This document shows positions 1 to 64,000 of a DNA stretch of 64,000 nucleotides, in pieces. Under the pieces are notes generated by a model that was not told where the DNA came from, did not search any database, and saw nothing but the letters and a program-made list of their open reading frames with translations. How positions within the stretch are numbered: position 1 is the stretch's first letter; every line of letters starts with the position of its first letter. The stretch is taken from positions 1 to 64,000 of the forward strand of contig OY811988.1 in NCBI GenBank assembly GCA_963681505.1. The letters are read 5' to 3'. Source of the DNA: Eunapius fragilis (lineage: Eukaryota; Porifera; Demospongiae; Spongillida; Spongillidae). The translations under genes and the position numbers were made by a program.

Positions 1-60
1 CATACAAACACATAAAAATGCATTACACTGACACTCACCACGTACACACAGTTGCAACAC

Positions 61-64
61 ACAG

Positions 65-99
<35 letters not shown>

Positions 100-180
100 C
101 TCACTCTCCCCGTGGTGCATGATGCTGGTGTGAATGCGTACACATAGTGATGATGCATACATTAGGGTAATGTACAATAT
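61..180. repeat. CA microsatellite and diverged 40-bp repeat unit
   Basis: A pure CA run of about 25 bases (near 70-95) is followed by sequence resembling the 40-bp unit tandemly repeated at 14226-14512 (shared words around 'gatgcatac' and 'agggtaatgt'). No gene is seen in bases 1-330. Confidence 0.6.
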
Positions 181-479
181 GGGCAAGACACGTCAAGAAG
201 AGGGATCGAGTTTGGGATGTCACGGAAATCACTGATCCGAACACCAACATCCTAGAAGAATGCACCATACCAGCATTTGGAGATCACACAGACATAGAAG
301 ACCCAGCATATGTCAGGCCATGATACAGTACTGTGGTTAAGGGAATCATTTATCTACTCTCTATTCATCTATGTGTGACCAAAGGCTGCCACTCATTACA
401 TCAACACAGTGGGACCACCAGCATGCATTTCTCCCGGGAGAATATCACTTCACTTCTAAGGATAGGTGTAACACCAAAT

Positions 480-840
480 CAGGAACATGCTACAGAAGGG
501 CATAATAGAGGAAAACTGCAGCTCGTGGATGGCCCCTGACATGGGTGAAATTCGACAATGGATCGACTATTGCGAACTAAACAAACCCTCTTCCTCTAGC
601 TGATGAGGTACAAGACAGACTGTCCAGAGACACTATCTTTACCACATTGGACTTACATAGTGGATACTGGCAAGTACCATGCAGTAAACCAAGGAGACCA
701 AGAAAAGACAGCTTTCTCCCCAGGATCAGGTATGGATGGGGTTGTTCCAATTCAAAAGGATGCCATTTGGTCGATGTGGAGCCTCAAGTACATTCCAAAG
801 GCTGATGAATATTGTAATGTGGAGGATCATGCCAGTTGAG
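480..840 (+). mobile_element. Ty3/Gypsy reverse transcriptase relic (element 1)
   Basis: Plus-strand translation, with frameshifts, shows the N-terminal part of a Ty3/Gypsy reverse transcriptase. The signature resembles MLQKGIIEENCSSW near 490. It is followed by IRQWIDYCELNK near 550, a TTLDLHSGYWQV stretch near 640-680, and FGRCGASSTFQRLMNIV near 770-815. The catalytic YxDD region and RNase H are absent. Stops and frame changes make it non-functional. It is the first of three displaced pieces of one element (480-1700). Confidence 0.7.
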
Positions 841-1165
841 GAGTGCACAGTGTACGCAAAAAGGGCTAAGGGTAAGTACTTTTCCCACTCCTCTCTCTGT
901 GCATAGCAACTGCAGTAGAGACCGATTAAACTGCTCAACCATGCCATCTCCCTCAGGATAATATGGTGTAATGTCTTATTCCAAAGGCCTCCAGAGTCTG
1001 CTTGATGATGGTACTTTCAAAGTTTGCATCCCGATCCGAGTGGATAATTTCTTGTATACCATAGTATAACCAGTTCTGTGGAGATACTGGTCTCTTATTG
1101 GCTTGGCATCCGCCCATTTGGTAAAGTAATCAGAAGGTATACCATCTAGTGGCTTTTGCACCCCT
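840..1165 (-). mobile_element. Gypsy integrase core fragment, inverted
   Basis: Read on the minus strand from about 1165 to 840, this is the DDE core of a Gypsy integrase. DYFTKWADAKPI carries the first catalytic Asp. Further on are HSDRDANFES, where a Gly-Pro or Gly-Arg pair normally follows the Asp, and a C-terminal core piece containing EEWEKYLPLALFAY. The frame is broken. Its orientation opposes the reverse transcriptase before it and the integrase tail after it, so the piece has been inverted inside the element. Confidence 0.65.
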
Positions 1166-1179
1166 CCAATGGGTCATGA

Positions 1180-1730
1180 GGTCAATGAGTTTCAAACTGT
1201 ACTGCAGTCCAAATTGGCCAAACTATAGACACACACATTGCAGAGGCTGCTAGCAGACAGCAGTCACGCTATGATAAAACTTTCAGTGAAACCAATTTTA
1301 TAGATGGCTGTCCATTCTCACTACTGGCAAACAAGATCTCGGCCCATTGGGATGGAAGATGGGCATATAAAGTCAGCCTGTGAAATCCCCTTTGACTGTG
1401 GGTTCACAGATGGAGAGAAGACTAAGGTCTTCCATTTTAATTGAGTGCACCACAGATGGGTACCATTTAACACAACCAGTAGTCATCCATCAGATCAAAG
1501 GACCCATCAAACACATCAGAGCTGGGAAGCACCATCAGTAGATAATTTCAAAGTACTCAGTACTACACTGGCACTTCACATGCAAGGTGTCATGGTCCAA
1601 AGAGATAGTTTTATGATCAACCACAAGACCCCGTAAACATCCAAGAAATGCCAAGACAGTATCCTAACAGAAATAGGCACCCACCACGGCATGGGCAGCA
1701 GCTAGAGACAAGCTATAATTCAAACTGTGG
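1180..1730 (+). mobile_element. Gypsy integrase C-terminal (GPY/F-like) tail relic
   Basis: Plus-strand frames give a C-terminal integrase segment. There is a run like KLAKLQTHIAEAASRQQSRYD (across a frame change), then SAHWDGRWAYKV, TDGEKTKVFHFN and HHRWVPFNTTSSH, typical of the GPY/F domain. The end MPRQYPNRNRHPP near 1648-1690 resembles the basic Arg/Pro tail of Gypsy pol proteins. G-rich sequence near 1733 may mark a polypurine tract or LTR start. No second LTR was found. Confidence 0.55.
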
Positions 1731-1884
1731 GCGGGGGGGGGTACACGTATGTAGAAGGGAAGACAACACAACAGGTGACAATTGGGGTAGGCACGTGGAC
1801 CATCTAGAACATTCTAGAACACATCATGTATTGTATACTATATTTATATATATAATTATATTATATATATATGTTCCGTACGGA

Positions 1885-1965
1885 TGCCCAGCAATTGACC
1901 GGTTATGCAACCGGACAACCGGATACACAACCGGACGACCGGTTATGTAACCGGATGGTGACTTG
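1885..1965. repeat. short ACCGG-rich repeat cluster
   Basis: Several copies of a CCGGTTATG(C/T)AACCGGA-like unit and its near-palindromic form lie next to one another. It follows an AT microsatellite (1835-1872) and precedes the Ginger-like gene. Possibly LTR or transposon terminal sequence. Confidence 0.5.
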
Positions 1966-2016
1966 CGCATGCACTAACAAGGTGTAACATTCACTTATCC
2001 ATGTGCTACACGCCCG

Positions 2017-5000
2017 ATGGGTGCGTTCGAACAATACCTTTTTGCTGCTTTTACAAAAGACGCTAAGAGAACCAGAAGTGCCATAATTCACCAACAGTTG
2101 GGAGAACGGATCACCCACTTTTTAAAGAATCCTCTATCGATTGAGGATAGAAACTTTCGTCATCTTATTAAAAGAAGTGGATTTCAACTGCTGGACTTGC
2201 CTGAAGCTGGAATAAGGGATGCATTGGTTGTCCAAGTCAAGGGGGAAAAGGAGGTAATTCGTTCTGGGTTAGTATTCATTTTCTGTAGTTGATTACTGGC
2301 CGGTTTGTTAGTATATAGAACGTTAATGACCGCACGATCATGAAAGGCTATAGATGGGTCGCTATAGTGGAGGAATTCTACCACATTTTGAAACAGATCC
2401 ATGATAAAGATTGTCTGCATGCTGGTTCAAGAAAAACCTATGCTAGGGTAAGTAGTATTTCCATGCAATTGAAGTACGTTACGGCACATATACAGGCTGA
2501 ATTGAGTCATGTATATGTCACTCCTTATACACTGTAGGTCCAGTCATTGTACTCATACATACCAAGAGTTGTGGTTGAAAAGTATGTAAGCTTGTGTTCA
2601 ACATGCAGCTTAATGTTTAATCTCCAGGGAAAAATCCTTATTTAAGGATGTCATTATCCTTAAATAAGGATCATCTTTTACATTGCATATTTTTGCTAAC
2701 CAAGTAAGTAAGCAAAAATAAATGCTATTGGTCAATTGTATACTGATTAGCCTCCATAACAAACTTTAAATGATCAATGTCCATGTGGTAAAACAGGGAG
2801 GAAGTGGCACATCCTTATTTAAGGATTGACACCATCCTTAAATAAGGATCACAACAGTAGAGATTATTGACCATAAAAACCACAATAGTTTTAAAACTCT
2901 TGATTTTCTCTGATAGCCAGTTGATCCAGCTATACACACAACCTGATTCGTCAAAGAAATAACTTGTGGTTAATAAGTTATGCTTACTTACACCATAACG
3001 CTTAAAAATTAATATCAAGCATTTGTATAATGACGTGTACTGATGTAGATGCTTGCTTCTGCTCAAACGCCAGCATGGACACTGAAACCACGTGCACTGC
3101 ATGTGAGTGCTCTGTCGCCGCTCCATCGAACGGTGTGCTTTCATATACAGTGGTGCATTGGGGTGGGGGGTGGGGGTGGGGGGTGGGGTGGGGGGGGGGT
3201 GCGGGAGATCTAGGAAGCATTGCCATTTGCCAATTGGCATACGATATGTGTTCGAGCTTAGTGTAGCTTAGCCCCAATTAATTAGACTCGAAGGGACCAC
3301 GCTATTGCCTAAGCCTACTGTTGCTGTCGCTGTCACTGTCATTTAACGAATCATGCAGTGCTGCCGCTTTGGTCACCTGGGCCTACATGTATGTCATCCA
3401 TCCGTACTGAGGAACTACATCCGTCGCTTTCTGTGGCTCCCTCGGTATCTAAGCAGGCTAGGGTTGCTTAGCTTGACGCTTTCGAGTGTATGCAATCGCT
3501 TCGATCTTTGGAAGTATACTGACCGGTACGTGAGCGTAGATTGTTGAAGCCGTGGATATTGTTCCATAGATCCATCTGTCAGTGTACATTCTACTCCTAG
3601 AGCTACCAGAAACCTGTCCTTCCTTGCCATACGTCGCTTTGAGTTAATTTGCTCACTACTATATCGCCAGCGGTAAATGGCGGTTTCGCCGTATTTACAC
3701 TGTAATACCGGTTTTTGTGCAAGCCAAACCTGTTTTAATCGCGGCAGTATCACTGATCTACATGATCTTGAATCTAGTGAATCACTAATATAAAACAAAG
3801 CATCAAGAGTACATCATTCATTTAGAAAGTGGTCATCATCCTTATTTAAGGATGGCCATCCTTAAATAAGGATTGCGGGAGATTAAACATTAAGGAAACC
3901 ATAGCACACTAAAGCCCCTTTAAGACCAATCATAGCTGATGGGCTATTTTCTCGTATCCAGATAGGTTTAATCACTATTCATGCTTACTAACACGTACAA
4001 ATATTTATACATATCTGTAGATCGATCTGATTGATATGAGCCATATGCCACACAATGGTGCAACTGGATATTACACATCGTGGATCATTGGTCAAAGTTT
4101 AATTTTGCATTTCCTCTTGCAAAAAAGAAGGCAAACCATGTGGTTAAAGCATTGCACAACTATGTTTTCCCTGTGTTTGGCTTGCCTGCTATCATTCACA
4201 GTGATAATGGCAAAGAATTTGTAAACAAACTCATTGAAGATGTAGTTTCTACATGGCCAGGTCATGTGCAGTTAATCAGTGATTGTCCGCGACATCCCCA
4301 ACCCCAAGGATTAGTTGAACAAGCACACTACACACTCGAGAGAATGATCAGTGCCAAAGTTGTTGAATGTGGCGATCAATCCCCACCATGGTCTCAATGG
4401 CTTCCACATATTGTGTGTAAGTGATCCAATGTTTTTCTATGTTGTAAATGTTGTTATGTTTTATGTCATTGCAGATACAATGAACACTCAGGTTCATGAC
4501 ACCACCAAGCAAACCCCATATGAGTTAGTTTTTGGCCAACCTCCGAGGGCAATTTTTGTTCCAGATGTCAACTTTCGGGGACAGCTTGATGAAGATGTTT
4601 TGAAGCCTTGTGACAGAGAAAAATAAGAGGAAGGGACGAAAAACAAAGAACAGGATTATGAAGGAAATGAAGAGGAGGATGAGGGAACAGCAAAGGATGA
4701 AGAGAAGAAAGAAAAGGAGGATGTTGAAAACGAAGAGGAGCATGATGAAAACGGAGTGCATGAGGGGGAGAAAGAAGATGAGGATGAGTAAGAAGAAGAT
4801 GAGGGAAAAAAAGATGAGGAAAAAGAAGATGAGGATGAGGAAAAAGAAGAGGATAATGAGAAAATAGCAAAGGACAGTGGGGATGTAGATAAGGATGATG
4901 GAGAGGAAGAAGATGAGGACAATTTAGTGGAAAAGGAAATGGAAGGTACTTATGTGGGCACTATTGCAAGGGAGTTAGAAAGCAATTTTGAGGAGAGAAA

Positions 5001-6440
5001 CAAAACCACTGCTGCAAGCAATCTTTCTGTCTACCAGTACTCTTTTGATTCAGAAAAATGTGATGGTCATGACAGTGATAGTGATGAAAATGGTAACAAC
5101 AAAGTACAAGTAAGTGCCTCAATATATGTTTTGATCCTGATTAATCTTTCTGGTTCCTCTCGATGTATAGGTGGCTTTAATGAAGTCCAATTCAAGGGTT
5201 TTGGCTACTACTGAGAAGCATTTGCCTGTTCGCCAGATTGCAGACAAAAAATGCTAATAGGATGGTGCATGACAACCTTAAGCACAAAGTTAAAGAATTT
5301 CATGTAGGAGATTGTGTTACTGTGAGAATTCCTTGCATTGATCGGGCTTCCACAGACCCAAATAGCATAATTGTACAGGTGATTGGAACGGCCTGTGCCA
5401 TGTACCACTTGCGGTGCAAGTCATGGGTGTTGAATAAATGCTACTCTGCTTGTGATCTGGAAATTTTTGAAGGGACTTTCTGTCTATCTGTGAAAGGATG
5501 GGAAAATTCTACTCGTGTGTCACTTCAAGCAGCTTCAAAAGAAAGTACACCGTGGAGTGCATTTTCAAAGAATAGGTGCAAGTGCACAGCAGGCTGCACA
5601 CAATTGCCATAAAGAGGATAACTGAAAAAACAAGAATTGTACACTTGCATCATCCCTATGAAATTATCACCACCATCTTCCAGCAACAATACTCCTTTCT
5701 TGGATACCCAAGCATCATTGTCATGTGTATGCAAAATGAGATGCAGCAGTGCAAAATATTGCTGCTGCAAAAAGAACAAATCGTCCTGCTCTGCTCGTTG
5801 TCACCCAGGACATTCTTGCACTAATGGTGATCACACAAAACCCTTGTGCAAGATGGATTTAACAGCAGAATTGAGTGGAGATGATGAAGACACCTGGGTT
5901 ACTATCTGTACTGTTCAACTGACAATGTACCACAAGGCAATACTTACATCTCCAAAAAGCTGGCTAGATGATCTTATAATCACCGCTGCACAATATATGC
6001 TGAAACAGCAGCACCCATCCATAGATGGCTTTCAACCACCTGCACTTAGCCAGAATTTTTCCATGATTCCACCACAGGAGCAGTTTGTGGAAATCATAAA
6101 TGTGAATAAAAATCATTGGATTCTCTATCCACTGTTGGTTGCCAAAAAGCCAGTATCAAAATCTTTGACTGCAATGGAGGTAAAGAGCTTCCCAAGCCTA
6201 CCCTGAAGCTTATGAGTGCCCTACTTCAAACACTAGAAAACCAATTTTCTGTTGAGTTTGTAGATGTTCAACTGCAGGAAGGATCACATGACTGTGGATT
6301 ATTTGCTCTGGCGTATATCACTTCCATTTGTAATGGACAAGATCCAGCAGTTCTATTGCATAAACAGAATGCAATGGGAAGTATATTTTGAAAAGTATTG
6401 AGGATGGTGAGATGACTGCCTTCCCAACTTCTGCAAGTAG
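2017..6440 (+). pseudogene. Ginger/KRBA2-like integrase with Cys-rich and Ulp1 protease domains (broken)
   Basis: Multi-exon plus-strand gene. The exons are 2017-2253; 2289-2447; 2538-2610 with an HHCC zinc-binding part ending CSTC; a piece at 3890-3957; 4019-4416 with the DDE core (VDHWSKF, SDNGKEF, GLVEQ); 4475-5109, finishing the core and running into a Glu/Asp-rich stretch; and 5171-6440. After the core come a linker containing VGDCVTVRIP, a Cys-rich domain (5725-5830), and a Ulp1/C48-type cysteine protease with NHW near 6115 and DCGLFA at 6290. Order and motifs match Ginger-type integrases and the KRBA2 family as I recall them. Lesions: TAG at 2316, a TTAA MITE at 2614-3889, a stop just after it, a missing donor GT near 3958, frameshifts near 4065, 5245, 6120 and 6380, stops near 4624 and 4789. 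The 3' end merges into a Gypsy gag near 6440. The assignment is by pattern memory. Confidence 0.75.
2614..3889. mobile_element. TTAA-flanked MITE with AAGGAT hairpins
   Basis: The 12-base ends TGTTTAATCTCC (2614-2625) and its exact complement (3878-3889) are flanked on both sides by TTAA (2610-2613 and 3890-3893), as for piggyBac- or Kolobok-type target duplication. Subterminal and internal copies of a motif pairing ATCCTTATTTAAGGAT with ATCCTTAAATAAGGAT occur near 2635, 2813 and 3838. No coding potential was recognised inside; a G-rich tract lies at 3160-3200. It interrupts the integrase gene between its HHCC and DDE parts. Confidence 0.8.
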
Positions 6441-6629
6441 ACTTCCTATGGCATCTATCAAACCTGAACTTACCTTGGAAAAGGCAAAGAGGGCAGCACG
6501 ACAGAAAGAAGCTGTTCAAGAACAACAGCAGTCATTAAGAAGTGACTTGAAAGTACCGGGAACAACTGATGTAGACATGGTTGGACAGCAGCAGAGAGAA
6601 CAAGTAAGAGGCCCAAATACACACAGTAA

Positions 6630-7598
6630 GTGAATCTGCCCAATATAGGCAGAACCAGGTGCGGAAACTGTGATCGTGGTCCTCATACTCGAGAAAACTG
6701 TCCTGCTAGACGTGTAGCTTGCCACTCTTGTGGCAAACAAGGGCACTTCAGTGCTCATTGTCGCTCCAAAGAAGTGCTGGCCCTATCAGTCCCTGGCTTC
6801 GAAGAAGATGTGCAACCGGCTGGTCCAGTATTCCTTGGGACTCTGGGTAATGAAGGAACAAGTACGTGGACAGTTGATGTCGTTTCACATGGCAAACTTC
6901 TGAGATTCAAGATTGATACTGGAGCAGAAGTCACAGCAATTTCAGAAACAACGTATGAGTCTTTGGGGAAAACACAACTCCTGAGGAAATGCGCTAAAAC
7001 ATTGTACGGACCTTCCACAGAACCCCTACATATTCTAGGAGTTCTCCAAATGGAGCTCAAATTCTCTGGTCGTGTTTGCCATCAACCAGTGTACGTGATA
7101 AAAGGACTGAAGGGGAACCTACTAGGGCTTCCTGCAATCCAGTCCCTGCAACTACTGTCCAGAATTAACAGTATTGACGACTATAGCACAAACATCTACC
7201 GACAGTTCCCAAACCTCTTCCGTTGTCTTGGTATTTATGATGAACCATATCACATTAAGTTGAAACCAAATGCAACTCCCCATTGCGTCTACACAGCTAG
7301 AAACATCCCTATTCCCTATTTTGAGAAAGTTAAGTTGGAGCTTACCAAAATGGAATCTTCTGGTGTTATCTCTCAAGTCGACGTGCCTACGGAATGGTGT
7401 GCTGCCATGGTTGCGGTGCCTAAAAGAACGGATAGTCTAAGGATCTGTGTAGATCTCAGACCACTGAATGAGTGTGTCCTGCGCGAAGTTCACCCTCTTC
7501 CAAAGGTGGATGTTACTTTAGCTTCACTCTCTGGAGCACAGGTGTTTTCCAAACTTGATGCCAATAGTGGATTTTGGCAAATACCACTGAGCGAGTAG
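6630..7598 (+). pseudogene. Gypsy gag-pol: zinc knuckles, protease, RT N-terminal half
   Basis: A 322-residue open segment. Residues 11-24 form C-x2-C-x4-H-x4-C and residues 31-44 a second knuckle. Protease DTG is at residues 96-98. The RT palm (LRICVDLRPLN, FSKLDANSGFWQIPL) lies near the C-terminus. It ends at an in-frame TAG, and the same frame continues after it as the rest of the RT (from about 7600). An aspartic protease and RT of this layout act inside retrotransposon particles. Confidence 0.9.
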
Positions 7599-8837
7599 TC
7601 ACGACTCCTAACAACGTTCATTACACCATTCGGGCGGTATTGCTTCAATAAACTCCCATTCGGCATTGCAAGCGCCCCTGAACACTTTCAGAAGGTCATG
7701 AACAAGGTACTAAGTGGCTTGGATGGCATAGTTTGTCAGATGGATGATACTCTGGTGTTTGGGAAATCCCAAGAAGAACATGACAAGAGGCTACTTACAA
7801 CACTTAGTCGTATACAATCTGCCGGTCTAACATTGAACAAGGAGAAATGCTTATTCTCCAAACGTGCAATTACCTTCCTGGGCCATTTTATTGACAGTTC
7901 TGGTGTTTCGCCTGATCCTGAGAAGATTGCAGCCATCAAAGATATGCCTCCACCAAAAAACATCTCTGATCTAAGACGTTTCATGGGAATGGTGATGCAA
8001 CTTGGGAAGTTTACACCAAATCTGGCAGAGTTGAGCCAACCATTACGAGAGCTACTTAGTACAAAACGGTGCTGGTGTTGGGGACCTGACCAAGTTGAAT
8101 CGTTTACAAATATCAAAACAGAACTGACCAAACCAGCTGTACTTGCATTTTACAATCCTGAAAATGAGACCAAAGTGTCAGCGGATGCCTCTTCACATGG
8201 TCTCGGAGCCGTCCTTCTACAGATGGAAGCCAATGCATGGAAGCCAGTAGCGTTTGCTTCTCGTTCTATGTCATCAACCGAAGTGAGATACGCACAGATT
8301 GAGAAAGAAGCACTTGCGGCCACATGGGCATGTGAAAGATTTAGAGATTACTTAGTTGGGAAACGATTTTGCATTGAGACGGACCATAAACCCCTAGTGC
8401 CACTCTTGAGTTCAACACATCTTGACAACCTCCCACCCCGAGTTCTTCGTTTTCGGCTTCGTCTGATGCGTTTCGACTACAGCATTGTCCACGTTCCAGG
8501 GAAACTCTTGTATACTGCAGACACTCTCTCACGTGCACCAACGACATTACCAGATGCTGACTCGAATGCACTTCAAGATGAGGTAGAAGGGTTTGTGTCA
8601 AATGTGACCAAATGCTTACCAGCAACAGAAGGCAAGCTGCAGACCTATCGTGTGTTTCAAGCCTCGGATCCAGAGTGTGTACAAATCATGAAGTATTGCC
8701 GGTTTGGCTGGCCTGAGAAACACTGCATATCGGATGGTACCAAGCCGTACTGGGTACACAGAGGATTGTTGACAATACAAGATGGTCTGCTTTTGTTTGG
8801 GAGTCGCATGCATCGTTGTTCCAAGGGCGTGCCGTAA
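7599..8837 (+). pseudogene. Gypsy pol: RT C-terminal half and RNase H
   Basis: Continues the previous frame. It has LPFGIASAPEHFQK, then the catalytic box as CQMDDTLVFG (Gln-Met before Asp-Asp where Tyr-x is usual), LGHFIDSSGVSPD and the connection region. RNase H follows with ADASSHGLGAVL, EKEALA, ETDHKPL and ADTLSR acidic residues. Translation fails at 8837 because a 4-base ATGC duplication near 8812 shifts the frame into the integrase frame. Confidence 0.9.
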
Positions 8838-9678
8838 AGAAACACTTGACAAAATTCATAGTGGGCACCTCGGAATTCAAAGATGTAAACTAAGGGTGCA
8901 GCAGTCTGTTTGGTGGCCTGGTGTTTCTAAAGAAATTGAGTCCTTAGTGAAACACTGTCGTATCTGTGCTAGAACCACAACTACTCATAAAGAGCCCATG
9001 ATTGTATCCCAACTTCCGGACTATCCCTGGCAAAAGGTCGGGTCAGATCTTTTTGAGTTCAAAGGACACTCCTACATTGTCCTGGTAGATTATTTCTCCA
9101 GATTCCTAGAAGTAATCAAGTTAACAGCAACAACTACATCAGCAATTATCAGCATTATGAAGGCTGTATTTTCTAGACATGGAATTCCAGAGTTGTTGAT
9201 AAGTGACAATGGCCCACAATACCAGTCACATGAGATGAAACAATTTAGCCAGGCGTATGGGTTCGTGCATGTGACTAGCAGTCCTCATTATCCCCAAAGC
9301 AATGGAGAGGCAGAACGTGCAGTTCAAACAGCTAAACAACTTCTTGGACGATCCGAAGATCCCTTTTTAGCAGTCCTGAGCTACAATGCCACCCCAATGC
9401 CTTGGTGTAATCTCTCTCCATCTGAATTGTTGATGGGGAGAAAACTTCGAAGCACAATCCCACAGACAACCACAGTCCTTATTCCGGAATGGCCCTACCT
9501 AAAGGAGTTCAAGGTGAAAAACAGGTGTCTGAAAGAGAAGCAGAAAATCTATTATGACCAGCGGCACCAGACACGTTCAAAAACACCATTGGAGGATGGT
9601 ACAGAGGTATGGGTATCAAATGATGGGGACAAGATACCAGGCACTGTCACAGCACCCGCCTCCACACCGAGATCATAG
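8815..9678 (+). pseudogene. Gypsy pol: integrase
   Basis: The HHCC zinc-binding part reads HSGHLGIQRCK ... HCRIC. The DDE core has GSDLFEF, ISDNGPQYQS and NGEAERAVQTAKQLL. The C-terminal part has a short basic domain and ends at TAG 9676, with the same-frame tail continuing at 9682-9933. The tail contains a three-fold DEDQ(P/L)SEP repeat encoded by tandem 27-base units, and ends in Arg/Pro-rich sequence just before the polypurine tract. Confidence 0.9.
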
Positions 9679-9942
9679 TTAGTGCAAACCCCTGCAGGTC
9701 AGTTGAGAAGGAACAGATCTCACCTCACAGAAATCCCTTCACTCGAGGATGCTGCGGAGGCCTCAACTGAGGACCAGCCTTCTGAACCTGATGAGGACCA
9801 GCTTTCTGAACCTGATGAGGACCAGCTTTCTGAACCTGACGAGACAGAACCTGTACCACAGGCACCAACCAGGAGCCCTATCATGACACGCACTAGAACT
9901 GGAACAGCTATCAGACCTCCACTTCGATTCTAGGAGGGGAGG

Positions 9943-10059
9943 TGTAGTGTGGTTATTATCACGTGACTATTAAATATATTTGTATGATGCGCATGTCTCG
10001 TGATTCATTGGATTGTAGTGTGGATACGATTACGAGTGTGTGTGAATAGACTCATTACA
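9943..10059 (+). repeat. putative short 3' LTR of Gypsy element 2
   Basis: It begins TGTAGTGTGG directly after the polypurine tract and may end ...CATTACA at 10059, giving TG...CA ends. The length is short for an LTR and no second copy exists in the window, so the right border is a guess. 10060-10268 holds nothing I recognise. Confidence 0.4.
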
Positions 10060-10268
10060 ATACCCTTTGGTGGGATTATGGTCCTTTGGGTTAGGTGTTT
10101 GCCTGTTAACTGCCCAATCTTAGTTCAACTTGATTTCTGCCTTAATCCCACCTGTATCTGTATCATTTAAGACATATACATTGTAAGCAAGTACTCATGT
10201 TAATTTTCATTTCAACATTATCCTTGATTGAATCTAAATAACTGATAATGTCATTGCTGTTACTCGCT

Positions 10269-10814
10269 TCAGATATATCCAGATGGATTTTGATAGTAAT
10301 CTATAAAGTTTTTGGTTTGAGTTGTTTGGTTAGTGGACTGTTGCAACATTCTTTCATAGATAATTTTTCCCTTCATTTTAAGAAACTCTTGTTCTGCATG
10401 TTCTTTCTGAAGTATCATATCATTAAGTTCTTGTTTCTTCTGTTGTGTCATGTCATGAAGCTCTTGTTCTGTGCATTCCTTCTCTTGTATCATGTCTCGA
10501 AGTTCTTCTTCCTTCTTTTGGTTAATGTCATGAAGTGCTTCACTCTCATCAGATGACATGTCCTGTGAAGGCCTTATAGTGAGAACCTCTTTCAACTGCT
10601 CTATAGATTTCACACAACCAGAAGGTTTTCTTGCAATATCCAGCATTGTCTTGTAACTTTTCTCCTTTGCGTCCATAGCCTGACGATATTCATTGTTCTT
10701 TTCTTCCAGCTCATTGTTCTTTTCCCTCAGCTTCTGCTCAGTCTCTCTTAGTCTCTGTTGTAAGTGCCTACACTCATCTTGTACCCTCAACAGTTCCGCA
10801 TCTTTGTCAACAGC
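10269..10814 (-). CDS. terminal coiled-coil exon
   Basis: A 182-codon exon including stop, with acceptor TCACAG at its 5' border. It is strongly heptad-patterned and charged: ECRHLQQRLRETEQKLREKN, then a non-coil insert around KPSGCVKSIEQL. A quasi-repeat of EELRDMIQEKE / QELHDMTQQKK / ELNDMILQKEH units follows. The C-terminus is polar (TNQTTQTKNFIDYYQNPSGYI). It belongs to the same minus-strand family but has no zinc finger. Confidence 0.6.
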   Translation of the reverse strand, partial: AVDKDAELLRVQDECRHLQQRLRETEQKLREKNNELEEKNNEYRQAMDAKEKSYKTMLDIARKPSGCVKSIEQLKEVLTIRPSQDMSSDESEALHDINQKKEEELRDMIQEKECTEQELHDMTQQKKQELNDMILQKEHAEQEFLKMKGKIIYERMLQQSTNQTTQTKNFIDYYQNPSGYI

Positions 10815-12880
10815 CTGTGACATGGAAAATAAGTTTCAAAGTACATGCATAACTGTGATGAGTAATCAATATATAAACACTTGGGCACAAGAATTTTCAA
10901 ATGGTTCAAGAAGGTGCTAGTTAAAGGAAGGGTGTAGTGTACATGCTGGGGCACCAAATGGAAGGGGTGCACTATATAGTGTCAAGAATTTATGAATTGC
11001 AATGGCACTACCCATGGCCTTATTCAACTTGCCAAAATCTCGGCCACAACTGCTGAAGACTGGTATTCAAGTGGTTAGGTGGGATGCTAAGATATCATGG
11101 GCCTCCTTGCCCCAATTACCATGTCTCCAAGCTAATGGAATAAAGACCAGCCCAATTCTTGGTATTTGGGTCATGCTTGCGGGCCTCTACAGTGTAATTA
11201 TTATTACTTTTTTAATCAAGCTAATACTTTTTATGATGTTTGAGTAGTGGATTCAGACGCTAAGTCCTACTCGCATCGTGATGTGGGTGCAGTTCTTTCC
11301 TCGATTGAACACACTAAGAAATAATCATACTCACAAGTTGCTTAAATGATTAATGTCTATTGTCCTGAGACAGTATGTGGCTACACCATCTACAGTATGT
11401 GGCTACACCACTTTTGTTATTTAAAAGAATAAAAACACTTCATCAACATAAGAGATGTCTTGTTACACAAGTAGGTTTTTGGGTCTTTTTCCTTTAATGG
11501 TGAAATCATCCCTACATTGGCTGTCATCTTGCATTGCATTTGAAATTGAATTCTAGGTCTACGTGACCTTAGAATATTCAGGCTTAAATTTTCACGGTGA
11601 TTCATCTTTTTTCTTCTTCAAGTTTTGTAATAGCTATGCATGCAATGAGACTAGTTGCATATTCCACATCTCAATTCTTTGAGGGGGCACCTCTCAGCAC
11701 AGCCTCCTTCCCATCCCCTCTCTTTGGTAGATCAAGGCCAGGCTGAAAAAGATGGGTTCCTGTCATCTATGGACAAATTCCTGAGACAGGAGATTGGCCG
11801 CATGCAGAAGGTGATCACAGTGGTGTGTAGACACAGCAAGCTGTAGGTGTTCCTAGCGAGACCTATGGCTTTCATCTATATCTATATCATTGACATGTGT
11901 TGACCTTCACGAGTTAATTTCCAGCAATAAGGAACTACATGTATATGTGAACTGTGTCTAGCGAGACTCCTGGCGAACAGACAGCGTAGATTAATAAAGA
12001 CTCCATAATTCATCTTCACTGGTCTGGATTGCACACACCATTGAATTGATCACACCTTATTTCGGTGTGCCAGCTGATAACTGGTCGTTACTATGGTTGC
12101 TGGCAACATCGCACAAAATGTATCAATCGCTAAGGATTCAATGCTTTTCATTTTTAATGCCTTATATGTGCTGCTATATTGAATGGCCCATTGGGTGAAA
12201 TATAATAAAAGTGAGTAATTTGGTATATAGGGTTTGATAAACAAAAAATCTTTGGTTATTAATAGTCATCAGTTTAAAGAAGCGTGATAAAAAAGCGAAT
12301 CCCATAAAGGGTGGCAGCTACAAGGCTGATCCAGAAAAGTAATTATTGGTGACGATTATTTATTTATTTACTTTACAGACCCCTAACATGTAAAAGGTAA
12401 CGGTATTAAAACTGTCCGATTTGCTAAGTGAATTCAATACGAGACCTGGACGTTCAGCCGTAAAGCTTGTTCCAAAGATGACACACTGCTGAAGGGGTCT
12501 TAGAACTACAGACAATCAAAAAGGTATGTTAGAGCAAGATCAATGACATATATCAACCTTGCTTTTATACATACATGTGGTTTGTAGTGATTTCTGACAT
12601 GTACATGGCTTCACATGCAGGCCTGCTGTTAACACCTGGTGTGTATGCTGGTGCGAATGTTATTGAGTTACATATACCTGGTGTAATGTAGGTGAAAGAA
12701 ATGTTTTAATATGTGATCATTTCCTATATAGCTACTCCCTGTACGAACCCAGGAGTATAATGATGGTCTTGAAAATGCTCAGCAAGCTGTACTGTAAGAG
12801 TGTGTATTGGACTTCCACCAGTGGACACCCTGCTAGCTTCATCAAGTTCCCTTTATGTTGGGACGTCCACGCCAGTACTA
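10815..12880. other. intron/intergenic stretch with two small gene fragments
   Basis: Mostly unrecognised AT-rich sequence with no long ORF. Two fragments stand out: a dynein-heavy-chain-like piece near 11745-11830 and a tiny SYKADPEK piece near 12310-12341 matching the KADPEKK repeats at 44.4 kb. Confidence 0.5.
11745..11848 (+). pseudogene. possible dynein heavy chain fragment
   Basis: Plus-strand translation gives MDKFLRQEIGRMQKVITVV, close to the FLRQEI-x-RMQ-V-I motif conserved in the C-terminal part of dynein heavy chains. The match stops within about 25 codons at a TAG, with no flanking dynein exons seen. It could be a processed or captured exon, or chance similarity. Confidence 0.35.
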
Positions 12881-12881
12881 G

Positions 12882-13362
12882 CCCGGGTGAAAAAATACAC
12901 GTTGTAACGCGTTATAACGCGTGAAAATGGGACATATATAACGCCAAAACACGCGATTTTCAAGATGATTATCTCCTTGATTGTGCAATACAATAGAGTA
13001 GAATTTTGCCTATACACAAAGCGGTCCAGTGTGTATAAAGTTCCAAAGACTGGTTGGTTTGGCATGCATCGTTCCGAAGATATTCACATTCAAGTACGAA
13101 CTTGATTTCGCGGGAAAGTATACAAAAGCCCGCGAAATTAAGCTAGTACATTGAATGTGAATATCATCGGAGCGATGCATGCCAAACCAACCAGTCTTTG
13201 GAACTTTATACACACTGGACCGCTTTGTGTATAGGCAAAATTCTACTCTATTGTATTGCACAATCAAGGAGATAATCATCTTGAAAATCGCGTGTTTTGG
13301 CGTTATATATGTCCCATTTTCACGCGTTATAACACGTTACAACGTGTATTTTTTCACCCGGG
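12882..13362. mobile_element. foldback element with about 210-bp arms
   Basis: The left arm (12882 to about 13094) and right arm (about 13151-13362) are near-perfect inverted copies, both ending in CCCGGG. The same translated sequence appears on opposite strands in the two arms. The roughly 55-base centre holds its own hairpin (TTTCGCGGGAAA opposite CCCGCGAAAT). The arms contain several ACGCGTTATAACGCGT-like short palindromes. No transposase is encoded. Confidence 0.85.
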
Positions 13363-13364
13363 AG

Positions 13365-13940
13365 GCCCCTCGCTCCTCCTCATCAGGGTACCTCCATTTC
13401 CTTAGATGCTGCACTTCCACATTGGGACACCTCCACCCCTCTTGGACCATTCCATCCAGTAGACACCTCCTCCCCCTCCACATAGTATACCCCTAGTGCT
13501 CCACCAATAGATGCAATTCCCACTTCCACTTCCACAAGTACACACCATATGGGGATCCGAAAATAGTTCTGCTGCAACCAATTATTGTTGCAGTCCAATT
13601 GAACACCATGTCATTATCACTCACAGACTACGAATACGGGTGTTTATATACGCTGGTATTTACAAATTCCTTAGTTTCAAAGTTGTCATTTGTGTGGCTG
13701 TTTAAATTGCAGGAGTGAGGAGGGTGTAAGAATGATGAATAACACCTCAATATTAAATGGTCTTATTTCAAATTTGTCTAATTCTATCTTATCTCATGAA
13801 GAAATTACAAACAGATTAAACATAATAGTTATAATAAAATAAATGCACGTAAAGGATTATTAAAATTCTAGGTTAAATATAACAACACTGATCAAATACA
13901 AAGATCAGCTCTATGGGACGAGCCATAAAACAAGTAATAA
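13365..13940. other. unrecognised intronic sequence
   Basis: C/T-rich sequence (13365-13530) followed by AT-rich DNA. No gene, repeat family or RNA was recognised. Confidence 0.4.
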
Positions 13941-14166
13941 AAAACATTTTCTATGAGAACGTTGGTGGCCTACAGGATTGGAAGGTGTAATAAGGAAACA
14001 AGTGTCTATTAAAAGAAGGGGAAATATAATAGTCCTATATTTCGCCCATTTGTAAGTTGTGTATGAAGTATAGTTCCCATTATTATTAGACCCTTGTTTC
14101 CTACCTTTTTACACCACTAGTGCCTTCCAATCCTATTTGCCACCAACTTTCTCATAGAGAATGTTT
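13941..14166. mobile_element. palindromic MITE, diverged copy (family with CATTCTCT ends)
   Basis: The left end ACATTTTCTATGAGAACG and right end CTTTCTCATAGAGAATGT are inverted, and internal segments (cctatattt, ttgtttcct, tttttacacc) also pair across the centre. Other copies are at 30597-30884, 45881-46171, 47112-47361 and, as a half, 49288-49332. Confidence 0.7.
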
Positions 14167-14225
14167 CTACTTTGCACATGCACACAATGTAATTGATTAC
14201 GTGATGTGTAAGTTTCTGTGAACAT

Positions 14226-14512
14226 GATGTATGCATCATCACTATGTACACACATCCACCAGGGTAATGTGTGCACCATCACTATGTGCACACATCCACC
14301 AGGGTAATGTATGCACCATCACTATGTGCACACATCCACCAGGGTAATGTGTGCACCATCACTATGTGCATACATCCACCAGGGTAATGTATGCACCATC
14401 ACTATGTGCACACATCCACCAGGGTAATGTATGCACCATCACTATGTGCACACATCCACCAGGGTAATGTATTCACAATCAATATGTGCACACATCCATC
14501 AGCTGCAGGGTA
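14226..14512. repeat. 40-bp minisatellite, about 7 copies
   Basis: The unit contains CACCATCACTATGTGCACAC and CATCCACCAGGGTAATGT. The word ACTATGT recurs at 14241, 14281, 14321, 14361, 14401 and 14441, giving an exact 40-base period. It lies in an intron of the decayed coiled-coil gene. Confidence 0.9.
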
Positions 14513-15099
14513 ATGTGTCCATTCCATATACACACCTTACACAACACAAGTACGTATGTGCACCCATCAGACACACACACACACACACGACGAATCATAA
14601 TATCACCATATGTAGCTCCCGTCACATTTACCTCGAGCATTCCCCCTTGACATCTCTCCAGTTCTGCCTTGTAAGAGTCCACCTGTTTCTTGTACTGCTT
14701 CACCTGCTGGTTCTTGGCCTGTAGTTCCTCCTGAAGATCTGTGAGCTCCTTGTTCCGCAGCTGAAGTTGAGCAATCTGCTCATCCTTGGAGGCCATCTCT
14801 GTCTCCTTCTGTTCAGTTCGGGTCTGTAACTCATCACAGCAGCTGACAAGGTGCTTGTTCCAGAGCTCAAGTCGAGTTAACTCTATATTCTTGGAGACCA
14901 TCTCTTGCTTCATTCTAGCCAGTTGCTCTTCATGGCAATGGTTGACCTGTGCAAAAATACTCGAAATGATCATGTGACCAGATAAAGGATGCACACATGT
15001 ACTGTAAGAGAGGCCAATAAACTCCTCTAATGTTAGTACATGAACATGCGATCAAACTCACACTATCGGTCTATACAGTATGAATAGTGTAAGCACAAT

Positions 15100-15440
15100 G
15101 ACTATGTGCAGTATGTGCACTGTAAGCACATGTACAGTATGTGTACTGTAAGCACATGTACAGTATGTGTACTGTAAGCACATGTACAGTATGTGTACTG
15201 TAAGCACATGTACAGTATGTGTACTGTAAGCACATGTACAGTATGTGTACTGTAAGCACATGTACAGTATGAGTACTGTAAGCACATGTACAGTATGTGT
15301 ACTGTAAGCACATGTACAGTATGGGTATTGTAAGCGCACGTACAGTATGTGTACTGTAAGCACATGTACAGTATGGGTATTGTAAGCGCACGTACAGTAT
15401 GTGTACTGTAAGCACATGTACAGTGTACTGTAAGCACATG
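15100..15440. repeat. 26-bp minisatellite, about 12-13 copies
   Basis: The unit includes TGTAAGCACATGTACAGTAT, with the word TGTAAGCACA recurring at 26-base spacing (15121, 15147 and onward). Because 26 is not a multiple of three, all three minus-strand frames stay open by chance, giving repeated Thr/His/Tyr/Cys translations that are not genes. Confidence 0.92.
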
Positions 15441-17224
15441 AACAGTACTAGTATGGGTACTGTAAACAATTGCATTTAATCATACACATACGTGTACCTG
15501 CTGGCACTTCTGCTTAGCCTCCACATCACGTCCTCTGCTTTGTGCCATATGACCTTCATCCATCTTCATAAGAAGTTGAACATCATATGTGGTGATGAGG
15601 GCATATTTTGAGCATTAGTAACAGTTAATGATATGTACATGCAGATTCCGGTGCTAAATAAGTATCAACCTACCCTAACTAGAACAAAGAGGTAATTGTC
15701 TGGTTCTAATCTAGGTACCATTTCTAGGTACCATATACATGACATTGTGGAAGATTCCTCATCCCACCACTCTCCACCTTCATGGTGTGTTATCGTGAGC
15801 AAGCAGACCCCTACCATTTATAGGGTCTAAACCACAAACTACTATTGGTTGTCCAGCAGGGTACATCTCCCAAACTAAGAAACTACTCATTCTGGTACTT
15901 TTATTCTCTGGGTATAGGGGCTTCATAATACATAGGGGTAACAAGGGAACCATTTTACCCTTATGGCCAGCTGATTCATCTCTTTGGGTTGATGTCTGCC
16001 TGTCCACTATTCTTGTTGTAATGCTATGCATGACAGTTAATTATATATACTGATGTATAAACTATTGAACTAATATCACTGATATAACACTATCCTAGAC
16101 AGGTCTGTTTAAAGCATCACCCAAAGTAATACCACTGATATTACACTAGATCAGACTGGCACTGGTGCACATGCTGTACATGTGTATCTCTCCAATCCTG
16201 AACATTCTTCTGCACACTGGAAAGGTCAGGTTGGGGTCCACGGGGATATTGGGTTCAGCCAATGACATTTTCCCATCACCCTCCACGTTGGCGTACCCAC
16301 TGGGGGGCCATGGGGTGTGGCAGTGGGTGTGACATTGCCCTGGCCTTAGTAGGGGGGAGGTGACCAACTGGGCTGGAGAGATGCTGCATGCTGGGAACAA
16401 CTGGCTCTGGGAGGTCATCATCACTGCTGTCATAGGAAACATGGCGAGCAGGTTGTGTGTTGGCTAGTTTCGGAGGAAGTTTTAATCAAATCACCCATGC
16501 AAAAAACTAGAGAACCTTACCTTTTGAAGCCGATGATCCGTGATGAACATGGGATGGAAAACTATCTGGATCTTCGTAGAAATGGTCTGTGAGACTCTGG
16601 AAATAAAAGGTAGTGGTAGCATGAATTTAACTTGAGCCATTCCATAAAAGATAAATATGTTCATTTAGCAAATAAACAATATTATAATGCCACATACACA
16701 CATACACATATGCATGAATTAGGAATGATAGCATGCCCTATCCTTGTTCTCCCAGCTAAAGAGGCTTGTGCAAGACTCTCCTTAAGTTGCTCAATTTCTT
16801 CCACCAGACGTATGTTGGTCTCCCTCTCCTGGCTGTACAGCTGTTCAAATTGTCCTGAACCACTCGACTGTACCTCAATGAATAAACGGACCATTACAAA
16901 AGCTCCAATACTACACATGTGTGGCATTATAAATACTCCTGTTTAAGCACGGACCACAGTTGCTATGGGTGAATTGAATGTACACACAATGCAGTAGAAT
17001 CAATAGTATTATCTGTATGATTAGTTTAGTGGGTCAGGTTGACATACACCAGAATTGTAGCACAAATTGGGTTATCACAACTGTAAACTTTGAGCTGAAA
17101 TTGAAAACTACTAATTGTAATTTCGTGGGTACCATGGTCGAAGCAAAAAAAATTCATAACACACAAAAAATAAATAATGAATTACAGTTGAACACACCTG
17201 TAACAATTACCCAATTCCACAAAC

Positions 17225-17485
17225 CTGTTGTGTGTAAACCTCCAACTGCTTCTGGTACTGCTTCACCTGGGCCACCTTCGCTGCTATCTCCTCTTTGGCT
17301 GCCACTAGTTCCTTTGCTAGTCCTTCTAACTGCTTCACTTTCATTTCACTGTTCTGGAGTTGTTGTTTTACCTCAGCAAGTTCACGCACCTTAGCTTGGA
17401 GCTGTTCCTTACACTCAGACAACTTATCATTGGCAGCTGCTCTGTCTTTTCTCTCATTTTCAAAGTCTTCTTTATCAGCTTGAAT
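17225..17485 (-). CDS. UBAN-like coiled-coil exon of gene A
   Basis: An 87-codon phase 0 exon. It opens IQADKEDFENERKDRAAAND, matching the D-F-x2-E-R-x2-R core by which NEMO, ABIN and optineurin bind linear or K63 ubiquitin chains. A continuous coil follows to QVKQYQKQLEVYTQQ. The second half aligns with gene C exon 55347-55493. Confidence 0.75.
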
Positions 17486-17859
17486 CTATAATCAACATGC
17501 AGATAAACTAAATAGTACTATATACTGCCATGTTCACCAGTATACTAATAACATGATGCCTGTACATTGCACATGGGTGTAAAAATAGAAGTTCTCATAT
17601 TTTGGAATTACATTACGCTTGAGAAGCACTCAAACACAGTACAGTAATCATAGGAACACAATATGTGTGTGTTGTATTATCAATACATTTGGCGAATGTG
17701 GAGCTCATTAGTGCAGTTGTGCATACTACATTCTGTATACAAAGTTATACAGGTCTACAATGTACAACATCAAGTGTTCATTCAATTTCAATTAAAATAT
17801 AACTAACCTGTGCTCTTAACCCAGCAACAAGCTCTTCATTTTCCTGAACATACAGAGAC

Positions 17860-18528
17860 AGAAATGTACTTATCAACACATGTGTGGGAAATCGTTTTAC
17901 GATGTATTATCAATTACATACATGTATAGGCAGTTGCGACCAGGACAGTCTATATACATCATTCATAAAATGCCTTGGTAACATAATAGGGGTAAGTACT
18001 TACCCTTCCCACAATAGATAATTACCATGCTTGAAATTGCTATTTTCTCTGGTAGGCAAATTTCATGCCAATCAGCTAAAAAAAACATCAGAAACACTAT
18101 GGGTGCATGCTTAAGAAAAAGCATGTGGAACTTTCCGTGTGATTGCCTATACCAGAGAAAATGGTGAATGCCATGGCAACTATCAATTGTGGATCCATAC
18201 CCAATTATTAACTTTGTTCAGAAGGTTGCAATCAATTAATGAATACTGCATGACATTAGACAACCAGGTACGCCATATGGCTAATGATAACCTATGTTCT
18301 TTGCAATCAACATAGCACAATGGAAAGATAGTAACATCACAGCTGCTACTGGTCACTTTGCACAGGCACCACCACCATAACAACATGACATGTACGTGGG
18401 TGGATGTATCATGGTGCAGTGCTATGGTGAATACGTGGTATATGGTGCATATCTTATTCTGCACACAGGTATGGAGTGTGGTTAAGTTATGAAAGAATGC
18501 AAACGTGCACAAACAGGTGCAGCAGTAC
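17860..18528. other. first introns of gene A; unrecognised
   Basis: Intronic sequence between exons 18529-18567 and 17808-17843. No repeat family, RNA or extra exon was recognised. Confidence 0.4.
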
Positions 18529-18959
18529 CTGCTCACGTCTTCTTCTGGCTTCATACTCACCAGACATAGAGGTGGGCTGCGTGCATGATGGTATACACCT
18601 GGTTATTAAGAAGACCTAACTCCCTATCCACACTCCCCCTCCTCCTCCCCTTTCATCAACAATGATTACAATGGAACGGTAGCTGCATTCTTTTAAGACA
18701 GCTCTGTTCTTATGAATGCCAATCAAGGACCGATTACACACGTGAACAAAGACAAAGTAGTAGCCCTGGGTGCAAATATAGAACTTACCACATAAGACAA
18801 AGAGAGGTGGGCATGCAGGGCTCGCGCCAGCCGCCACGCAAATGAGTGGCGTGGGCCAAGGCACTCAATTATGGTTTTACACGTTGATACAATTGTATTG
18901 ATGATTAGCAAAGGTTGTATGGCATTCACGATGTGCGAAAAATTCTTGTTCGCAAGCCC

Positions 18960-19060
18960 CATAATAGGGGCTGGGGGGGGGGGGGGCTGGTTTTAGCTCC
19001 CTAATCGGGGCAAAGGTGGGGCTGAGCCCCCCCCCCCCCCCCCCCCCCCCCCCCAACTGA
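18960..19060. repeat. poly(G) and 28-base poly(C) tracts
   Basis: A G run of about 13 bases (18966-18986 region) and 28 consecutive C (19027-19054) lie within 90 bases of each other. Homopolymers of this length are prone to sequencing and assembly error. Confidence 0.9.
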
Positions 19061-19235
19061 GTGTGCCTTATAATTAATTAGTTTAGTGCATCGCAGTAAT
19101 GAGCTGTTAAACGGCCAGCAGCTGTGCAAGATCACACGACTTAATTATCACGAGTGCATCTAAATTCTAATATCCATGAATTTCATTGACCATATTTATA
19201 TAGCCCCCAACCCCAATGACCCGCTACCGCTGTAA

Positions 19236-19258
19236 TGCGCCTATCATTGTTACGTGAG

Positions 19259-19290
<32 letters not shown>

Positions 19291-19510
19291 TGGGGCATTG
19301 GGAGGGATTTGACCTTTATTAAAGCAAACTGCCCCTGGTTGGTGGTTAATATCCGGTCAAATGTCTATACTACGTGGTCTGATAAAAGGTCAAACGCGTG
19401 CCCCACTATGGTCAAATGTGTGGCCAGTAATAATATTCACGCGTCAAATCCCCACCTAATCCCGACTTCGCCCCAGGGGAGGGGGGTCTCACGTAACAAT
19501 GATAGGTGCA
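19236..19510. mobile_element. small MITE with TGC(G/A)CCTATCATTGTTACGTGAGAC ends
   Basis: The left end at 19236-19260 and right end at 19486-19510 are inverted repeats of about 24 of 25 bases. A 31-base C run (19260-19290) directly follows the left end, and a shorter G run precedes the right end, so the arms extend into the homopolymers. No coding content. Confidence 0.75.
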
Positions 19511-20245
19511 TAAAAGTAGATAAAATAGAGTGCCAAAAATGGCCGGCTTAACTATTCCCTCTGTGGAACAAACCTATATCTGTTATAAGGGGCATGTGTG
19601 GGTACAACTGCTGGTGAACACATAGCGGACCTATCGTGTTTCGGTACACAGTGTGTGAGTTAGACACACGCAGCAAAGTGCTTTTAAATGTTAAAAATGA
19701 GTTCATGGCGTACTGTCAAAGGTAGACCAAAGTTACGCGTTATGTGCAAATGACTTGTAGTTTTGTTTTTTTAATGTCTTGCGGTCCGTAACGGGGTTAA
19801 ATAATAACCCTAAAAATTGGGTACAGTAAGCGATCACAAATAAGACCACGCGCAAATAAGACCACTTACGTAATTATTTCCTCTTTAATAAGTTTATAGA
19901 TACATGTAAGACCGTTTCAAGAATCAGACCAATGTCTAATACGACCGCGTCGCGTGACTCTAGGGGGGGGGGGGATTTTAGTGACGATGGTGTTGCAATT
20001 CTCAGAAAGATAAACTCTTCACAATCACTTTCATCGTTATCTTGATACCCTGCTACAAGAAAATCTCTAGATTCAACTTCATAGATTCAACTGCGCGCTC
20101 GTGAGCTAACTGTGCTTTTGTTACAAAAAGGGCCCCAGTACGGATCGAGAACAATCGTTACCTAATCCTGCATGCACTAACGTGTATAAAGCGCCACGCA
20201 CCCCTTCCTATAGTTCGTTTCGGTGCAGACATGCACGTGTAGTTT

Positions 20246-21480
20246 GTGGACATACATGGATATGTTGTCTATAGGAAGCGAACACAGCGTGAGGAAAGTG
20301 TGGTCGAGCCACGAAAAAAGCGAAACGCTTTGTCTTTAGGAGAAAAACGTAAAGTCATTGAGCTGCTTGAGCAGCGAGGGTCTCAAAGAAAAATTGCCAT
20401 AACCATGGGGGTTTCCAAGACCCAAATCCAGCAGATACACTGTTCAAGCGAACTAATACGTAAAGCCATCCAAGAAACAGCAATTCCAATGCAGTCCAAG
20501 CTTAAGACTCCTAGAGCTCACAATCCAGAGCTTGACCAGTCAGTTTACGATTGGTTTTGTAAGATGCGTAATCCTCACAACCGTTGCAAGCCATTGCCAG
20601 TTTCAAGTGTCCAAGTGCGTGCCAAACGCGAGGCACAGTTACGAGGGATTTCAAGGCATCAGATGGTTGGCTTGCACGCTGGCGATGGCGTTATGGTGTG
20701 GGGAAGAGTGTCCGCCTTCATGGGGAGGCTGCTGGTGTCGATTTAGAAGCTGCAGAAAAGGAGATGCAGTCACTACGGGATAAGCTTGTGGAGGGAGGAT
20801 ATGCCACAGATCACAGCTTCAACATGGATTAGACTGGGCTCTTCTATCGTTGTATGCCTAGGCGCAGCTACTTGCTTGATGGTTGTGATTCAATGCAGGC
20901 AGGGAGAGGCATGAAAAGCCTGAAGGCAAAGGACATAGTGGTGTTGTGCTTAAATGCCACTGGTTCCTTCAAAATACCACCTTTAATGATAGGAACTGCT
21001 AAAACTCCACACGGTTTCAGAGATTCACCTCCTCCAATACATTATACTCATCAGTGCAATGCCTGGCTGGACAGGGAGAAGTACAAACATTGGTGGTATA
21101 ACATTCTACTTCCACATATTCGTCAGTGGACTAGTGACCCTGCAGCTTTGGTGATGGACAATTTCTCAGGGCAGGACATGCATGGAAGATCCAAAAGGCC
21201 AGGTCTCTGTGTTTCTACTGCCTGCAAAGAGTACAGCCATCTTCCAGCCCTGGACCAAGGCATAATTTCAATCTTAAAAACACAGTACAAGTATCAGCTG
21301 TTGAATAAAGTAATTGAAGCTGCAGATCACTATGATGAGCTACAGGTTTTGGCCAAACACGTGAGTGCAGGTAGAAAGGGTCTCAAATATGGCTGTCCTG
21401 CACATGTGTTAGATGCAGCTGAAATCTTCAAAGGTTGCTTTAGTAGTTGCTTCGTGTTGGGCAAGAGCAAAGTGTCTTCT
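20246..21480 (+). pseudogene. Tigger-like transposase (CENPB HTH plus DDE_1), broken
   Basis: An N-terminal psq-type helix-turn-helix (LSLGEKRKVIELLEQ ... KIAITMGVSKTQIQQI) is followed, after a frameshift near 20640, by the second CENPB-type DNA-binding part (FKASDGWLARWRWRYGV). The DDE core starts at NMD near 20823, where the next codon is TAG (20830), and continues TGLFYRCMP. Further on are VMDNFSGQD near 21157 and LDQGIISILKTQYKYQLLN near 21250. These are the catalytic Asp positions of the family. At least one frameshift and one stop make it non-functional. Confidence 0.85.
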
Positions 21481-21483
21481 GGT

Positions 21484-21715
21484 TTACAGTTGCTACGTAT
21501 GAATGTCAATTGTTTGTATAGTAAAATACCATAGAACAAACGGAATACCATCTGCAAACAATGAAGATTTCAACTGTTTATATTTATACAAGTAACTTGT
21601 AATGACAAGTGCCAAATTAAACAGTTGAAATCTTCATTGTTTGCAGGTGGTATTCCGTTTTGTTCTATGGTATTTTACTATACAAACAATTGACATTCAT
21701 ACGTAGCAACTGTAA
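21484..21715. repeat. inverted repeat with about 100-bp arms
   Basis: The arms, about 21484-21580 and 21615-21715, are near-perfect inverted copies, including TTTGTATAGTAAAATACCAT and its complement. The centre is about 35 bases. It lies at the 3' end of the transposase ORF, so either a foldback element inserted there or the element's 3' end was duplicated head to head. Confidence 0.85.
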
Positions 21716-21719
21716 ACCA

Positions 21720-22743
21720 CTAAACCAATTAAGAGTAGCGCGTGACCTCCCATATAATATCTCCATGTACATGCCCTATTACGTGTATATTCTCAATATT
21801 CTCAATATTCTAAATAGATCTTTCAGATCGCTTAAAAGCTACTTGCACCGGATCGAATTTGCTTGATCGAATCACCATTATACTTGTATTGATATCCGTT
21901 GTGCAAAACATAGATTCAAAGTGTTGGATAGGTTGCGATTCAGTGTGCATCGATATGGATGAAATAGATGGTTTGACACGAGGATGCGTGGCCACTTTAC
22001 GTGGACATTCTTTGTTTAGATGTGGCGGCATGCATTCCCACTTTCGGCCATTGACCTACAGTCATCTAAAACGTTGTCGCTTGAAACATCAACACCCGTA
22101 CCCTTTTCATCTTCGTCTTTATCATGACGATGATGAACTACAATATTCTATGACATCCACTACTGAAGAGGAGCTGTTACTATTTTCGTCGACGCGAGCC
22201 TTCTTTGATGCACTACCGTTCTCGATCCCGCACTTCGGGTGAAAGCTGTTCAATTTTCTCTTAGATATAGGCAAATCTATAAATTGGTCTGATATAGATG
22301 ACTTCCACCTCACTACACATTTGCTGATATCCCCAGAAGATCACAATACCATTAATTGTTTTACTTAAATCTCCTTTACCAAGCAATTCCTTGATTTCTG
22401 GAAACTCTGAAAGCCTTTTACCATTTGTTGTTGTACAGGAGCCAATTGCAGGCCAGTATCCTAATCACTTATCAGGTCATCGGGAAAATGATCGTTAAGA
22501 TACATAGCTTTTGCGCAAACAAAGTGCAGCCGCGGTATTTCTTTAAAAAGGGGGGGGGGGGTGGGGTGGGGTATATTACTTTACATTGAAACACGCATAT
22601 TTGTGACGTGTAATGGGGTACGTCTCTCAGGCAAAGGTAGATAAATATTCAGTACAAATATTGATATTCCACTGGTCGTAAATGAAGCTTAAATGAAACC
22701 AAAATTGCATTCGTGGTTAACCCCATAATTGTCAAGTAAACCC
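21720..22743. other. 3' non-coding part of the Tigger-like element
   Basis: It holds short chance ORFs on both strands (for example 21859-22242 plus and 22122-22313 minus, the latter Ser-rich) that I cannot assign. A G-rich tract lies at 22551-22570. Confidence 0.4.
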
Positions 22744-22919
22744 CGGACCGCAAGACATTAACCGTCCGCGGACCGATGTACTGATGTTTCGGTACCTCTT
22801 GTGCATGCACGGAAAAGGCAAACTAGATAGCATTTAGACACATCTACGCAGTTACATGATCAGTTGAAGGGAACACACGTACATGTATAGTGATTAAAGT
22901 TGTATCTAAGGTTTTGATA

Positions 22920-24660
22920 CTTTCGGCCCTTGGTATCGCCATACAACTTACACCAAATGTGTCACGTGCCGACGCGGATTATCTCCGCGTTTCATATCCA
23001 GGTATTCTTCTATCTATGCTTTAGTGCAGGAGTAATTACCCTGTTGCTATATCTATAGTGCTTGTTCAATTAACCTATTCGATCCTATACTGCTCTACTT
23101 ACTGCCTAAATTTAAACGGTACAGTGGTCCAACCCCCGCGCCCTGTTTATGCTAAGGCAAAACAAAAAATATAGGCCTTGTTTTATTTGGGCAAAAATGC
23201 TCAGTGGCTTTTGTTTTAAGCAGTGCTTATCAATGATCCAACCTATACAATTGCCTAAACTACGATCGACCAGCCCCACCCTAGCTGTTTATATTAAGGC
23301 AGTACTTGCAACTTTAATGCAGGCGATGTGGCTTTCGTTGTTGTATGAGCGCCTATTCGACCCTGTACTGCCTAAACCTAAACGGTGACCCCGCCCTGTT
23401 TATGTTAAGGCAGTACCTGGAAAAAAAGCACTTCCTTTAATGCAGGAGTAATTGCCCTGTGGCTATATATATATATATATCTATAGTTCTTATAAGTGCT
23501 TGTCCAATTAACTTATTCGATCGTATACTGCTCTACATACTGCTAAACTTAAACGGTGCAGCGGTCGCCAACCCCCGTCCTCTGTTTATGCTAAGGTACT
23601 ATACTTGCAACGTGCAACAAAAAAACAAAGGCATTGCATACATTGTTTTTTTTTGGGGGGGGGGGGGGGGGGGGGGGGGGGAGAAATTGCGCTATGGCTT
23701 TTGTTTTAAGCAGTGCTGATTTATGATTCAATCTATATATTACTGCCTAAACTAAAACGGTTGCGGTCGACCAGCCCCACCCTAGCTGTTTATATTAAGG
23801 TAGTTTAATGCTTACTCTAAGGCGACGTGGCTTTTGTTGTTAGGAGTGCTTATGGACCCTGTACTGCCTAAACTTAACCGGTGCCCCGCCCTGTTTATGT
23901 TAAGGCACTACACTTGCAACAACAAAAAACTAAGCCTAAAAGGCAGTCTTGTTTTATTGTGGGAGAAATTGCACTGTGGCTTTTGTTGTAAGCAGTGCTT
24001 ATCCATGATCCAACCTATATTACTGCCTAAACTAAAACAGTTGCGGTCGACCAACCATTTATGTTAATGCAGTACTGTAAATAATACTTACTTCAATGTA
24101 GACGATGTGGTTTTCATTGTTAGGAGTGCTTATCCAACCTGTTGGACCCTGTCCTGCCTAAACCTAAACGGTGCCGTCGCCCTGTTTATGTTAAGGCACT
24201 ATATTTACAACAACAAAAAAAACAAAGGCCTTGTTTCTGATTAGGGAGAGATTGTGCTGTGGCTTTTGTTCTAAGCAGTGCTTACATGTATCTATATGCA
24301 ACTGGTTGCGGTCGACTGACCAGCCACACCCTGTAGCTGTTTATATTAAGGCAGTACTTGCAAATAACACTTTAATGCAGGCGATGTGGTTTTCGTTGTT
24401 ATAGAAGTGCTTATCCAACCTATTCGATCCTATACTGTACTGTGGTCGACCGCTACCGTTTTAGTAAATATAGGTTGGATCATGGATAAGCACTGCTTAA
24501 AACAAAAGCCAAAGCGCAACTTCTCCCACAATAAAACAAGGCCTTTATTTTTTTGTTGCAAGTATAGTGCCTTAACATAAACACGGCGGGGCTACCGTAA
24601 TAGTTTAGGCAATAAATACAGGTTGGATCGCAGATTAGCACTGCTTATGCTGCGCTGCAG
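22920..24660. repeat. degenerate tandem array with an inverted terminal unit
   Basis: Recurring words TACTGCCTAAACTTAAACGG, CCCTGTTTATGTTAAGGCA, GTGGCTTTTGTTTTAAGCAG and TGCTTATCCATGATCCAACC occur in the same order many times, in composite units of several hundred bases. Near 24460-24600 the same words appear as the reverse complement. A 27-base G run sits at 23655-23681. No coding frame is sustained. Confidence 0.8.
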
Positions 24661-25072
24661 CAGCTTACATATAGTATTCGACTCCAGATCGATATGGACG
24701 AACTGCTTTACAAAAAAGAAGTGTTATGAATCAACATTATAGGCTAATGTTAAATGTGCCTTTTGATTGGAATGCCTATATAAGAGTCCAATTGAACCCT
24801 ATTCAGCCCTACTGTTCCAAATACTGCCTAAACTTAAACAGCATCACCCAGTTTACATACATAAAATAAATAAAAACAATGGCCCCATTTCAATTCTGGC
24901 AGTATTGAAGCGGTTTTTGCAATTACTGCCTTACCATATGTACATTTAAACAGGGATGCGGTGCTCGGCAGTAAGTAGAACAGTAGGGCCGAATAGGTTG
25001 AATTTCAATTGCCATGCAGGATTAGCATTCCTAGCAACACTAACAAGCCACGGCACATTTATGAATTGTGCA
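24661..25072. other. repeat-flanking sequence replacing the 3' part of gene E
   Basis: No recognisable exon. Similarity to the gene D region (about 60127 onward) begins abruptly at about 25073, so this stretch marks a breakpoint by insertion or deletion. Confidence 0.5.
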
Positions 25073-25279
25073 AGTCTATTTTCTGCCTCTGTGCAGTTGT
25101 ATATGAGAATGTGGGTAAGCACAATTTTGCCTCAAAGAAGGCAAACTTGCACTGTTATTAACAAGACCACTATAAGCATTTCTTCACCTTCTGAACCATA
25201 CTATCTTCCAATCTCTTCTAACAACATAGCCATGATACCCTCTTCCCCAGTCTTGGCAAACTATTCCCCAGACCCGTAC

Positions 25280-25501
25280 CTGTTTCTCAAGTTCATTTCT
25301 ACATCTCTCCATATCAGTTCTGCATGCGTCTATCTGTATCTTCATCTGCTCCACCTGCAGGGCCCTGGTATGAAGCTCTGCAGTGGCTGCCGATAACGCT
25401 GCCTTAACCATCTGTAGCTCGGCTTCTGCCTTGGAGACCTTCGTTTGGGCCTGCTCCCTGTCCTTCCTCTCCTGATAGAAGTCCTCTATGTACGTCTTAG
25501 C
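25280..25501 (-). CDS. UBAN-like coiled-coil exon of gene E
   Basis: A 74-codon exon, acceptor CCCCAG and donor CAG|GTACGG. It contains EDFYQERKDRE followed by heptads. Relative to the gene D copy it lacks 11 codons after AEAE (the SSREEGLMAELQ region). Confidence 0.75.
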
Positions 25502-25949
25502 CTGGGGATGAGGGAGACAAATACTGCATTATTCAACAATGTTGCCCAATACCTGTATGTTATGAAGGTTTTATTTATTTTCCTTGAATAATTTGATATA
25601 TCTGCTATAACGATGAAGGCTACCTATAACGTTGTGTTCAATATACCTACAGTAACACACCATTGGTTTACCCTTGGACAAGGTCAAGGATTGTGCAGCT
25701 CTAGTTTCTCGGGCAGTAAACATTACGCTGACCACATCAGGAAGCACATTTGAGACAGATAATAATAATGACTGCGTTGTTAGTTCAGCTCAAGCATTGT
25801 TAGGTTAACCTAACCAACGTACAATTTATCTAACGCCCGGCACTTGTAGATTAAACGGTCCCAAATCACCTGTGCCTTCATAAGCTCCACTTCCTCTGCC
25901 AGTTGTTCCTTCTCTCTGGTAATCTTTCTAAGTGCCTTCTCGACACCCT

Positions 25950-26740
25950 ACGAAATACGCATAGATAATAAAATTAAAGGATTCAAAGCTTTGCCAAGAA
26001 ATTAAAATAGTTGATATACATTTAAGCATTTTGTGCCCGATACTGCAATCCAAAAGGTAAACATACGTTTTACAATAAGAAGAGACATTTGAGGAACAAA
26101 CTCAATCCATTCAACCCGGATTGATCAAAACGTTACAACGTCACACTACCAACTACGTGTATATATAACGAAATGGATTTATAATGTTACCTATGTCCAG
26201 GAAAATCACTCAACCACTACCCTATCAGGTGGCAGTTACGATCACTTGCTGGCTTCAGTAAAAGCGATAACTATACTGACAATTTTTTGGTGTCAAAGAG
26301 GCTATCCTCACGCAGTTATAAAGAAGTTCTTTACGGAAATTATAGCTCAGCGGTTCACACGTCCACTAGAAGGTTCGAAGCGAAGCATGGTAAGTCAAGT
26401 CACATGTAATTGATATAAATGTTGCCGATCCTCTATATGATCAAACTAGTATGCAGAAAATATACAGACAGCGTACTGATGAATCCCCTTAATAAGAAAA
26501 AATACTGCCTGGGACGTGGCTAGATGGCCGTATGAAATTTTGGTTCCAAAGATCCCTTTTTACGCAGACTCTTCCTTTAACCATGCACTAATGGATAGTA
26601 AATGTATATAAAATCTATGATAAAATTAAGGTGACGCGGTATCATCATTATTATTCAGAATCGCGAATGTCCCCACGCCCTTGACATTCATGTGTTGCTA
26701 GCACGTATACGTATGATACATGTACTGTACTGGCAAACAG
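25950..26740. other. intron of gene E; nothing recognised
   Basis: AT-rich DNA between gene E exons. A tRNA-like pair of words occurs near 26343-26382 but the geometry is wrong (see rejected items). Confidence 0.4.
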
Positions 26741-27469
26741 TCGATCACTCATCCAATAATCTTAAATCTACTATATAAGATCGACGGCCGGCCAGTCCCA
26801 AACGACTAACCTCTGGCTCTACCGCTTGCCGTAGACCATCATAAGTACCGACCTGTTGCTCGTCCTGCGGGTCTGCACTGGTGGCGGACGTAAGACGGAC
26901 GGAGCCGGCTTTACTACCTTCCCGTCTAGATCGCTTCCCACCCATCTTCTTATCGCCTCTGTTTTCATCGCTATTCTCTTCATATTTCTTTTGTTCCTTG
27001 GTTTCCCCATCAGTCATTATTGCGGCACCATCACTCGACCCCGCAGCCTCCGTAACACTCGTCCCGACTTCATCGTCATCACCTTTTACCTTGGTTTGCT
27101 TGGTCCGTTTAAAAAACGCCATATTTAGTAAATCTCGAAGTTATTAATCTCGTGCCCATCACAGCTGTGTGCTCTCTGGGGAATTTGAAGCGGTAGGTAT
27201 GGCGGCATGGCATGGGAACCATTCATTGCTTACGAACTTGCATGCTGTTGCGGTGTGAGGGCAATGGTCAACCTATCCTTTTATGCTTCCGAAAGACGTA
27301 TTTATGATCATTGTGTGATAGCTTTATTCTGTGTTGCGTGTTTGCGTGTGTTTCTTTATAATTTCACAGCGGTTCGCATGCATGATCGCGGGCCCGCATC
27401 CGCACGCGCCATCCCATAAGGATTCGTCGGCTCTAGACAATGTGCGGACCGATAGGAAACGGCTGGGGA

Positions 27470-27757
27470 CGCGAGTCCTATTGTATAGACCTTCTGCAAC
27501 TCGCGTCCTACGTAATTGTTTATTGCTAAGTCACGTACTTACGTCATATGTATGTTGCTATAAATATACCCCGCGTGGGTACGAGATAAGCAATAACCGG
27601 ACGGGAACGAACGACGGAGGAAACAATATGCTCACGTGTAGTTATTTATAGCAAATGTATGCATAAATAGCAACATACATATGACGTAAGTACGTGACCA
27701 GCAATAAACAATTACGTAGGATGCGAGTTGCAGAAGATCTATTAGTAACTCGCGCAC
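27470..27757. mobile_element. foldback element upstream of gene E
   Basis: The left arm (about 27470-27566, including ACGTAATTGTTTATTGCTAA) pairs with the right arm (about 27645-27757, including TAGCAACATACATATGACGT and AGCAATAAACAATTACGTAG). The centre holds GC-rich sequence. It lies about 350 bases upstream of the gene E start codon. Confidence 0.75.
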
Positions 27758-27811
27758 GGGCTGTCAATACACACGCCGGTCGGTGGTGGTATCGCTCGCA
27801 TAGATTAAAGT

Positions 27812-28520
27812 AGTCTCGCAAGCCAGACGTACTTCGACGTATACCGAACTATGAGGACTAACGCGAGTAGTACGTCGGCCACTATGCATATTCATGGTGC
27901 TATCTGGAGATAACGCGTCACATCAAAAACATTATTCATAATGAAACATGGCACAACAGCATACATAGTAAATGCCTCGTGTCTGGTTGAAAAGACTAGC
28001 CAACGTAGGAAGATAGAAACCTGCCCAGATATCCTTGCACTCGTAAAGAATGCCGTTGCTGAGCCTTCGTTAGTGAGAGTTATTTTAGAAGTGCCTTCGC
28101 TGCTACAGACGTCTAGAAAGAATTGTCAAAGGGCTAATACAACTACAACTATGGTCTTATCTGCTGTTCATCAAAAGCTTTAGAGAGCAAGTAATAGCAC
28201 GAGGACTTGCCACTACCAGTCGGAAGGGTAACAAAACACCTCTCCCTAGTAAAATGTGCTTCACAGCCAATTCCTGTGGTGTATACGGAACTGCAAGAAA
28301 TGTAGCTGCTGCATGTATAGCGTCTAGAATTGCCGATTCTGCCATATTAAGGAATGCAATAAAACCGCTAGAGGTCACATGACATTATGTAAGCTGTAAT
28401 CTGATTGGGTCTGCTAGAATTTGTGACGGAATAAATAATTAGTGGCCGATGTCCCCAGACGTGCTAGTCCCCAGTTCATGTCATAGTACGGTATGTCTTG
28501 TACGTCTGGCTTGCGAGACT
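27812..28520. mobile_element. terminal-inverted-repeat element with 9-bp direct repeat flanks
   Basis: AGTCTCGCAAGCCAGACGTA (27812-27831) is perfectly inverted at 28501-28520. AGATTAAAG occurs at 27802-27810 and 28522-28530, one base outside each end, like a 9-base target duplication (compatible with Mutator-like or related superfamilies). It carries a RecQ-like helicase fragment on the minus strand. Confidence 0.75.
28185..28375 (-). pseudogene. RecQ-like helicase fragment (Walker A region), frameshifted
   Basis: Minus-strand translation gives YTPQELAVKHILLGRGV in one frame and then LPTGSGKSSCYYLL in another. This resembles motif 0 and motif I of RecQ-family helicases (a Gln before the helix, then GxGKS). 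Only about 60 codons are left. It sits inside the inverted-repeat element at 27812-28520, so it is probably a captured or element-borne helicase. Confidence 0.55.
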
Positions 28521-28523
28521 CAG

Positions 28524-28551
28524 ATTAAAGACCTTACGTAAGGTCTTTAAT
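28524..28551. repeat. 28-bp perfect palindrome
   Basis: It starts ATTAAAGACCTTAC and reads the same on both strands, centred on TACGTA. It overlaps the right flanking direct repeat of the preceding element. Confidence 0.85.
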
Positions 28552-28559
28552 GTATGGTT

Positions 28560-29400
28560 TAGACCACGCATGCGCAACGCCGAATAGATAAGTGGTGTAC
28601 CGTACGTATCGTTCGCTTATCCTAGCATTTAGGCGCGAATACAAAAAGATACAATAATGGCTACGCATAAAAGCCTACACACCCTGTTCTGTCTCCCATG
28701 TCTGCCTCTGAGAATTTGAGAAGTGTCATTAATCCGCACCATGCATATTCCTGTGAGAGAAAGCAATTAAAGATATTTAATATCTTGCACAATTGAGCAA
28801 CTTGCTGGGTGCGGTCTTAGACTCGAGTTGTCACGGATTTCTGGAACATAGCCAGATTGCACAATACAACGTCCAGTCGCTGATACAGCCTTTGTCAACC
28901 GTGAGGGCACAACAATTGGCTTTAAGACCATAAACACAGTAACTCTTGCCTATACACCTAACCTTAACTTGAAAAAAAAACTTCTCTTCTTCTACCAGGA
29001 TATTGATTGTTTGAACAATATGTACACATATAATGTAAGTTATCCATTGTTGCTTTGTTGCATCAGTGCAAGGAGGTGGGCCTAAATGGAAGCTTTGAAG
29101 TGGGGTTCCTTATAGCACAATAGAGGCAGATCCAGTTACACCTAACGATTCATTATTCCTCTTGTGTACACATAATTTTGTATTTCCCCCTTCTTCATCC
29201 AATTGTCATGATGTCATGTACATTTAGATTTACTTAATGTTGAAAAATGACCCCCTACCCCAATGATGGTGAGTAACGGCCAACTTCCAACATGTGAATA
29301 AACACAAACTATAACCATTATCAAATGACACACATAATGGCAACAAGGGGTTAAATAGTTAAATGGTACACAGATGTATACACAACGGAAAAAAGGGTTT
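28560..29400. other. no gene seen
   Basis: No sustained ORF. The segment about 29060-29110 is an inverted copy of 56340-56410 (word GGGGTTCCTTATAGCACA), showing shared repeat DNA with gene C introns. Confidence 0.4.
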
Positions 29401-29411
29401 AGCTTATTAAT

Positions 29412-29600
29412 AAAGAAGTCATGGGGGGTACAGCTGTAAGTGCACAAGAGGAAACATGGCGTCTGTAATTCTGTACCTCGCCTTTCCTGAACCCTTCTCG
29501 GCAGGAAGGGCACGTTAGATCATACTGGGACAAACCTTCATCGCCACCTGTCAGACGGGCCCCCTGATGCCAAATGATGTCACTATCAACATTTGCCCCA
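29412..29600 (-). pseudogene. orphan CCHC zinc-finger fragment, copy of gene D 3' end
   Basis: On the minus strand the sequence matches gene D's terminal exon: HQGARLTGGDEGLSQYD, then LTCPSCREGFRKGEVQNYRR and HVSSCALTAVP. The ANAPLDPN segment before the finger is deleted. All four metal ligands are kept. An extra C after the last Pro codons removes the paralogue's stop, and the frame runs on into non-homologous sequence. No coil exons were found upstream, so it is a duplicated fragment. Confidence 0.7.
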
Positions 29601-29989
29601 GGATATCTGTACTTAAGCCTATGAAATGTACCCTATATATATATAATATATATATACATGTACACATATCTACTGCAGTGCGTGTGCAAATGCACATGTA
29701 CATAGTTATTTTGAAATAAGCTGTAATGAGAACACACTGTGCACCTCAAGTGTCTTGACCATGAGCATACACAATCTCTTCACAATGTCATCTCTTCACA
29801 ATGTCATCCTTCTCCATCTCCATCTGTTGTTGTGAGTTCTGAATGTAAAGTGTACCACTTTGCCCTTGTATTTTATAGTCACTGGCTTCTATTGTGGCAC
29901 ACATATACATTACGTGTTTCAGTTTCATTTGAATGAATTAATGATCATTACAAATACATGCAGTAATCAGGAACTACGATAGTAGTTCC

Positions 29990-30400
29990 TATATAGGAAT
30001 TGACCCGGGTCGTGAATATCATTTTAAAAACGCGACCCGCGTATAACTCGCGTACCGAGAAACGGATAGTGTTGCTCTTTGTTGCTACCGAACCAGAAGG
30101 CAAAGACGGTCATTTTAATGTTTTGTTCCAGTCTTCAAACTGTTTGCTTTAAGAGAACAAAAAAGTTCGTGGTTTTCCTCGTTCCCAGGCAATTCTTCTC
30201 CGTCGTAATTCTCGGGTGAGCATAACTCGGGATAGGAACGGTTTTAAAGAGCGCAAGTTATATCAATCGCTTTAGAATCTCCTGGAAGGCCATCTTCAAG
30301 TATCAGATGTATGATGTATGAATAAAGCATAAAACTGACATACGTAATCATTACGTAATGCGTAGTGTTAAATAGAAGCGTTCCCATGGCGACATTTACG
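29990..30400. repeat. interspersed repeat R1, copy 1
   Basis: A roughly 400-base non-coding repeat beginning near CCTATATAGGAATTGAC and including ACGCGACCCGCGTATAACTC and TCTAGAGC-free AT-rich parts. It is repeated in inverted orientation at 47700-48112. Partial diverged copies occur near 42855-43100 and 43830-43998. Confidence 0.8.
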
Positions 30401-30519
30401 TATATATAGAATTGTGCAAACAAAAGAAGAGAGCAGACGACGTGTTAGAATTCTCCCGCGTTCCTTACAGTGATCCCAAACAAAAGCGGGCGTCTGCTCG
30501 TGACGGTATTTGAAGCGGA

Positions 30520-30543
30520 GGGGGGGGGGGGGGGGGGGGGGGG
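30520..30543 (+). repeat. 24-base poly(G) tract
   Basis: Uninterrupted G run between unrelated sequence; see the homopolymer finding. Confidence 0.95.
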
Positions 30544-30596
30544 CACTTGCCAGTATTAATAATCGATTTAAAAATGATAATTAAAAAATAGAGGAA

Positions 30597-30884
30597 ACAA
30601 GTAAAGAAAAACATTCTCTAACGAGAAAGTTGGTGGGATATAGTAATTGGAGGCAATGGTGGTGTTAAAAGGAAGGGAACAAGGTTTTGAGAAAAGGGTA
30701 ATGAGACAAAAATCCTATATTGAGCACGTGTAAATGTAACAGAACCAAAAGAAGTGCTAAATATAGGATTTTTGTCTCATTACCCTTTTCTCAAAACCTT
30801 GTTCCCTTCCTTTTAACACCCCCATTGCCTCCAATTCCTATATCCCACCAACTTTCTCGTTAGAGAATGTTTTTCTTTACTTGT
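30597..30884. mobile_element. palindromic MITE, best copy
   Basis: ACAAGTAAAGAAAAACATTC at the left end is inverted at the right end, and nearly the whole 288 bases fold back. Arms of about 130 bases surround a short centre near 30730-30760. It includes the family signature CTCTAACGAGAAAGTTGGTG. No ORF. Confidence 0.9.
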
Positions 30885-30889
30885 ATTCA

Positions 30890-32400
30890 ATCAGATCATC
30901 ATGAAATTGTCTACTGTTCTCAATTAGAGTTGGTAACGCTTTAAGCATCAACTATATAGCTTCAATTGCATCACTAGACAAATTAATGAGCTACATTAGT
31001 CAATGCTACATTCAGTATTAAGCACCACTATTTCCTAATCTACCAGACTTAGGATCAACTAAATTAATCTCAAAGAATGGCAAGCACACCATCCACATGG
31101 TAGTACTAGTACATGTATGTGAGAGCCCAGACCTACGGGCCTGTGCTCTCGAGTAACAATTACAGAATCTTTGAGCATGCGCATTGATAGCTGAGATCTG
31201 GGTATAAATGTAATTCGTGTGGGATTGGTGGGGGATGATGCCTTTTTCGAGATATTGGCTAACGTGAACGGTATTGGGGCTTGTACCGTCAGCTCTGTCA
31301 CAATGTAGATGAACAGACAACTCAAACAAGATGAGTGCTCAAACCATTGACGAAATGCTCTCACCTAAGCTTGGTAGAGTTCTATTTCATTAGAAAGAGC
31401 AAAAAACGCTGCGTTTCAGTACTTCTTGCGACCCTGGCATATTAAATACCGAAGATATTCAAATTGACAACTTATTTAGTACAGCGGTCAATGCGTAGGC
31501 CTAATCGCAATTCAAACTGTGACGGTTGAAGATTAACAAGACATAACCTTGCCGATATTAATTCCAAACATTGCATATATAAGTAGTTCTGATATAGGTA
31601 ACACTATCACTAAAAGATATTTTCATTACTGTATGAGTTGTTTGAAAAAAACTGGCACAGACAACCATAATATCATTTAGCATTAAAGAAAATCATTTCC
31701 ATTGGCCACAAACACTAAATCACCAGTTAAATAGTCCACGAGCATTTCAATAACTGTAATTGTATTATCAATTCCTTCTTTTTCAGATTCATCCATCGTC
31801 CAATATGTAATATATCACTATATACAGAAACCATTTCTTTCTCCACTCTCGTTATTTCTCTCCGGTCAATCTTCTGATGCTTTTCCTTGTGCATTTCATC
31901 CTGCACTCTTTTTAGGGTTTATTCACGTTGGTGTTAAATTATTTTCATTCTACAAGCGTTGGTGTTGAACGTTGGTGTTGAATTATTTTCATTCACAAGC
32001 TCTTTTTGTCGAGAAAGATACAATTTTGCTCTGTTCTGTTGAAACTTTTGCTTGACAACAATGACATAGTCTTATTTTTCATTGCTTTTTTACCTTTCAA
32101 TTTATAAAGCCTTGGCATTGGGTTCCCGCTTGAGTTGATGATCAGCCGAGCCAAGTGTTTGCTCTGCAAACATATTTTGCACTGGAGCTGATTTTGATTG
32201 ATAACAATTGGATGGTAGCAAGCTCACCTCTGAGATAATCATTCATCAATTTCTTAATTATATCAATTAATTACACCTTGTATTATTAATGCAAGTATCT
32301 CATTGAATGTTTCATGCTCCACACTGCTAAAGGATGACTCCTGTAAATGTTTTAACACACTTTCATCATCAGGCATAGTACCAAAAGTATTTGTCTTGAA
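30890..32400. other. no gene recognised
   Basis: AT-rich. Short minus-strand ORFs at 31018-31364 overlap in two frames and match nothing I recognise. A short direct repeat of CGTTGGTGTTGAA(T/C)-like words occurs near 31925-31985. Confidence 0.4.
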
Positions 32401-32425
32401 AGTGAGAGCCAAAGAAGAATTAGCT

Positions 32426-33175
32426 CTATGTCATGTTATTCATGCAGGTGTTTATAGCAGCGGGCACAATATCTATATGCTGGCTGGCATAAAAATGCTT
32501 CATCCAAGGTCCAGTCGCAAGCTTTCCAATCAGACTAAGTGCCCTTAATTCAATTATGATATCGATTGTCCTATTCTTCTTTAGATCTTGAATCAATGCT
32601 GTTCTTAAAGTTGTTGTATTATGGCACACGTTTTCAAGGTTTATCTCTTAATGCATATAGGATGTCAGCAAAATGAAATAAAGCATGCAACCTATTCCCA
32701 ACATATATAGAACAATCACAGAACGCTTAATATTTTCCTGGCGCATGAACATTTAGAACCAAGCAGGGTCACTCTTACCTTGTTTGTACCTCATTTTTGT
32801 CATAGCATATATGAAATTTACAACACATGAACCAAATCCGTAACAATCACTTTTTACATTGTTCTGTTCATCATATACTTTAAGTTTTTTGCTATCCATC
32901 AATAGGATGCACATTGCATTTGAGTTTTAGTAACTCAATATCTACATCAGTATTAAGGGTTTGCACAACACAATTAACAGCAACACGATCAGTCTTTATA
33001 TGCTGCACAAAGAGGTGTTTATCTTGTATTTTATCTAGTTGATTATATGCAGCATACGTTTTAGCAATAACATCGAGGCAAGTTTGACATGTGTGTCAAG
33101 TAATCCCTCCTGGTAAAACACCCGTTACGTATGAAGTGGGTGAAATGGTGGCGATGCTGTCCATCACAGTTGTAG
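32426..33175 (-). pseudogene. relic of a widespread uncharacterised (probably transposon-linked) protein
   Basis: A single minus-strand frame, broken by a few stops, reads CTIENVTLSWDSTTVMDSI ... VTGVLPGGIT, then HTCQTCLDVIAKTYAAY, HIKTDRVAVNCVVQTLNTD, LKCNVHPIDG, YAMTKMRYKQGKSDPAW and, after a shift, ELRALSLIGKLATGPWMKHFY. I recall this motif series (WDATT, TDRAAVN, LHPLD, GPWM..FY) in uncharacterised proteins of cnidarians, fishes and sponges that occur in many copies. No catalytic motif is known to me. Several stops make it a pseudogene. Confidence 0.5.
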
Positions 33176-33199
33176 AATCCCATGAAAGGGTAACATTCT

Positions 33200-34870
33200 C
33201 AATAGTACACCCTTGACATTGAAAACAGACTGTATGAAATGTGTTAATAGAAGAAGTCTAGTTAGAGAACTGGCGGATTCAAGCATTGTATGTCAGAAAA
33301 ATCATCAGATAATGCAGGCATTGAAGCAATGAACGTTCACTTTGCTCCAAATTGAAAGAACAAAAGCAAAAGAACTCTAAAAAAGATATGCTAATTAGTC
33401 ACTTGGTTAATGGGAACACACAGCTTCAACAGCTGTAATCGTCTTAGAAAGAAAAACAAACTATAAAAATCCAATCCATATTTTAGGTCATGCAATATTA
33501 AGAACAAACAGAAACGCATTGTAACCAAATCACAATTTAAAAAAGAGAGCAATGCTTTAAAAAGAAAATCTGTGAATTGGAAGAAGCGTATAAAGTCCCA
33601 ACAGCTAATTGTGATATAAAATATTATAAAATGATGCATGATACCAAAATGCAACTGAAAATATATCACAGTGCGTTTTGAATAACAATGCACAAGATAA
33701 TGAACACGTGAAGCAATAAGCATTAATAATTTATACAGTACATGTTATAAGAATACAAAAAGGACTACAAATCACAATGCACACCATAAAAATGACTAGC
33801 AGTTAAACTTTATGAAGGGAGAGGATTGCTGTAGCATTTGAATGCAAGTTGAACCTACTATACAGCTCACATAGCACAGTTGGCTCTGTAATTTTGCCTG
33901 ATACTATGGCAAGATGGTGGCCAGCATTTAATATGAGCCTTTCACAAAGCACAACAGGCCAGACTCATCAACCAGAGGTATGCAACCCCAGCCCAAGGTG
34001 TGCTTTCACTTCTTCAGTACACAAGGCGGCTGCTCCAGATGACCATCCTACTAATAAATTTTTAGCATATACCAGTGATGTCACTGAGATGTCAAAGGCA
34101 GCCAGTTTAACACAAGAGCCCAGTTGCAGTGTTTGCAGGGTGTGAGTGGTCATGATCAGGTGTGAGGTTGCTTCCCAAGTATTAATAAGTGAAATTGAAA
34201 TAACATGATTACCAAGGCTCAGCAAACTTGGACGGATGTCTATCAACAGGCTAGGAATAAACAGGAAGTTCATTACTTGAACAAGTATGTAACAGTACGT
34301 GTTTATGCATGGCTCTGATTAGCATGTATACTGCCAATAATTTCAAGTTGCCAAAAAAACACTGTATCTTTTATTACGAAAATTATATCATAACCATTGT
34401 TGGCACACACATAATCGAATAGTTCAAGGCTTCAATTGGTCCATGCAATAAACGGCTACTTAATGGCATGGCAGAGTAAAATATAAAACTTGAGCCATTT
34501 GTTTTATATATCGATGGAGCCTATATACTCTAATCGACAGATGAGCACAGTGGATCACTCTATTTACAGCTACTACCAGTTGTCATATATATGTTTACAG
34601 CAAGCAACAGAAACAACAACAACTAACAAAATCGCTTGCAGCCATATAATCCACTATGAATGATTACACATCCATCAATCCTTTAATGGTAGTCCCTTTG
34701 TGTGTTAAACGTTTAAAGGTTAGACACAGATCAGTGCATTAAATATGATAATCCTTTTCAGCCATAGGCAAAGTCAGTTGTGCTGAAGAGCAAGCAGAAT
34801 TCAGACAATACGTTAGTTTATGATCAAATTATTCAAATTCAATTGCCATCACACATGTTACCAAAAAAAT
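33200..34870. other. no gene recognised
   Basis: AT-rich. A 98-codon plus ORF at 33849-34145 (MNLLYSSHSTVGSVILPDTM...) overlaps an equally long minus ORF and has no recognisable domain. The region lies downstream of gene B and may contain its 3' UTR. Confidence 0.4.
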
Positions 34871-34875
34871 AAACA

Positions 34876-35685
34876 TCAATAGAGTTTACTACAGGTCTCA
34901 GCATGACGTTTGAATTTTTGAATCTCTCCCATCCTGAAGGTTTCTCGACAAACCGTACATGTGAGGTTAGGGTCAAGAGGAGCACCTGATGATGATGACC
35001 CAATGGTGCCCTCCCCAGCATAAGGTATGTCTTTGGCACCACGCAGGTCCATCTCTTTGGCTACATTGTTACTCTGACTAACACTTGGACTGTTTTGGTC
35101 CAGCAGAGGCACACTTGTTCCACGCCGAGGTTTAGTGGTCTCAATTCTCTGTAGGACCACAGCCCGCTGCCACCCCCGTTGGTAGTGAGGGTTATCGTAC
35201 ACCTGCGGACCATAGTGTGCTGCATACCTCCCTGGAGGCTGGGGTTGGGGCTGCTGGTATGGGGTGCCGTGAGGCTGCCCTGATGCTGCCCGCACCTTTA
35301 CAGGCAAGCATCTCTGCGGGGCCATTTGGTGAGGAGCCAATACAGCTGGGGGTGGAAGATCATTCTCCTCTTCACACTGTGCTCCCTGTTTGGGGGCATG
35401 CTTTTGTGGAGGTGGCCGTGAATTCCCTTGAACCTGCTCAGATGCGGTTGATGATGGCTGGTCATCATAGCCTTGGAATGGTGGATTATTGGGTGGGTTT
35501 GTTCTCAGAGGGAATCCAGGGGCCACCTGTTCCATACCTTGGTGTGCATATGGATCCTCGTGGTGTGGCTGTCTAACCTGACTAACCTGGTAGGCTTGTT
35601 GTGCACTTGGTGTCACTTGGTGGTGGTATACAATGTCTGCCTCACTGATATGGGACTGTGGTGCTAGTCTAGGAGGTGTTAGCTG
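34876..35685 (-). CDS. Pro/Gln-rich tail and CCHC finger exon (gene B)
   Basis: The exon starts QLTPPRLAPQSHISEADIVY after acceptor TTGTAG. Long Pro/Gln/His-rich disorder carries DLPPPAVLAPHQM, shared in form with genes A and C. It ends LDPNLTC..C..(14)..H...C, SKLY and stop. The finger spacing C-x2-C-x14-H-x3-C is close to the NEMO/UBZ-type finger that binds ubiquitin. Confidence 0.75.
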   Translation of the reverse strand, partial: QLTPPRLAPQSHISEADIVYHHQVTPSAQQAYQVSQVRQPHHEDPYAHQGMEQVAPGFPLRTNPPNNPPFQGYDDQPSSTASEQVQGNSRPPPQKHAPKQGAQCEEENDLPPPAVLAPHQMAPQRCLPVKVRAASGQPHGTPYQQPQPQPPGRYAAHYGPQVYDNPHYQRGWQRAVVLQRIETTKPRRGTSVPLLDQNSPSVSQSNNVAKEMDLRGAKDIPYAGEGTIGSSSSGAPLDPNLTCTVCRETFRMGEIQKFKRHAETCSKLY

Positions 35686-37604
35686 CTACAAAAAGGGGAT
35701 AAATATAATTCATACTACAATTAATTATTATGACTATAGTTCAATGAACGTTATTGACACACTACAATGCATATTGATTAATTCCCTTCAGTCAGTGAGA
35801 GAACTGGTGCCACTCACACAGTGGACCCAGATTATTGAAATTAGGAGAGCACAGTGTGTATTGGTTGCCATTTATCCCCATGCATGTTCAGAGACTAAAC
35901 ACGCAGTTTTGAAAAATCATGTTACCACTAAATAAACGAGTGCAAACCAGATACAATAGTAATTGCATGTTTATACATAATATGATTTCCGTTCTGCATA
36001 AGTATTCATATGAAATGGGGCACAATACATCTTTGGGACTTATAGTTCCCTGCAGTATGTTGCCTCCATCAGCAAAGGTTTATGCAACGTACATGCATGT
36101 GCTTCATACCCTACACAAAGTCTATTCTGCAACTAATCCCTTCCATATGACACTCTTCCCAAATCTCTGATGGTTCTATTCGCTCTTCCCAAGACCCTTC
36201 AACTGCTGATGTCATGTGATGGACACGCCCCTTCCCTGTGACATCACCGGACACCAGCTGTACCGTCTTCAGGAACCAGCTCACCAGGTAACCCAGTGCT
36301 GATGCCCGCATCAGAACACACCTTCTCCATTGCAGCCAGCTTCGTCTATACTTCCCAATGATCAACCTAACCCCCTCCCCCATCATCATTCATGCATGAT
36401 TGTGGCCATAACAGACTCCATGTTAGTGCGCAATACCTGCAGGTATACACACGCAAATAGTACTCATATGGGACTAACATGCATGTGTACGTTGTACATG
36501 AATATGTGTGTACACATACACATACAATTGAACACATATACAGAACTGTATATAAAATGACCCACATTACATGATGTACATGCAGTACAGGGATGGGAGG
36601 GTGTCATGCATCAATAATGGGGTCACAGGGCTTTAGAGGAGGGAACATCCATTCTCACCAAGGAGGAGGTGGCCTGTGCTATGACATCCATTGATGGGAG
36701 CTGATGTGAACTGGAGCTCAAGGAACCAGTCAACTAAACAGAAGAAAAATTGCATGCTCAGTTCAACTGAGAGCTGCATGTGCATGTGTATTAGAATTTA
36801 ACTCAATTGCAGAGATAAAAAGTACAGTATCATGGCTACAACATCCAATTGGAGCTCACCTGTTCAATAGATGGTGTGAAGGAAAGACTTTTCTTACATA
36901 GTCAGGATAAGTTTTAAAATGTACCCTCACAAAATGTCCAGACAATGTCCAAATTGGTCAGACATGCATCCAATTTGAACAGACATAACTATTTCATTAC
37001 TGTAACAGTGATACACCATGTACTGTTTTGCTAATGCATGTGTGTGTGCGTCACATCATACTATGGATGGACCCTTTCCACGAGAGATAATTGACATGGC
37101 AGTCACCATTTTGTCTGGTAGACAACAAATTTTAATCACAAGGCAAGTTCTACGTGCTTTTTTTCTTATAGTTGCATGCATCCACAGAGCTTATTGGCAT
37201 GAAAATGTAGCTCTTTAATGCGTTGTCTACAAAGTTGCCTACCAGAGAAAATAGCACAATTATCCCTCGTGGAAAGGGTCCACTGATAAGTATGCAGTAA
37301 CACACAATGTACACGCAAATGCATTAACACTTGGCTGCACACAATGTATCTACAGTTTTATAAATGCTAAAATTGTCTATTGTACATGCACATATATATG
37401 TCTTAGAATAATGTTCATTTGGTCTGCATTATAGGTAAGGCACACTAAACTACTGAATGGTTAAAGTGAACTACAAGAGAATAATGCTCACCTCATGTTG
37501 AGATTTTCGAGTGCAATCCTTGTATTCCTCCAACTGCGTCTTTTTCTGTACATGAATGCACCAAAGTACACATGACACACACCAGCACACAACTACATGT
37601 ACAT

Positions 37605-37640
<36 letters not shown>

Positions 37641-40600
37641 ATGCAAATGCACCACCCCATACAAAGATGCATGCACATGACAAACAACCCGACTAGCCAT
37701 ATACCATGGCCCCCATCACATCTACCTCAAGCAGTTCCCCTTGGCACCTCTCCAGTTCCTTCTGACACCTCTCCAGTTCTGTCTTGTAAGAGTCCACCTG
37801 TTTCTTGTACTGCTTCACCTGCTGGTTCTTGGCCTGTAGCTCCTCCTTAAGGTTTGGGAGCTCCTTGTTCTCCAGCTGAAGTAGAGCAATCTGCTCATTC
37901 TTGGAGGCCATCTCTGTCGCCTTCTGTTCACTCCGGGTCTGTAACTCATCACAGTAGCTGACAAGGTGCTTGTTCTGGACCTGAAGTTGAGATATTTCGT
38001 CATCCTTTGAGGCCATTATTCTCTCCATCTCTTGCTTCAATTTAGCCAGTTGCTCTTCATGGCAATGGTTGACCTGCTCATCCTTGGAGGCTATCTCTGT
38101 CTCCTTCTCTTTAGTAACATGTTCAGTTCTGGTCAGTAACTCGTCACAGATCTTCTTTAGTGTCTTGTTCCGGGCAATAATTATCTCCATCTCTTGCTTC
38201 CTTTTAGCCAGTTGCTCTTCATGGCAATGGTTGACCTGCACAATCAAGACATACTCTAAATGATCATGTGACCACACAATGCATGCACACACCGTGAGGC
38301 AGGGACATAAACTCCTCTAATGTTAGTACATGAACATATGACTCAAACTCACCCTATTAGTCCATACAGTATGGATACTGCAACAAATATGCACATGTTC
38401 AGCACATGCTGCTCAAGCATCAGTCCAAACATGTACTCACATGCATACATGTATATTATGTACACACACAGCTGGAGTACATGAACCCCACTGTTACTTG
38501 GGTCCTAAGCCGAGTCTAACTGCATGCAAATCTAACCCCTTCCCCCCCTCCACCCGAATCTGATAATAGACTAAACTTGACTACAATACCTTCATAAGAA
38601 GCTGTGACACTGCCATGCCGGCCCGTAGTGTTTGCTCACTCGAGCAGCTGCATGCATTATGAATTTCACCCATCTCAAATCACGCAAATGTCCAGCTGCA
38701 TCCACATAATTGCTTCAATACACCCATACACCCACGACCAACCATGGCCCCCATCGTGTCTACCTCGAGCAGGGCCCCTTGACATCTCTCCAGTTCCTTC
38801 TGACATCTCTCCAGCTCTGCCTTGTTAGAGTCCACCTGTTTCTTGTACTCCTTTACCTGGTGGTTCTTGGCCTGTAGTTCCTTTTGAAGGTCTGTGAGCT
38901 CCTTGTTTAGTTGAGCAATCTGCTGAGCCTCCACATCAAATCCTCTTCTTTGTGTCTCATTATTTCCATCCATCTTCATAAAAAGCTGCACATTGTGCAT
39001 GGTGAAGATGTATAAGTCTACATGTTTAGGATTTCTAATAACACCTAATGTAATGTGCAGAGATTACCACTGCATATTTATCTGTCTGGCCTCCTTTGAC
39101 TACTCTCACTGGTAATTGTCTGGTTTTACACAGAATTCTTCTCTCCACACCACAAGATTATAATTTGCTGGGCAGTACAATCAATGGTAGGCAGAGCCCA
39201 ACCATCCAAAGGGTTTTCATTTACCACAACAGCCTCTGGTTTGTCTAGCAGGATCATCCCAGTTGCTCAAGGTGCTTCTCATACTGGAACTCATGCTCCC
39301 TCATCCTACACAGCCCTGGTAACTCTAGAGGGGACATGTTTCCCCATGTGGGCCTAGTGGCAAGCTGGTTCATCTCTCTGGGTTGGCATCTGCCTGACCA
39401 ATGTTATGAGGTCCCAGTAGTTATATACACAACAGCTAAATAATTATGGTGGCCCCGTAGGTCACGCTCTTGACTGATCAGTTTCAAGTGCGTTGTGCTC
39501 AAACACTACCTCGATCTGCTTTGCATGACGCAATTAGCATTTCAACTATAAGCAATCACGTGATTTTACATACGCAATTGATTGCTTACAGTCGAAATGC
39601 TAATTGCATGATTGCTTTAAGCAAAACAGAGGTAGCGTTTGAGCACAAATGCAATAAGCGCTAAAAGCAAATCGGTTGACCAACTAACAGGGCCACTGAA
39701 GATGATCTACTAATCTGCTTAATACATGAACTGTTTTGTATAGCAGTGTTAAATTTTTGTTGATGGCTCGACATTATTCATGAAACGGTTTCTACAATGA
39801 ATTCGCACATGTCTCTCGTCTTATATGGCTTTTATGGTAATAAAATGTCACCAACAATAATGAAAACACAATTACGAGATACATACTGAAATGTGAACCA
39901 TTAATGGTGTGCTGTTAAGATATGAGCATGTTGCTGGAAATTATTTTACGTGCATACCACATGTATATGCATTATAATATAATGTATTTTACCTCCACAA
40001 TAGTGGTCCAACCCTTTGGATGTTCAGTGGACATAGCCCGTATATCTTTCCAGAGGTCCCTGGTAGTAGGTCTGGCCTCTGGAAGGTCTTTCAGACATTG
40101 GATCACTATAGGATAAAGAAGATGGTCCTCTCCCATTTCATCTATCCAATGCTGTCGTTTAGAGATTTGTACTATTTTCTGTTTAACAACATCTGTGGTC
40201 AGTGGTACTTCATGAGGATCTGGCAATTTCTGGTTGGCTACATAAAGAGCCAACACTCCAAATGAAAATATGTCCAACTTAACATCATACTTAGGCTCTG
40301 GGACTAGTGCCTCGGGGGGCATGTATGCAGGAGTGCCTGGGGCTATGGTGAGCTTAACTTCCAGCATTTTTTTCAAATCAAATACTTTAGACACTCCAAG
40401 GTCAGCTATCTTAGCTCTCATGTCAGATGTGAGGAGAATGTTGGCTGCTGTAAGGTCACGATGGATGATGGGCGGAGCGAATGAATGTAGGTGAAGCAGC
40501 CCATTGGTCACATCCTGGAGGATGGACAACTTTATTGAAAGTGGGATGTTGTATTTCTGCTTTTTACAAGTGTCCAAGCACTTGGCTAGGTCCATGGGCA

Positions 40601-40898
40601 TGAATTCCATTACAAGCAAAATTTCACCTTTTTCACGATATACACCCAAAAACTGAACAATGTTTGGATGCCTCAGACTACTAAGGAGATCACATTCTTT
40701 CAGGAATTTCTTTTTTATGGCCTCTACTTCATCTCTTCCAACATCAATATGACCTCTCTGGCCTACTAGAATGTCATGAATCTTCTTAGCAATGCAAGGT
40801 GTTCCATTCATCATGACTTCATAAACAGCTCCATATGATCCACCACCTACAACCTTTCTTCCATCAAACCCTTCCAGTGTGCGTATTGTGTAACATTC
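34876..40898 (-). CDS. gene B: TKL kinase, coiled-coil and CCHC zinc-finger gene
   Basis: Minus-strand phase 0 exons: 39993-40898 (302 codons, protein kinase), 38764-38985 (74 codons, coil), 38590-38601 (possible 4-codon LLMK microexon), 37726-38235 (170 codons, long coil with two NHCHEEQLAK repeats), 37492-37545 (18 codons, KKTQLEEYKDCTRKSQHE) and terminal 34876-35685 (269 residues: Pro/Gln-rich tail then finger CTVCRETFRMGEIQ...HAETC). Together these give at least about 830 residues. Upstream N-terminal exons are not identified. No UBAN core was found. If it is one transcript, the product would be a cytosolic kinase joined to a NEMO-like C-terminus, perhaps self-assembling through the coil. 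The alternative is two genes, one ending after the coil and one starting before 35685. Confidence 0.65.
35700..37490. other. long intron of gene B; nothing certain
   Basis: A 92-codon minus ORF at 36111-36389 (MMMGEGVRLIIGKYRRSWLQ...) is open but lacks coil or finger features and bounded phase 0 splice signals, so I do not include it. The rest is AT-rich with no repeats recognised. Confidence 0.35.
37572..37640. repeat. CA microsatellite
   Basis: A pure CA run of about 30 bases just upstream of ACACGTATGC. It lies in the intron between gene B exons 37726-38235 and 37492-37545. Confidence 0.9.
39493..39648. mobile_element. small foldback element in gene B intron
   Basis: TTGTGCTCAAACACTACCTC at 39493 pairs with GAGGTAGCGTTTGAGCACAA at 39629-39648, and the inner parts (GCAATTAGCATTTC against GAAATGCTAATTGC) also pair. 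It lies between the kinase exon and the first coil exon and is absent from the paralogous block at 14.2-16.05 kb. Confidence 0.75.
39993..40898 (-). CDS. TKL-type protein kinase domain exon (gene B)
   Basis: A complete kinase fold in one 302-codon exon. The Gly loop is VVGGGSYGAVYEV (residues 16-28), the ATP-anchoring Lys is in CIAKK (about 38), and the helix C Glu is in FLKECDLL (68). HPNIVQFLGVY follows, then the catalytic loop HRDLTAANILL (146-156), with Ala-Ala-Asn as in TKL/TK kinases, and IADLGVSK, a DLG instead of DFG metal-binding motif (166-168). The APE-equivalent is YMPPEAL, followed by DIFSFGVL. All catalytic residues are present, so activity is expected. Acceptor ATACAG and donor GAG|GTAAAA bound the exon. 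Confidence 0.9.
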
Positions 40899-40899
40899 C

Positions 40900-41340
40900 T
40901 GTATCTGAATTAATTCAGGGTACAATAAAACAATCACATTGTTTAAAGTAATTGTCTATATATATGTTAGCACAATAAACATGCATAATTCAATCCCTAA
41001 AATGGACTGTTGACATGCAAGTCCCCCAGCACAAAGTGGCGTGGCAAAGTTACAACTGATCATCTGATTATCTGAATTACTTTACCAATTAACGGCAACT
41101 TCCACATTGATAATAAGAATCAAAGAAATCAGTGGCTATGGAAAAATGCTGGAGAAAATTTCAAAGCTGATAATTTTACAAACATTATTTTGCACCATTA
41201 TGCCTGGAAAGAGTAGCTGGTGTGATGGTGTTCACATTAACCCCTATTCACCTGGTGTCCCGTACAAAGGATCAATGTCTTGCGTAAGGGACAATTTTTG
41301 AAACCTTTTTCGTGACCTCAGTAAACCTTGTACTAAAAAT
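40900..41340. other. upstream of the kinase exon; no exon identified
   Basis: The kinase exon has a good acceptor, so at least one 5' exon must lie upstream, but none could be recognised here. Confidence 0.35.
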
Positions 41341-41344
41341 GGCG

Positions 41345-42675
41345 GAAACAAGCAGAACACATTTGGCATTCATGAATCAGCCCAGAGGTGGCGATTGCCC
41401 CGACCAGTTCTTCAAGCCTTTCTGTAGAGCAAGCTGAACCATCTCATTATCTGCAGGTTGTTGCAGCAATTAGTGTTGACCTGGCAATAAGTGGTACAAG
41501 CAGCATAAGGCTGTTGGGGTACATTGAGATGCTTAGTAAGTGATTTGCCAGACGCACAAAAGATACAATATCTTTCATGTCACACTATACCTGCCACCGG
41601 TGCTGCTCTCTGCCACACCAAGAGTGGAAAGATATGGACGCTAACATATATAAGCATAATGCATTGTCATGCCACAAAACAAGCAGATTTTTTAGTGTCA
41701 GAAATCCTGACTCACGAATTGATGTACATTTAACGAATTGACGGAATTAAGCAACCAGCAAAGTAAAGGAAAATACATGTACAGATCATTGGAGAGCTTC
41801 GAAGTCAGAACTTACTTTTCACTGATGTATGTACAGATAGCCATTCAATTGGATGCCATCCTTCACCCCCTTCAACATTCTCAGCTGGGCACAGATGATA
41901 CATGCGATTGAGGTAGGGATAAATTAGTAAAGGAATGATGGCTGCACTAGCAACGTTTCAAACGCTCATATCACCAAGGACACTTTGGACACAGTAAAAG
42001 GTTCTCTCAGCCAAATTGCAGAAGCGCGATCAAGATGTGTTAGAGGCATAAGTGCAATGATGGATGATGTAATGAAGTTCCTTACATCAACAAGAACAAT
42101 GATTGATACCGTCTTTGAATTATGGTATGATGAGGTTTATAAATTGGCAAATAAAGTAGGAGCAACAGAATCTGTTCCTCGAATAATGATACTGCAGAAA
42201 CATACCTAGTAACAGCCCGACAGAACATTACAAAAGAACTGTTGCCATTCTATTTATTGCCTATCTGTGTGGACAGGTGGAGGAACACTTTCAATGAAAA
42301 CATACCACACACGTTGTCTGTTCAGCCTTGTGCCATCAATCACCCTGACAATAACCTGTTAAAATGGGAAATTGATCTACACTTCCCAAAGTCCCTTCCA
42401 AGTTAAGTTAGGCAATAGGAAGAACTGTGGAAAACCCAAAAGTTGAAAGGAAAGCTGACTATTCCAAATAATCACTAGGTACAGGTGCCTGCGACAGTGA
42501 CTCATTTTCCTAATACCCATCGATATCTAATTGGATGTACACTGCTAATCTCAAGTTGTAAGGCTGAACGCTCCTTCAGCTTGATGAAGAGAATCAAGAC
42601 ATGTACACGGTCCATCTTGACAGAGCAGCATCTCAGTGACCTTGCAAGAATAGATATGCACTACTGTGAATGAAT
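41345..42675 (+). pseudogene. hAT-type transposase relic
   Basis: Plus-strand pieces: VAAISVDLAISGTSSIRLLG (about 41462); MDTVKGSLSQIAEARSRCVR ... WYDEVYKLANKVGATESVPR (41985-42180); ETYLVTARQNITKELLPFYL followed by a stop-broken spacer (42197-42290); and a C-terminal dimerisation motif CKAERSFSLMKRIKTCTRSIL ... LSDLARIDMHY (42562-42670). These match the C-terminal half of hAT transposases of the DUF4371/ZMYM-like group. Many stops and frameshifts; the N-terminal BED and core Asp region was not recovered. Confidence 0.7.
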
Positions 42676-42854
42676 TCCAGATGAAGAAGTCTGCAAAGCT
42701 TATATCCAAGTAAATCCAAGAAGAATTTCCAGGTCTCATTGTTTTTGGACTCACTGTGCTATGATTCTCAGTCCTTGTCCTACCATTCAATACCAATCAT
42801 TAGAAGTTTCATTACAAACTTCCATATAGGATTTGACCTCAACTATGAAGTCTT

Positions 42855-43100
42855 TTTAAAACACGCGACCCGTTTATAACGAGACTCCTGACGATCGGAT
42901 CGTTTAGCTAGTTGTTGTAATCAAACGAAAAGATGAAAGTGAGTAGTTTTGTCATTTGTTTCATGGCGCAAAACCCAACGGTTGTAGAGAACAAAAGAAT
43001 ACTGCCCGTCCTCGTACCCAGTCCCAGAATTATCTCCTTCTTCTTCTTGACCACGCATAACTCACGATAGGACTACATGGAAATTTCACCAATAGCCTCA
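42855..43100. repeat. interspersed repeat R1, diverged partial copy
   Basis: It shares AACACGCGACCCGTTTATAAC, ATTATCTCCTTCTTCTTCTT-like and CATAACTCACGATAGGA words with the 30.0-kb and 47.7-kb copies. Bases 43110-43830 hold no recognised gene; a short signal-peptide-like minus ORF at 43446-43691 is unassigned. Confidence 0.55.
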
Positions 43101-43998
43101 GAATTGGCTGGAAGAGTGTGATCAAATAGTCGATGGTATATTTTGCTAATTGCATTGTTAGATTTGGGCCGTACTAAACGCTACTCATATCATTACAAAA
43201 GGCCAAATCTTGACAAGTGCATGTAGAATTGTCGATACCAAACCAGATACCAAACGTGGCCGCTCTTCGCAGAGGTTGGAGACAAGAAGAGCAGGGGCAC
43301 ATGCAACTGATGAGAGCTTTCAGAAGCATTAAACACACTCATTGGTACCAATACCTCCTGAGGAGATATTTATAGGCACTTTTTATTGCTGAAAAAAAGT
43401 GATGCATGAATAGGCACGTTTAATGTGTGCATTGTACCATTCTTTTTAGTGGACACCACAAAAGACATCCTCAAATGAAGACCAGCTGTCTACACAAATT
43501 GTATGGTTTCCTGGTACAAAGTATCCAATTGCAGCAGAGTCAAGTGACGTGTCCATGCTAATACCATGGACAGTTCTCTGGCTCAAGCCAGCAACACCTA
43601 TAATACGGGTGTATTGTGGTGCAGTGCCATGCCTGTAACACTCACAAGCACTCACAAGTGTGAAGATCAGTGGAGACAGCATCCTGTACATGTCTGCTCA
43701 TTAAACAGTTTCCAACTGCCCTGGCCTCCACTGGTCACAGATCCAACTTGCTTTATACACCATCTGAACCTGCGGCAGCAGGTTCAATATAGGATTGATT
43801 GAGGGTTGATGAAGTCATTAATAAAACTTCACTAGCGTCTGGAGGGACAACGGAGAAACGGATCACTTATCTCTTTATCGCGACGGAATGAGAGCACAAC
43901 GATCTACAGTTCTACGTTGGTTCCGTGTCATAAAACGGTGTGGTTATAGAGAAACAAACAATTTCCTGTTTCTCGTGCCCAGTCCTAAAATAATTCTC

Positions 43999-44123
43999 CA
44001 TCTTCTTCTTCTTCTTCTTCTTCTTCTTCTTCTTCTTCTTCTTCTTCTTCTTCTTCTTCTTCTTCTTCTTCTTCTTCTTCTTCTTCTTCTTCTTCTTCTT
44101 CTTCTTCTTCTTCTTCTTCTTCT
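43999..44123. repeat. TTC trinucleotide repeat, running into the assembly gap
   Basis: A perfect (TTC) run of about 120 bases is cut by 200 N at 44124-44323. The gap was probably left because the repeat could not be assembled; the true length is unknown. Confidence 0.97.
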
Positions 44124-44323
44124 NNNNNNNNNNNNNNNNNNNNNNNNNNNNNNNNNNNNNNNNNNNNNNNNNNNNNNNNNNNNNNNNNNNNNNNNNNNNN
44201 NNNNNNNNNNNNNNNNNNNNNNNNNNNNNNNNNNNNNNNNNNNNNNNNNNNNNNNNNNNNNNNNNNNNNNNNNNNNNNNNNNNNNNNNNNNNNNNNNNNN
44301 NNNNNNNNNNNNNNNNNNNNNNN
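44124..44323. other. assembly gap (200 N)
   Basis: Undetermined bases. A round 200 suggests a fixed-size placeholder rather than a measured length. Confidence 0.98.
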
Positions 44324-44875
44324 AGAAGTGTCTAAGCAACGAGCGGAATACCTCCAGAAGCAAGACGAGAACAAAGCTAAAGCCCGAGCGCTCTACAAGG
44401 CCAATCAGAATGCCTCTGTTAGCGACAGCTACAAGGCCGATCCCGAAAAGAAGAAGGCCTCTGTGCGCTACAACTACAAGGCCGATCCCGAAAAGAAGGC
44501 TTCTGTACGCGATACCTACAAGGCCGATCCCGAAAAGAAGAAGGCCTCTGTATGCGACAGTACAACGCAGATATTGAATCTATAAGCGATCTGCTAAAAG
44601 GCGGCGATATGAAGAGGACCTCGAGGAGAACCGTGCTGCTAAAAGGTGGCTATATGAAAAGGACCTGGAGGAGAACCGTGCTGCTAAAAGGCGGCGATAT
44701 GAAGAGGACCTCGAGGCAAACCACGCTGATAATAGACAGAAATACGAGGACAATTCAGCTGCCATTAAAGCATCTAAATAGAGTCGGTATTGGAATGACC
44801 CCGCTGTCCGATTGGCTAAATGTGCATCCGAGAGGACGCGGTACCGCAGGGGTCACAGAACTACCACTACCACCC
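44324..44875 (+). pseudogene. KADPEKK-repeat ORF fragment
   Basis: The start is lost in the gap. It reads KQRAEYLQKQDENKAKARAL, then four units of the form (Y/N)YKADPEKKKASVRD (15 codons each). A shifted frame follows with YNADIES. A third frame follows with three units of RYEEDLEENRAAKRR, then KRNRYWNDP-like and ERTRYRRGHRTTTTTQR, with a possible donor at GTATGT (44880). I recall this family as abundant in sponge genomes and linked to large repeat proteins or Helitron-type elements. At least two frameshifts and one TAG make this copy broken. Confidence 0.55.
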
Positions 44876-44922
44876 AAAGGTATGTTATGGCATGTTGTAT
44901 TAACATTAAAAAGCTGTGTATG

Positions 44923-45002
44923 CATAGTCGGGCGGCCCGTTTGGTCGGGCTTGTCACCCTACTACCTGACCAAACGCGGTAGTAGGGCCCGCCCGACTAT
45001 GT
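44923..45002. repeat. GC-rich hairpin
   Basis: CATAGTCGGGCGGCCCGTTT pairs with a right arm ending CCCGCCCGACTATG. An inner pair, CCCTACTAC and GTAGTAGGG, gives a compound stem-loop. Confidence 0.7.
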
Positions 45003-45477
45003 ACAGCACGGATCTGCACAAAACCATTCACTAAAGCAAGCATGGTGACTACAGTAGATTGTTTTAATCTGATAAGGCTTCCTTACATTGTACTTATCGA
45101 TCTACACTGAGCCATGTAGTTCACTTCCTGAGTTCCCACACTATCCATCTATACAAAAGTCAGCTACACCTCCATGTTTAGATACGAGCATTATTACTGG
45201 ATCAAATTTGACCAATAGATTTTTAGCAAAACTGATACACATACACCCCCTCCCTGTCATTTATATGATAGAATTGGACCAATAGAATCGGACCAATAGA
45301 ATCATAGCACAGTCTACACACGTGTTAAGGCTTTGCAAGGTATAAAAGTCATTCACCCGCTGAATAGTGCACTTTGCAAAAAGAGGTAAATATTTAATAA
45401 TACTATGTGGATTCTAGGCTTTGCACTCAAAAGAAAGAGGTAAAAATTTAATCATACTCTCTGTCACGTACATGTAG

Positions 45478-45879
45478 ATGGCAGCTGAAGACCTCAGATG
45501 TTTTTTCACCAACAAGGGGTCAGAGGAGGAAGAGGATGACTACATTCATCCTCTGACTCCTCTCCCCTTCACCCCGCCACCACCATCACCAGTGCTGCCC
45601 CCACCACCACCACCAGTGCGGCGCTCCCGCTGGCACCACCAGCGCTGTCCCCACCACCACCACCAGCGCTGTCCCTACCACCACCACCAGCGCTGCCCCC
45701 ATCATCACCAGCAGTGCTGCCCACCAGGCCCACCTGGCCAGAACAAGCATGGCGAGGAGGACGGCCCCGAAGAAGAAGAGGATGTGGGCGAGGACACATC
45801 ATCATACATTCTACTAATTCTTATTATAATTATAATAATTATGATTATTGACTACGATAGGGCGAAAAAAAACTTATGA
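45478..45879 (+). CDS. low-complexity ORF, HHHQRCP repeats and hydrophobic tail
   Basis: A 133-codon ORF starting MAAEDLRCFFTNKGSEEEED. It has a Pro-rich stretch, four repeats of HHHQRCP-like units (21 bases each), an acidic stretch, then a very hydrophobic Ile-rich segment near the end that would form a membrane helix. No known domain. It may be a chance ORF over a 21-base repeat, since the Ile run is encoded by an ATT/ATA microsatellite. Confidence 0.25.
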   Translation: MAAEDLRCFFTNKGSEEEEDDYIHPLTPLPFTPPPPSPVLPPPPPPVRRSRWHHQRCPHHHHQRCPYHHHQRCPHHHQQCCPPGPPGQNKHGEEDGPEEEEDVGEDTSSYILLILIIIIIIMIIDYDRAKKNL

Positions 45880-45880
45880 A

Positions 45881-46171
45881 ACAAGTAAATAAAAACATTC
45901 TCTAACGAGAGAGTTTTTGGTATATAGGATTGACCAATGGTGGTGTAAAAAGCATGGAAACAAGAGTGACAGAAATTTTACTGGAAAATTGAAATAGGCC
46001 TATATTTAGCACACTTACAATATAACAGTGCACCTGACTGGGCTAAATATAGGCCTATTTCAATTTTCCAGTAAAATTTCTGTCACTCTTGTTTCCATGC
46101 TTTTTACACCACCATTGGTCAATCCTATATACCAAAAACTCTCTCGTTAGAGAATGTTTTTATTTACTTGT
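45881..46171. mobile_element. palindromic MITE copy
   Basis: ACAAGTAAATAAAAACATTC at the left pairs with the right end GAATGTTTTTATTTACTTGT. Arms of about 130 bases, centre near 46015-46045. Same family as 30597-30884. Confidence 0.9.
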
Positions 46172-46179
46172 AGACACTT

Positions 46180-47100
46180 ACATTCATGCTGATCACTCAT
46201 GCTCATGGGGGCAAGTGCTATTACAGCCTGGTGCATGGAGCAATTCAAGAGTTCTTTCTCCAGATTCTTCAATACCCTTCAAATGCACCTGCTGGAATAA
46301 TATACAGTGCCATAGGCAGTATTTTTGGAGAGCAAGGAGCCGAGTGTCCATTCGTGCCGACGTTTTAATCGCTTATACTTACAAACGTACCAATCAGTAT
46401 ATGGCCTGTCAATAGCTCCGGTACATAAATTGCACCAAGCGGTACTAGCTGTCAATCAAATTCAGAAATACACATCACTGGCCCAAACAAAGGGTGGCTA
46501 CAAGCACATACTATACCTTCTATCATCGCTTAGAATAACTCTGAGAAGAAACTTTCTAAGGGTTGCACAGTGGTTTAAAACCATAGTTGATGATAACATT
46601 TCTGAACCATGCAAGAAAAAATACACAATTGTTTCACAATATATTAATAATATAGCCTACTGTCATTAAACTGGTTCCATTAATAATTAAAACAGTTTGA
46701 AAATCAAACCACAACAATCAAGAGACCACAGCACAGTTATTTATGTATATGCTTATAGTGATCAACTGATTCATGTATAGCCCTAATTCGGATCTATATA
46801 AATATCTATTATGTAACTAATTAACTATTGATATTACGTAATACAAATCAAGGCAAACCTATCTCAAGATATGGTAAGAGTTTCAATCAATCTATAAATG
46901 TTCAGACAAAACAGGGATTGAAACTGCACCTTGAAGATCAGCTCCATCAGTAAAAACACATGCTATCAGGTTATCTTCCAGTGATAAGCACCCACTTATA
47001 TAGCAACATGTCGATGTGGACAGGAGCAAACACTATGGTATCCATTGCTGATGACAAAGTAGTATCCTGCAGCTGATGGTATTATAATAGGCTCATAAAA
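46180..47100. other. no gene recognised
   Basis: Overlapping ORFs at 46089-46669 are unassigned; the third (46325-46669, ending VSQYINNIAYCH) has no known motif. The remainder is AT-rich. Confidence 0.35.
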
Positions 47101-47111
47101 CACTTCTTTCT

Positions 47112-47361
47112 GGTTATAGAAATTTGAGGCAAAGGTGGTGTAAAAAGGAAGGGAACAAGGTTTTGGGGGAAAAAAAATGAGACAAAAATCCTATATTAAG
47201 CCCTTCTTTTGGTTCTGTTACATTTACATGTGCTAAATATAGGATTATTGTCTCATTTTTCTTTTCCCAAAACCTTGTTTTCTTCCTTTTTACACCACCT
47301 TTGCCTCCAATTCCTATATCCCACCGAATTTCTCGTTAGAGAATGTTTTTCTTTACTTGTA
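47112..47361. mobile_element. palindromic MITE copy, left end truncated
   Basis: It shares AAAGGAAGGGAACAAGGTTTTG and TCCTATATTAAGC-type arms with the 30.6-kb copy. The right end is complete with CTCGTTAGAGAATGTTTTTC, while the first 40 bases of the left end differ. Confidence 0.85.
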
Positions 47362-47699
47362 TGTATAGAATAATGATGCCTCTTTTATTCTAATAAATGG
47401 TTCTAGTCGAACTCCACCTTTGTACCCGAAGCTCACGTTTCTTAGCTCTGGTTGTCAAGGACGTTGCTAAGGGCATGACATAGTCATTTCAATTTTTCAT
47501 GTAATACCTACATGTAGTGCCCCTAGTGTCCACAAAATATATGGCCCACAAACAGCTCTGAGCTGCCAAATCTCATCCCTGATCTTCTACCTTAAAAGGT
47601 ATTACATGTTTTGTTGATGGGAAGGCATTTTGACAAAAACAACTTCGCTAGCCAAAAGTGGTGAAACTGCGGTCTAATGAAATTCCCACCTGTTATAAC

Positions 47700-48112
47700 G
47701 CTGCACAAACATGAATGTTGCCATGGGAACGCTTCAATTTAGCACTCTGCATTACGTAATGATTATGTATGTCAGTTTCATGCTTTATTCATATATCTGA
47801 TAACTGATGATGTCCCTCCAGGAGATTCTAAAGCGATTGGTATAATTTGCACTCTTTTAAATCATTCCTATCCCGAGCTATACTCACCCGAGAAGACGAA
47901 GAATTGGCCTGGGGACGAGGAAAAACACGAGCTTTTTTGTTCTCTTAAAGCAAAAAGTTTGAAGACTGGAACAAAACATTAAAATGACCGTCTTTGCCTT
48001 CTGGTTCGATAGCAACAAAGAGCTAAACTATCCATTTCTTGGTACGCGAGTTAAACGCGGGTCGCGTTTAAAAAAAATGATTTCACGTCAATTCCTATAT
48101 ATACTTCGTGGC
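47700..48112. repeat. interspersed repeat R1, copy 2 (inverted)
   Basis: The reverse complement of 29990-30400 at high identity, with matching ends GTCAATTCCTATATA and CCATGGGAACGCTTC. Confidence 0.85.
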
Positions 48113-49285
48113 ACAGCTATATCGCTACGGCAAGTTACATGTATGTCTCGAGAAAGCAGGTAACCCTTGAGAGACCCTCCCGCTTACAAGCGAGTTTTCC
48201 AAGCTCCCAACCCACAGTGGTTTAGGATGATGACATGGGAATGAAAATAATGTATTAGTTTTATTTCAGAAACTGTTTTGCAACTCATTATACCACTCGA
48301 ATTTCAAGTCAAAAAAGAAATTAACAGAAGTTTGAATAAAGTGTACCAACTTAAAGTAAATATTATAAGTGCTTTTATCATTAATGTTTTCTAAACTGTT
48401 TTGGCTTTCTGGCATTAAAAAATGAATAGGTGAGTATGTGAATTGATAGCTTTTTGTTTCCTCTTTCTAGTGATCCTATATTTGTAAGTACCATTATGAC
48501 ACTTGCAATAATTGTAAACCTTTTTATACGGTTAAAAAGCGTAAAAATTTCCATGTACCAACTTCAAGGACTTTTCTACATGATTCTAGGACCAAACGAA
48601 AGAAATGTTAACTATGAATCGAGTTGACTATCTTTTTCTAATCTACAGACTTAGCCGACTCTAACCGACTTTTCGTTTAGCGCTGCTACTAACATTCAAA
48701 CACGAGACATGCGGTGACTAATCTATCAATAATTATTTTAATAATTGCATACATGGGACTGTGTTTATGTGGTGATTGGGTTCTATTATGCGTTCTGTGA
48801 AGTTGGAACCCTGCTGTGTCCACTATCGCAGGCAGGCTGAGGCAGCATTGTCTTTGTTCTATTGTTCAGCGCTCTGTGTAGTGCGCGCGTATGCGGATAC
48901 CTGTATATAAGAACTTGTGTTTGCGATTGTAGTTGTCTCTTGTTTGATGCGAAGCTGTTTGATTGCTGTTGTTTGTATAAGTGAGTCATTACGTGAAAGC
49001 GCGCAAATTTTTTAACACAGTTAACGTTACTACTTCAAGCGTTCCATGGCCGAAAAGAGAAGGATCTGCAATATAGAAGCTTATGATAAATAGGCCTACA
49101 TTAAGAAGTTTAAAAGTGATTGGGAGGTTGCTGGTTTGTTTCTTACTTACGTAGGCCTTCTTACCAAAAAGGAGGAAGTTAACAAGCTGAAAAAGCATTG
49201 GGCTAACCGAATGGGCATACTGAGGAGAAAGTGGAGTAAGCTTAATCGATCCAAAAAGCTAGATCAGACTAAGGAAGCTTTTCTC
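48113..49285. other. no gene recognised
   Basis: AT-rich, no sustained ORF above 70 codons with recognisable content. Confidence 0.4.
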
Positions 49286-49287
49286 TC

Positions 49288-49332
49288 ATTATCCCGCCAA
49301 CTTTCTCGTTAGAGAATGTTTTCCTTTACTTG
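49288..49332. mobile_element. half copy of the palindromic MITE
   Basis: Only the right end, CCAACTTTCTCGTTAGAGAA through TTTACTTG, is present. Confidence 0.7.
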
Positions 49333-49339
49333 TTTCCTC

Positions 49340-51975
49340 TATTTTATATCTGCAGCAAGTGCTCACAAGTTATAGTTATGATGTAGCCTCTTTAATTGAA
49401 GATCGGGCACGTGTGCAATCTGCCCCTCCCACAACTTCAATTGAGCAGATGCCCGCTTAATTATGTTAAGGATCAGCATTGTACCGAAGTGGGAGGACTC
49501 TAACTCGTCGTCCGTTTCGATTTTTAAGGTATTCCTCTCGTTTAGCTCTTTATCCTATTTAGGTTTATGTGCTCTACTCCCAATCTTAGGTACTAAATTG
49601 TGCGCGATTGCCCATAGAAGCCATGTACAATAATTTTATTATGGATCGAATCCATGCCCGCAATTGCAGGCCATGTCTTGCACAATACGGGAGGGGAGGA
49701 GGGGGGGGGGGGGGGGGGGGACGATACCGAGGGAGGGGGAAGAACCTCTTTCATTAACATTTATTGGTAGACCCATGTCCCTTGAAATAGTAGTGAATCG
49801 CGCAATTGTTCATAGCTTGAACACCATTAATGCATTCCACTGTGTTACAAATGTATGATGCAAGCAGCAGAAAATTTTACTTTAGGGCGTAGTCTCTATA
49901 AAACGTTACGTTCCATAAAAACGCTACGTTCCTCAAACGCTACGTTCCCAAAACGCTACGCTAGTCCAAGCAAACTGTACGTCAACGTTAGTTGCGTGCG
50001 ACGCTAACGCTACGCAAACGTTACGTGTACTTTTTTTTGACCGCTACTGTACGGTCTACAAAACATCAGACATGGAAGGAGAAGCACATGCTAAGTCTTC
50101 AGCAAGGGAGATCTGTCGCTAACTTCCTGGATAAGTTAGATGCTGGGGAGGTCACTTGAGCACTGCAATCTCCTAACAGTTTGGAAGCCAGGACTAGTGG
50201 AGAAGCAAGGATTTGGCGGGATTGAGCTTGTTTCCTGGTGGATGAAGTGTGGCCTCAGTTTGAATTCCCTAAATCTGTTTGCTCTATTTCCGGAAAAGTA
50301 TGCTCAGAGGGCACGTGATGCATCCCAAGAACTAGAAAGGGTGAAGTAAGTACTTCAAGGAAGGAGCTTCTCCATCATATTTGATCGAACAACCAGAGTT
50401 TGTGACGAGTTTGCAGTGGTTGCACGCTACAACGATAAATAGTGGTCCTACATGTTTACATATCAACAAAACCGAATATCCTCCGCGGATATCCGAATGC
50501 TGTAAAAATAGCCTTTAGCGCTCAACCCTATTACCTGATCCTGTCCAATGCAAGAGCCATTCTAGCTAGGTCAGGTCTAGATACTAACTGTTCGAAATAT
50601 AAATTACCTTGTTGTGGAAAACAAAAAGTTCACAAATATTGGAACATACCATAATCATCGATTCATGTATAGAAACACGGGACCATATCATATAGGGTCA
50701 CACGATAGTGAAGAGGATTGATTACTTATCCTCGTCAGAGATCATATACCATATATGTTCACCGTTTAATACACACACGTGTCACGCGTACCTGTACCTC
50801 GCCTTGACATGACGTAGTGCTACAGAGTTCGGGAGTTTCCTGCCGGGGGGTGGGGGGTAACGATCGAGTGGGTTAGCTTACACCTTATATTGCTACTAAC
50901 TTTGAGTACCGTTAGCGTTTGGTCACTCTGACTGTTGCCCATAGCGCGATACAAAAAAAAAAAATTTACCACATTGCTCACGTATATATACATTGCGTGA
51001 TTAGCCTGGGGACCTGCTAGCGTCCCCATCCAACTAAAGATCTTCTAAAACCGCGGCCGGCTGGGTTTGGGTTAGGGAATTAAGAGATATATTTATTTTG
51101 CATTCATAATATTCGCCGCTGGCTTCAAGTAACCGTTGCACATTAAATTCCAAGCCCAAGTCTCACGCGTACGCCTCTGGCGAGGGTTCGATGCCTCAGG
51201 CTCACAACTCACGCTCAACGCCCGATCAACGCGCCCAAGCACATGTAAGAGGAATCATGCACCTTGACCAAAGATCATACACCTTGGCATACCGGTATAT
51301 GCATTAGTACAACCAAAGATCATACATATGATCTCTGGTACAACCATCAGTCGGGTCTCCTGTCCAGACAATATACATGTAACTTGCATGCCACATCGGG
51401 TACATGTAAAGCACCACAGATCTCTAAGATGTTACTTAGCCTAGTGCAATGCCTGCGCATGCACGTGCATGTAGCGACATGTACCTCGTCCTCACATGTT
51501 TCAGTTAAAATTTCTGAAGTCGTTAATAATCAATTGTAAAGCGCGCGCTATTCAATAGATAATAGAGTTGCCCTTCTATATAATGTACCTCCCCCTCATC
51601 TGCTAAGCAGCCCCCCCCCTCCCGCCTTTCGAATTGTACCTTAAGTGTACTGCACACCCTGCCCCCTTCCGCTTTTCGTATCGGGCCTGAAGCGGACAGC
51701 CCCCCCGCTTTTTGAATCGGGCCGAAAGCGGACAGCAACCCCCCCCCCCCCCCCACCCACTTTTCGTATCGCGGGTCTAAACCTCCAACCACAATTAGCC
51801 CCTCCACCCTAAAAAACTTGTCTACGCCCTTGGGATAAGCTTTCTTCAAGTCTATCATGAGAGCGTTCCATGGTCATACATGGGGAGGGTTAAAAAAAAG
51901 CGCTGCAATTTTTACAACATAAATAAAAACCACACTGCATGTGTAGGTGATGATAGTAGCACATACACCACACAC
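49340..51975. other. intergenic, several simple repeats
   Basis: A 20-base G run at 49701-49720. A cluster of ACGCTACGTTCC and related words at 49893-50025. C-rich direct repeats at 51600-51775 with GAATCGGGCC / CGTATCGGGCC and GAAGCGGACAGC words, including an 18-base C run near 51737-51754. Plus ORFs at 50140-50654 are unassigned. It lies downstream of gene C. Confidence 0.5.
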
Positions 51976-51979
51976 AATG

Positions 51980-53029
51980 TCATCTCCCACATGTCTCCAC
52001 GTGTTGCCTGTAATTCTGGATTCTTCCCTTCTTGAAGACTATTCCACATAGAGGACATTTCAGGTTAGGATCCAATGGTGCTGGTGAGTGTGTCTCTTCA
52101 AACCCTCTACCATCAGTACTTCCAATGTCCTGCACCAGGCCTAAAGTGGAGGGAGGAGGAACTCTATTGGTGTGTCCTACTAGCTGTAAGGTCTCCTGGT
52201 CAGATAGGGGAACACCATTGTGCACTCCATCTGCAACAGGACGTCGATACATCTGCTGGTAGGGTTGGTGGTACACAGGAGGAGGGAGGTCATCATCATC
52301 ATCATCTCTTTGCATGGCATCTGCAACACGTGAGGCCCCATCTGCCACTACTGCCTGATTTGGTACGGACTGGTACCCTCTGTCATGTGACACGGGGGAG
52401 GGTGAGTACCCACTGTCATGTGACATGACATGGGGCGGGTACCCACTGTCATGTGGCATGTGTTGGGGTGGGTGACCTCTGTCATGTGACGTGTTGTGGG
52501 GCGGGTACGCTCCGTCATGTGACATGTTGTGGGGCGGGTACCCACTGTCACGTGACATGTGTTGGGGTGGGTACCCACTGTCATGTGACGTGACCGTGTA
52601 GCCATGACCTGGTGCAAGCAGGCCTGGAGACGGTGGAACTGATTCTTTTTGATGCACACCGCCTTCTGAAAGATAGCGCAATGGATGGACGACGGGAGGT
52701 GGGAGGGACTCATTGTGGTGGTCCAGACTGCCCCCACCTGGACCAACGTGGGAGGAGGGATAACAAGATGGCCGCTGGCACATCTCAGCCTTGGCTGAAG
52801 GCGTTTGTTTCATGTCTCTGATGCCAGCATCAGATGGTGGTGGTCCCATCACACCAGGTGAAATACCTTGGTCGCTAGGTGTGGGCTGCCCGGGCACCTT
52901 CACTTGGGATGGGGGCACACTGAGGTGGTCAGCAGGTGGATCTGGATCAGACGTGTGGGCGGATGGAGGGGGCGTGGTTGGAACCGGAACACACTCTGAT
53001 GAGGACTGGCACTGTGACGATAAAGGAGG
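51980..53029 (-). CDS. gene C terminal exon with 11-residue repeats and finger
   Basis: Disordered Pro/Ser/His-rich protein. The seven repeats at 52371-52600 (plus coordinates) share the core HD(S/R)GYPP, with His, Asn and Met positions varying. The finger ligands are C-x2-C-x14-H-x3-C. The residues before it, APLDPNL, are shared with genes B and D. Confidence 0.8.
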   Translation of the reverse strand, partial: PPLSSQCQSSSECVPVPTTPPPSAHTSDPDPPADHLSVPPSQVKVPGQPTPSDQGISPGVMGPPPSDAGIRDMKQTPSAKAEMCQRPSCYPSSHVGPGGGSLDHHNESLPPPVVHPLRYLSEGGVHQKESVPPSPGLLAPGHGYTVTSHDSGYPPQHMSRDSGYPPHNMSHDGAYPPHNTSHDRGHPPQHMPHDSGYPPHVMSHDSGYSPSPVSHDRGYQSVPNQAVVADGASRVADAMQRDDDDDDLPPPVYHQPYQQMYRRPVADGVHNGVPLSDQETLQLVGHTNRVPPPSTLGLVQDIGSTDGRGFEETHSPAPLDPNLKCPLCGIVFKKGRIQNYRQHVETCGR

Positions 53030-56000
53030 CTGAATTACTTGATCCATGCATTAACATGCATACTGTGTAAGTTCATAGAATAACTGAAGATGTGTTCTTA
53101 CACTTCATATCTGTGTACACATACATGTATATGCAAGGACACTGTGCACAGTGCTACGATGCACCTACTTCAGACTACCACTGATGTACATTAAACGTCC
53201 CTCCTTCAATAACACATCACACCCAAATTACTTGCATGGTATGCAACACAGCTTTTTTTTTAAATGTGGATGACTACACACTGCAGATGTGGTTGGCTAA
53301 CACAATTACATTCACATATGTGATTCACATACAGTAGGGGCTAGCACATTGCGAAAAGTAACAGCTCGCACATTGCGAAAATAAGCCCTATTTATTGTGA
53401 TGTTAGGCCAGGGTTAGTGTTCTTTGCGTGACCCAATCGATCGCTGCAACCCACCGCTAATGAGATTCACGCGGCCCAGGAATCTCATTAGCCGTAACCA
53501 CCCACCTGTTGATCATCCCAGAAAATATTATTTTATAATATGTACATTAACCCTTTAGCTGAGGAGTAAACACCTGAACGGAATGGCTTTACCGTTTTTC
53601 TTCTTGTATTTTCTATGTCCACGATGATTAAGGCAGCTTGCGTATTTCTCCAGCAGCTATGCATGTAACACCCTGACAACAAAAGTGGCATAATATGCTG
53701 CAGCAACCCATACATGTAAACCACCTACATATTAAAAGCATGTATGTTGAGTAGATACACACATGTACGTATGCATGTGCATCTTGTATGTGATATGGCC
53801 TGTGTGCAAAAGTGAAGGGATAACTGCTCAATAAAACTATAACTGCATCTTACCATAAGATCGTGTTCTACGCATAAAGCACGTGCATGATGCAATTTAT
53901 TATCGTGGGCATGCATCATTTAGGATGTATGTTGAAAAAGAAAGTTACTAATAGTAGGGCCTGTCTGGAGTACTACATGTAGGTAGGGTGTTTCACCCGT
54001 ACACTATATACAAAGGACACAAGTGAATGAGCGCTGATTGGTCATTGCAGCACGGGTTTACGAACGGGGATGATGTACACACTAAACCGTGCATTGATAC
54101 ATTAACAAGGGTAAGTGGTCAATGAAACTTTCGCCTTTTTTGTTGTTGCTTTGTCCCTTCAGGTGCATATGACCATCGTAGTAAAATGATTCGTGTGGCT
54201 CGGTGGGATTGCTTCAGTTAGATAAACCAACTTATGCACTAAGTTCTCTACAGCACAATTCAGGCGCAATGTGTGTATGCATTCACTCAGCTTGGGATAT
54301 AGGTATCTGTAGAACATGATCCTATGGTAAGATGCAGTTATTGTTTTATTGAGCTGCTATCCCTTCACTTTTGCACACAGGCCATATCACATACAAGATG
54401 CACATGCATACGTACATGTGTGTATCTACTCAACGTACATGCTTTTAATATGTAGGTGGTTTACATGTATGCATAGGTTGCTGCAGCATATTTATGCCAC
54501 TTTTGTTGTCAGGGTGTTACTGCATAGCTGCTGGAGAAATACACAAGCTGCCTTAGTCATCCTGGACATTGAAAATACAAGAAGAAAAACGGTAAAGCCA
54601 TTCCGTTCAGGTGTTTTCTCCTCAGCTAAAGGGTTAATGTACATATTATAAAACAATATTTTCTGGGATGATCAACAAGTGGGTGGTTTACATAAACTAC
54701 CGTCTAATGAGATTCCTGGGCCGCGTGAATCTCATTAGCGGTGGGTTGCAGCGATCGATTGGATCATGCAAACAACACTAACCCTGGCCTAACACCACAA
54801 TGAATAGGGCTTATTTTCGCAATGTGCGAGCTGTTACTTTTCGCAATGTGCGAGCCGCTACTGCACAAGCAATTGAAACATCATTGCTCAATTGTACACC
54901 ACAATAGATAAGCTAAGCTGTGTGTACCATGATGAAATGAGCAGTGTGTGCACATGAATATGCACATGTTACACATAATAACTGCTGAAGATCAACGTAC
55001 AACAGAAGGTATAACCTTCTCTTCACTTCCTACCTGTGCTCCATCTAAGTTAACCAACTCTACGTACACTGTGTCTTGGGCATCCTCAGCCTATAGGGAA
55101 AAAGAAAGAATTGATCACCAGTACATAAATGGGGAGCCTTTTAATGTGGCAAAAGCAGTGGCAATCCATACTAAAAAAAGCCAGGGAATTAAAATGGCTT
55201 CACTGTACCTGTTTCTTAGCTTCTTGTGTTTTGACATGAAGAACACCTACCTAATGTAACCACATCACAGTGGTTAGCACACACATACAAGCACTCACGT
55301 TCAATGTACATGTGCATGCAATACTCGGCAATCATAGTGACCCAACCTCTCCTTTGTAAGCCTCCACCTGCTTCTGGTACTGCTTCACCTGGGCCACCTT
55401 CACTGCTATCTCTTCTTTGGCTGCCTCTAGTTCGGCTTTCACTTTAAATAACTCTTTTCTCATTTCTTGCAACTCTTTTTCTTTTTCAGCCAACTTAAAA
55501 GCAAATGGTTAGGGTGGAGTACCAGTCAAAAAGAACTTCAATAATGATTTAATGTATCCTTAATAAAATGAAGCACTTTACCTTTAATAGCACCCTACCC
55601 AGCATAGCACCCCTAATAGCACCCTTCCCAGCTTAGCACCCCTGATAGCACCCTTCCCAGCTTAGCACCCTTGATAGCACACTTCCCTGCTTAGCACCCC
55701 TGATAGCACCCTTCCCAGCTTAGAACCCCTGATAGCACCCTTTCCAGTTTAGAACCCCTGATAGCACCCTTCCCAGCTTAGCACCCCTGATAGCACCCTT
55801 CCCAGCTTAGCACCCCTGATAGCACCTTCCCAGTTTAGCACCCCTGATAGCACTTTCCCGGCCACCATAACATCTATCCTTGATAGTATATATGTTTTTG
55901 CTTAAGTACAGAACACTTGACCACATCCCCAGGCATTGGGAGGGTGTGGTCACAACATCACATGGGCATTAAGAGGGTGTGTTCATCACAGGGAGGGGTG

Positions 56001-57453
56001 GGACCTCAACTTCTCACATGGGACATCACCTCATCACTACAGTCATATCACACTGAGCTTGGGTTAGAGTTTAATAAGAGAGTTCAGAACTTGTCATTGA
56101 AGTTTATTATCCTAAACAACAATGCTAATGAGACACCCAGACCTTACCTTTGCCTCTGCAATACTGCACACCACATGTACGTAGGACCAGCCATAATAAC
56201 TATAATAAGACCCATACGCACACTAACCCCTGCCCCATGTCATATTTACACCTTTACCCTAACTCTGATTTTTCGCATCTACAATTGTTCTTCCACCAGG
56301 ATGAACATTGAGCAACATGTACATGGACATTAGGTGTAATAGCTACTACCTCTGTTGTGCTATAAGGAACCCCACTTCAAGGCTTCCATTTAGGCCCACC
56401 TAGTACAACAAAAAGTAATGGATAACCTGTTGCCTCTAGCAACCCCCCCCCCCCCCTACTCACCCAAGAAATACTGCTCAACGTACATAAAGAGGTTCCT
56501 CCCTTATACCCCTCTCCCCCCTTATTGCCCCCCCCCCCCCCCCCCCGGGCCGGCCCCTTACTGGTCCCCCTTCCTCCCTCCCTTCCTCTCTCCCCCTCTG
56601 CCCCTTATTGGTCCCCCCCCTCCCACCCTTATTGGTCCCCTTCATAACTACATGTATGTACAGGTCAATAAAAAGACTAACGGGACCGCTCATAAATTAC
56701 ATCACGCTATTTTGGTCCCCCCTCTCTCCCCCTCATCACACATTATCCCATACTGATGTATGCTTAATGTATACATCATCACACTGGCTGCCCCCCCCTC
56801 CCCACCCCCCCTTCAGCGTGACGTAATTTATGAACGGCCCCTAACTGAACATCAAGTCCACACATTCATGAACACTCATTCATGCCCATGGCCAACATCA
56901 CAAAGGACAATACGTCGTCCTTTTACCTGTGTTCTGCATGATTCTTCAACATCCTGCTTCTCCCTCTTCAGGCTTTCGACTTGTCCCTGCAGTATGGGGA
57001 TCTCATCCCTGGCCTTCCCAGTGCCCTTGGCCTTCTTCACAACGTCCTGGGTACCTAGTACCTTACTCGTCGACTCGTCCGGTGTGTATGTTCCAGACAC
57101 AGTTCCATCAGCCTACATTAAACATATGCGTGCACGGCACATGAGACAGGCATAGCGCAAGGGCCAACTATAATATATACGTACGTTACACCTGAATCCA
57201 GCATGCATTGCAATTCAAAAAAAGTACTACTCAGCTTATTTTCTATAACGGCCTAAGAAACACATGCAGGCACACACAAACGGTTACTACGCGTAAGTCC
57301 AAGCTCTAGGGGTGCATGCTGCAGGTACTAGTAAGAGTTACGTTATAACTGACCGACAGCAAACTACTACAAAGCTGTGTATGCGCGGATTATTACCTCT
57401 ATACACTCATACGATCCTGAATCCACTCGGTCTCGCGCCACAGAGTCAGCCAT
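51980..57453 (-). CDS. gene C: coiled-coil, 11-residue repeat and CCHC zinc-finger gene
   Basis: Minus-strand phase 0 exons: 57397-57453 (ATG start, MADSVARDRVDSGSYECIE), 56927-57112 (62 codons, ADGTVSGTYTPDEST then coil), 55347-55493 (49 codons, LAEKEKELQEM ... QVKQYQKQVEAYKGE), 55034-55090 (19 codons, AEDAQDTVYVELVNLDGAQ) and terminal 51980-53029 (349 residues). The last exon is Pro/Ser-rich, has seven 11-residue units (SHDSGYPPQHM type), DLPPPVYHQ, and ends in finger LDPNLKCPLC ... YRQHVETCGR and stop. Total about 536 residues. No exon with the UBAN core was found between 55494 and 56926. A 1.5-kb foldback and a 29-bp minisatellite occupy its introns. Its start lies only 192 bases downstream of gene D's stop. 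Likely a NEMO-like adaptor, by family resemblance. Confidence 0.7.
53332..54863. mobile_element. 1.5-kb foldback element in gene C intron
   Basis: Arms of about 540 bases (53332 to about 53871; about 54309-54863) are inverted copies that begin CAGTAG and end CTACTG. A spacer of about 435 bases has no ORF of note. Each arm starts with two TCGCAATGTGCGAGC-like subrepeats. ORFs within the arms appear on opposite strands with the same protein sequence, which is an artefact of the inversion. Confidence 0.88.
55565..55865. repeat. 29-bp minisatellite, about 10 copies
   Basis: The unit is of the form CCCTTCCCAGCTTAGCACCC + CTGATAGCA. The copies vary at one to three positions. It lies in the gene C intron where a UBAN exon would be expected. 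Confidence 0.9.
56440..56830. repeat. C-rich intronic region with TTATTGGTCCCC repeats
   Basis: Poly(C) runs near 56444-56456 and 56528-56546, several TTATTGGTCCCC copies (56565-56640), and further C-runs at 56790-56815. Non-coding. Confidence 0.7.
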
Positions 57454-57645
57454 TTGGCCCAGGTGCGTAGTATTATTTACGCTAATCAATCACGTGAACG
57501 TGAGTAAAGTATTCATTACATTCAAACTAACATTATAACCCCCCACACAAGCTGCATTTAATTAGCAAAAACAGCTATACAGGAGGCCAGAATGAGGTAC
57601 ACATACACAACCACAACAGGAAAAAAAGGTTAAGTGATAAAGAGG

Positions 57646-58287
57646 TCATGGGGGTACAGCTGTAAGTGCACAAGAGGAAACATGGCGTCTGTAATTCTGT
57701 ATCTCGCCTTTCCTGAATCCTTCTCTGCAGTACGGACATGTCAGATTAGGATCCAGCGGAGCATTGGCATCGTACTGGGACACACCTTCATCGCCACCAG
57801 TCAGATGGGCCCCCTGATGCCGAATGATCTCACCATCAACACGAGCAGCAGGAAGATCACGCCCCCCAGGGTGACCCCCTGGAACCGTAGCCACTGGCAT
57901 CAAGGGAGACCTCTCGTGGTTTGACGCCCTCAAATTGCTACTGTCTGCCCGGAAAGGTAGCAACGGTCGTAATATCATCCCTGGTGCCTGGTGTTGGTGA
58001 GGAGGGTGGTGGTGGGGAATGGCTGCTTCCTGCAGATGTGACTCAAGTCCCATCTGCTTGAGGCTGCCCAGAGAGTTACTGCGATGCCTGGTGTACCCCC
58101 TGCTGCTGACTCTTTCCCCGCTTTCCCCTTGGCGATGCGGTGGGAGGGGCCGACCGTGAGAGGATGGGTCAACGCCACCCACGAGAGATCGCTGAACGTT
58201 GACCCCCGAGATATCAGACGACGACTGGGGGGGTTCGCCGTGGGTTACATCATCGGGTGATGGCCTGGGGCCTCGATGGTCTAAGTG
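57646..58287 (-). CDS. gene D terminal exon: His/Pro-rich tail and CCHC finger
   Basis: It begins HLDHRGPRPSPDDVTHGEPP and is rich in Arg, Pro, His and Ser, with PHHHPPHQHQAP. The finger ligands are complete. It ends ALTAVPP and stop. A partial copy lies at 29412-29600. Confidence 0.8.
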   Translation of the reverse strand, partial: HLDHRGPRPSPDDVTHGEPPQSSSDISGVNVQRSLVGGVDPSSHGRPLPPHRQGESGERVSSRGYTRHRSNSLGSLKQMGLESHLQEAAIPHHHPPHQHQAPGMILRPLLPFRADSSNLRASNHERSPLMPVATVPGGHPGGRDLPAARVDGEIIRHQGAHLTGGDEGVSQYDANAPLDPNLTCPYCREGFRKGEIQNYRRHVSSCALTAVPP

Positions 58288-61200
58288 CTGCAAAGTTCAA
58301 TTCCAAAAATCACATTGACATCATGAAATAGACCACAGCACCATGTTAAAACTTATAGGTAGAAGGGGACAGGCAATACAGAGGAGACATTGACCGCCAA
58401 GCATACATCCAAATGCACAGAGTCCACATCACATCAGGTGAGTAGGGTATACATGTGAGAATGGATGGACCTTTTTACACCACAGTCTTCCTTTATCAGA
58501 GTACTTGTATAAAGGGGTCTACAGGTCATAATAAGTACAGGTGTGTCTTTCCAGCTCTGCCCATATGAAGTTCATAGTGCATCCCAAAGGTGTGAGTGCT
58601 AATTAAATCTGTACCCTAAGTACTTAATTTGATTCATAGTATATAAACTAGCGCAAATTCATAGTTTAGTAAGTAGGAAGGGTTTTCACAATCACCACCA
58701 CTCCTTTTGGATGTGTGGGTAGGGTTTGACCAGGGGTGGGGGGGACGGGGAAGGGGGGGCGGGGGGCACAGGTAAGGTGGTAGGTGGGGTAATTAAGGTG
58801 GTATATAGGTAAGGTGGGAGTAATTATAATTATGGAGGTAAGTAGGGTAATTAAGTAATTAAAGTGGTAAGGTGCGGTAATTAAGGTGGTGAGGGTGGGT
58901 TGTAGGTAGAGTAGGGTAATTAAGATGGTGTGGGTGTGGTTGTGTGGTAGGTAGAGTAGGTAATTAAGATGGTGTGGGTGTGGTAGGTAGAGTAGAGTAG
59001 GGTAATTAAGGAGGTGAGGGTGGCAGGTACACTGTAGGTAGAGTGGGGTAATTAAGATGGTGTGGGTGTGGTTGTGTGGTAGAGTAGGGTAATTAAGGAG
59101 GTGAGGGTGGTAGGTAGAGTGGGGTAATTAAGGAGGTGAGGGTGGCAGGTAGGTAGAGTGGGGTAATTAAGGAGGTGAGGGTGGTAGGTAGAGTGGGGTA
59201 ATTAAGGAGGTGAGGGTGGCAGGTAGGTAGAGTGGGGTAATTAAGGAGGTGAGGGTGGTAGGTAGAGTGGGGTAATTAAGGAGGTGAGGGTGGTAGGTAG
59301 AGTGGGGTAATTAAGGATTAAGGAGGTGAGGGTGGTAGGTAGAGTGGGGTAATTAAGGAGGTGAGGGTGGTAGGTAGAGTGGGGTAATTAAGGATTAAGG
59401 AGGTGAGGGTGGTAGGTAGAGTGGGGTAATTAAGGATTAAGGTGGTGAGGGTGGTAGGTAGAGTGGGGCAATTAAATTCTACTCTACCTACCATTTAATT
59501 AATTTGATTCATAGTATATAAACTAGCGCAAATTCATAGTTTAGTAGGAAAGGGTAACCCCAATCCCACCATGGGTGGATGGATAGGGGTGGGGGGTGCA
59601 TAGGTAAGGTGGGAGTAATTATGGAGGTAAGTAGGCAGGGTATTGAGTAGGGGTAATTAAGGTGGAAAGGGTGAGGATGGGTGATACGTAGGTAGGCGGG
59701 TAGGTAGGGTGGGAATAATTAAGGTGGTAGACGGAGAAGTTCCCATGGCTGTGGCAATATATGTACCTACATCTAGTTTTATGTAGGGGTCCGAGGGGAA
59801 GATACATAATTGCAATTCCCCCTTGAACAGCAATGCACGGTGTGGATGTAAACACATACCAACCCACACGTGAAGCAGCATACACACGCACCCAAGATCC
59901 CAGTGATGATGATCTATAAGTCTGGACTGGCTTCTCACGGGTAGAAGAAGGTATATTTGGTGATTGTTTTACCCGTTCACTTTCCCAACGAGGCTCCTGA
60001 AAAGTGAATGGTAACAGCACTCCTCCCACATATCACCAGCCATTTACCTCCATTTGCTGCCTCCGTACAGGGTCTTCCTGTGCAGCACGTGCGTTTACAC
60101 TGCGCTGAAGATGGAACAAACACACCAAGTCTATTTTCTGCCTCTGTGCAGTTGTATATGCACACACACAATTTTGCCTCTGCCTCCAAAATTATTAACA
60201 AGACCACTTTAAGCATTTCTTCACCTTCTGAACCATATTATCTGCCAATCTCTTCTAACAACATAGCCATGATACCCTCTTCCCCAGTCAAGGCAAACTT
60301 CCCCAGACCCGTACCTGTTTCTCAAGTTCATTTCTACATCTCTCCAAATCAGTTTTGTATGCGTCTATCTGTATCTTCATCTGCTCCACCTGCAGCACCC
60401 TGGTATGAAGGTCTGCAGTGGCTGCCGATGACGCTGCCTTAACCCTCTGTAGCTCAGCCATAAGCCCCTCCTCCCTACTGGAACGTTCTGCTTCTGCCTG
60501 GGAGACTTTGGTTTGGGCCTGCTCCCTGTCCTTCCTCTCCTGCAGGAAGTCCTCTTTGTACGTCTGAGCCTGGGGATGAGGGAGACAAGTACTGCAGTAT
60601 TCAACAATGTTGCCCAATACCATTACATTATGAAGGTTTATTTATTTATTAAGTAATTAATTTAATCAGCAAGCGATGAAGGCTACCTATAACGTTTGTA
60701 TTCACAGTAACACACACCATTAGTTTGCCCAACAAGGTCAAGGATTGTGCTGCACAAGCTTCTTGGGCAGTAAATATTGCGCAGAACACATCAGGAAGCA
60801 CATTTGAGATAGCTAATACAAACAACTAGGGTGTTAAGTTCAGCTCAAACGTCATCAGGTTAACCTAACCAATGTATAATTTATCTAACGCTTGGCACTT
60901 GTAGGCTAAACGATCCCAAATTACCTGTGCCTTCATAAGCTCCAGTTCCCCTGCCAGTTCTTCCCTCTCTCTGGTCACCTCCCTAAGTGCCTTGGCCTGT
61001 GAGCTGTTCTCCTCCCTCAGCCTCTCCACCTCTCGCTGTAAGGTCTGGGAACCCTTTGCAGAGGACTTCTCCTGTCTCGTTACCTCCAGCTGTTCTGTCA
61101 GCTGTTTGACAACGTCCTCAAGTGAGGCATTTAAGGACTGTGGAGGAGGAGGAGGGGTAAGAAAGAGGAGAGGGGAGGAGGAATAGAGTGGGTTAATCTA

Positions 61201-61870
61201 CCAAATACAGCATATCACATTTACAGTGTCCTACCATAAATAAACTCATTTGAAAAAACCACAACCAAAGCCATAAAGGTTAGAACACCACTCTATTCCA
61301 GCTTCTAATGTAACTTAAGAATAAAAAAGTACACTTGTTGTTTTGCTGGCACTGTGCATAAGACTTACATTGGGATATTGGGCTAAAAGTACTCCCAACA
61401 TGTACCAGTTACATTTAGACAATCATCACACCCACACATTCCACCCCCCAACCCGTCATTACACACACACACATACCTCCACTCCACATCCAAGCAATGA
61501 TCACCTTACCCCTATCACACACCACCACCCCACAACACCCCTACCCCATAACACCACCATCACACCCCACCTTACCCCACATCACACACCACCACCCCAC
61601 ACCCCCATCCCACCACAAACCTTCAGCTCAACAATAGCACTACTCTGCTTTGCCACGTGAGACATGAGCTGGTCCATCTCCTTCTTTTGGTCCTCTGTCA
61701 CCTTCACTACCTCCTGGTCCTGTCCATCAAGAGAGGACTGAGGAGGAGGTGGAGGCAGGAACATAACACTGCTTCATACATGCATATATGTGTATGTGTA
61801 TGTGTATGTGTATGTATGTATGTATGTATGTATGTATGTATGTATGTATGTATGTATGTATGTATGTATG

Positions 61871-61901
<31 letters not shown>

Positions 61902-62961
61902 TGTATGCATGTATGTATGTATGTATGTATGTATGTATGTATGTATGTATGTATGTATGTATGTATGTATGTATGTGCGTGCGTGCGTGCGTGCGTGTGG
62001 TATGTGGGTGTGGACACTCCTAAAAGCAACCATACACATACACATACATGTAGTTGCATGCAACTCAATCAATTTTACTGAAATTCATTGTGTTCTGCCC
62101 AACAAGGGAGAAGGGGGTAAAGATGGGGGAGGGAGGAGGAGGGGAGGAGAGGAGGGAAGGGGAGGAGAGGGAGAAGAGGAAGGGGAGGAGAGAGGGAGAA
62201 GAGATGAGGGATGAGGGAAGAAAGCAGAGGAGGAAATGAGGGAAGGGGAGGAGGGAGGGAATTCCTTCTCACCTGAGAGGTGCTCTTCATTGTCGGCACC
62301 CTGCCCACTACGGCTTCATACTTCTTCCTATATCGCTTCTTCACCTCCTCAAGTTCGGCCATATGTGCCTCCATCTTCTCCCTCATCAGCTGCTCATGCT
62401 CCCCCTGCAGCTCCTTCAGGTGCTGCCTGTGGTTTGTTTCCAGGTCCTTCATCTGTTGGCTTGCAGCTTGCTCAAGTCTGGCCCTCTCTCCCTTGGCCTT
62501 CTTAAGCTCCTCCTCCAACTGCTGTGTCCTTCCTTCAACCTGCAAGGTCTCCAGTTAAGACATCTTACACACACAAACATAAACACACACATCAACACAA
62601 CATACACACATGCATTCACATGTCACGTACGCCTACATCTTGAGTACATGCAAGGTCTTCAAATTTTAAAGATATCTCTTATGCACACATACGGACACAC
62701 ACACACACACACACACACATACACACACACCTCCACTGGAGTACATGAACCACTCCCTGATCTAGCTCCTAATTCCTGTTGAACCTTCTCTTCATATTTC
62801 TTTTTGTAATACTTTTTCAACTTCTCCAACTGGACTTGGTGAAGCTGTTCCTTCTCCTTCATCACTGCCTCGTGTTTCTTCAACAGTTCGTCTACGTTAC
62901 GCTGATGTACCATCTCCAAGTCCTTCGGCCCCTTCTCCTCAGAAGAATGGCCACCGCTGAT
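57646..62961 (-). CDS. gene D: UBAN coiled-coil and CCHC zinc-finger gene (ABIN/NEMO-like)
   Basis: Minus-strand phase 0 exons: 62731-62961 (77 codons), 62273-62539 (89), 61621-61737 (39), 60925-61137 (71), 60315-60569 (85, UBAN), 60049-60105 (19), 57646-58287 (213 residues plus stop). This gives about 593 residues, and at least one 5' exon is missing. The first two exons share a KLKKYYKKKYEE / EVKKRYRKKYEAVV motif. The coil is nearly continuous to QVEQMKIQIDAYKTDLERC. The UBAN exon opens AQTYKEDFLQERKDREQAQT. The tail is His/Pro-rich and disordered, ending in finger CPYCREGFRKGEIQNYRRH and VSSC. Domain order (coil, UBAN, Pro-rich, finger) equals that of NEMO. Likely a cytosolic ubiquitin-chain-binding adaptor; ABIN or optineurin-type roles are alternatives. 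All reading frames are intact. Confidence 0.75.
58780..59475. repeat. about 35-bp G-rich minisatellite, roughly 18 copies
   Basis: Units of the form GGGGTAATTAAGGAGGTGAG + GGTGGTAGGTAGAGT repeat with small indels. The G-rich strand is the plus strand, so the transcribed gene D intron would be C-rich. A related sequence resumes at 59560-59720. Confidence 0.9.
60315..60569 (-). CDS. UBAN-like exon of gene D
   Basis: An 85-codon exon, acceptor CCCCAG, donor CAG|GTACGG. The core D-F-L-Q-E-R-K-D-R matches the family pattern, in which the Asp-Phe and Glu-Arg residues contact the proximal ubiquitin. It is followed by QAEAERSSREEG, then heptads. Confidence 0.8.
61140..61620. other. gene D intron with A/C-rich simple sequence
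   Basis: 61430-61620 is a C/A-rich imperfect repeat (CACACCCCAC and CACCACCCC words). No exon. Confidence 0.6.
61790..62000. repeat. GTAT tetranucleotide microsatellite
   Basis: Over 40 copies of TGTA/GTAT, interrupted near 61900, ending in a GTGC run. It lies in a gene D intron. Long Tyr/Val/Met/Cys ORFs across it on both strands are artefacts. Confidence 0.95.
62105..62265 (+). repeat. purine-only (GGGAGGA)n tract
   Basis: About 150 bases almost entirely G and A, directly downstream of the donor of gene D exon 62273-62539; C/T-rich on the transcribed strand. Confidence 0.9.
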
Positions 62962-63026
62962 CTAGTTAGGAGGGCACATGTACACACAGATGTGCAAGCG
63001 GGTGTGTAATGTCATACTGACTGACA

Positions 63027-63150
63027 TTGCTCCTGGCACCCAACCCTATTGGTACATATCCAACTACACCTCCTCCACAACCAAAGCCATACACCTCTTC
63101 CATTAAAATATATACCACCATCAATACCACTTCCCTCTGCACCAAAGCTC
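63027..63150 (-). CDS. possible further upstream exon of gene D
   Basis: The minus strand reads GVVGYVPIGLGARSN and then a GTCAGT donor in phase 0, immediately upstream of the known first exon. A Gly-rich stretch precedes it, but the frame near 63100 (GSGIDGGIYFNGRG) differs from the frame at the donor. The exon may be mis-read, frameshifted or not real. Confidence 0.3.
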
Positions 63151-63289
63151 CACCCACTTCCTGCTTCCGGTACAAAGTGCATACTGTACGTATGTAAAGT
63201 GTATGAGTGGACAAAGGGCATCGCTTCCTACAATCATTGCAATAGCAATATGGAACGTTCTATGGGAAAATTGGCCTTGTGGATTTATA

Positions 63290-63950
63290 TATATATAAAT
63301 CAAATTGATATATCTCCCGAAATATTAACGTTATTCGGTTCACAACATACCACACCATCACTAAATCCATTTTGGTGTTTTACACATGCGGGGTACCGAC
63401 GTTACAAGGTCCGATACCCTGTAGGGTTCAAAACGGCCACATCTCCAGGTAGGAGCGTCCAAATCGGTTCAAATTCGGTACGTAAGTAGAAGGGTTCTGT
63501 CGCTATTGATTTATTCTGTTCTTTTATCCCTTACGGAGATATAGCTGTGCGAAGTGTGTACACAGTTTCCCGCTCGATTCGCGCCAATGATTTAGGCCCT
63601 CGCCCTCCCGTACATTAAATGTCTAATTCACTGGTGCAAATCGAGCGGGAAACCGTGCACGCACTTTGCACCAGTGAATTAGACATGTAAATGGATAATG
63701 TAAAAATTAACAAACAGAACAAATCAATAGGTACAGGACCCTTCTGCGTACATACTGAATTTGAACCAATTTGGACGCTCCTACCTAAAGACGTGACCAT
63801 TTTGAACCTGATGCATAACGTCGGTACTCTGCATGCGTAAGACACCAAAATGGATTCTCACACACAGTAATGGTGTGGTATGTTGTGTTAAAAAATAGGA
63901 ACCCGATAGCGTTAGTATTTCGGGAGATATATCGATTTAATTTTTATGCT
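63290..63950. mobile_element. foldback element at the right edge
   Basis: The left arm (about 63290-63530) includes GATATATCTCCCGAAATA and ACGTTATTCGG words that pair with the right arm (about 63690-63950: TATTTCGGGAGATATATC, ATAACGTCGGTAC). An inner hairpin lies near 63565-63690 (TTTCCCGCTCGATT against AATCGAGCGGGAAA, and a nested ATGTCTAATTCACTGGTGCA pair). No ORF of note. Confidence 0.8.
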
Positions 63951-64000
63951 ATATAATTTGTACCTTAATTTATCATCATGTACTTTTCATTTTAAATAGT

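Follow-up and report, generated by a model that had tools for sequence, protein, structure and literature searches.

The 64,000-nucleotide stretch of Eunapius fragilis DNA analyzed here (the window) is, on a reading that we hold with slightly better than even confidence, part of a sponge multigene array that lies at a contig end, turns over by birth and death, and encodes both ABIN-like members without a kinase and kinases or pseudokinases that carry their own reader of linear ubiquitin. Four modules make up the proposed chain: a kinase or pseudokinase domain resembling IRAK4 and RIPK2, a coil with a UBAN-type core, a linker in which an acidic-LPPP motif is often present, and, at the C terminus, a CCHC finger. 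The UBAN coil dimer would dock on ubiquitin chains, either linear (Met1) or mixed, assembled where receptors are activated or membranes invaded, and docking would cluster the attached kinase or pseudokinase, one polypeptide doing the job of IKK with NEMO or of TBK1 with optineurin. Members with an intact kinase would signal, and pseudokinase and kinase-less members would serve as scaffolds or ABIN-like competitors. The signaling output and the immune role are putative.

A preliminary description of this DNA reported three minus-strand exons with a D-F-x2-E-R-x2-R core, and all three are present: 17225 to 17485 (gene A; EDFENERKDR), 25280 to 25501 (gene E; EDFYQERKDR), and 60315 to 60569 (gene D; EDFLQERKDR). 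Its proposal that these are UBAN coils fell short in the HMM check with Pfam CC2-LZ (PF16516), which scored 19.6, 24.3, and 22.3 bits, respectively, against a curated cutoff of 35.3, but succeeded when profiles were compared with solved UBANs. None of the family proteins scanned reached the CC2-LZ cutoff among the matches listed, the best of 10 sponge proteins scoring 33.4 bits (P0128), and the full models of L070 and L065 gene 2 gave no CC2-LZ match at an E value of ≤0.01. The profile (A3) was built from seven exons of the contig (C18) chosen by similarity or sequence pattern, none by Pfam. The best 16 of its 29 PDB matches were all UBANs (TNIP2, TNIP1, and NEMO; E = 4.6e-6 to 0.031), with TNIP2 as the best single match, and unrelated coils appeared from E = 0.12. 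A control profile of five coil exons without the core found UBANs in 0 of 23 PDB matches. With a 13-exon profile, the best 20 of 46 matches were NEMO, TNIP, or OPTN, and the gene D exon alone had TNIP2 as its best PDB match (E = 0.026). The core D, F, E, R, and R were unchanged in 13 of 13 aligned exons; the D, E, R, and R align with optineurin D474, E478, R479, and R482, which contact linear diubiquitin according to PMC4999505. The similarity to solved UBAN coils, above that to unrelated coils, supports the view that these predicted exons are UBAN-like, and such coils may form parallel dimers that bind Met1 or Lys63 diubiquitin.

The finger, which the preliminary description had assigned to the NEMO type, proved to be spaced otherwise. 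NEMO/OPTN-type fingers follow C-x2-C-x12-H-x3-C, a spacing found in 0 of the 30 fingers read; all 30 have x14 in a C-x2-C-x14-H-x3-C arrangement, and 29 of 30 keep the fourth Cys. C-x2-C-x14-H with a fourth ligand is the spacing of the UBZ of NDP52 (CALCOCO2) and TAX1BP1, and the predicted finger is NDP52-like, not NEMO-like, in this respect. The nearest solved relative by sequence was also NDP52, at a nonsignificant E value of 0.029. Unlike these UBZs, the sponge finger has Cys as its fourth ligand, and the acid at the ubiquitin-contact position before the His (equivalent to NDP52 D439) is replaced in 27 of 30 fingers and acidic in 3, with a conserved G-x-I-Q stretch instead; in NDP52, D439R abolishes binding, as stated in PMC8017197. 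PF18414 had no match to the finger genome-wide, and its controls were likewise silent. Across the fingers of 19 members, the best Pfam match was zf-C2HC_2 (E = 1.1e-4), and for the first finger member no Pfam score was seen above a cutoff; structural realignment of the finger model covered 64 chains. The five minus-strand finger sites reported earlier were recovered. Those at 57649, 51986, and 34888 are intact, but the DPN-type finger is not shared by all five: the one at 29423 is a fragment without the DPN stretch (29408 to 29548), and the one at 16158, attributed to gene A, is a relic that has lost its first Cys and His (16158 to 16280).

The kinase exons interleaved with the UBAN and finger exons are, by homology, IRAK4/RIPK2-like. 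In the window, the frame at 39972 to 40955 scored 133.2 bits with Pkinase (cutoff, 31.7) and 121.6 bits with PK_Tyr_Ser-Thr (cutoff, 23.1), and its PDB matches were mostly IRAK4 at the top. Among the best 60 of 1084 matches, the nearest animal kinases were IRAK4, TNNI3K, NEK7, TAO3, and RIPK2; the very first match in that set was a plant receptor kinase. The sponge proteins differ from IRAK4 and RIPK2 in that none of the 10 scanned had a Death domain at an E value of ≤0.01, a coil, often UBAN, and a finger being found instead. The window kinase keeps Lys, HRD, and DLG. The catalytic Lys, HRD, and DFG-type Asp are likewise kept in L064, L067 to L069, and L071 (some with broken frames, as in L071), and in L070 and L072 the catalytic motifs are missing or altered. 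All chains seen with the kinase before the UBAN are either pseudokinases by motif (L070, P0121, P0124, and P0125) or have HGD in place of HRD (P0122, P0126, P0128, and L072, the last also without the DFG Asp). The HRD/DLG kinases, including that of the window, lack the UBAN core or have the UBAN ahead of the kinase (P0027, P0068, and P0123). This distribution of motifs counts against the main reading. Members with intact motifs may be active.

Gene models in the window, all on the minus strand, used splice sites set by eye so that frames stay open. Gene D agrees with the layout first proposed for it, coil-UBAN-proline-rich-finger in eight exons with no kinase. Its first modeled coil exon (62731 to 62956; open frame with donor GT, 5' end uncertain) is followed by coil exons at 62273 to 62539, 61621 to 61737, and 60925 to 61137 (all AG/GT, phase 0), the UBAN exon, a short linker exon at 60048 to 60077 and another linker exon at 59892 to 59996 (both AG/GT, phase 0), and a last exon with a proline-rich linker, the CCHC finger, and the stop (57646 to 58287). 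For its UBAN-to-finger region (250 to 616), 0 of 7789 candidates were homologues. A last exon at 51980 to 53011 carries a DDDDLPPPV motif and an intact finger and matches P0127 257 to 376 at 41%; a coil exon with the VAQVKQYQKQVEAYK motif at 55347 to 55493 (boundaries by eye; P0127 119 to 185) probably belongs to the same gene. The kinase gene, modeled from the kinase exon onward, comprises the kinase exon (39993 to 40904), two coil exons without the D-F-x2-E-R core at 38764 to 38985 (P0021 345 to 396) and 37726 to 38235 (P0021 351 to 392), both AG/GT and phase 0, modeled linker exons at 37492 to 37545 and 36659 to 36733, and a last exon at 34876 to 35685 with a proline-rich part, an ENDLPPPA motif, a finger, and a stop (P0021 502 to 568). 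The coil exon at 37.7 to 38.3 kb had no PDB match at an E value of ≤0.01; a similar coil exon lies in an open frame at 14479 to 15051. The frame at 10269 to 10835 has a coil exon that resembles the sponge kinase P0029 in its N-terminal coil (46% over P0029 38 to 88; E = 5.4e-9). Downstream of the gene E UBAN, the next element is the gene A UBAN, with no intervening finger.

The related units on one strand are real, as the preliminary description held, but they lie on two scaffold pieces that are probably haplotype copies, not all of them are intact, and one includes the kinase exon. A 200-N scaffold gap (44124 to 44323, no strand) divides the window. The first 87 kb of C18 is probably an alternate haplotype scaffolded backward, with both window pieces copying loci at 88 to 222 kb, and for this reason most window genes are probably alleles rather than additional genes. 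A true palindromic gene duplication was judged less likely because a 200-N gap sits at the mirror axis, no telomere repeat was seen at the contig start, and collinearity spans 51.9 to 87.0 kb; such a duplication keeps some probability, and the 34- to 41-kb part matches 174 to 184 kb at only 81 to 93%. The gene D UBAN exon has a 100% twin at C18:116300-116554 (plus strand), and in a coding test the two haplotypes were too similar to be informative. The local expansion suggested earlier extends far past the window. Beyond it, the array reaches approximately 821 kb and contains at least 27 finger, 12 UBAN, and 33 kinase matches. C18 has 32 finger matches and 36 kinase matches (34 in the first 821 kb), and 13 of the 36 contain stops. 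The next same-strand element is another kinase for 21 of 34 kinase matches and is a finger within 10 kb for 12 of the 15 UBAN cores in the loci examined. The match counts support a large local expansion; the stops and the kinase-next-to-kinase order weigh against the main reading. The preliminary description had mentioned neither this extent nor the inverted-haplotype nature nor the fused IRAK4/RIPK2-like kinase.

Exon joining was judged against single predicted proteins of another sponge (Ephydatia), standing in for transcripts. P0124 and P0125 are collinear with L070 over the pseudokinase, UBAN, and finger, P0128 with L072 over the kinase, coil, and UBAN, P0126 with L072 over the kinase, coil, and finger, and P0021 with the window kinase gene over the kinase, coil, and finger. 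The predicted chain of kinase or pseudokinase, UBAN, and finger is paralleled exon by exon in these single proteins. A kinase-less UBAN query found nine proteins, eight with a kinase domain. Kinase-UBAN-finger chains coexist with kinase-coil-finger chains without the core, kinase-less coil-UBAN-finger chains, and many relics. Gene predictors can chain neighbors in tandem arrays, and the fusions might be chimeras from two separate, interleaved families in which kinase genes alternate with coil-UBAN-finger genes. The early stop that the kinase frame meets soon after the proposed donor, in L070 as in the window, would fit, as would the reverse domain order in P0027, P0068, and P0123, the complete kinase-less members (L065 gene 2 and P0127), and splice sites picked by eye to hold frames open. 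We nevertheless consider such chimeras unlikely, given that the kinase-UBAN-finger order recurs collinearly in two genomes and that two sources (eukprot and ncbi) supplied single proteins in which a kinase domain is joined to a UBAN or finger.

Alternatively, the UBAN-like core could have lost ubiquitin binding and be conserved as a dimer element of the coil, in a family of oligomerizing kinase scaffolds whose finger binds another partner. The CC2-LZ scores below the cutoff and the rarity of the UBZ acidic contact are in line with this, and all nine proteins found with the kinase-less UBAN query keep a different coil motif, VKQYQKQVEAYK (which the query itself contained). The ratio of dN to dS between paralogues was 0.41 to 0.89 over the last 45 codons and 0.51 to 1.04 over 110 codons (9 of 10 pairs usable), and 0.53 to 1.03 in three UBAN pairs; constraint is therefore weak, as a nonbinding coil would also allow. 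A bare coil, however, need not keep the optineurin contact residues included in the invariant core, and we find loss of binding improbable. An array consisting mainly of ABIN-like inhibitors, with signaling dampened as readers that have no kinase or a pseudokinase compete for ubiquitin chains, would suit the TNIP2 match, the absence of a kinase from L065 gene 2 and from the model of gene D, and the pseudokinases L070, P0121, P0124, and P0125; ABINs inhibit NF-kappaB via ubiquitin binding, according to PMC11854354. Against it, the catalytic Lys and both Asp are kept in the window, L064, L071 (frame broken), P0021, and P0025, and in P0126 apart from HGD, and we also regard this reading as having little chance of being correct.

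A mixed array of ubiquitin-reading kinases, pseudokinases, and kinase-less members shares the coil core with the UBAN family (ABIN-2/TNIP2, ABIN-1/TNIP1, NEMO, and optineurin) and resembles NEMO and OPTN in the Cys/His finger that follows the UBAN at the C terminus. It differs in the at least 12 UBAN cores of one array beyond the window's copy, in the kinase domain of several members, and in the x14 rather than x12 finger. The N-terminal IKK-binding domain of NEMO (PF11577) had no match in a search of the sponge genome, and OTULIN had none either, with controls silent in both searches; a HOIP-type ligase domain is present (four matches above the cutoff). In known animal pathways, the kinase and its ubiquitin reader are two different proteins, as in the pairs IKK-NEMO and TBK1-optineurin; the sponge pairing is alike but predicted in one polypeptide. 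No description of a kinase-UBAN fusion was found in the open-license literature among the matches listed, although one may have been published.

We tentatively suggest, at somewhat less than an even chance, that self-contained kinases and pseudokinases gated by linear ubiquitin arose in sponges, each joining a UBAN and a finger to an IRAK/RIPK-like domain within a single polypeptide, in a fast-turnover array with decoys, placing an innate repertoire at the ubiquitin-reading step and not at the receptor. If true, the natural fusion of kinase and UBAN in a single chain would offer a minimal system in which to ask whether chain binding alone activates a kinase, and early-branching animals would diversify immune signaling at the step of ubiquitin decoding.

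Rereading of the sequence placed the UBAN-type coil exons, with their core D-F-x2-E-R-x2-R, and the CCHC fingers (C-x2-C-x14-H-x3-C) on the minus strand of the window, where the preliminary description had put them, the UBAN exons lying at 17225-17485 (gene A), 25280-25501 (gene E), and 60315-60569 (gene D). The Pfam CC2-LZ model matched all three (E values of 1.2e-3 for A, 4.4e-5 for E, and 1.8e-4 for D) but each below the curated cut-off. The domain assignment proposed earlier stands in part. CC2-LZ was the top-scoring family for exons E and D, and exon A scored higher with another coil family. We also searched the PDB with a profile (A3) aligned from seven exons of the contig that had been picked by protein similarity or sequence pattern, not by Pfam. 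Of the 29 distinct sequences retrieved, the 16 best, many of them variants of the same proteins, were UBANs of TNIP2, TNIP1, and NEMO (E, 4.6e-6 to 0.031); unrelated coils began at an E of 0.12, and optineurin appeared at 0.27. With six more members, all from a CC2-LZ genome search, the resulting 13-exon profile returned NEMO, TNIP, or OPTN as every one of its top 20 hits (of 46). A control profile of five coil exons lacking the core found no UBAN among 23 PDB hits. CC2-LZ matched 13 of 13 aligned exons at an E of ≤1. The core Asp, Phe, Glu, Arg, and Arg are invariant in all 13, in part by choice, because a related pattern search had supplied two of the seven exons in A3. Optineurin touches linear diubiquitin through D474, E478, R479, and R482, and its suppression of NF-kappaB is lost with D474N and with E478G (PMC4999505). 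Judged by the shared pattern, the sponge core positions may equate to these contact residues.

Next to the coils and fingers stand kinases. One of them is the window frame at 39972-40955, which scores 133.2 bits as a protein kinase. A plant receptor kinase headed its PDB matches, with IRAK4, TNNI3K, NEK7, and RIPK2 among those that came next, and the named sponge proteins among its homologues came from Ephydatia muelleri and Halichondria panicea. Across the 219-Mb genome (24 contigs), a kinase search (E ≤ 1e-30) gave at least 59 matches, lower bounds with 122 of 293 candidates scored: 36 on the window's own contig, C18 (34 of them within 821 kb of its start), 8 on C15, 6 on C1, and 9 elsewhere. 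Stops interrupt 13 of the 36 on C18. This contig is 6.26 Mb long and begins with the window. It carries 32 hits for the finger (5 inside the window and 27 beyond 87 kb), at least 15 UBAN cores in the loci examined (3 and 12), and, up to 821 kb, at least 34 kinase matches (1 and 33), some of which may be pieces of one kinase; the array counts are lower bounds because UBAN cores were sought in selected loci. Of the 15 UBAN cores, 12 were followed on their own strand by a finger as the next element, no more than 10 kb away. Of the 34 kinase matches, 21 had another kinase as the next element on that strand, 7 a finger, and 3 a UBAN, the latter two kinds counted up to the same distance. The order kinase-UBAN-finger occurs at two places, 770.8-774.2 kb (plus strand) and 600.7-594.7 kb (minus strand).

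Gene models were built by hand, with splice sites picked by eye. The window kinase gene (minus strand, kinase exon 39993-40904 through finger exon 34876-35685) joins the kinase to a pair of coil exons, then two short exons and the one bearing the finger, giving 860 residues with AG/GT junctions, all in phase 0. Locus L070 (C18:769501-775500) encodes a pseudokinase-UBAN-finger chain of 549 residues, and gene 2 of L065 encodes a kinase-less coil-UBAN-finger protein of 643 residues. The UBAN and following coil of this kinase-less gene, used as a query (E ≤ 0.001; 423 candidates), found nine proteins, eight of which have a kinase domain. Two are NCBI-named E. muelleri proteins; the EukProt names of the other seven follow the pattern Em0002g, and we take these proteins to be from E. 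muelleri as well. P0124 and P0125 run pseudokinase, UBAN, DDSLPPPV, finger; P0126 runs kinase, UBAN, finger; P0127 has the finger and lacks both the kinase and the exact core. By tblastn, L070 is collinear with P0124 and P0125 across pseudokinase, UBAN, and finger; L072 (C18:594501-601500) is collinear with P0128 across kinase, coil, and UBAN and with P0126 across kinase, coil, and finger; and the window kinase gene is collinear with P0021 across kinase, coil, and finger, the P0021 finger lacking its first Cys. In P0027, P0068, and P0123, the UBAN lies ahead of the kinase, and these models could be real or chimeric. Downstream of the UBAN core, VKQYQKQVEAYK is identical in all nine proteins from the search, whose query included it; it also occurs in several C18 exons, and its carriers span L065, L070, L072, P0121 to P0128, and P0025. 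Of 30 last-exon frames, 14, including those in the window regions at 35340 and 52300, carry an acidic-LPPP(V/I/A)-like motif, a candidate binding motif, some 40 to 220 residues ahead of the finger; the motif was also present in 6 of the 12 other sponge proteins inspected for it.

In both sponges, the array kinases fall into three catalytic subclasses that go with different tails. None of the HRD/DLG kinases (the window gene, L064, L067 to L069, L071, P0021, P0025, and P0029) showed a UBAN core within the frame or protein that was inspected. Chains with the kinase before the UBAN are HGD/DFG in P0122, P0126, and P0128 and HGD/NFG in L072, or pseudokinases in L070, P0121, P0124, and P0125; an HRD kinase and a UBAN occur together only with the UBAN in front (P0027, P0068, and P0123). 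Thus, no catalytically standard kinase with a full UBAN-finger tail was seen among the array frames and sponge proteins examined. The nearest is P0126, with Lys and both Asp kept. This distribution lowers the likelihood of ubiquitin-gated kinases in a single chain, and of the broader explanation given below, and slightly raises that of their rivals.

The preliminary description had stressed a cluster on one strand within 53 kb. The genes are on the minus strand, but this arrangement is largely a product of scaffold orientation, since the first 87 kb read as an alternate haplotype placed backwards. Gaps of 200 Ns lie at 44124-44323 and C18:87044-87243, and about the latter, 69546-87043 matches 105093-87583 in inverted orientation at 99.0%. 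Collinear matches run on to 51950, mostly at 88 to 97% and lower in tandem repeats; loci further left (L011, L013, L030, and L034) pair with 181-210 kb, mostly at 93 to 99%, and 34-41 kb matches 174-184 kb at 81 to 93% (kinase exon, 91%). On this haplotype reading, most window units probably have their alleles among the plus-strand genes at 88-222 kb. The array also contains tandem repeats (unit length, 26 to 74 bases; window 14227-15447, 52372-52589, 55587-55853, and 58876-59475), and one of these falls inside the terminal exon of the gene that ends at 51980. By eye, plus-strand frames at 6630-9933, with a zinc knuckle and reverse-transcriptase and integrase-like stretches, look like a Ty3/gypsy-type retroelement, and those at 20243-21534 (plus strand) are akin to pogo/Tc1-like transposases.

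Outside the array, two genes at C6:7.26 and 7.30 Mb each have a pair of UBAN core exons separated by about 1 kb; an exon of the second retrieved UBANs in 19 of 20 PDB hits, TNIP1 first. Kinase and UBAN matches also lie near each other at C12:2449898-2467706 and C1:22939012-22951064. Three finger-like matches far from the array (C9:3552830, 5056648, and 5375142), with equal scores and 93-residue frames, are perhaps a repeat. The HOIP-type E3_UbLigase_RBR domain gave four matches over the cut-off at two places 8 kb apart (C14:127787-136256), which makes a linear-ubiquitin writer plausible in this genome. OTULIN gave no match in the genome, and control searches were equally silent. Among the matches listed in open-licence literature, no title concerned kinase-UBAN fusions or such a sponge array.

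We lean modestly toward a single array of kinases and pseudokinases with a built-in UBAN coil and finger, together with kinase-less members. In the mechanism with the most support, the coil dimer would read ubiquitin chains via the UBAN core and bring the kinase or pseudokinase domains together, and chain binding might then activate the kinase and lead to an immune output. More tentatively, and with the odds somewhat against it, self-contained linear-ubiquitin-gated kinases and pseudokinases may have evolved in sponges and diversified as a fast-turnover array with decoys.
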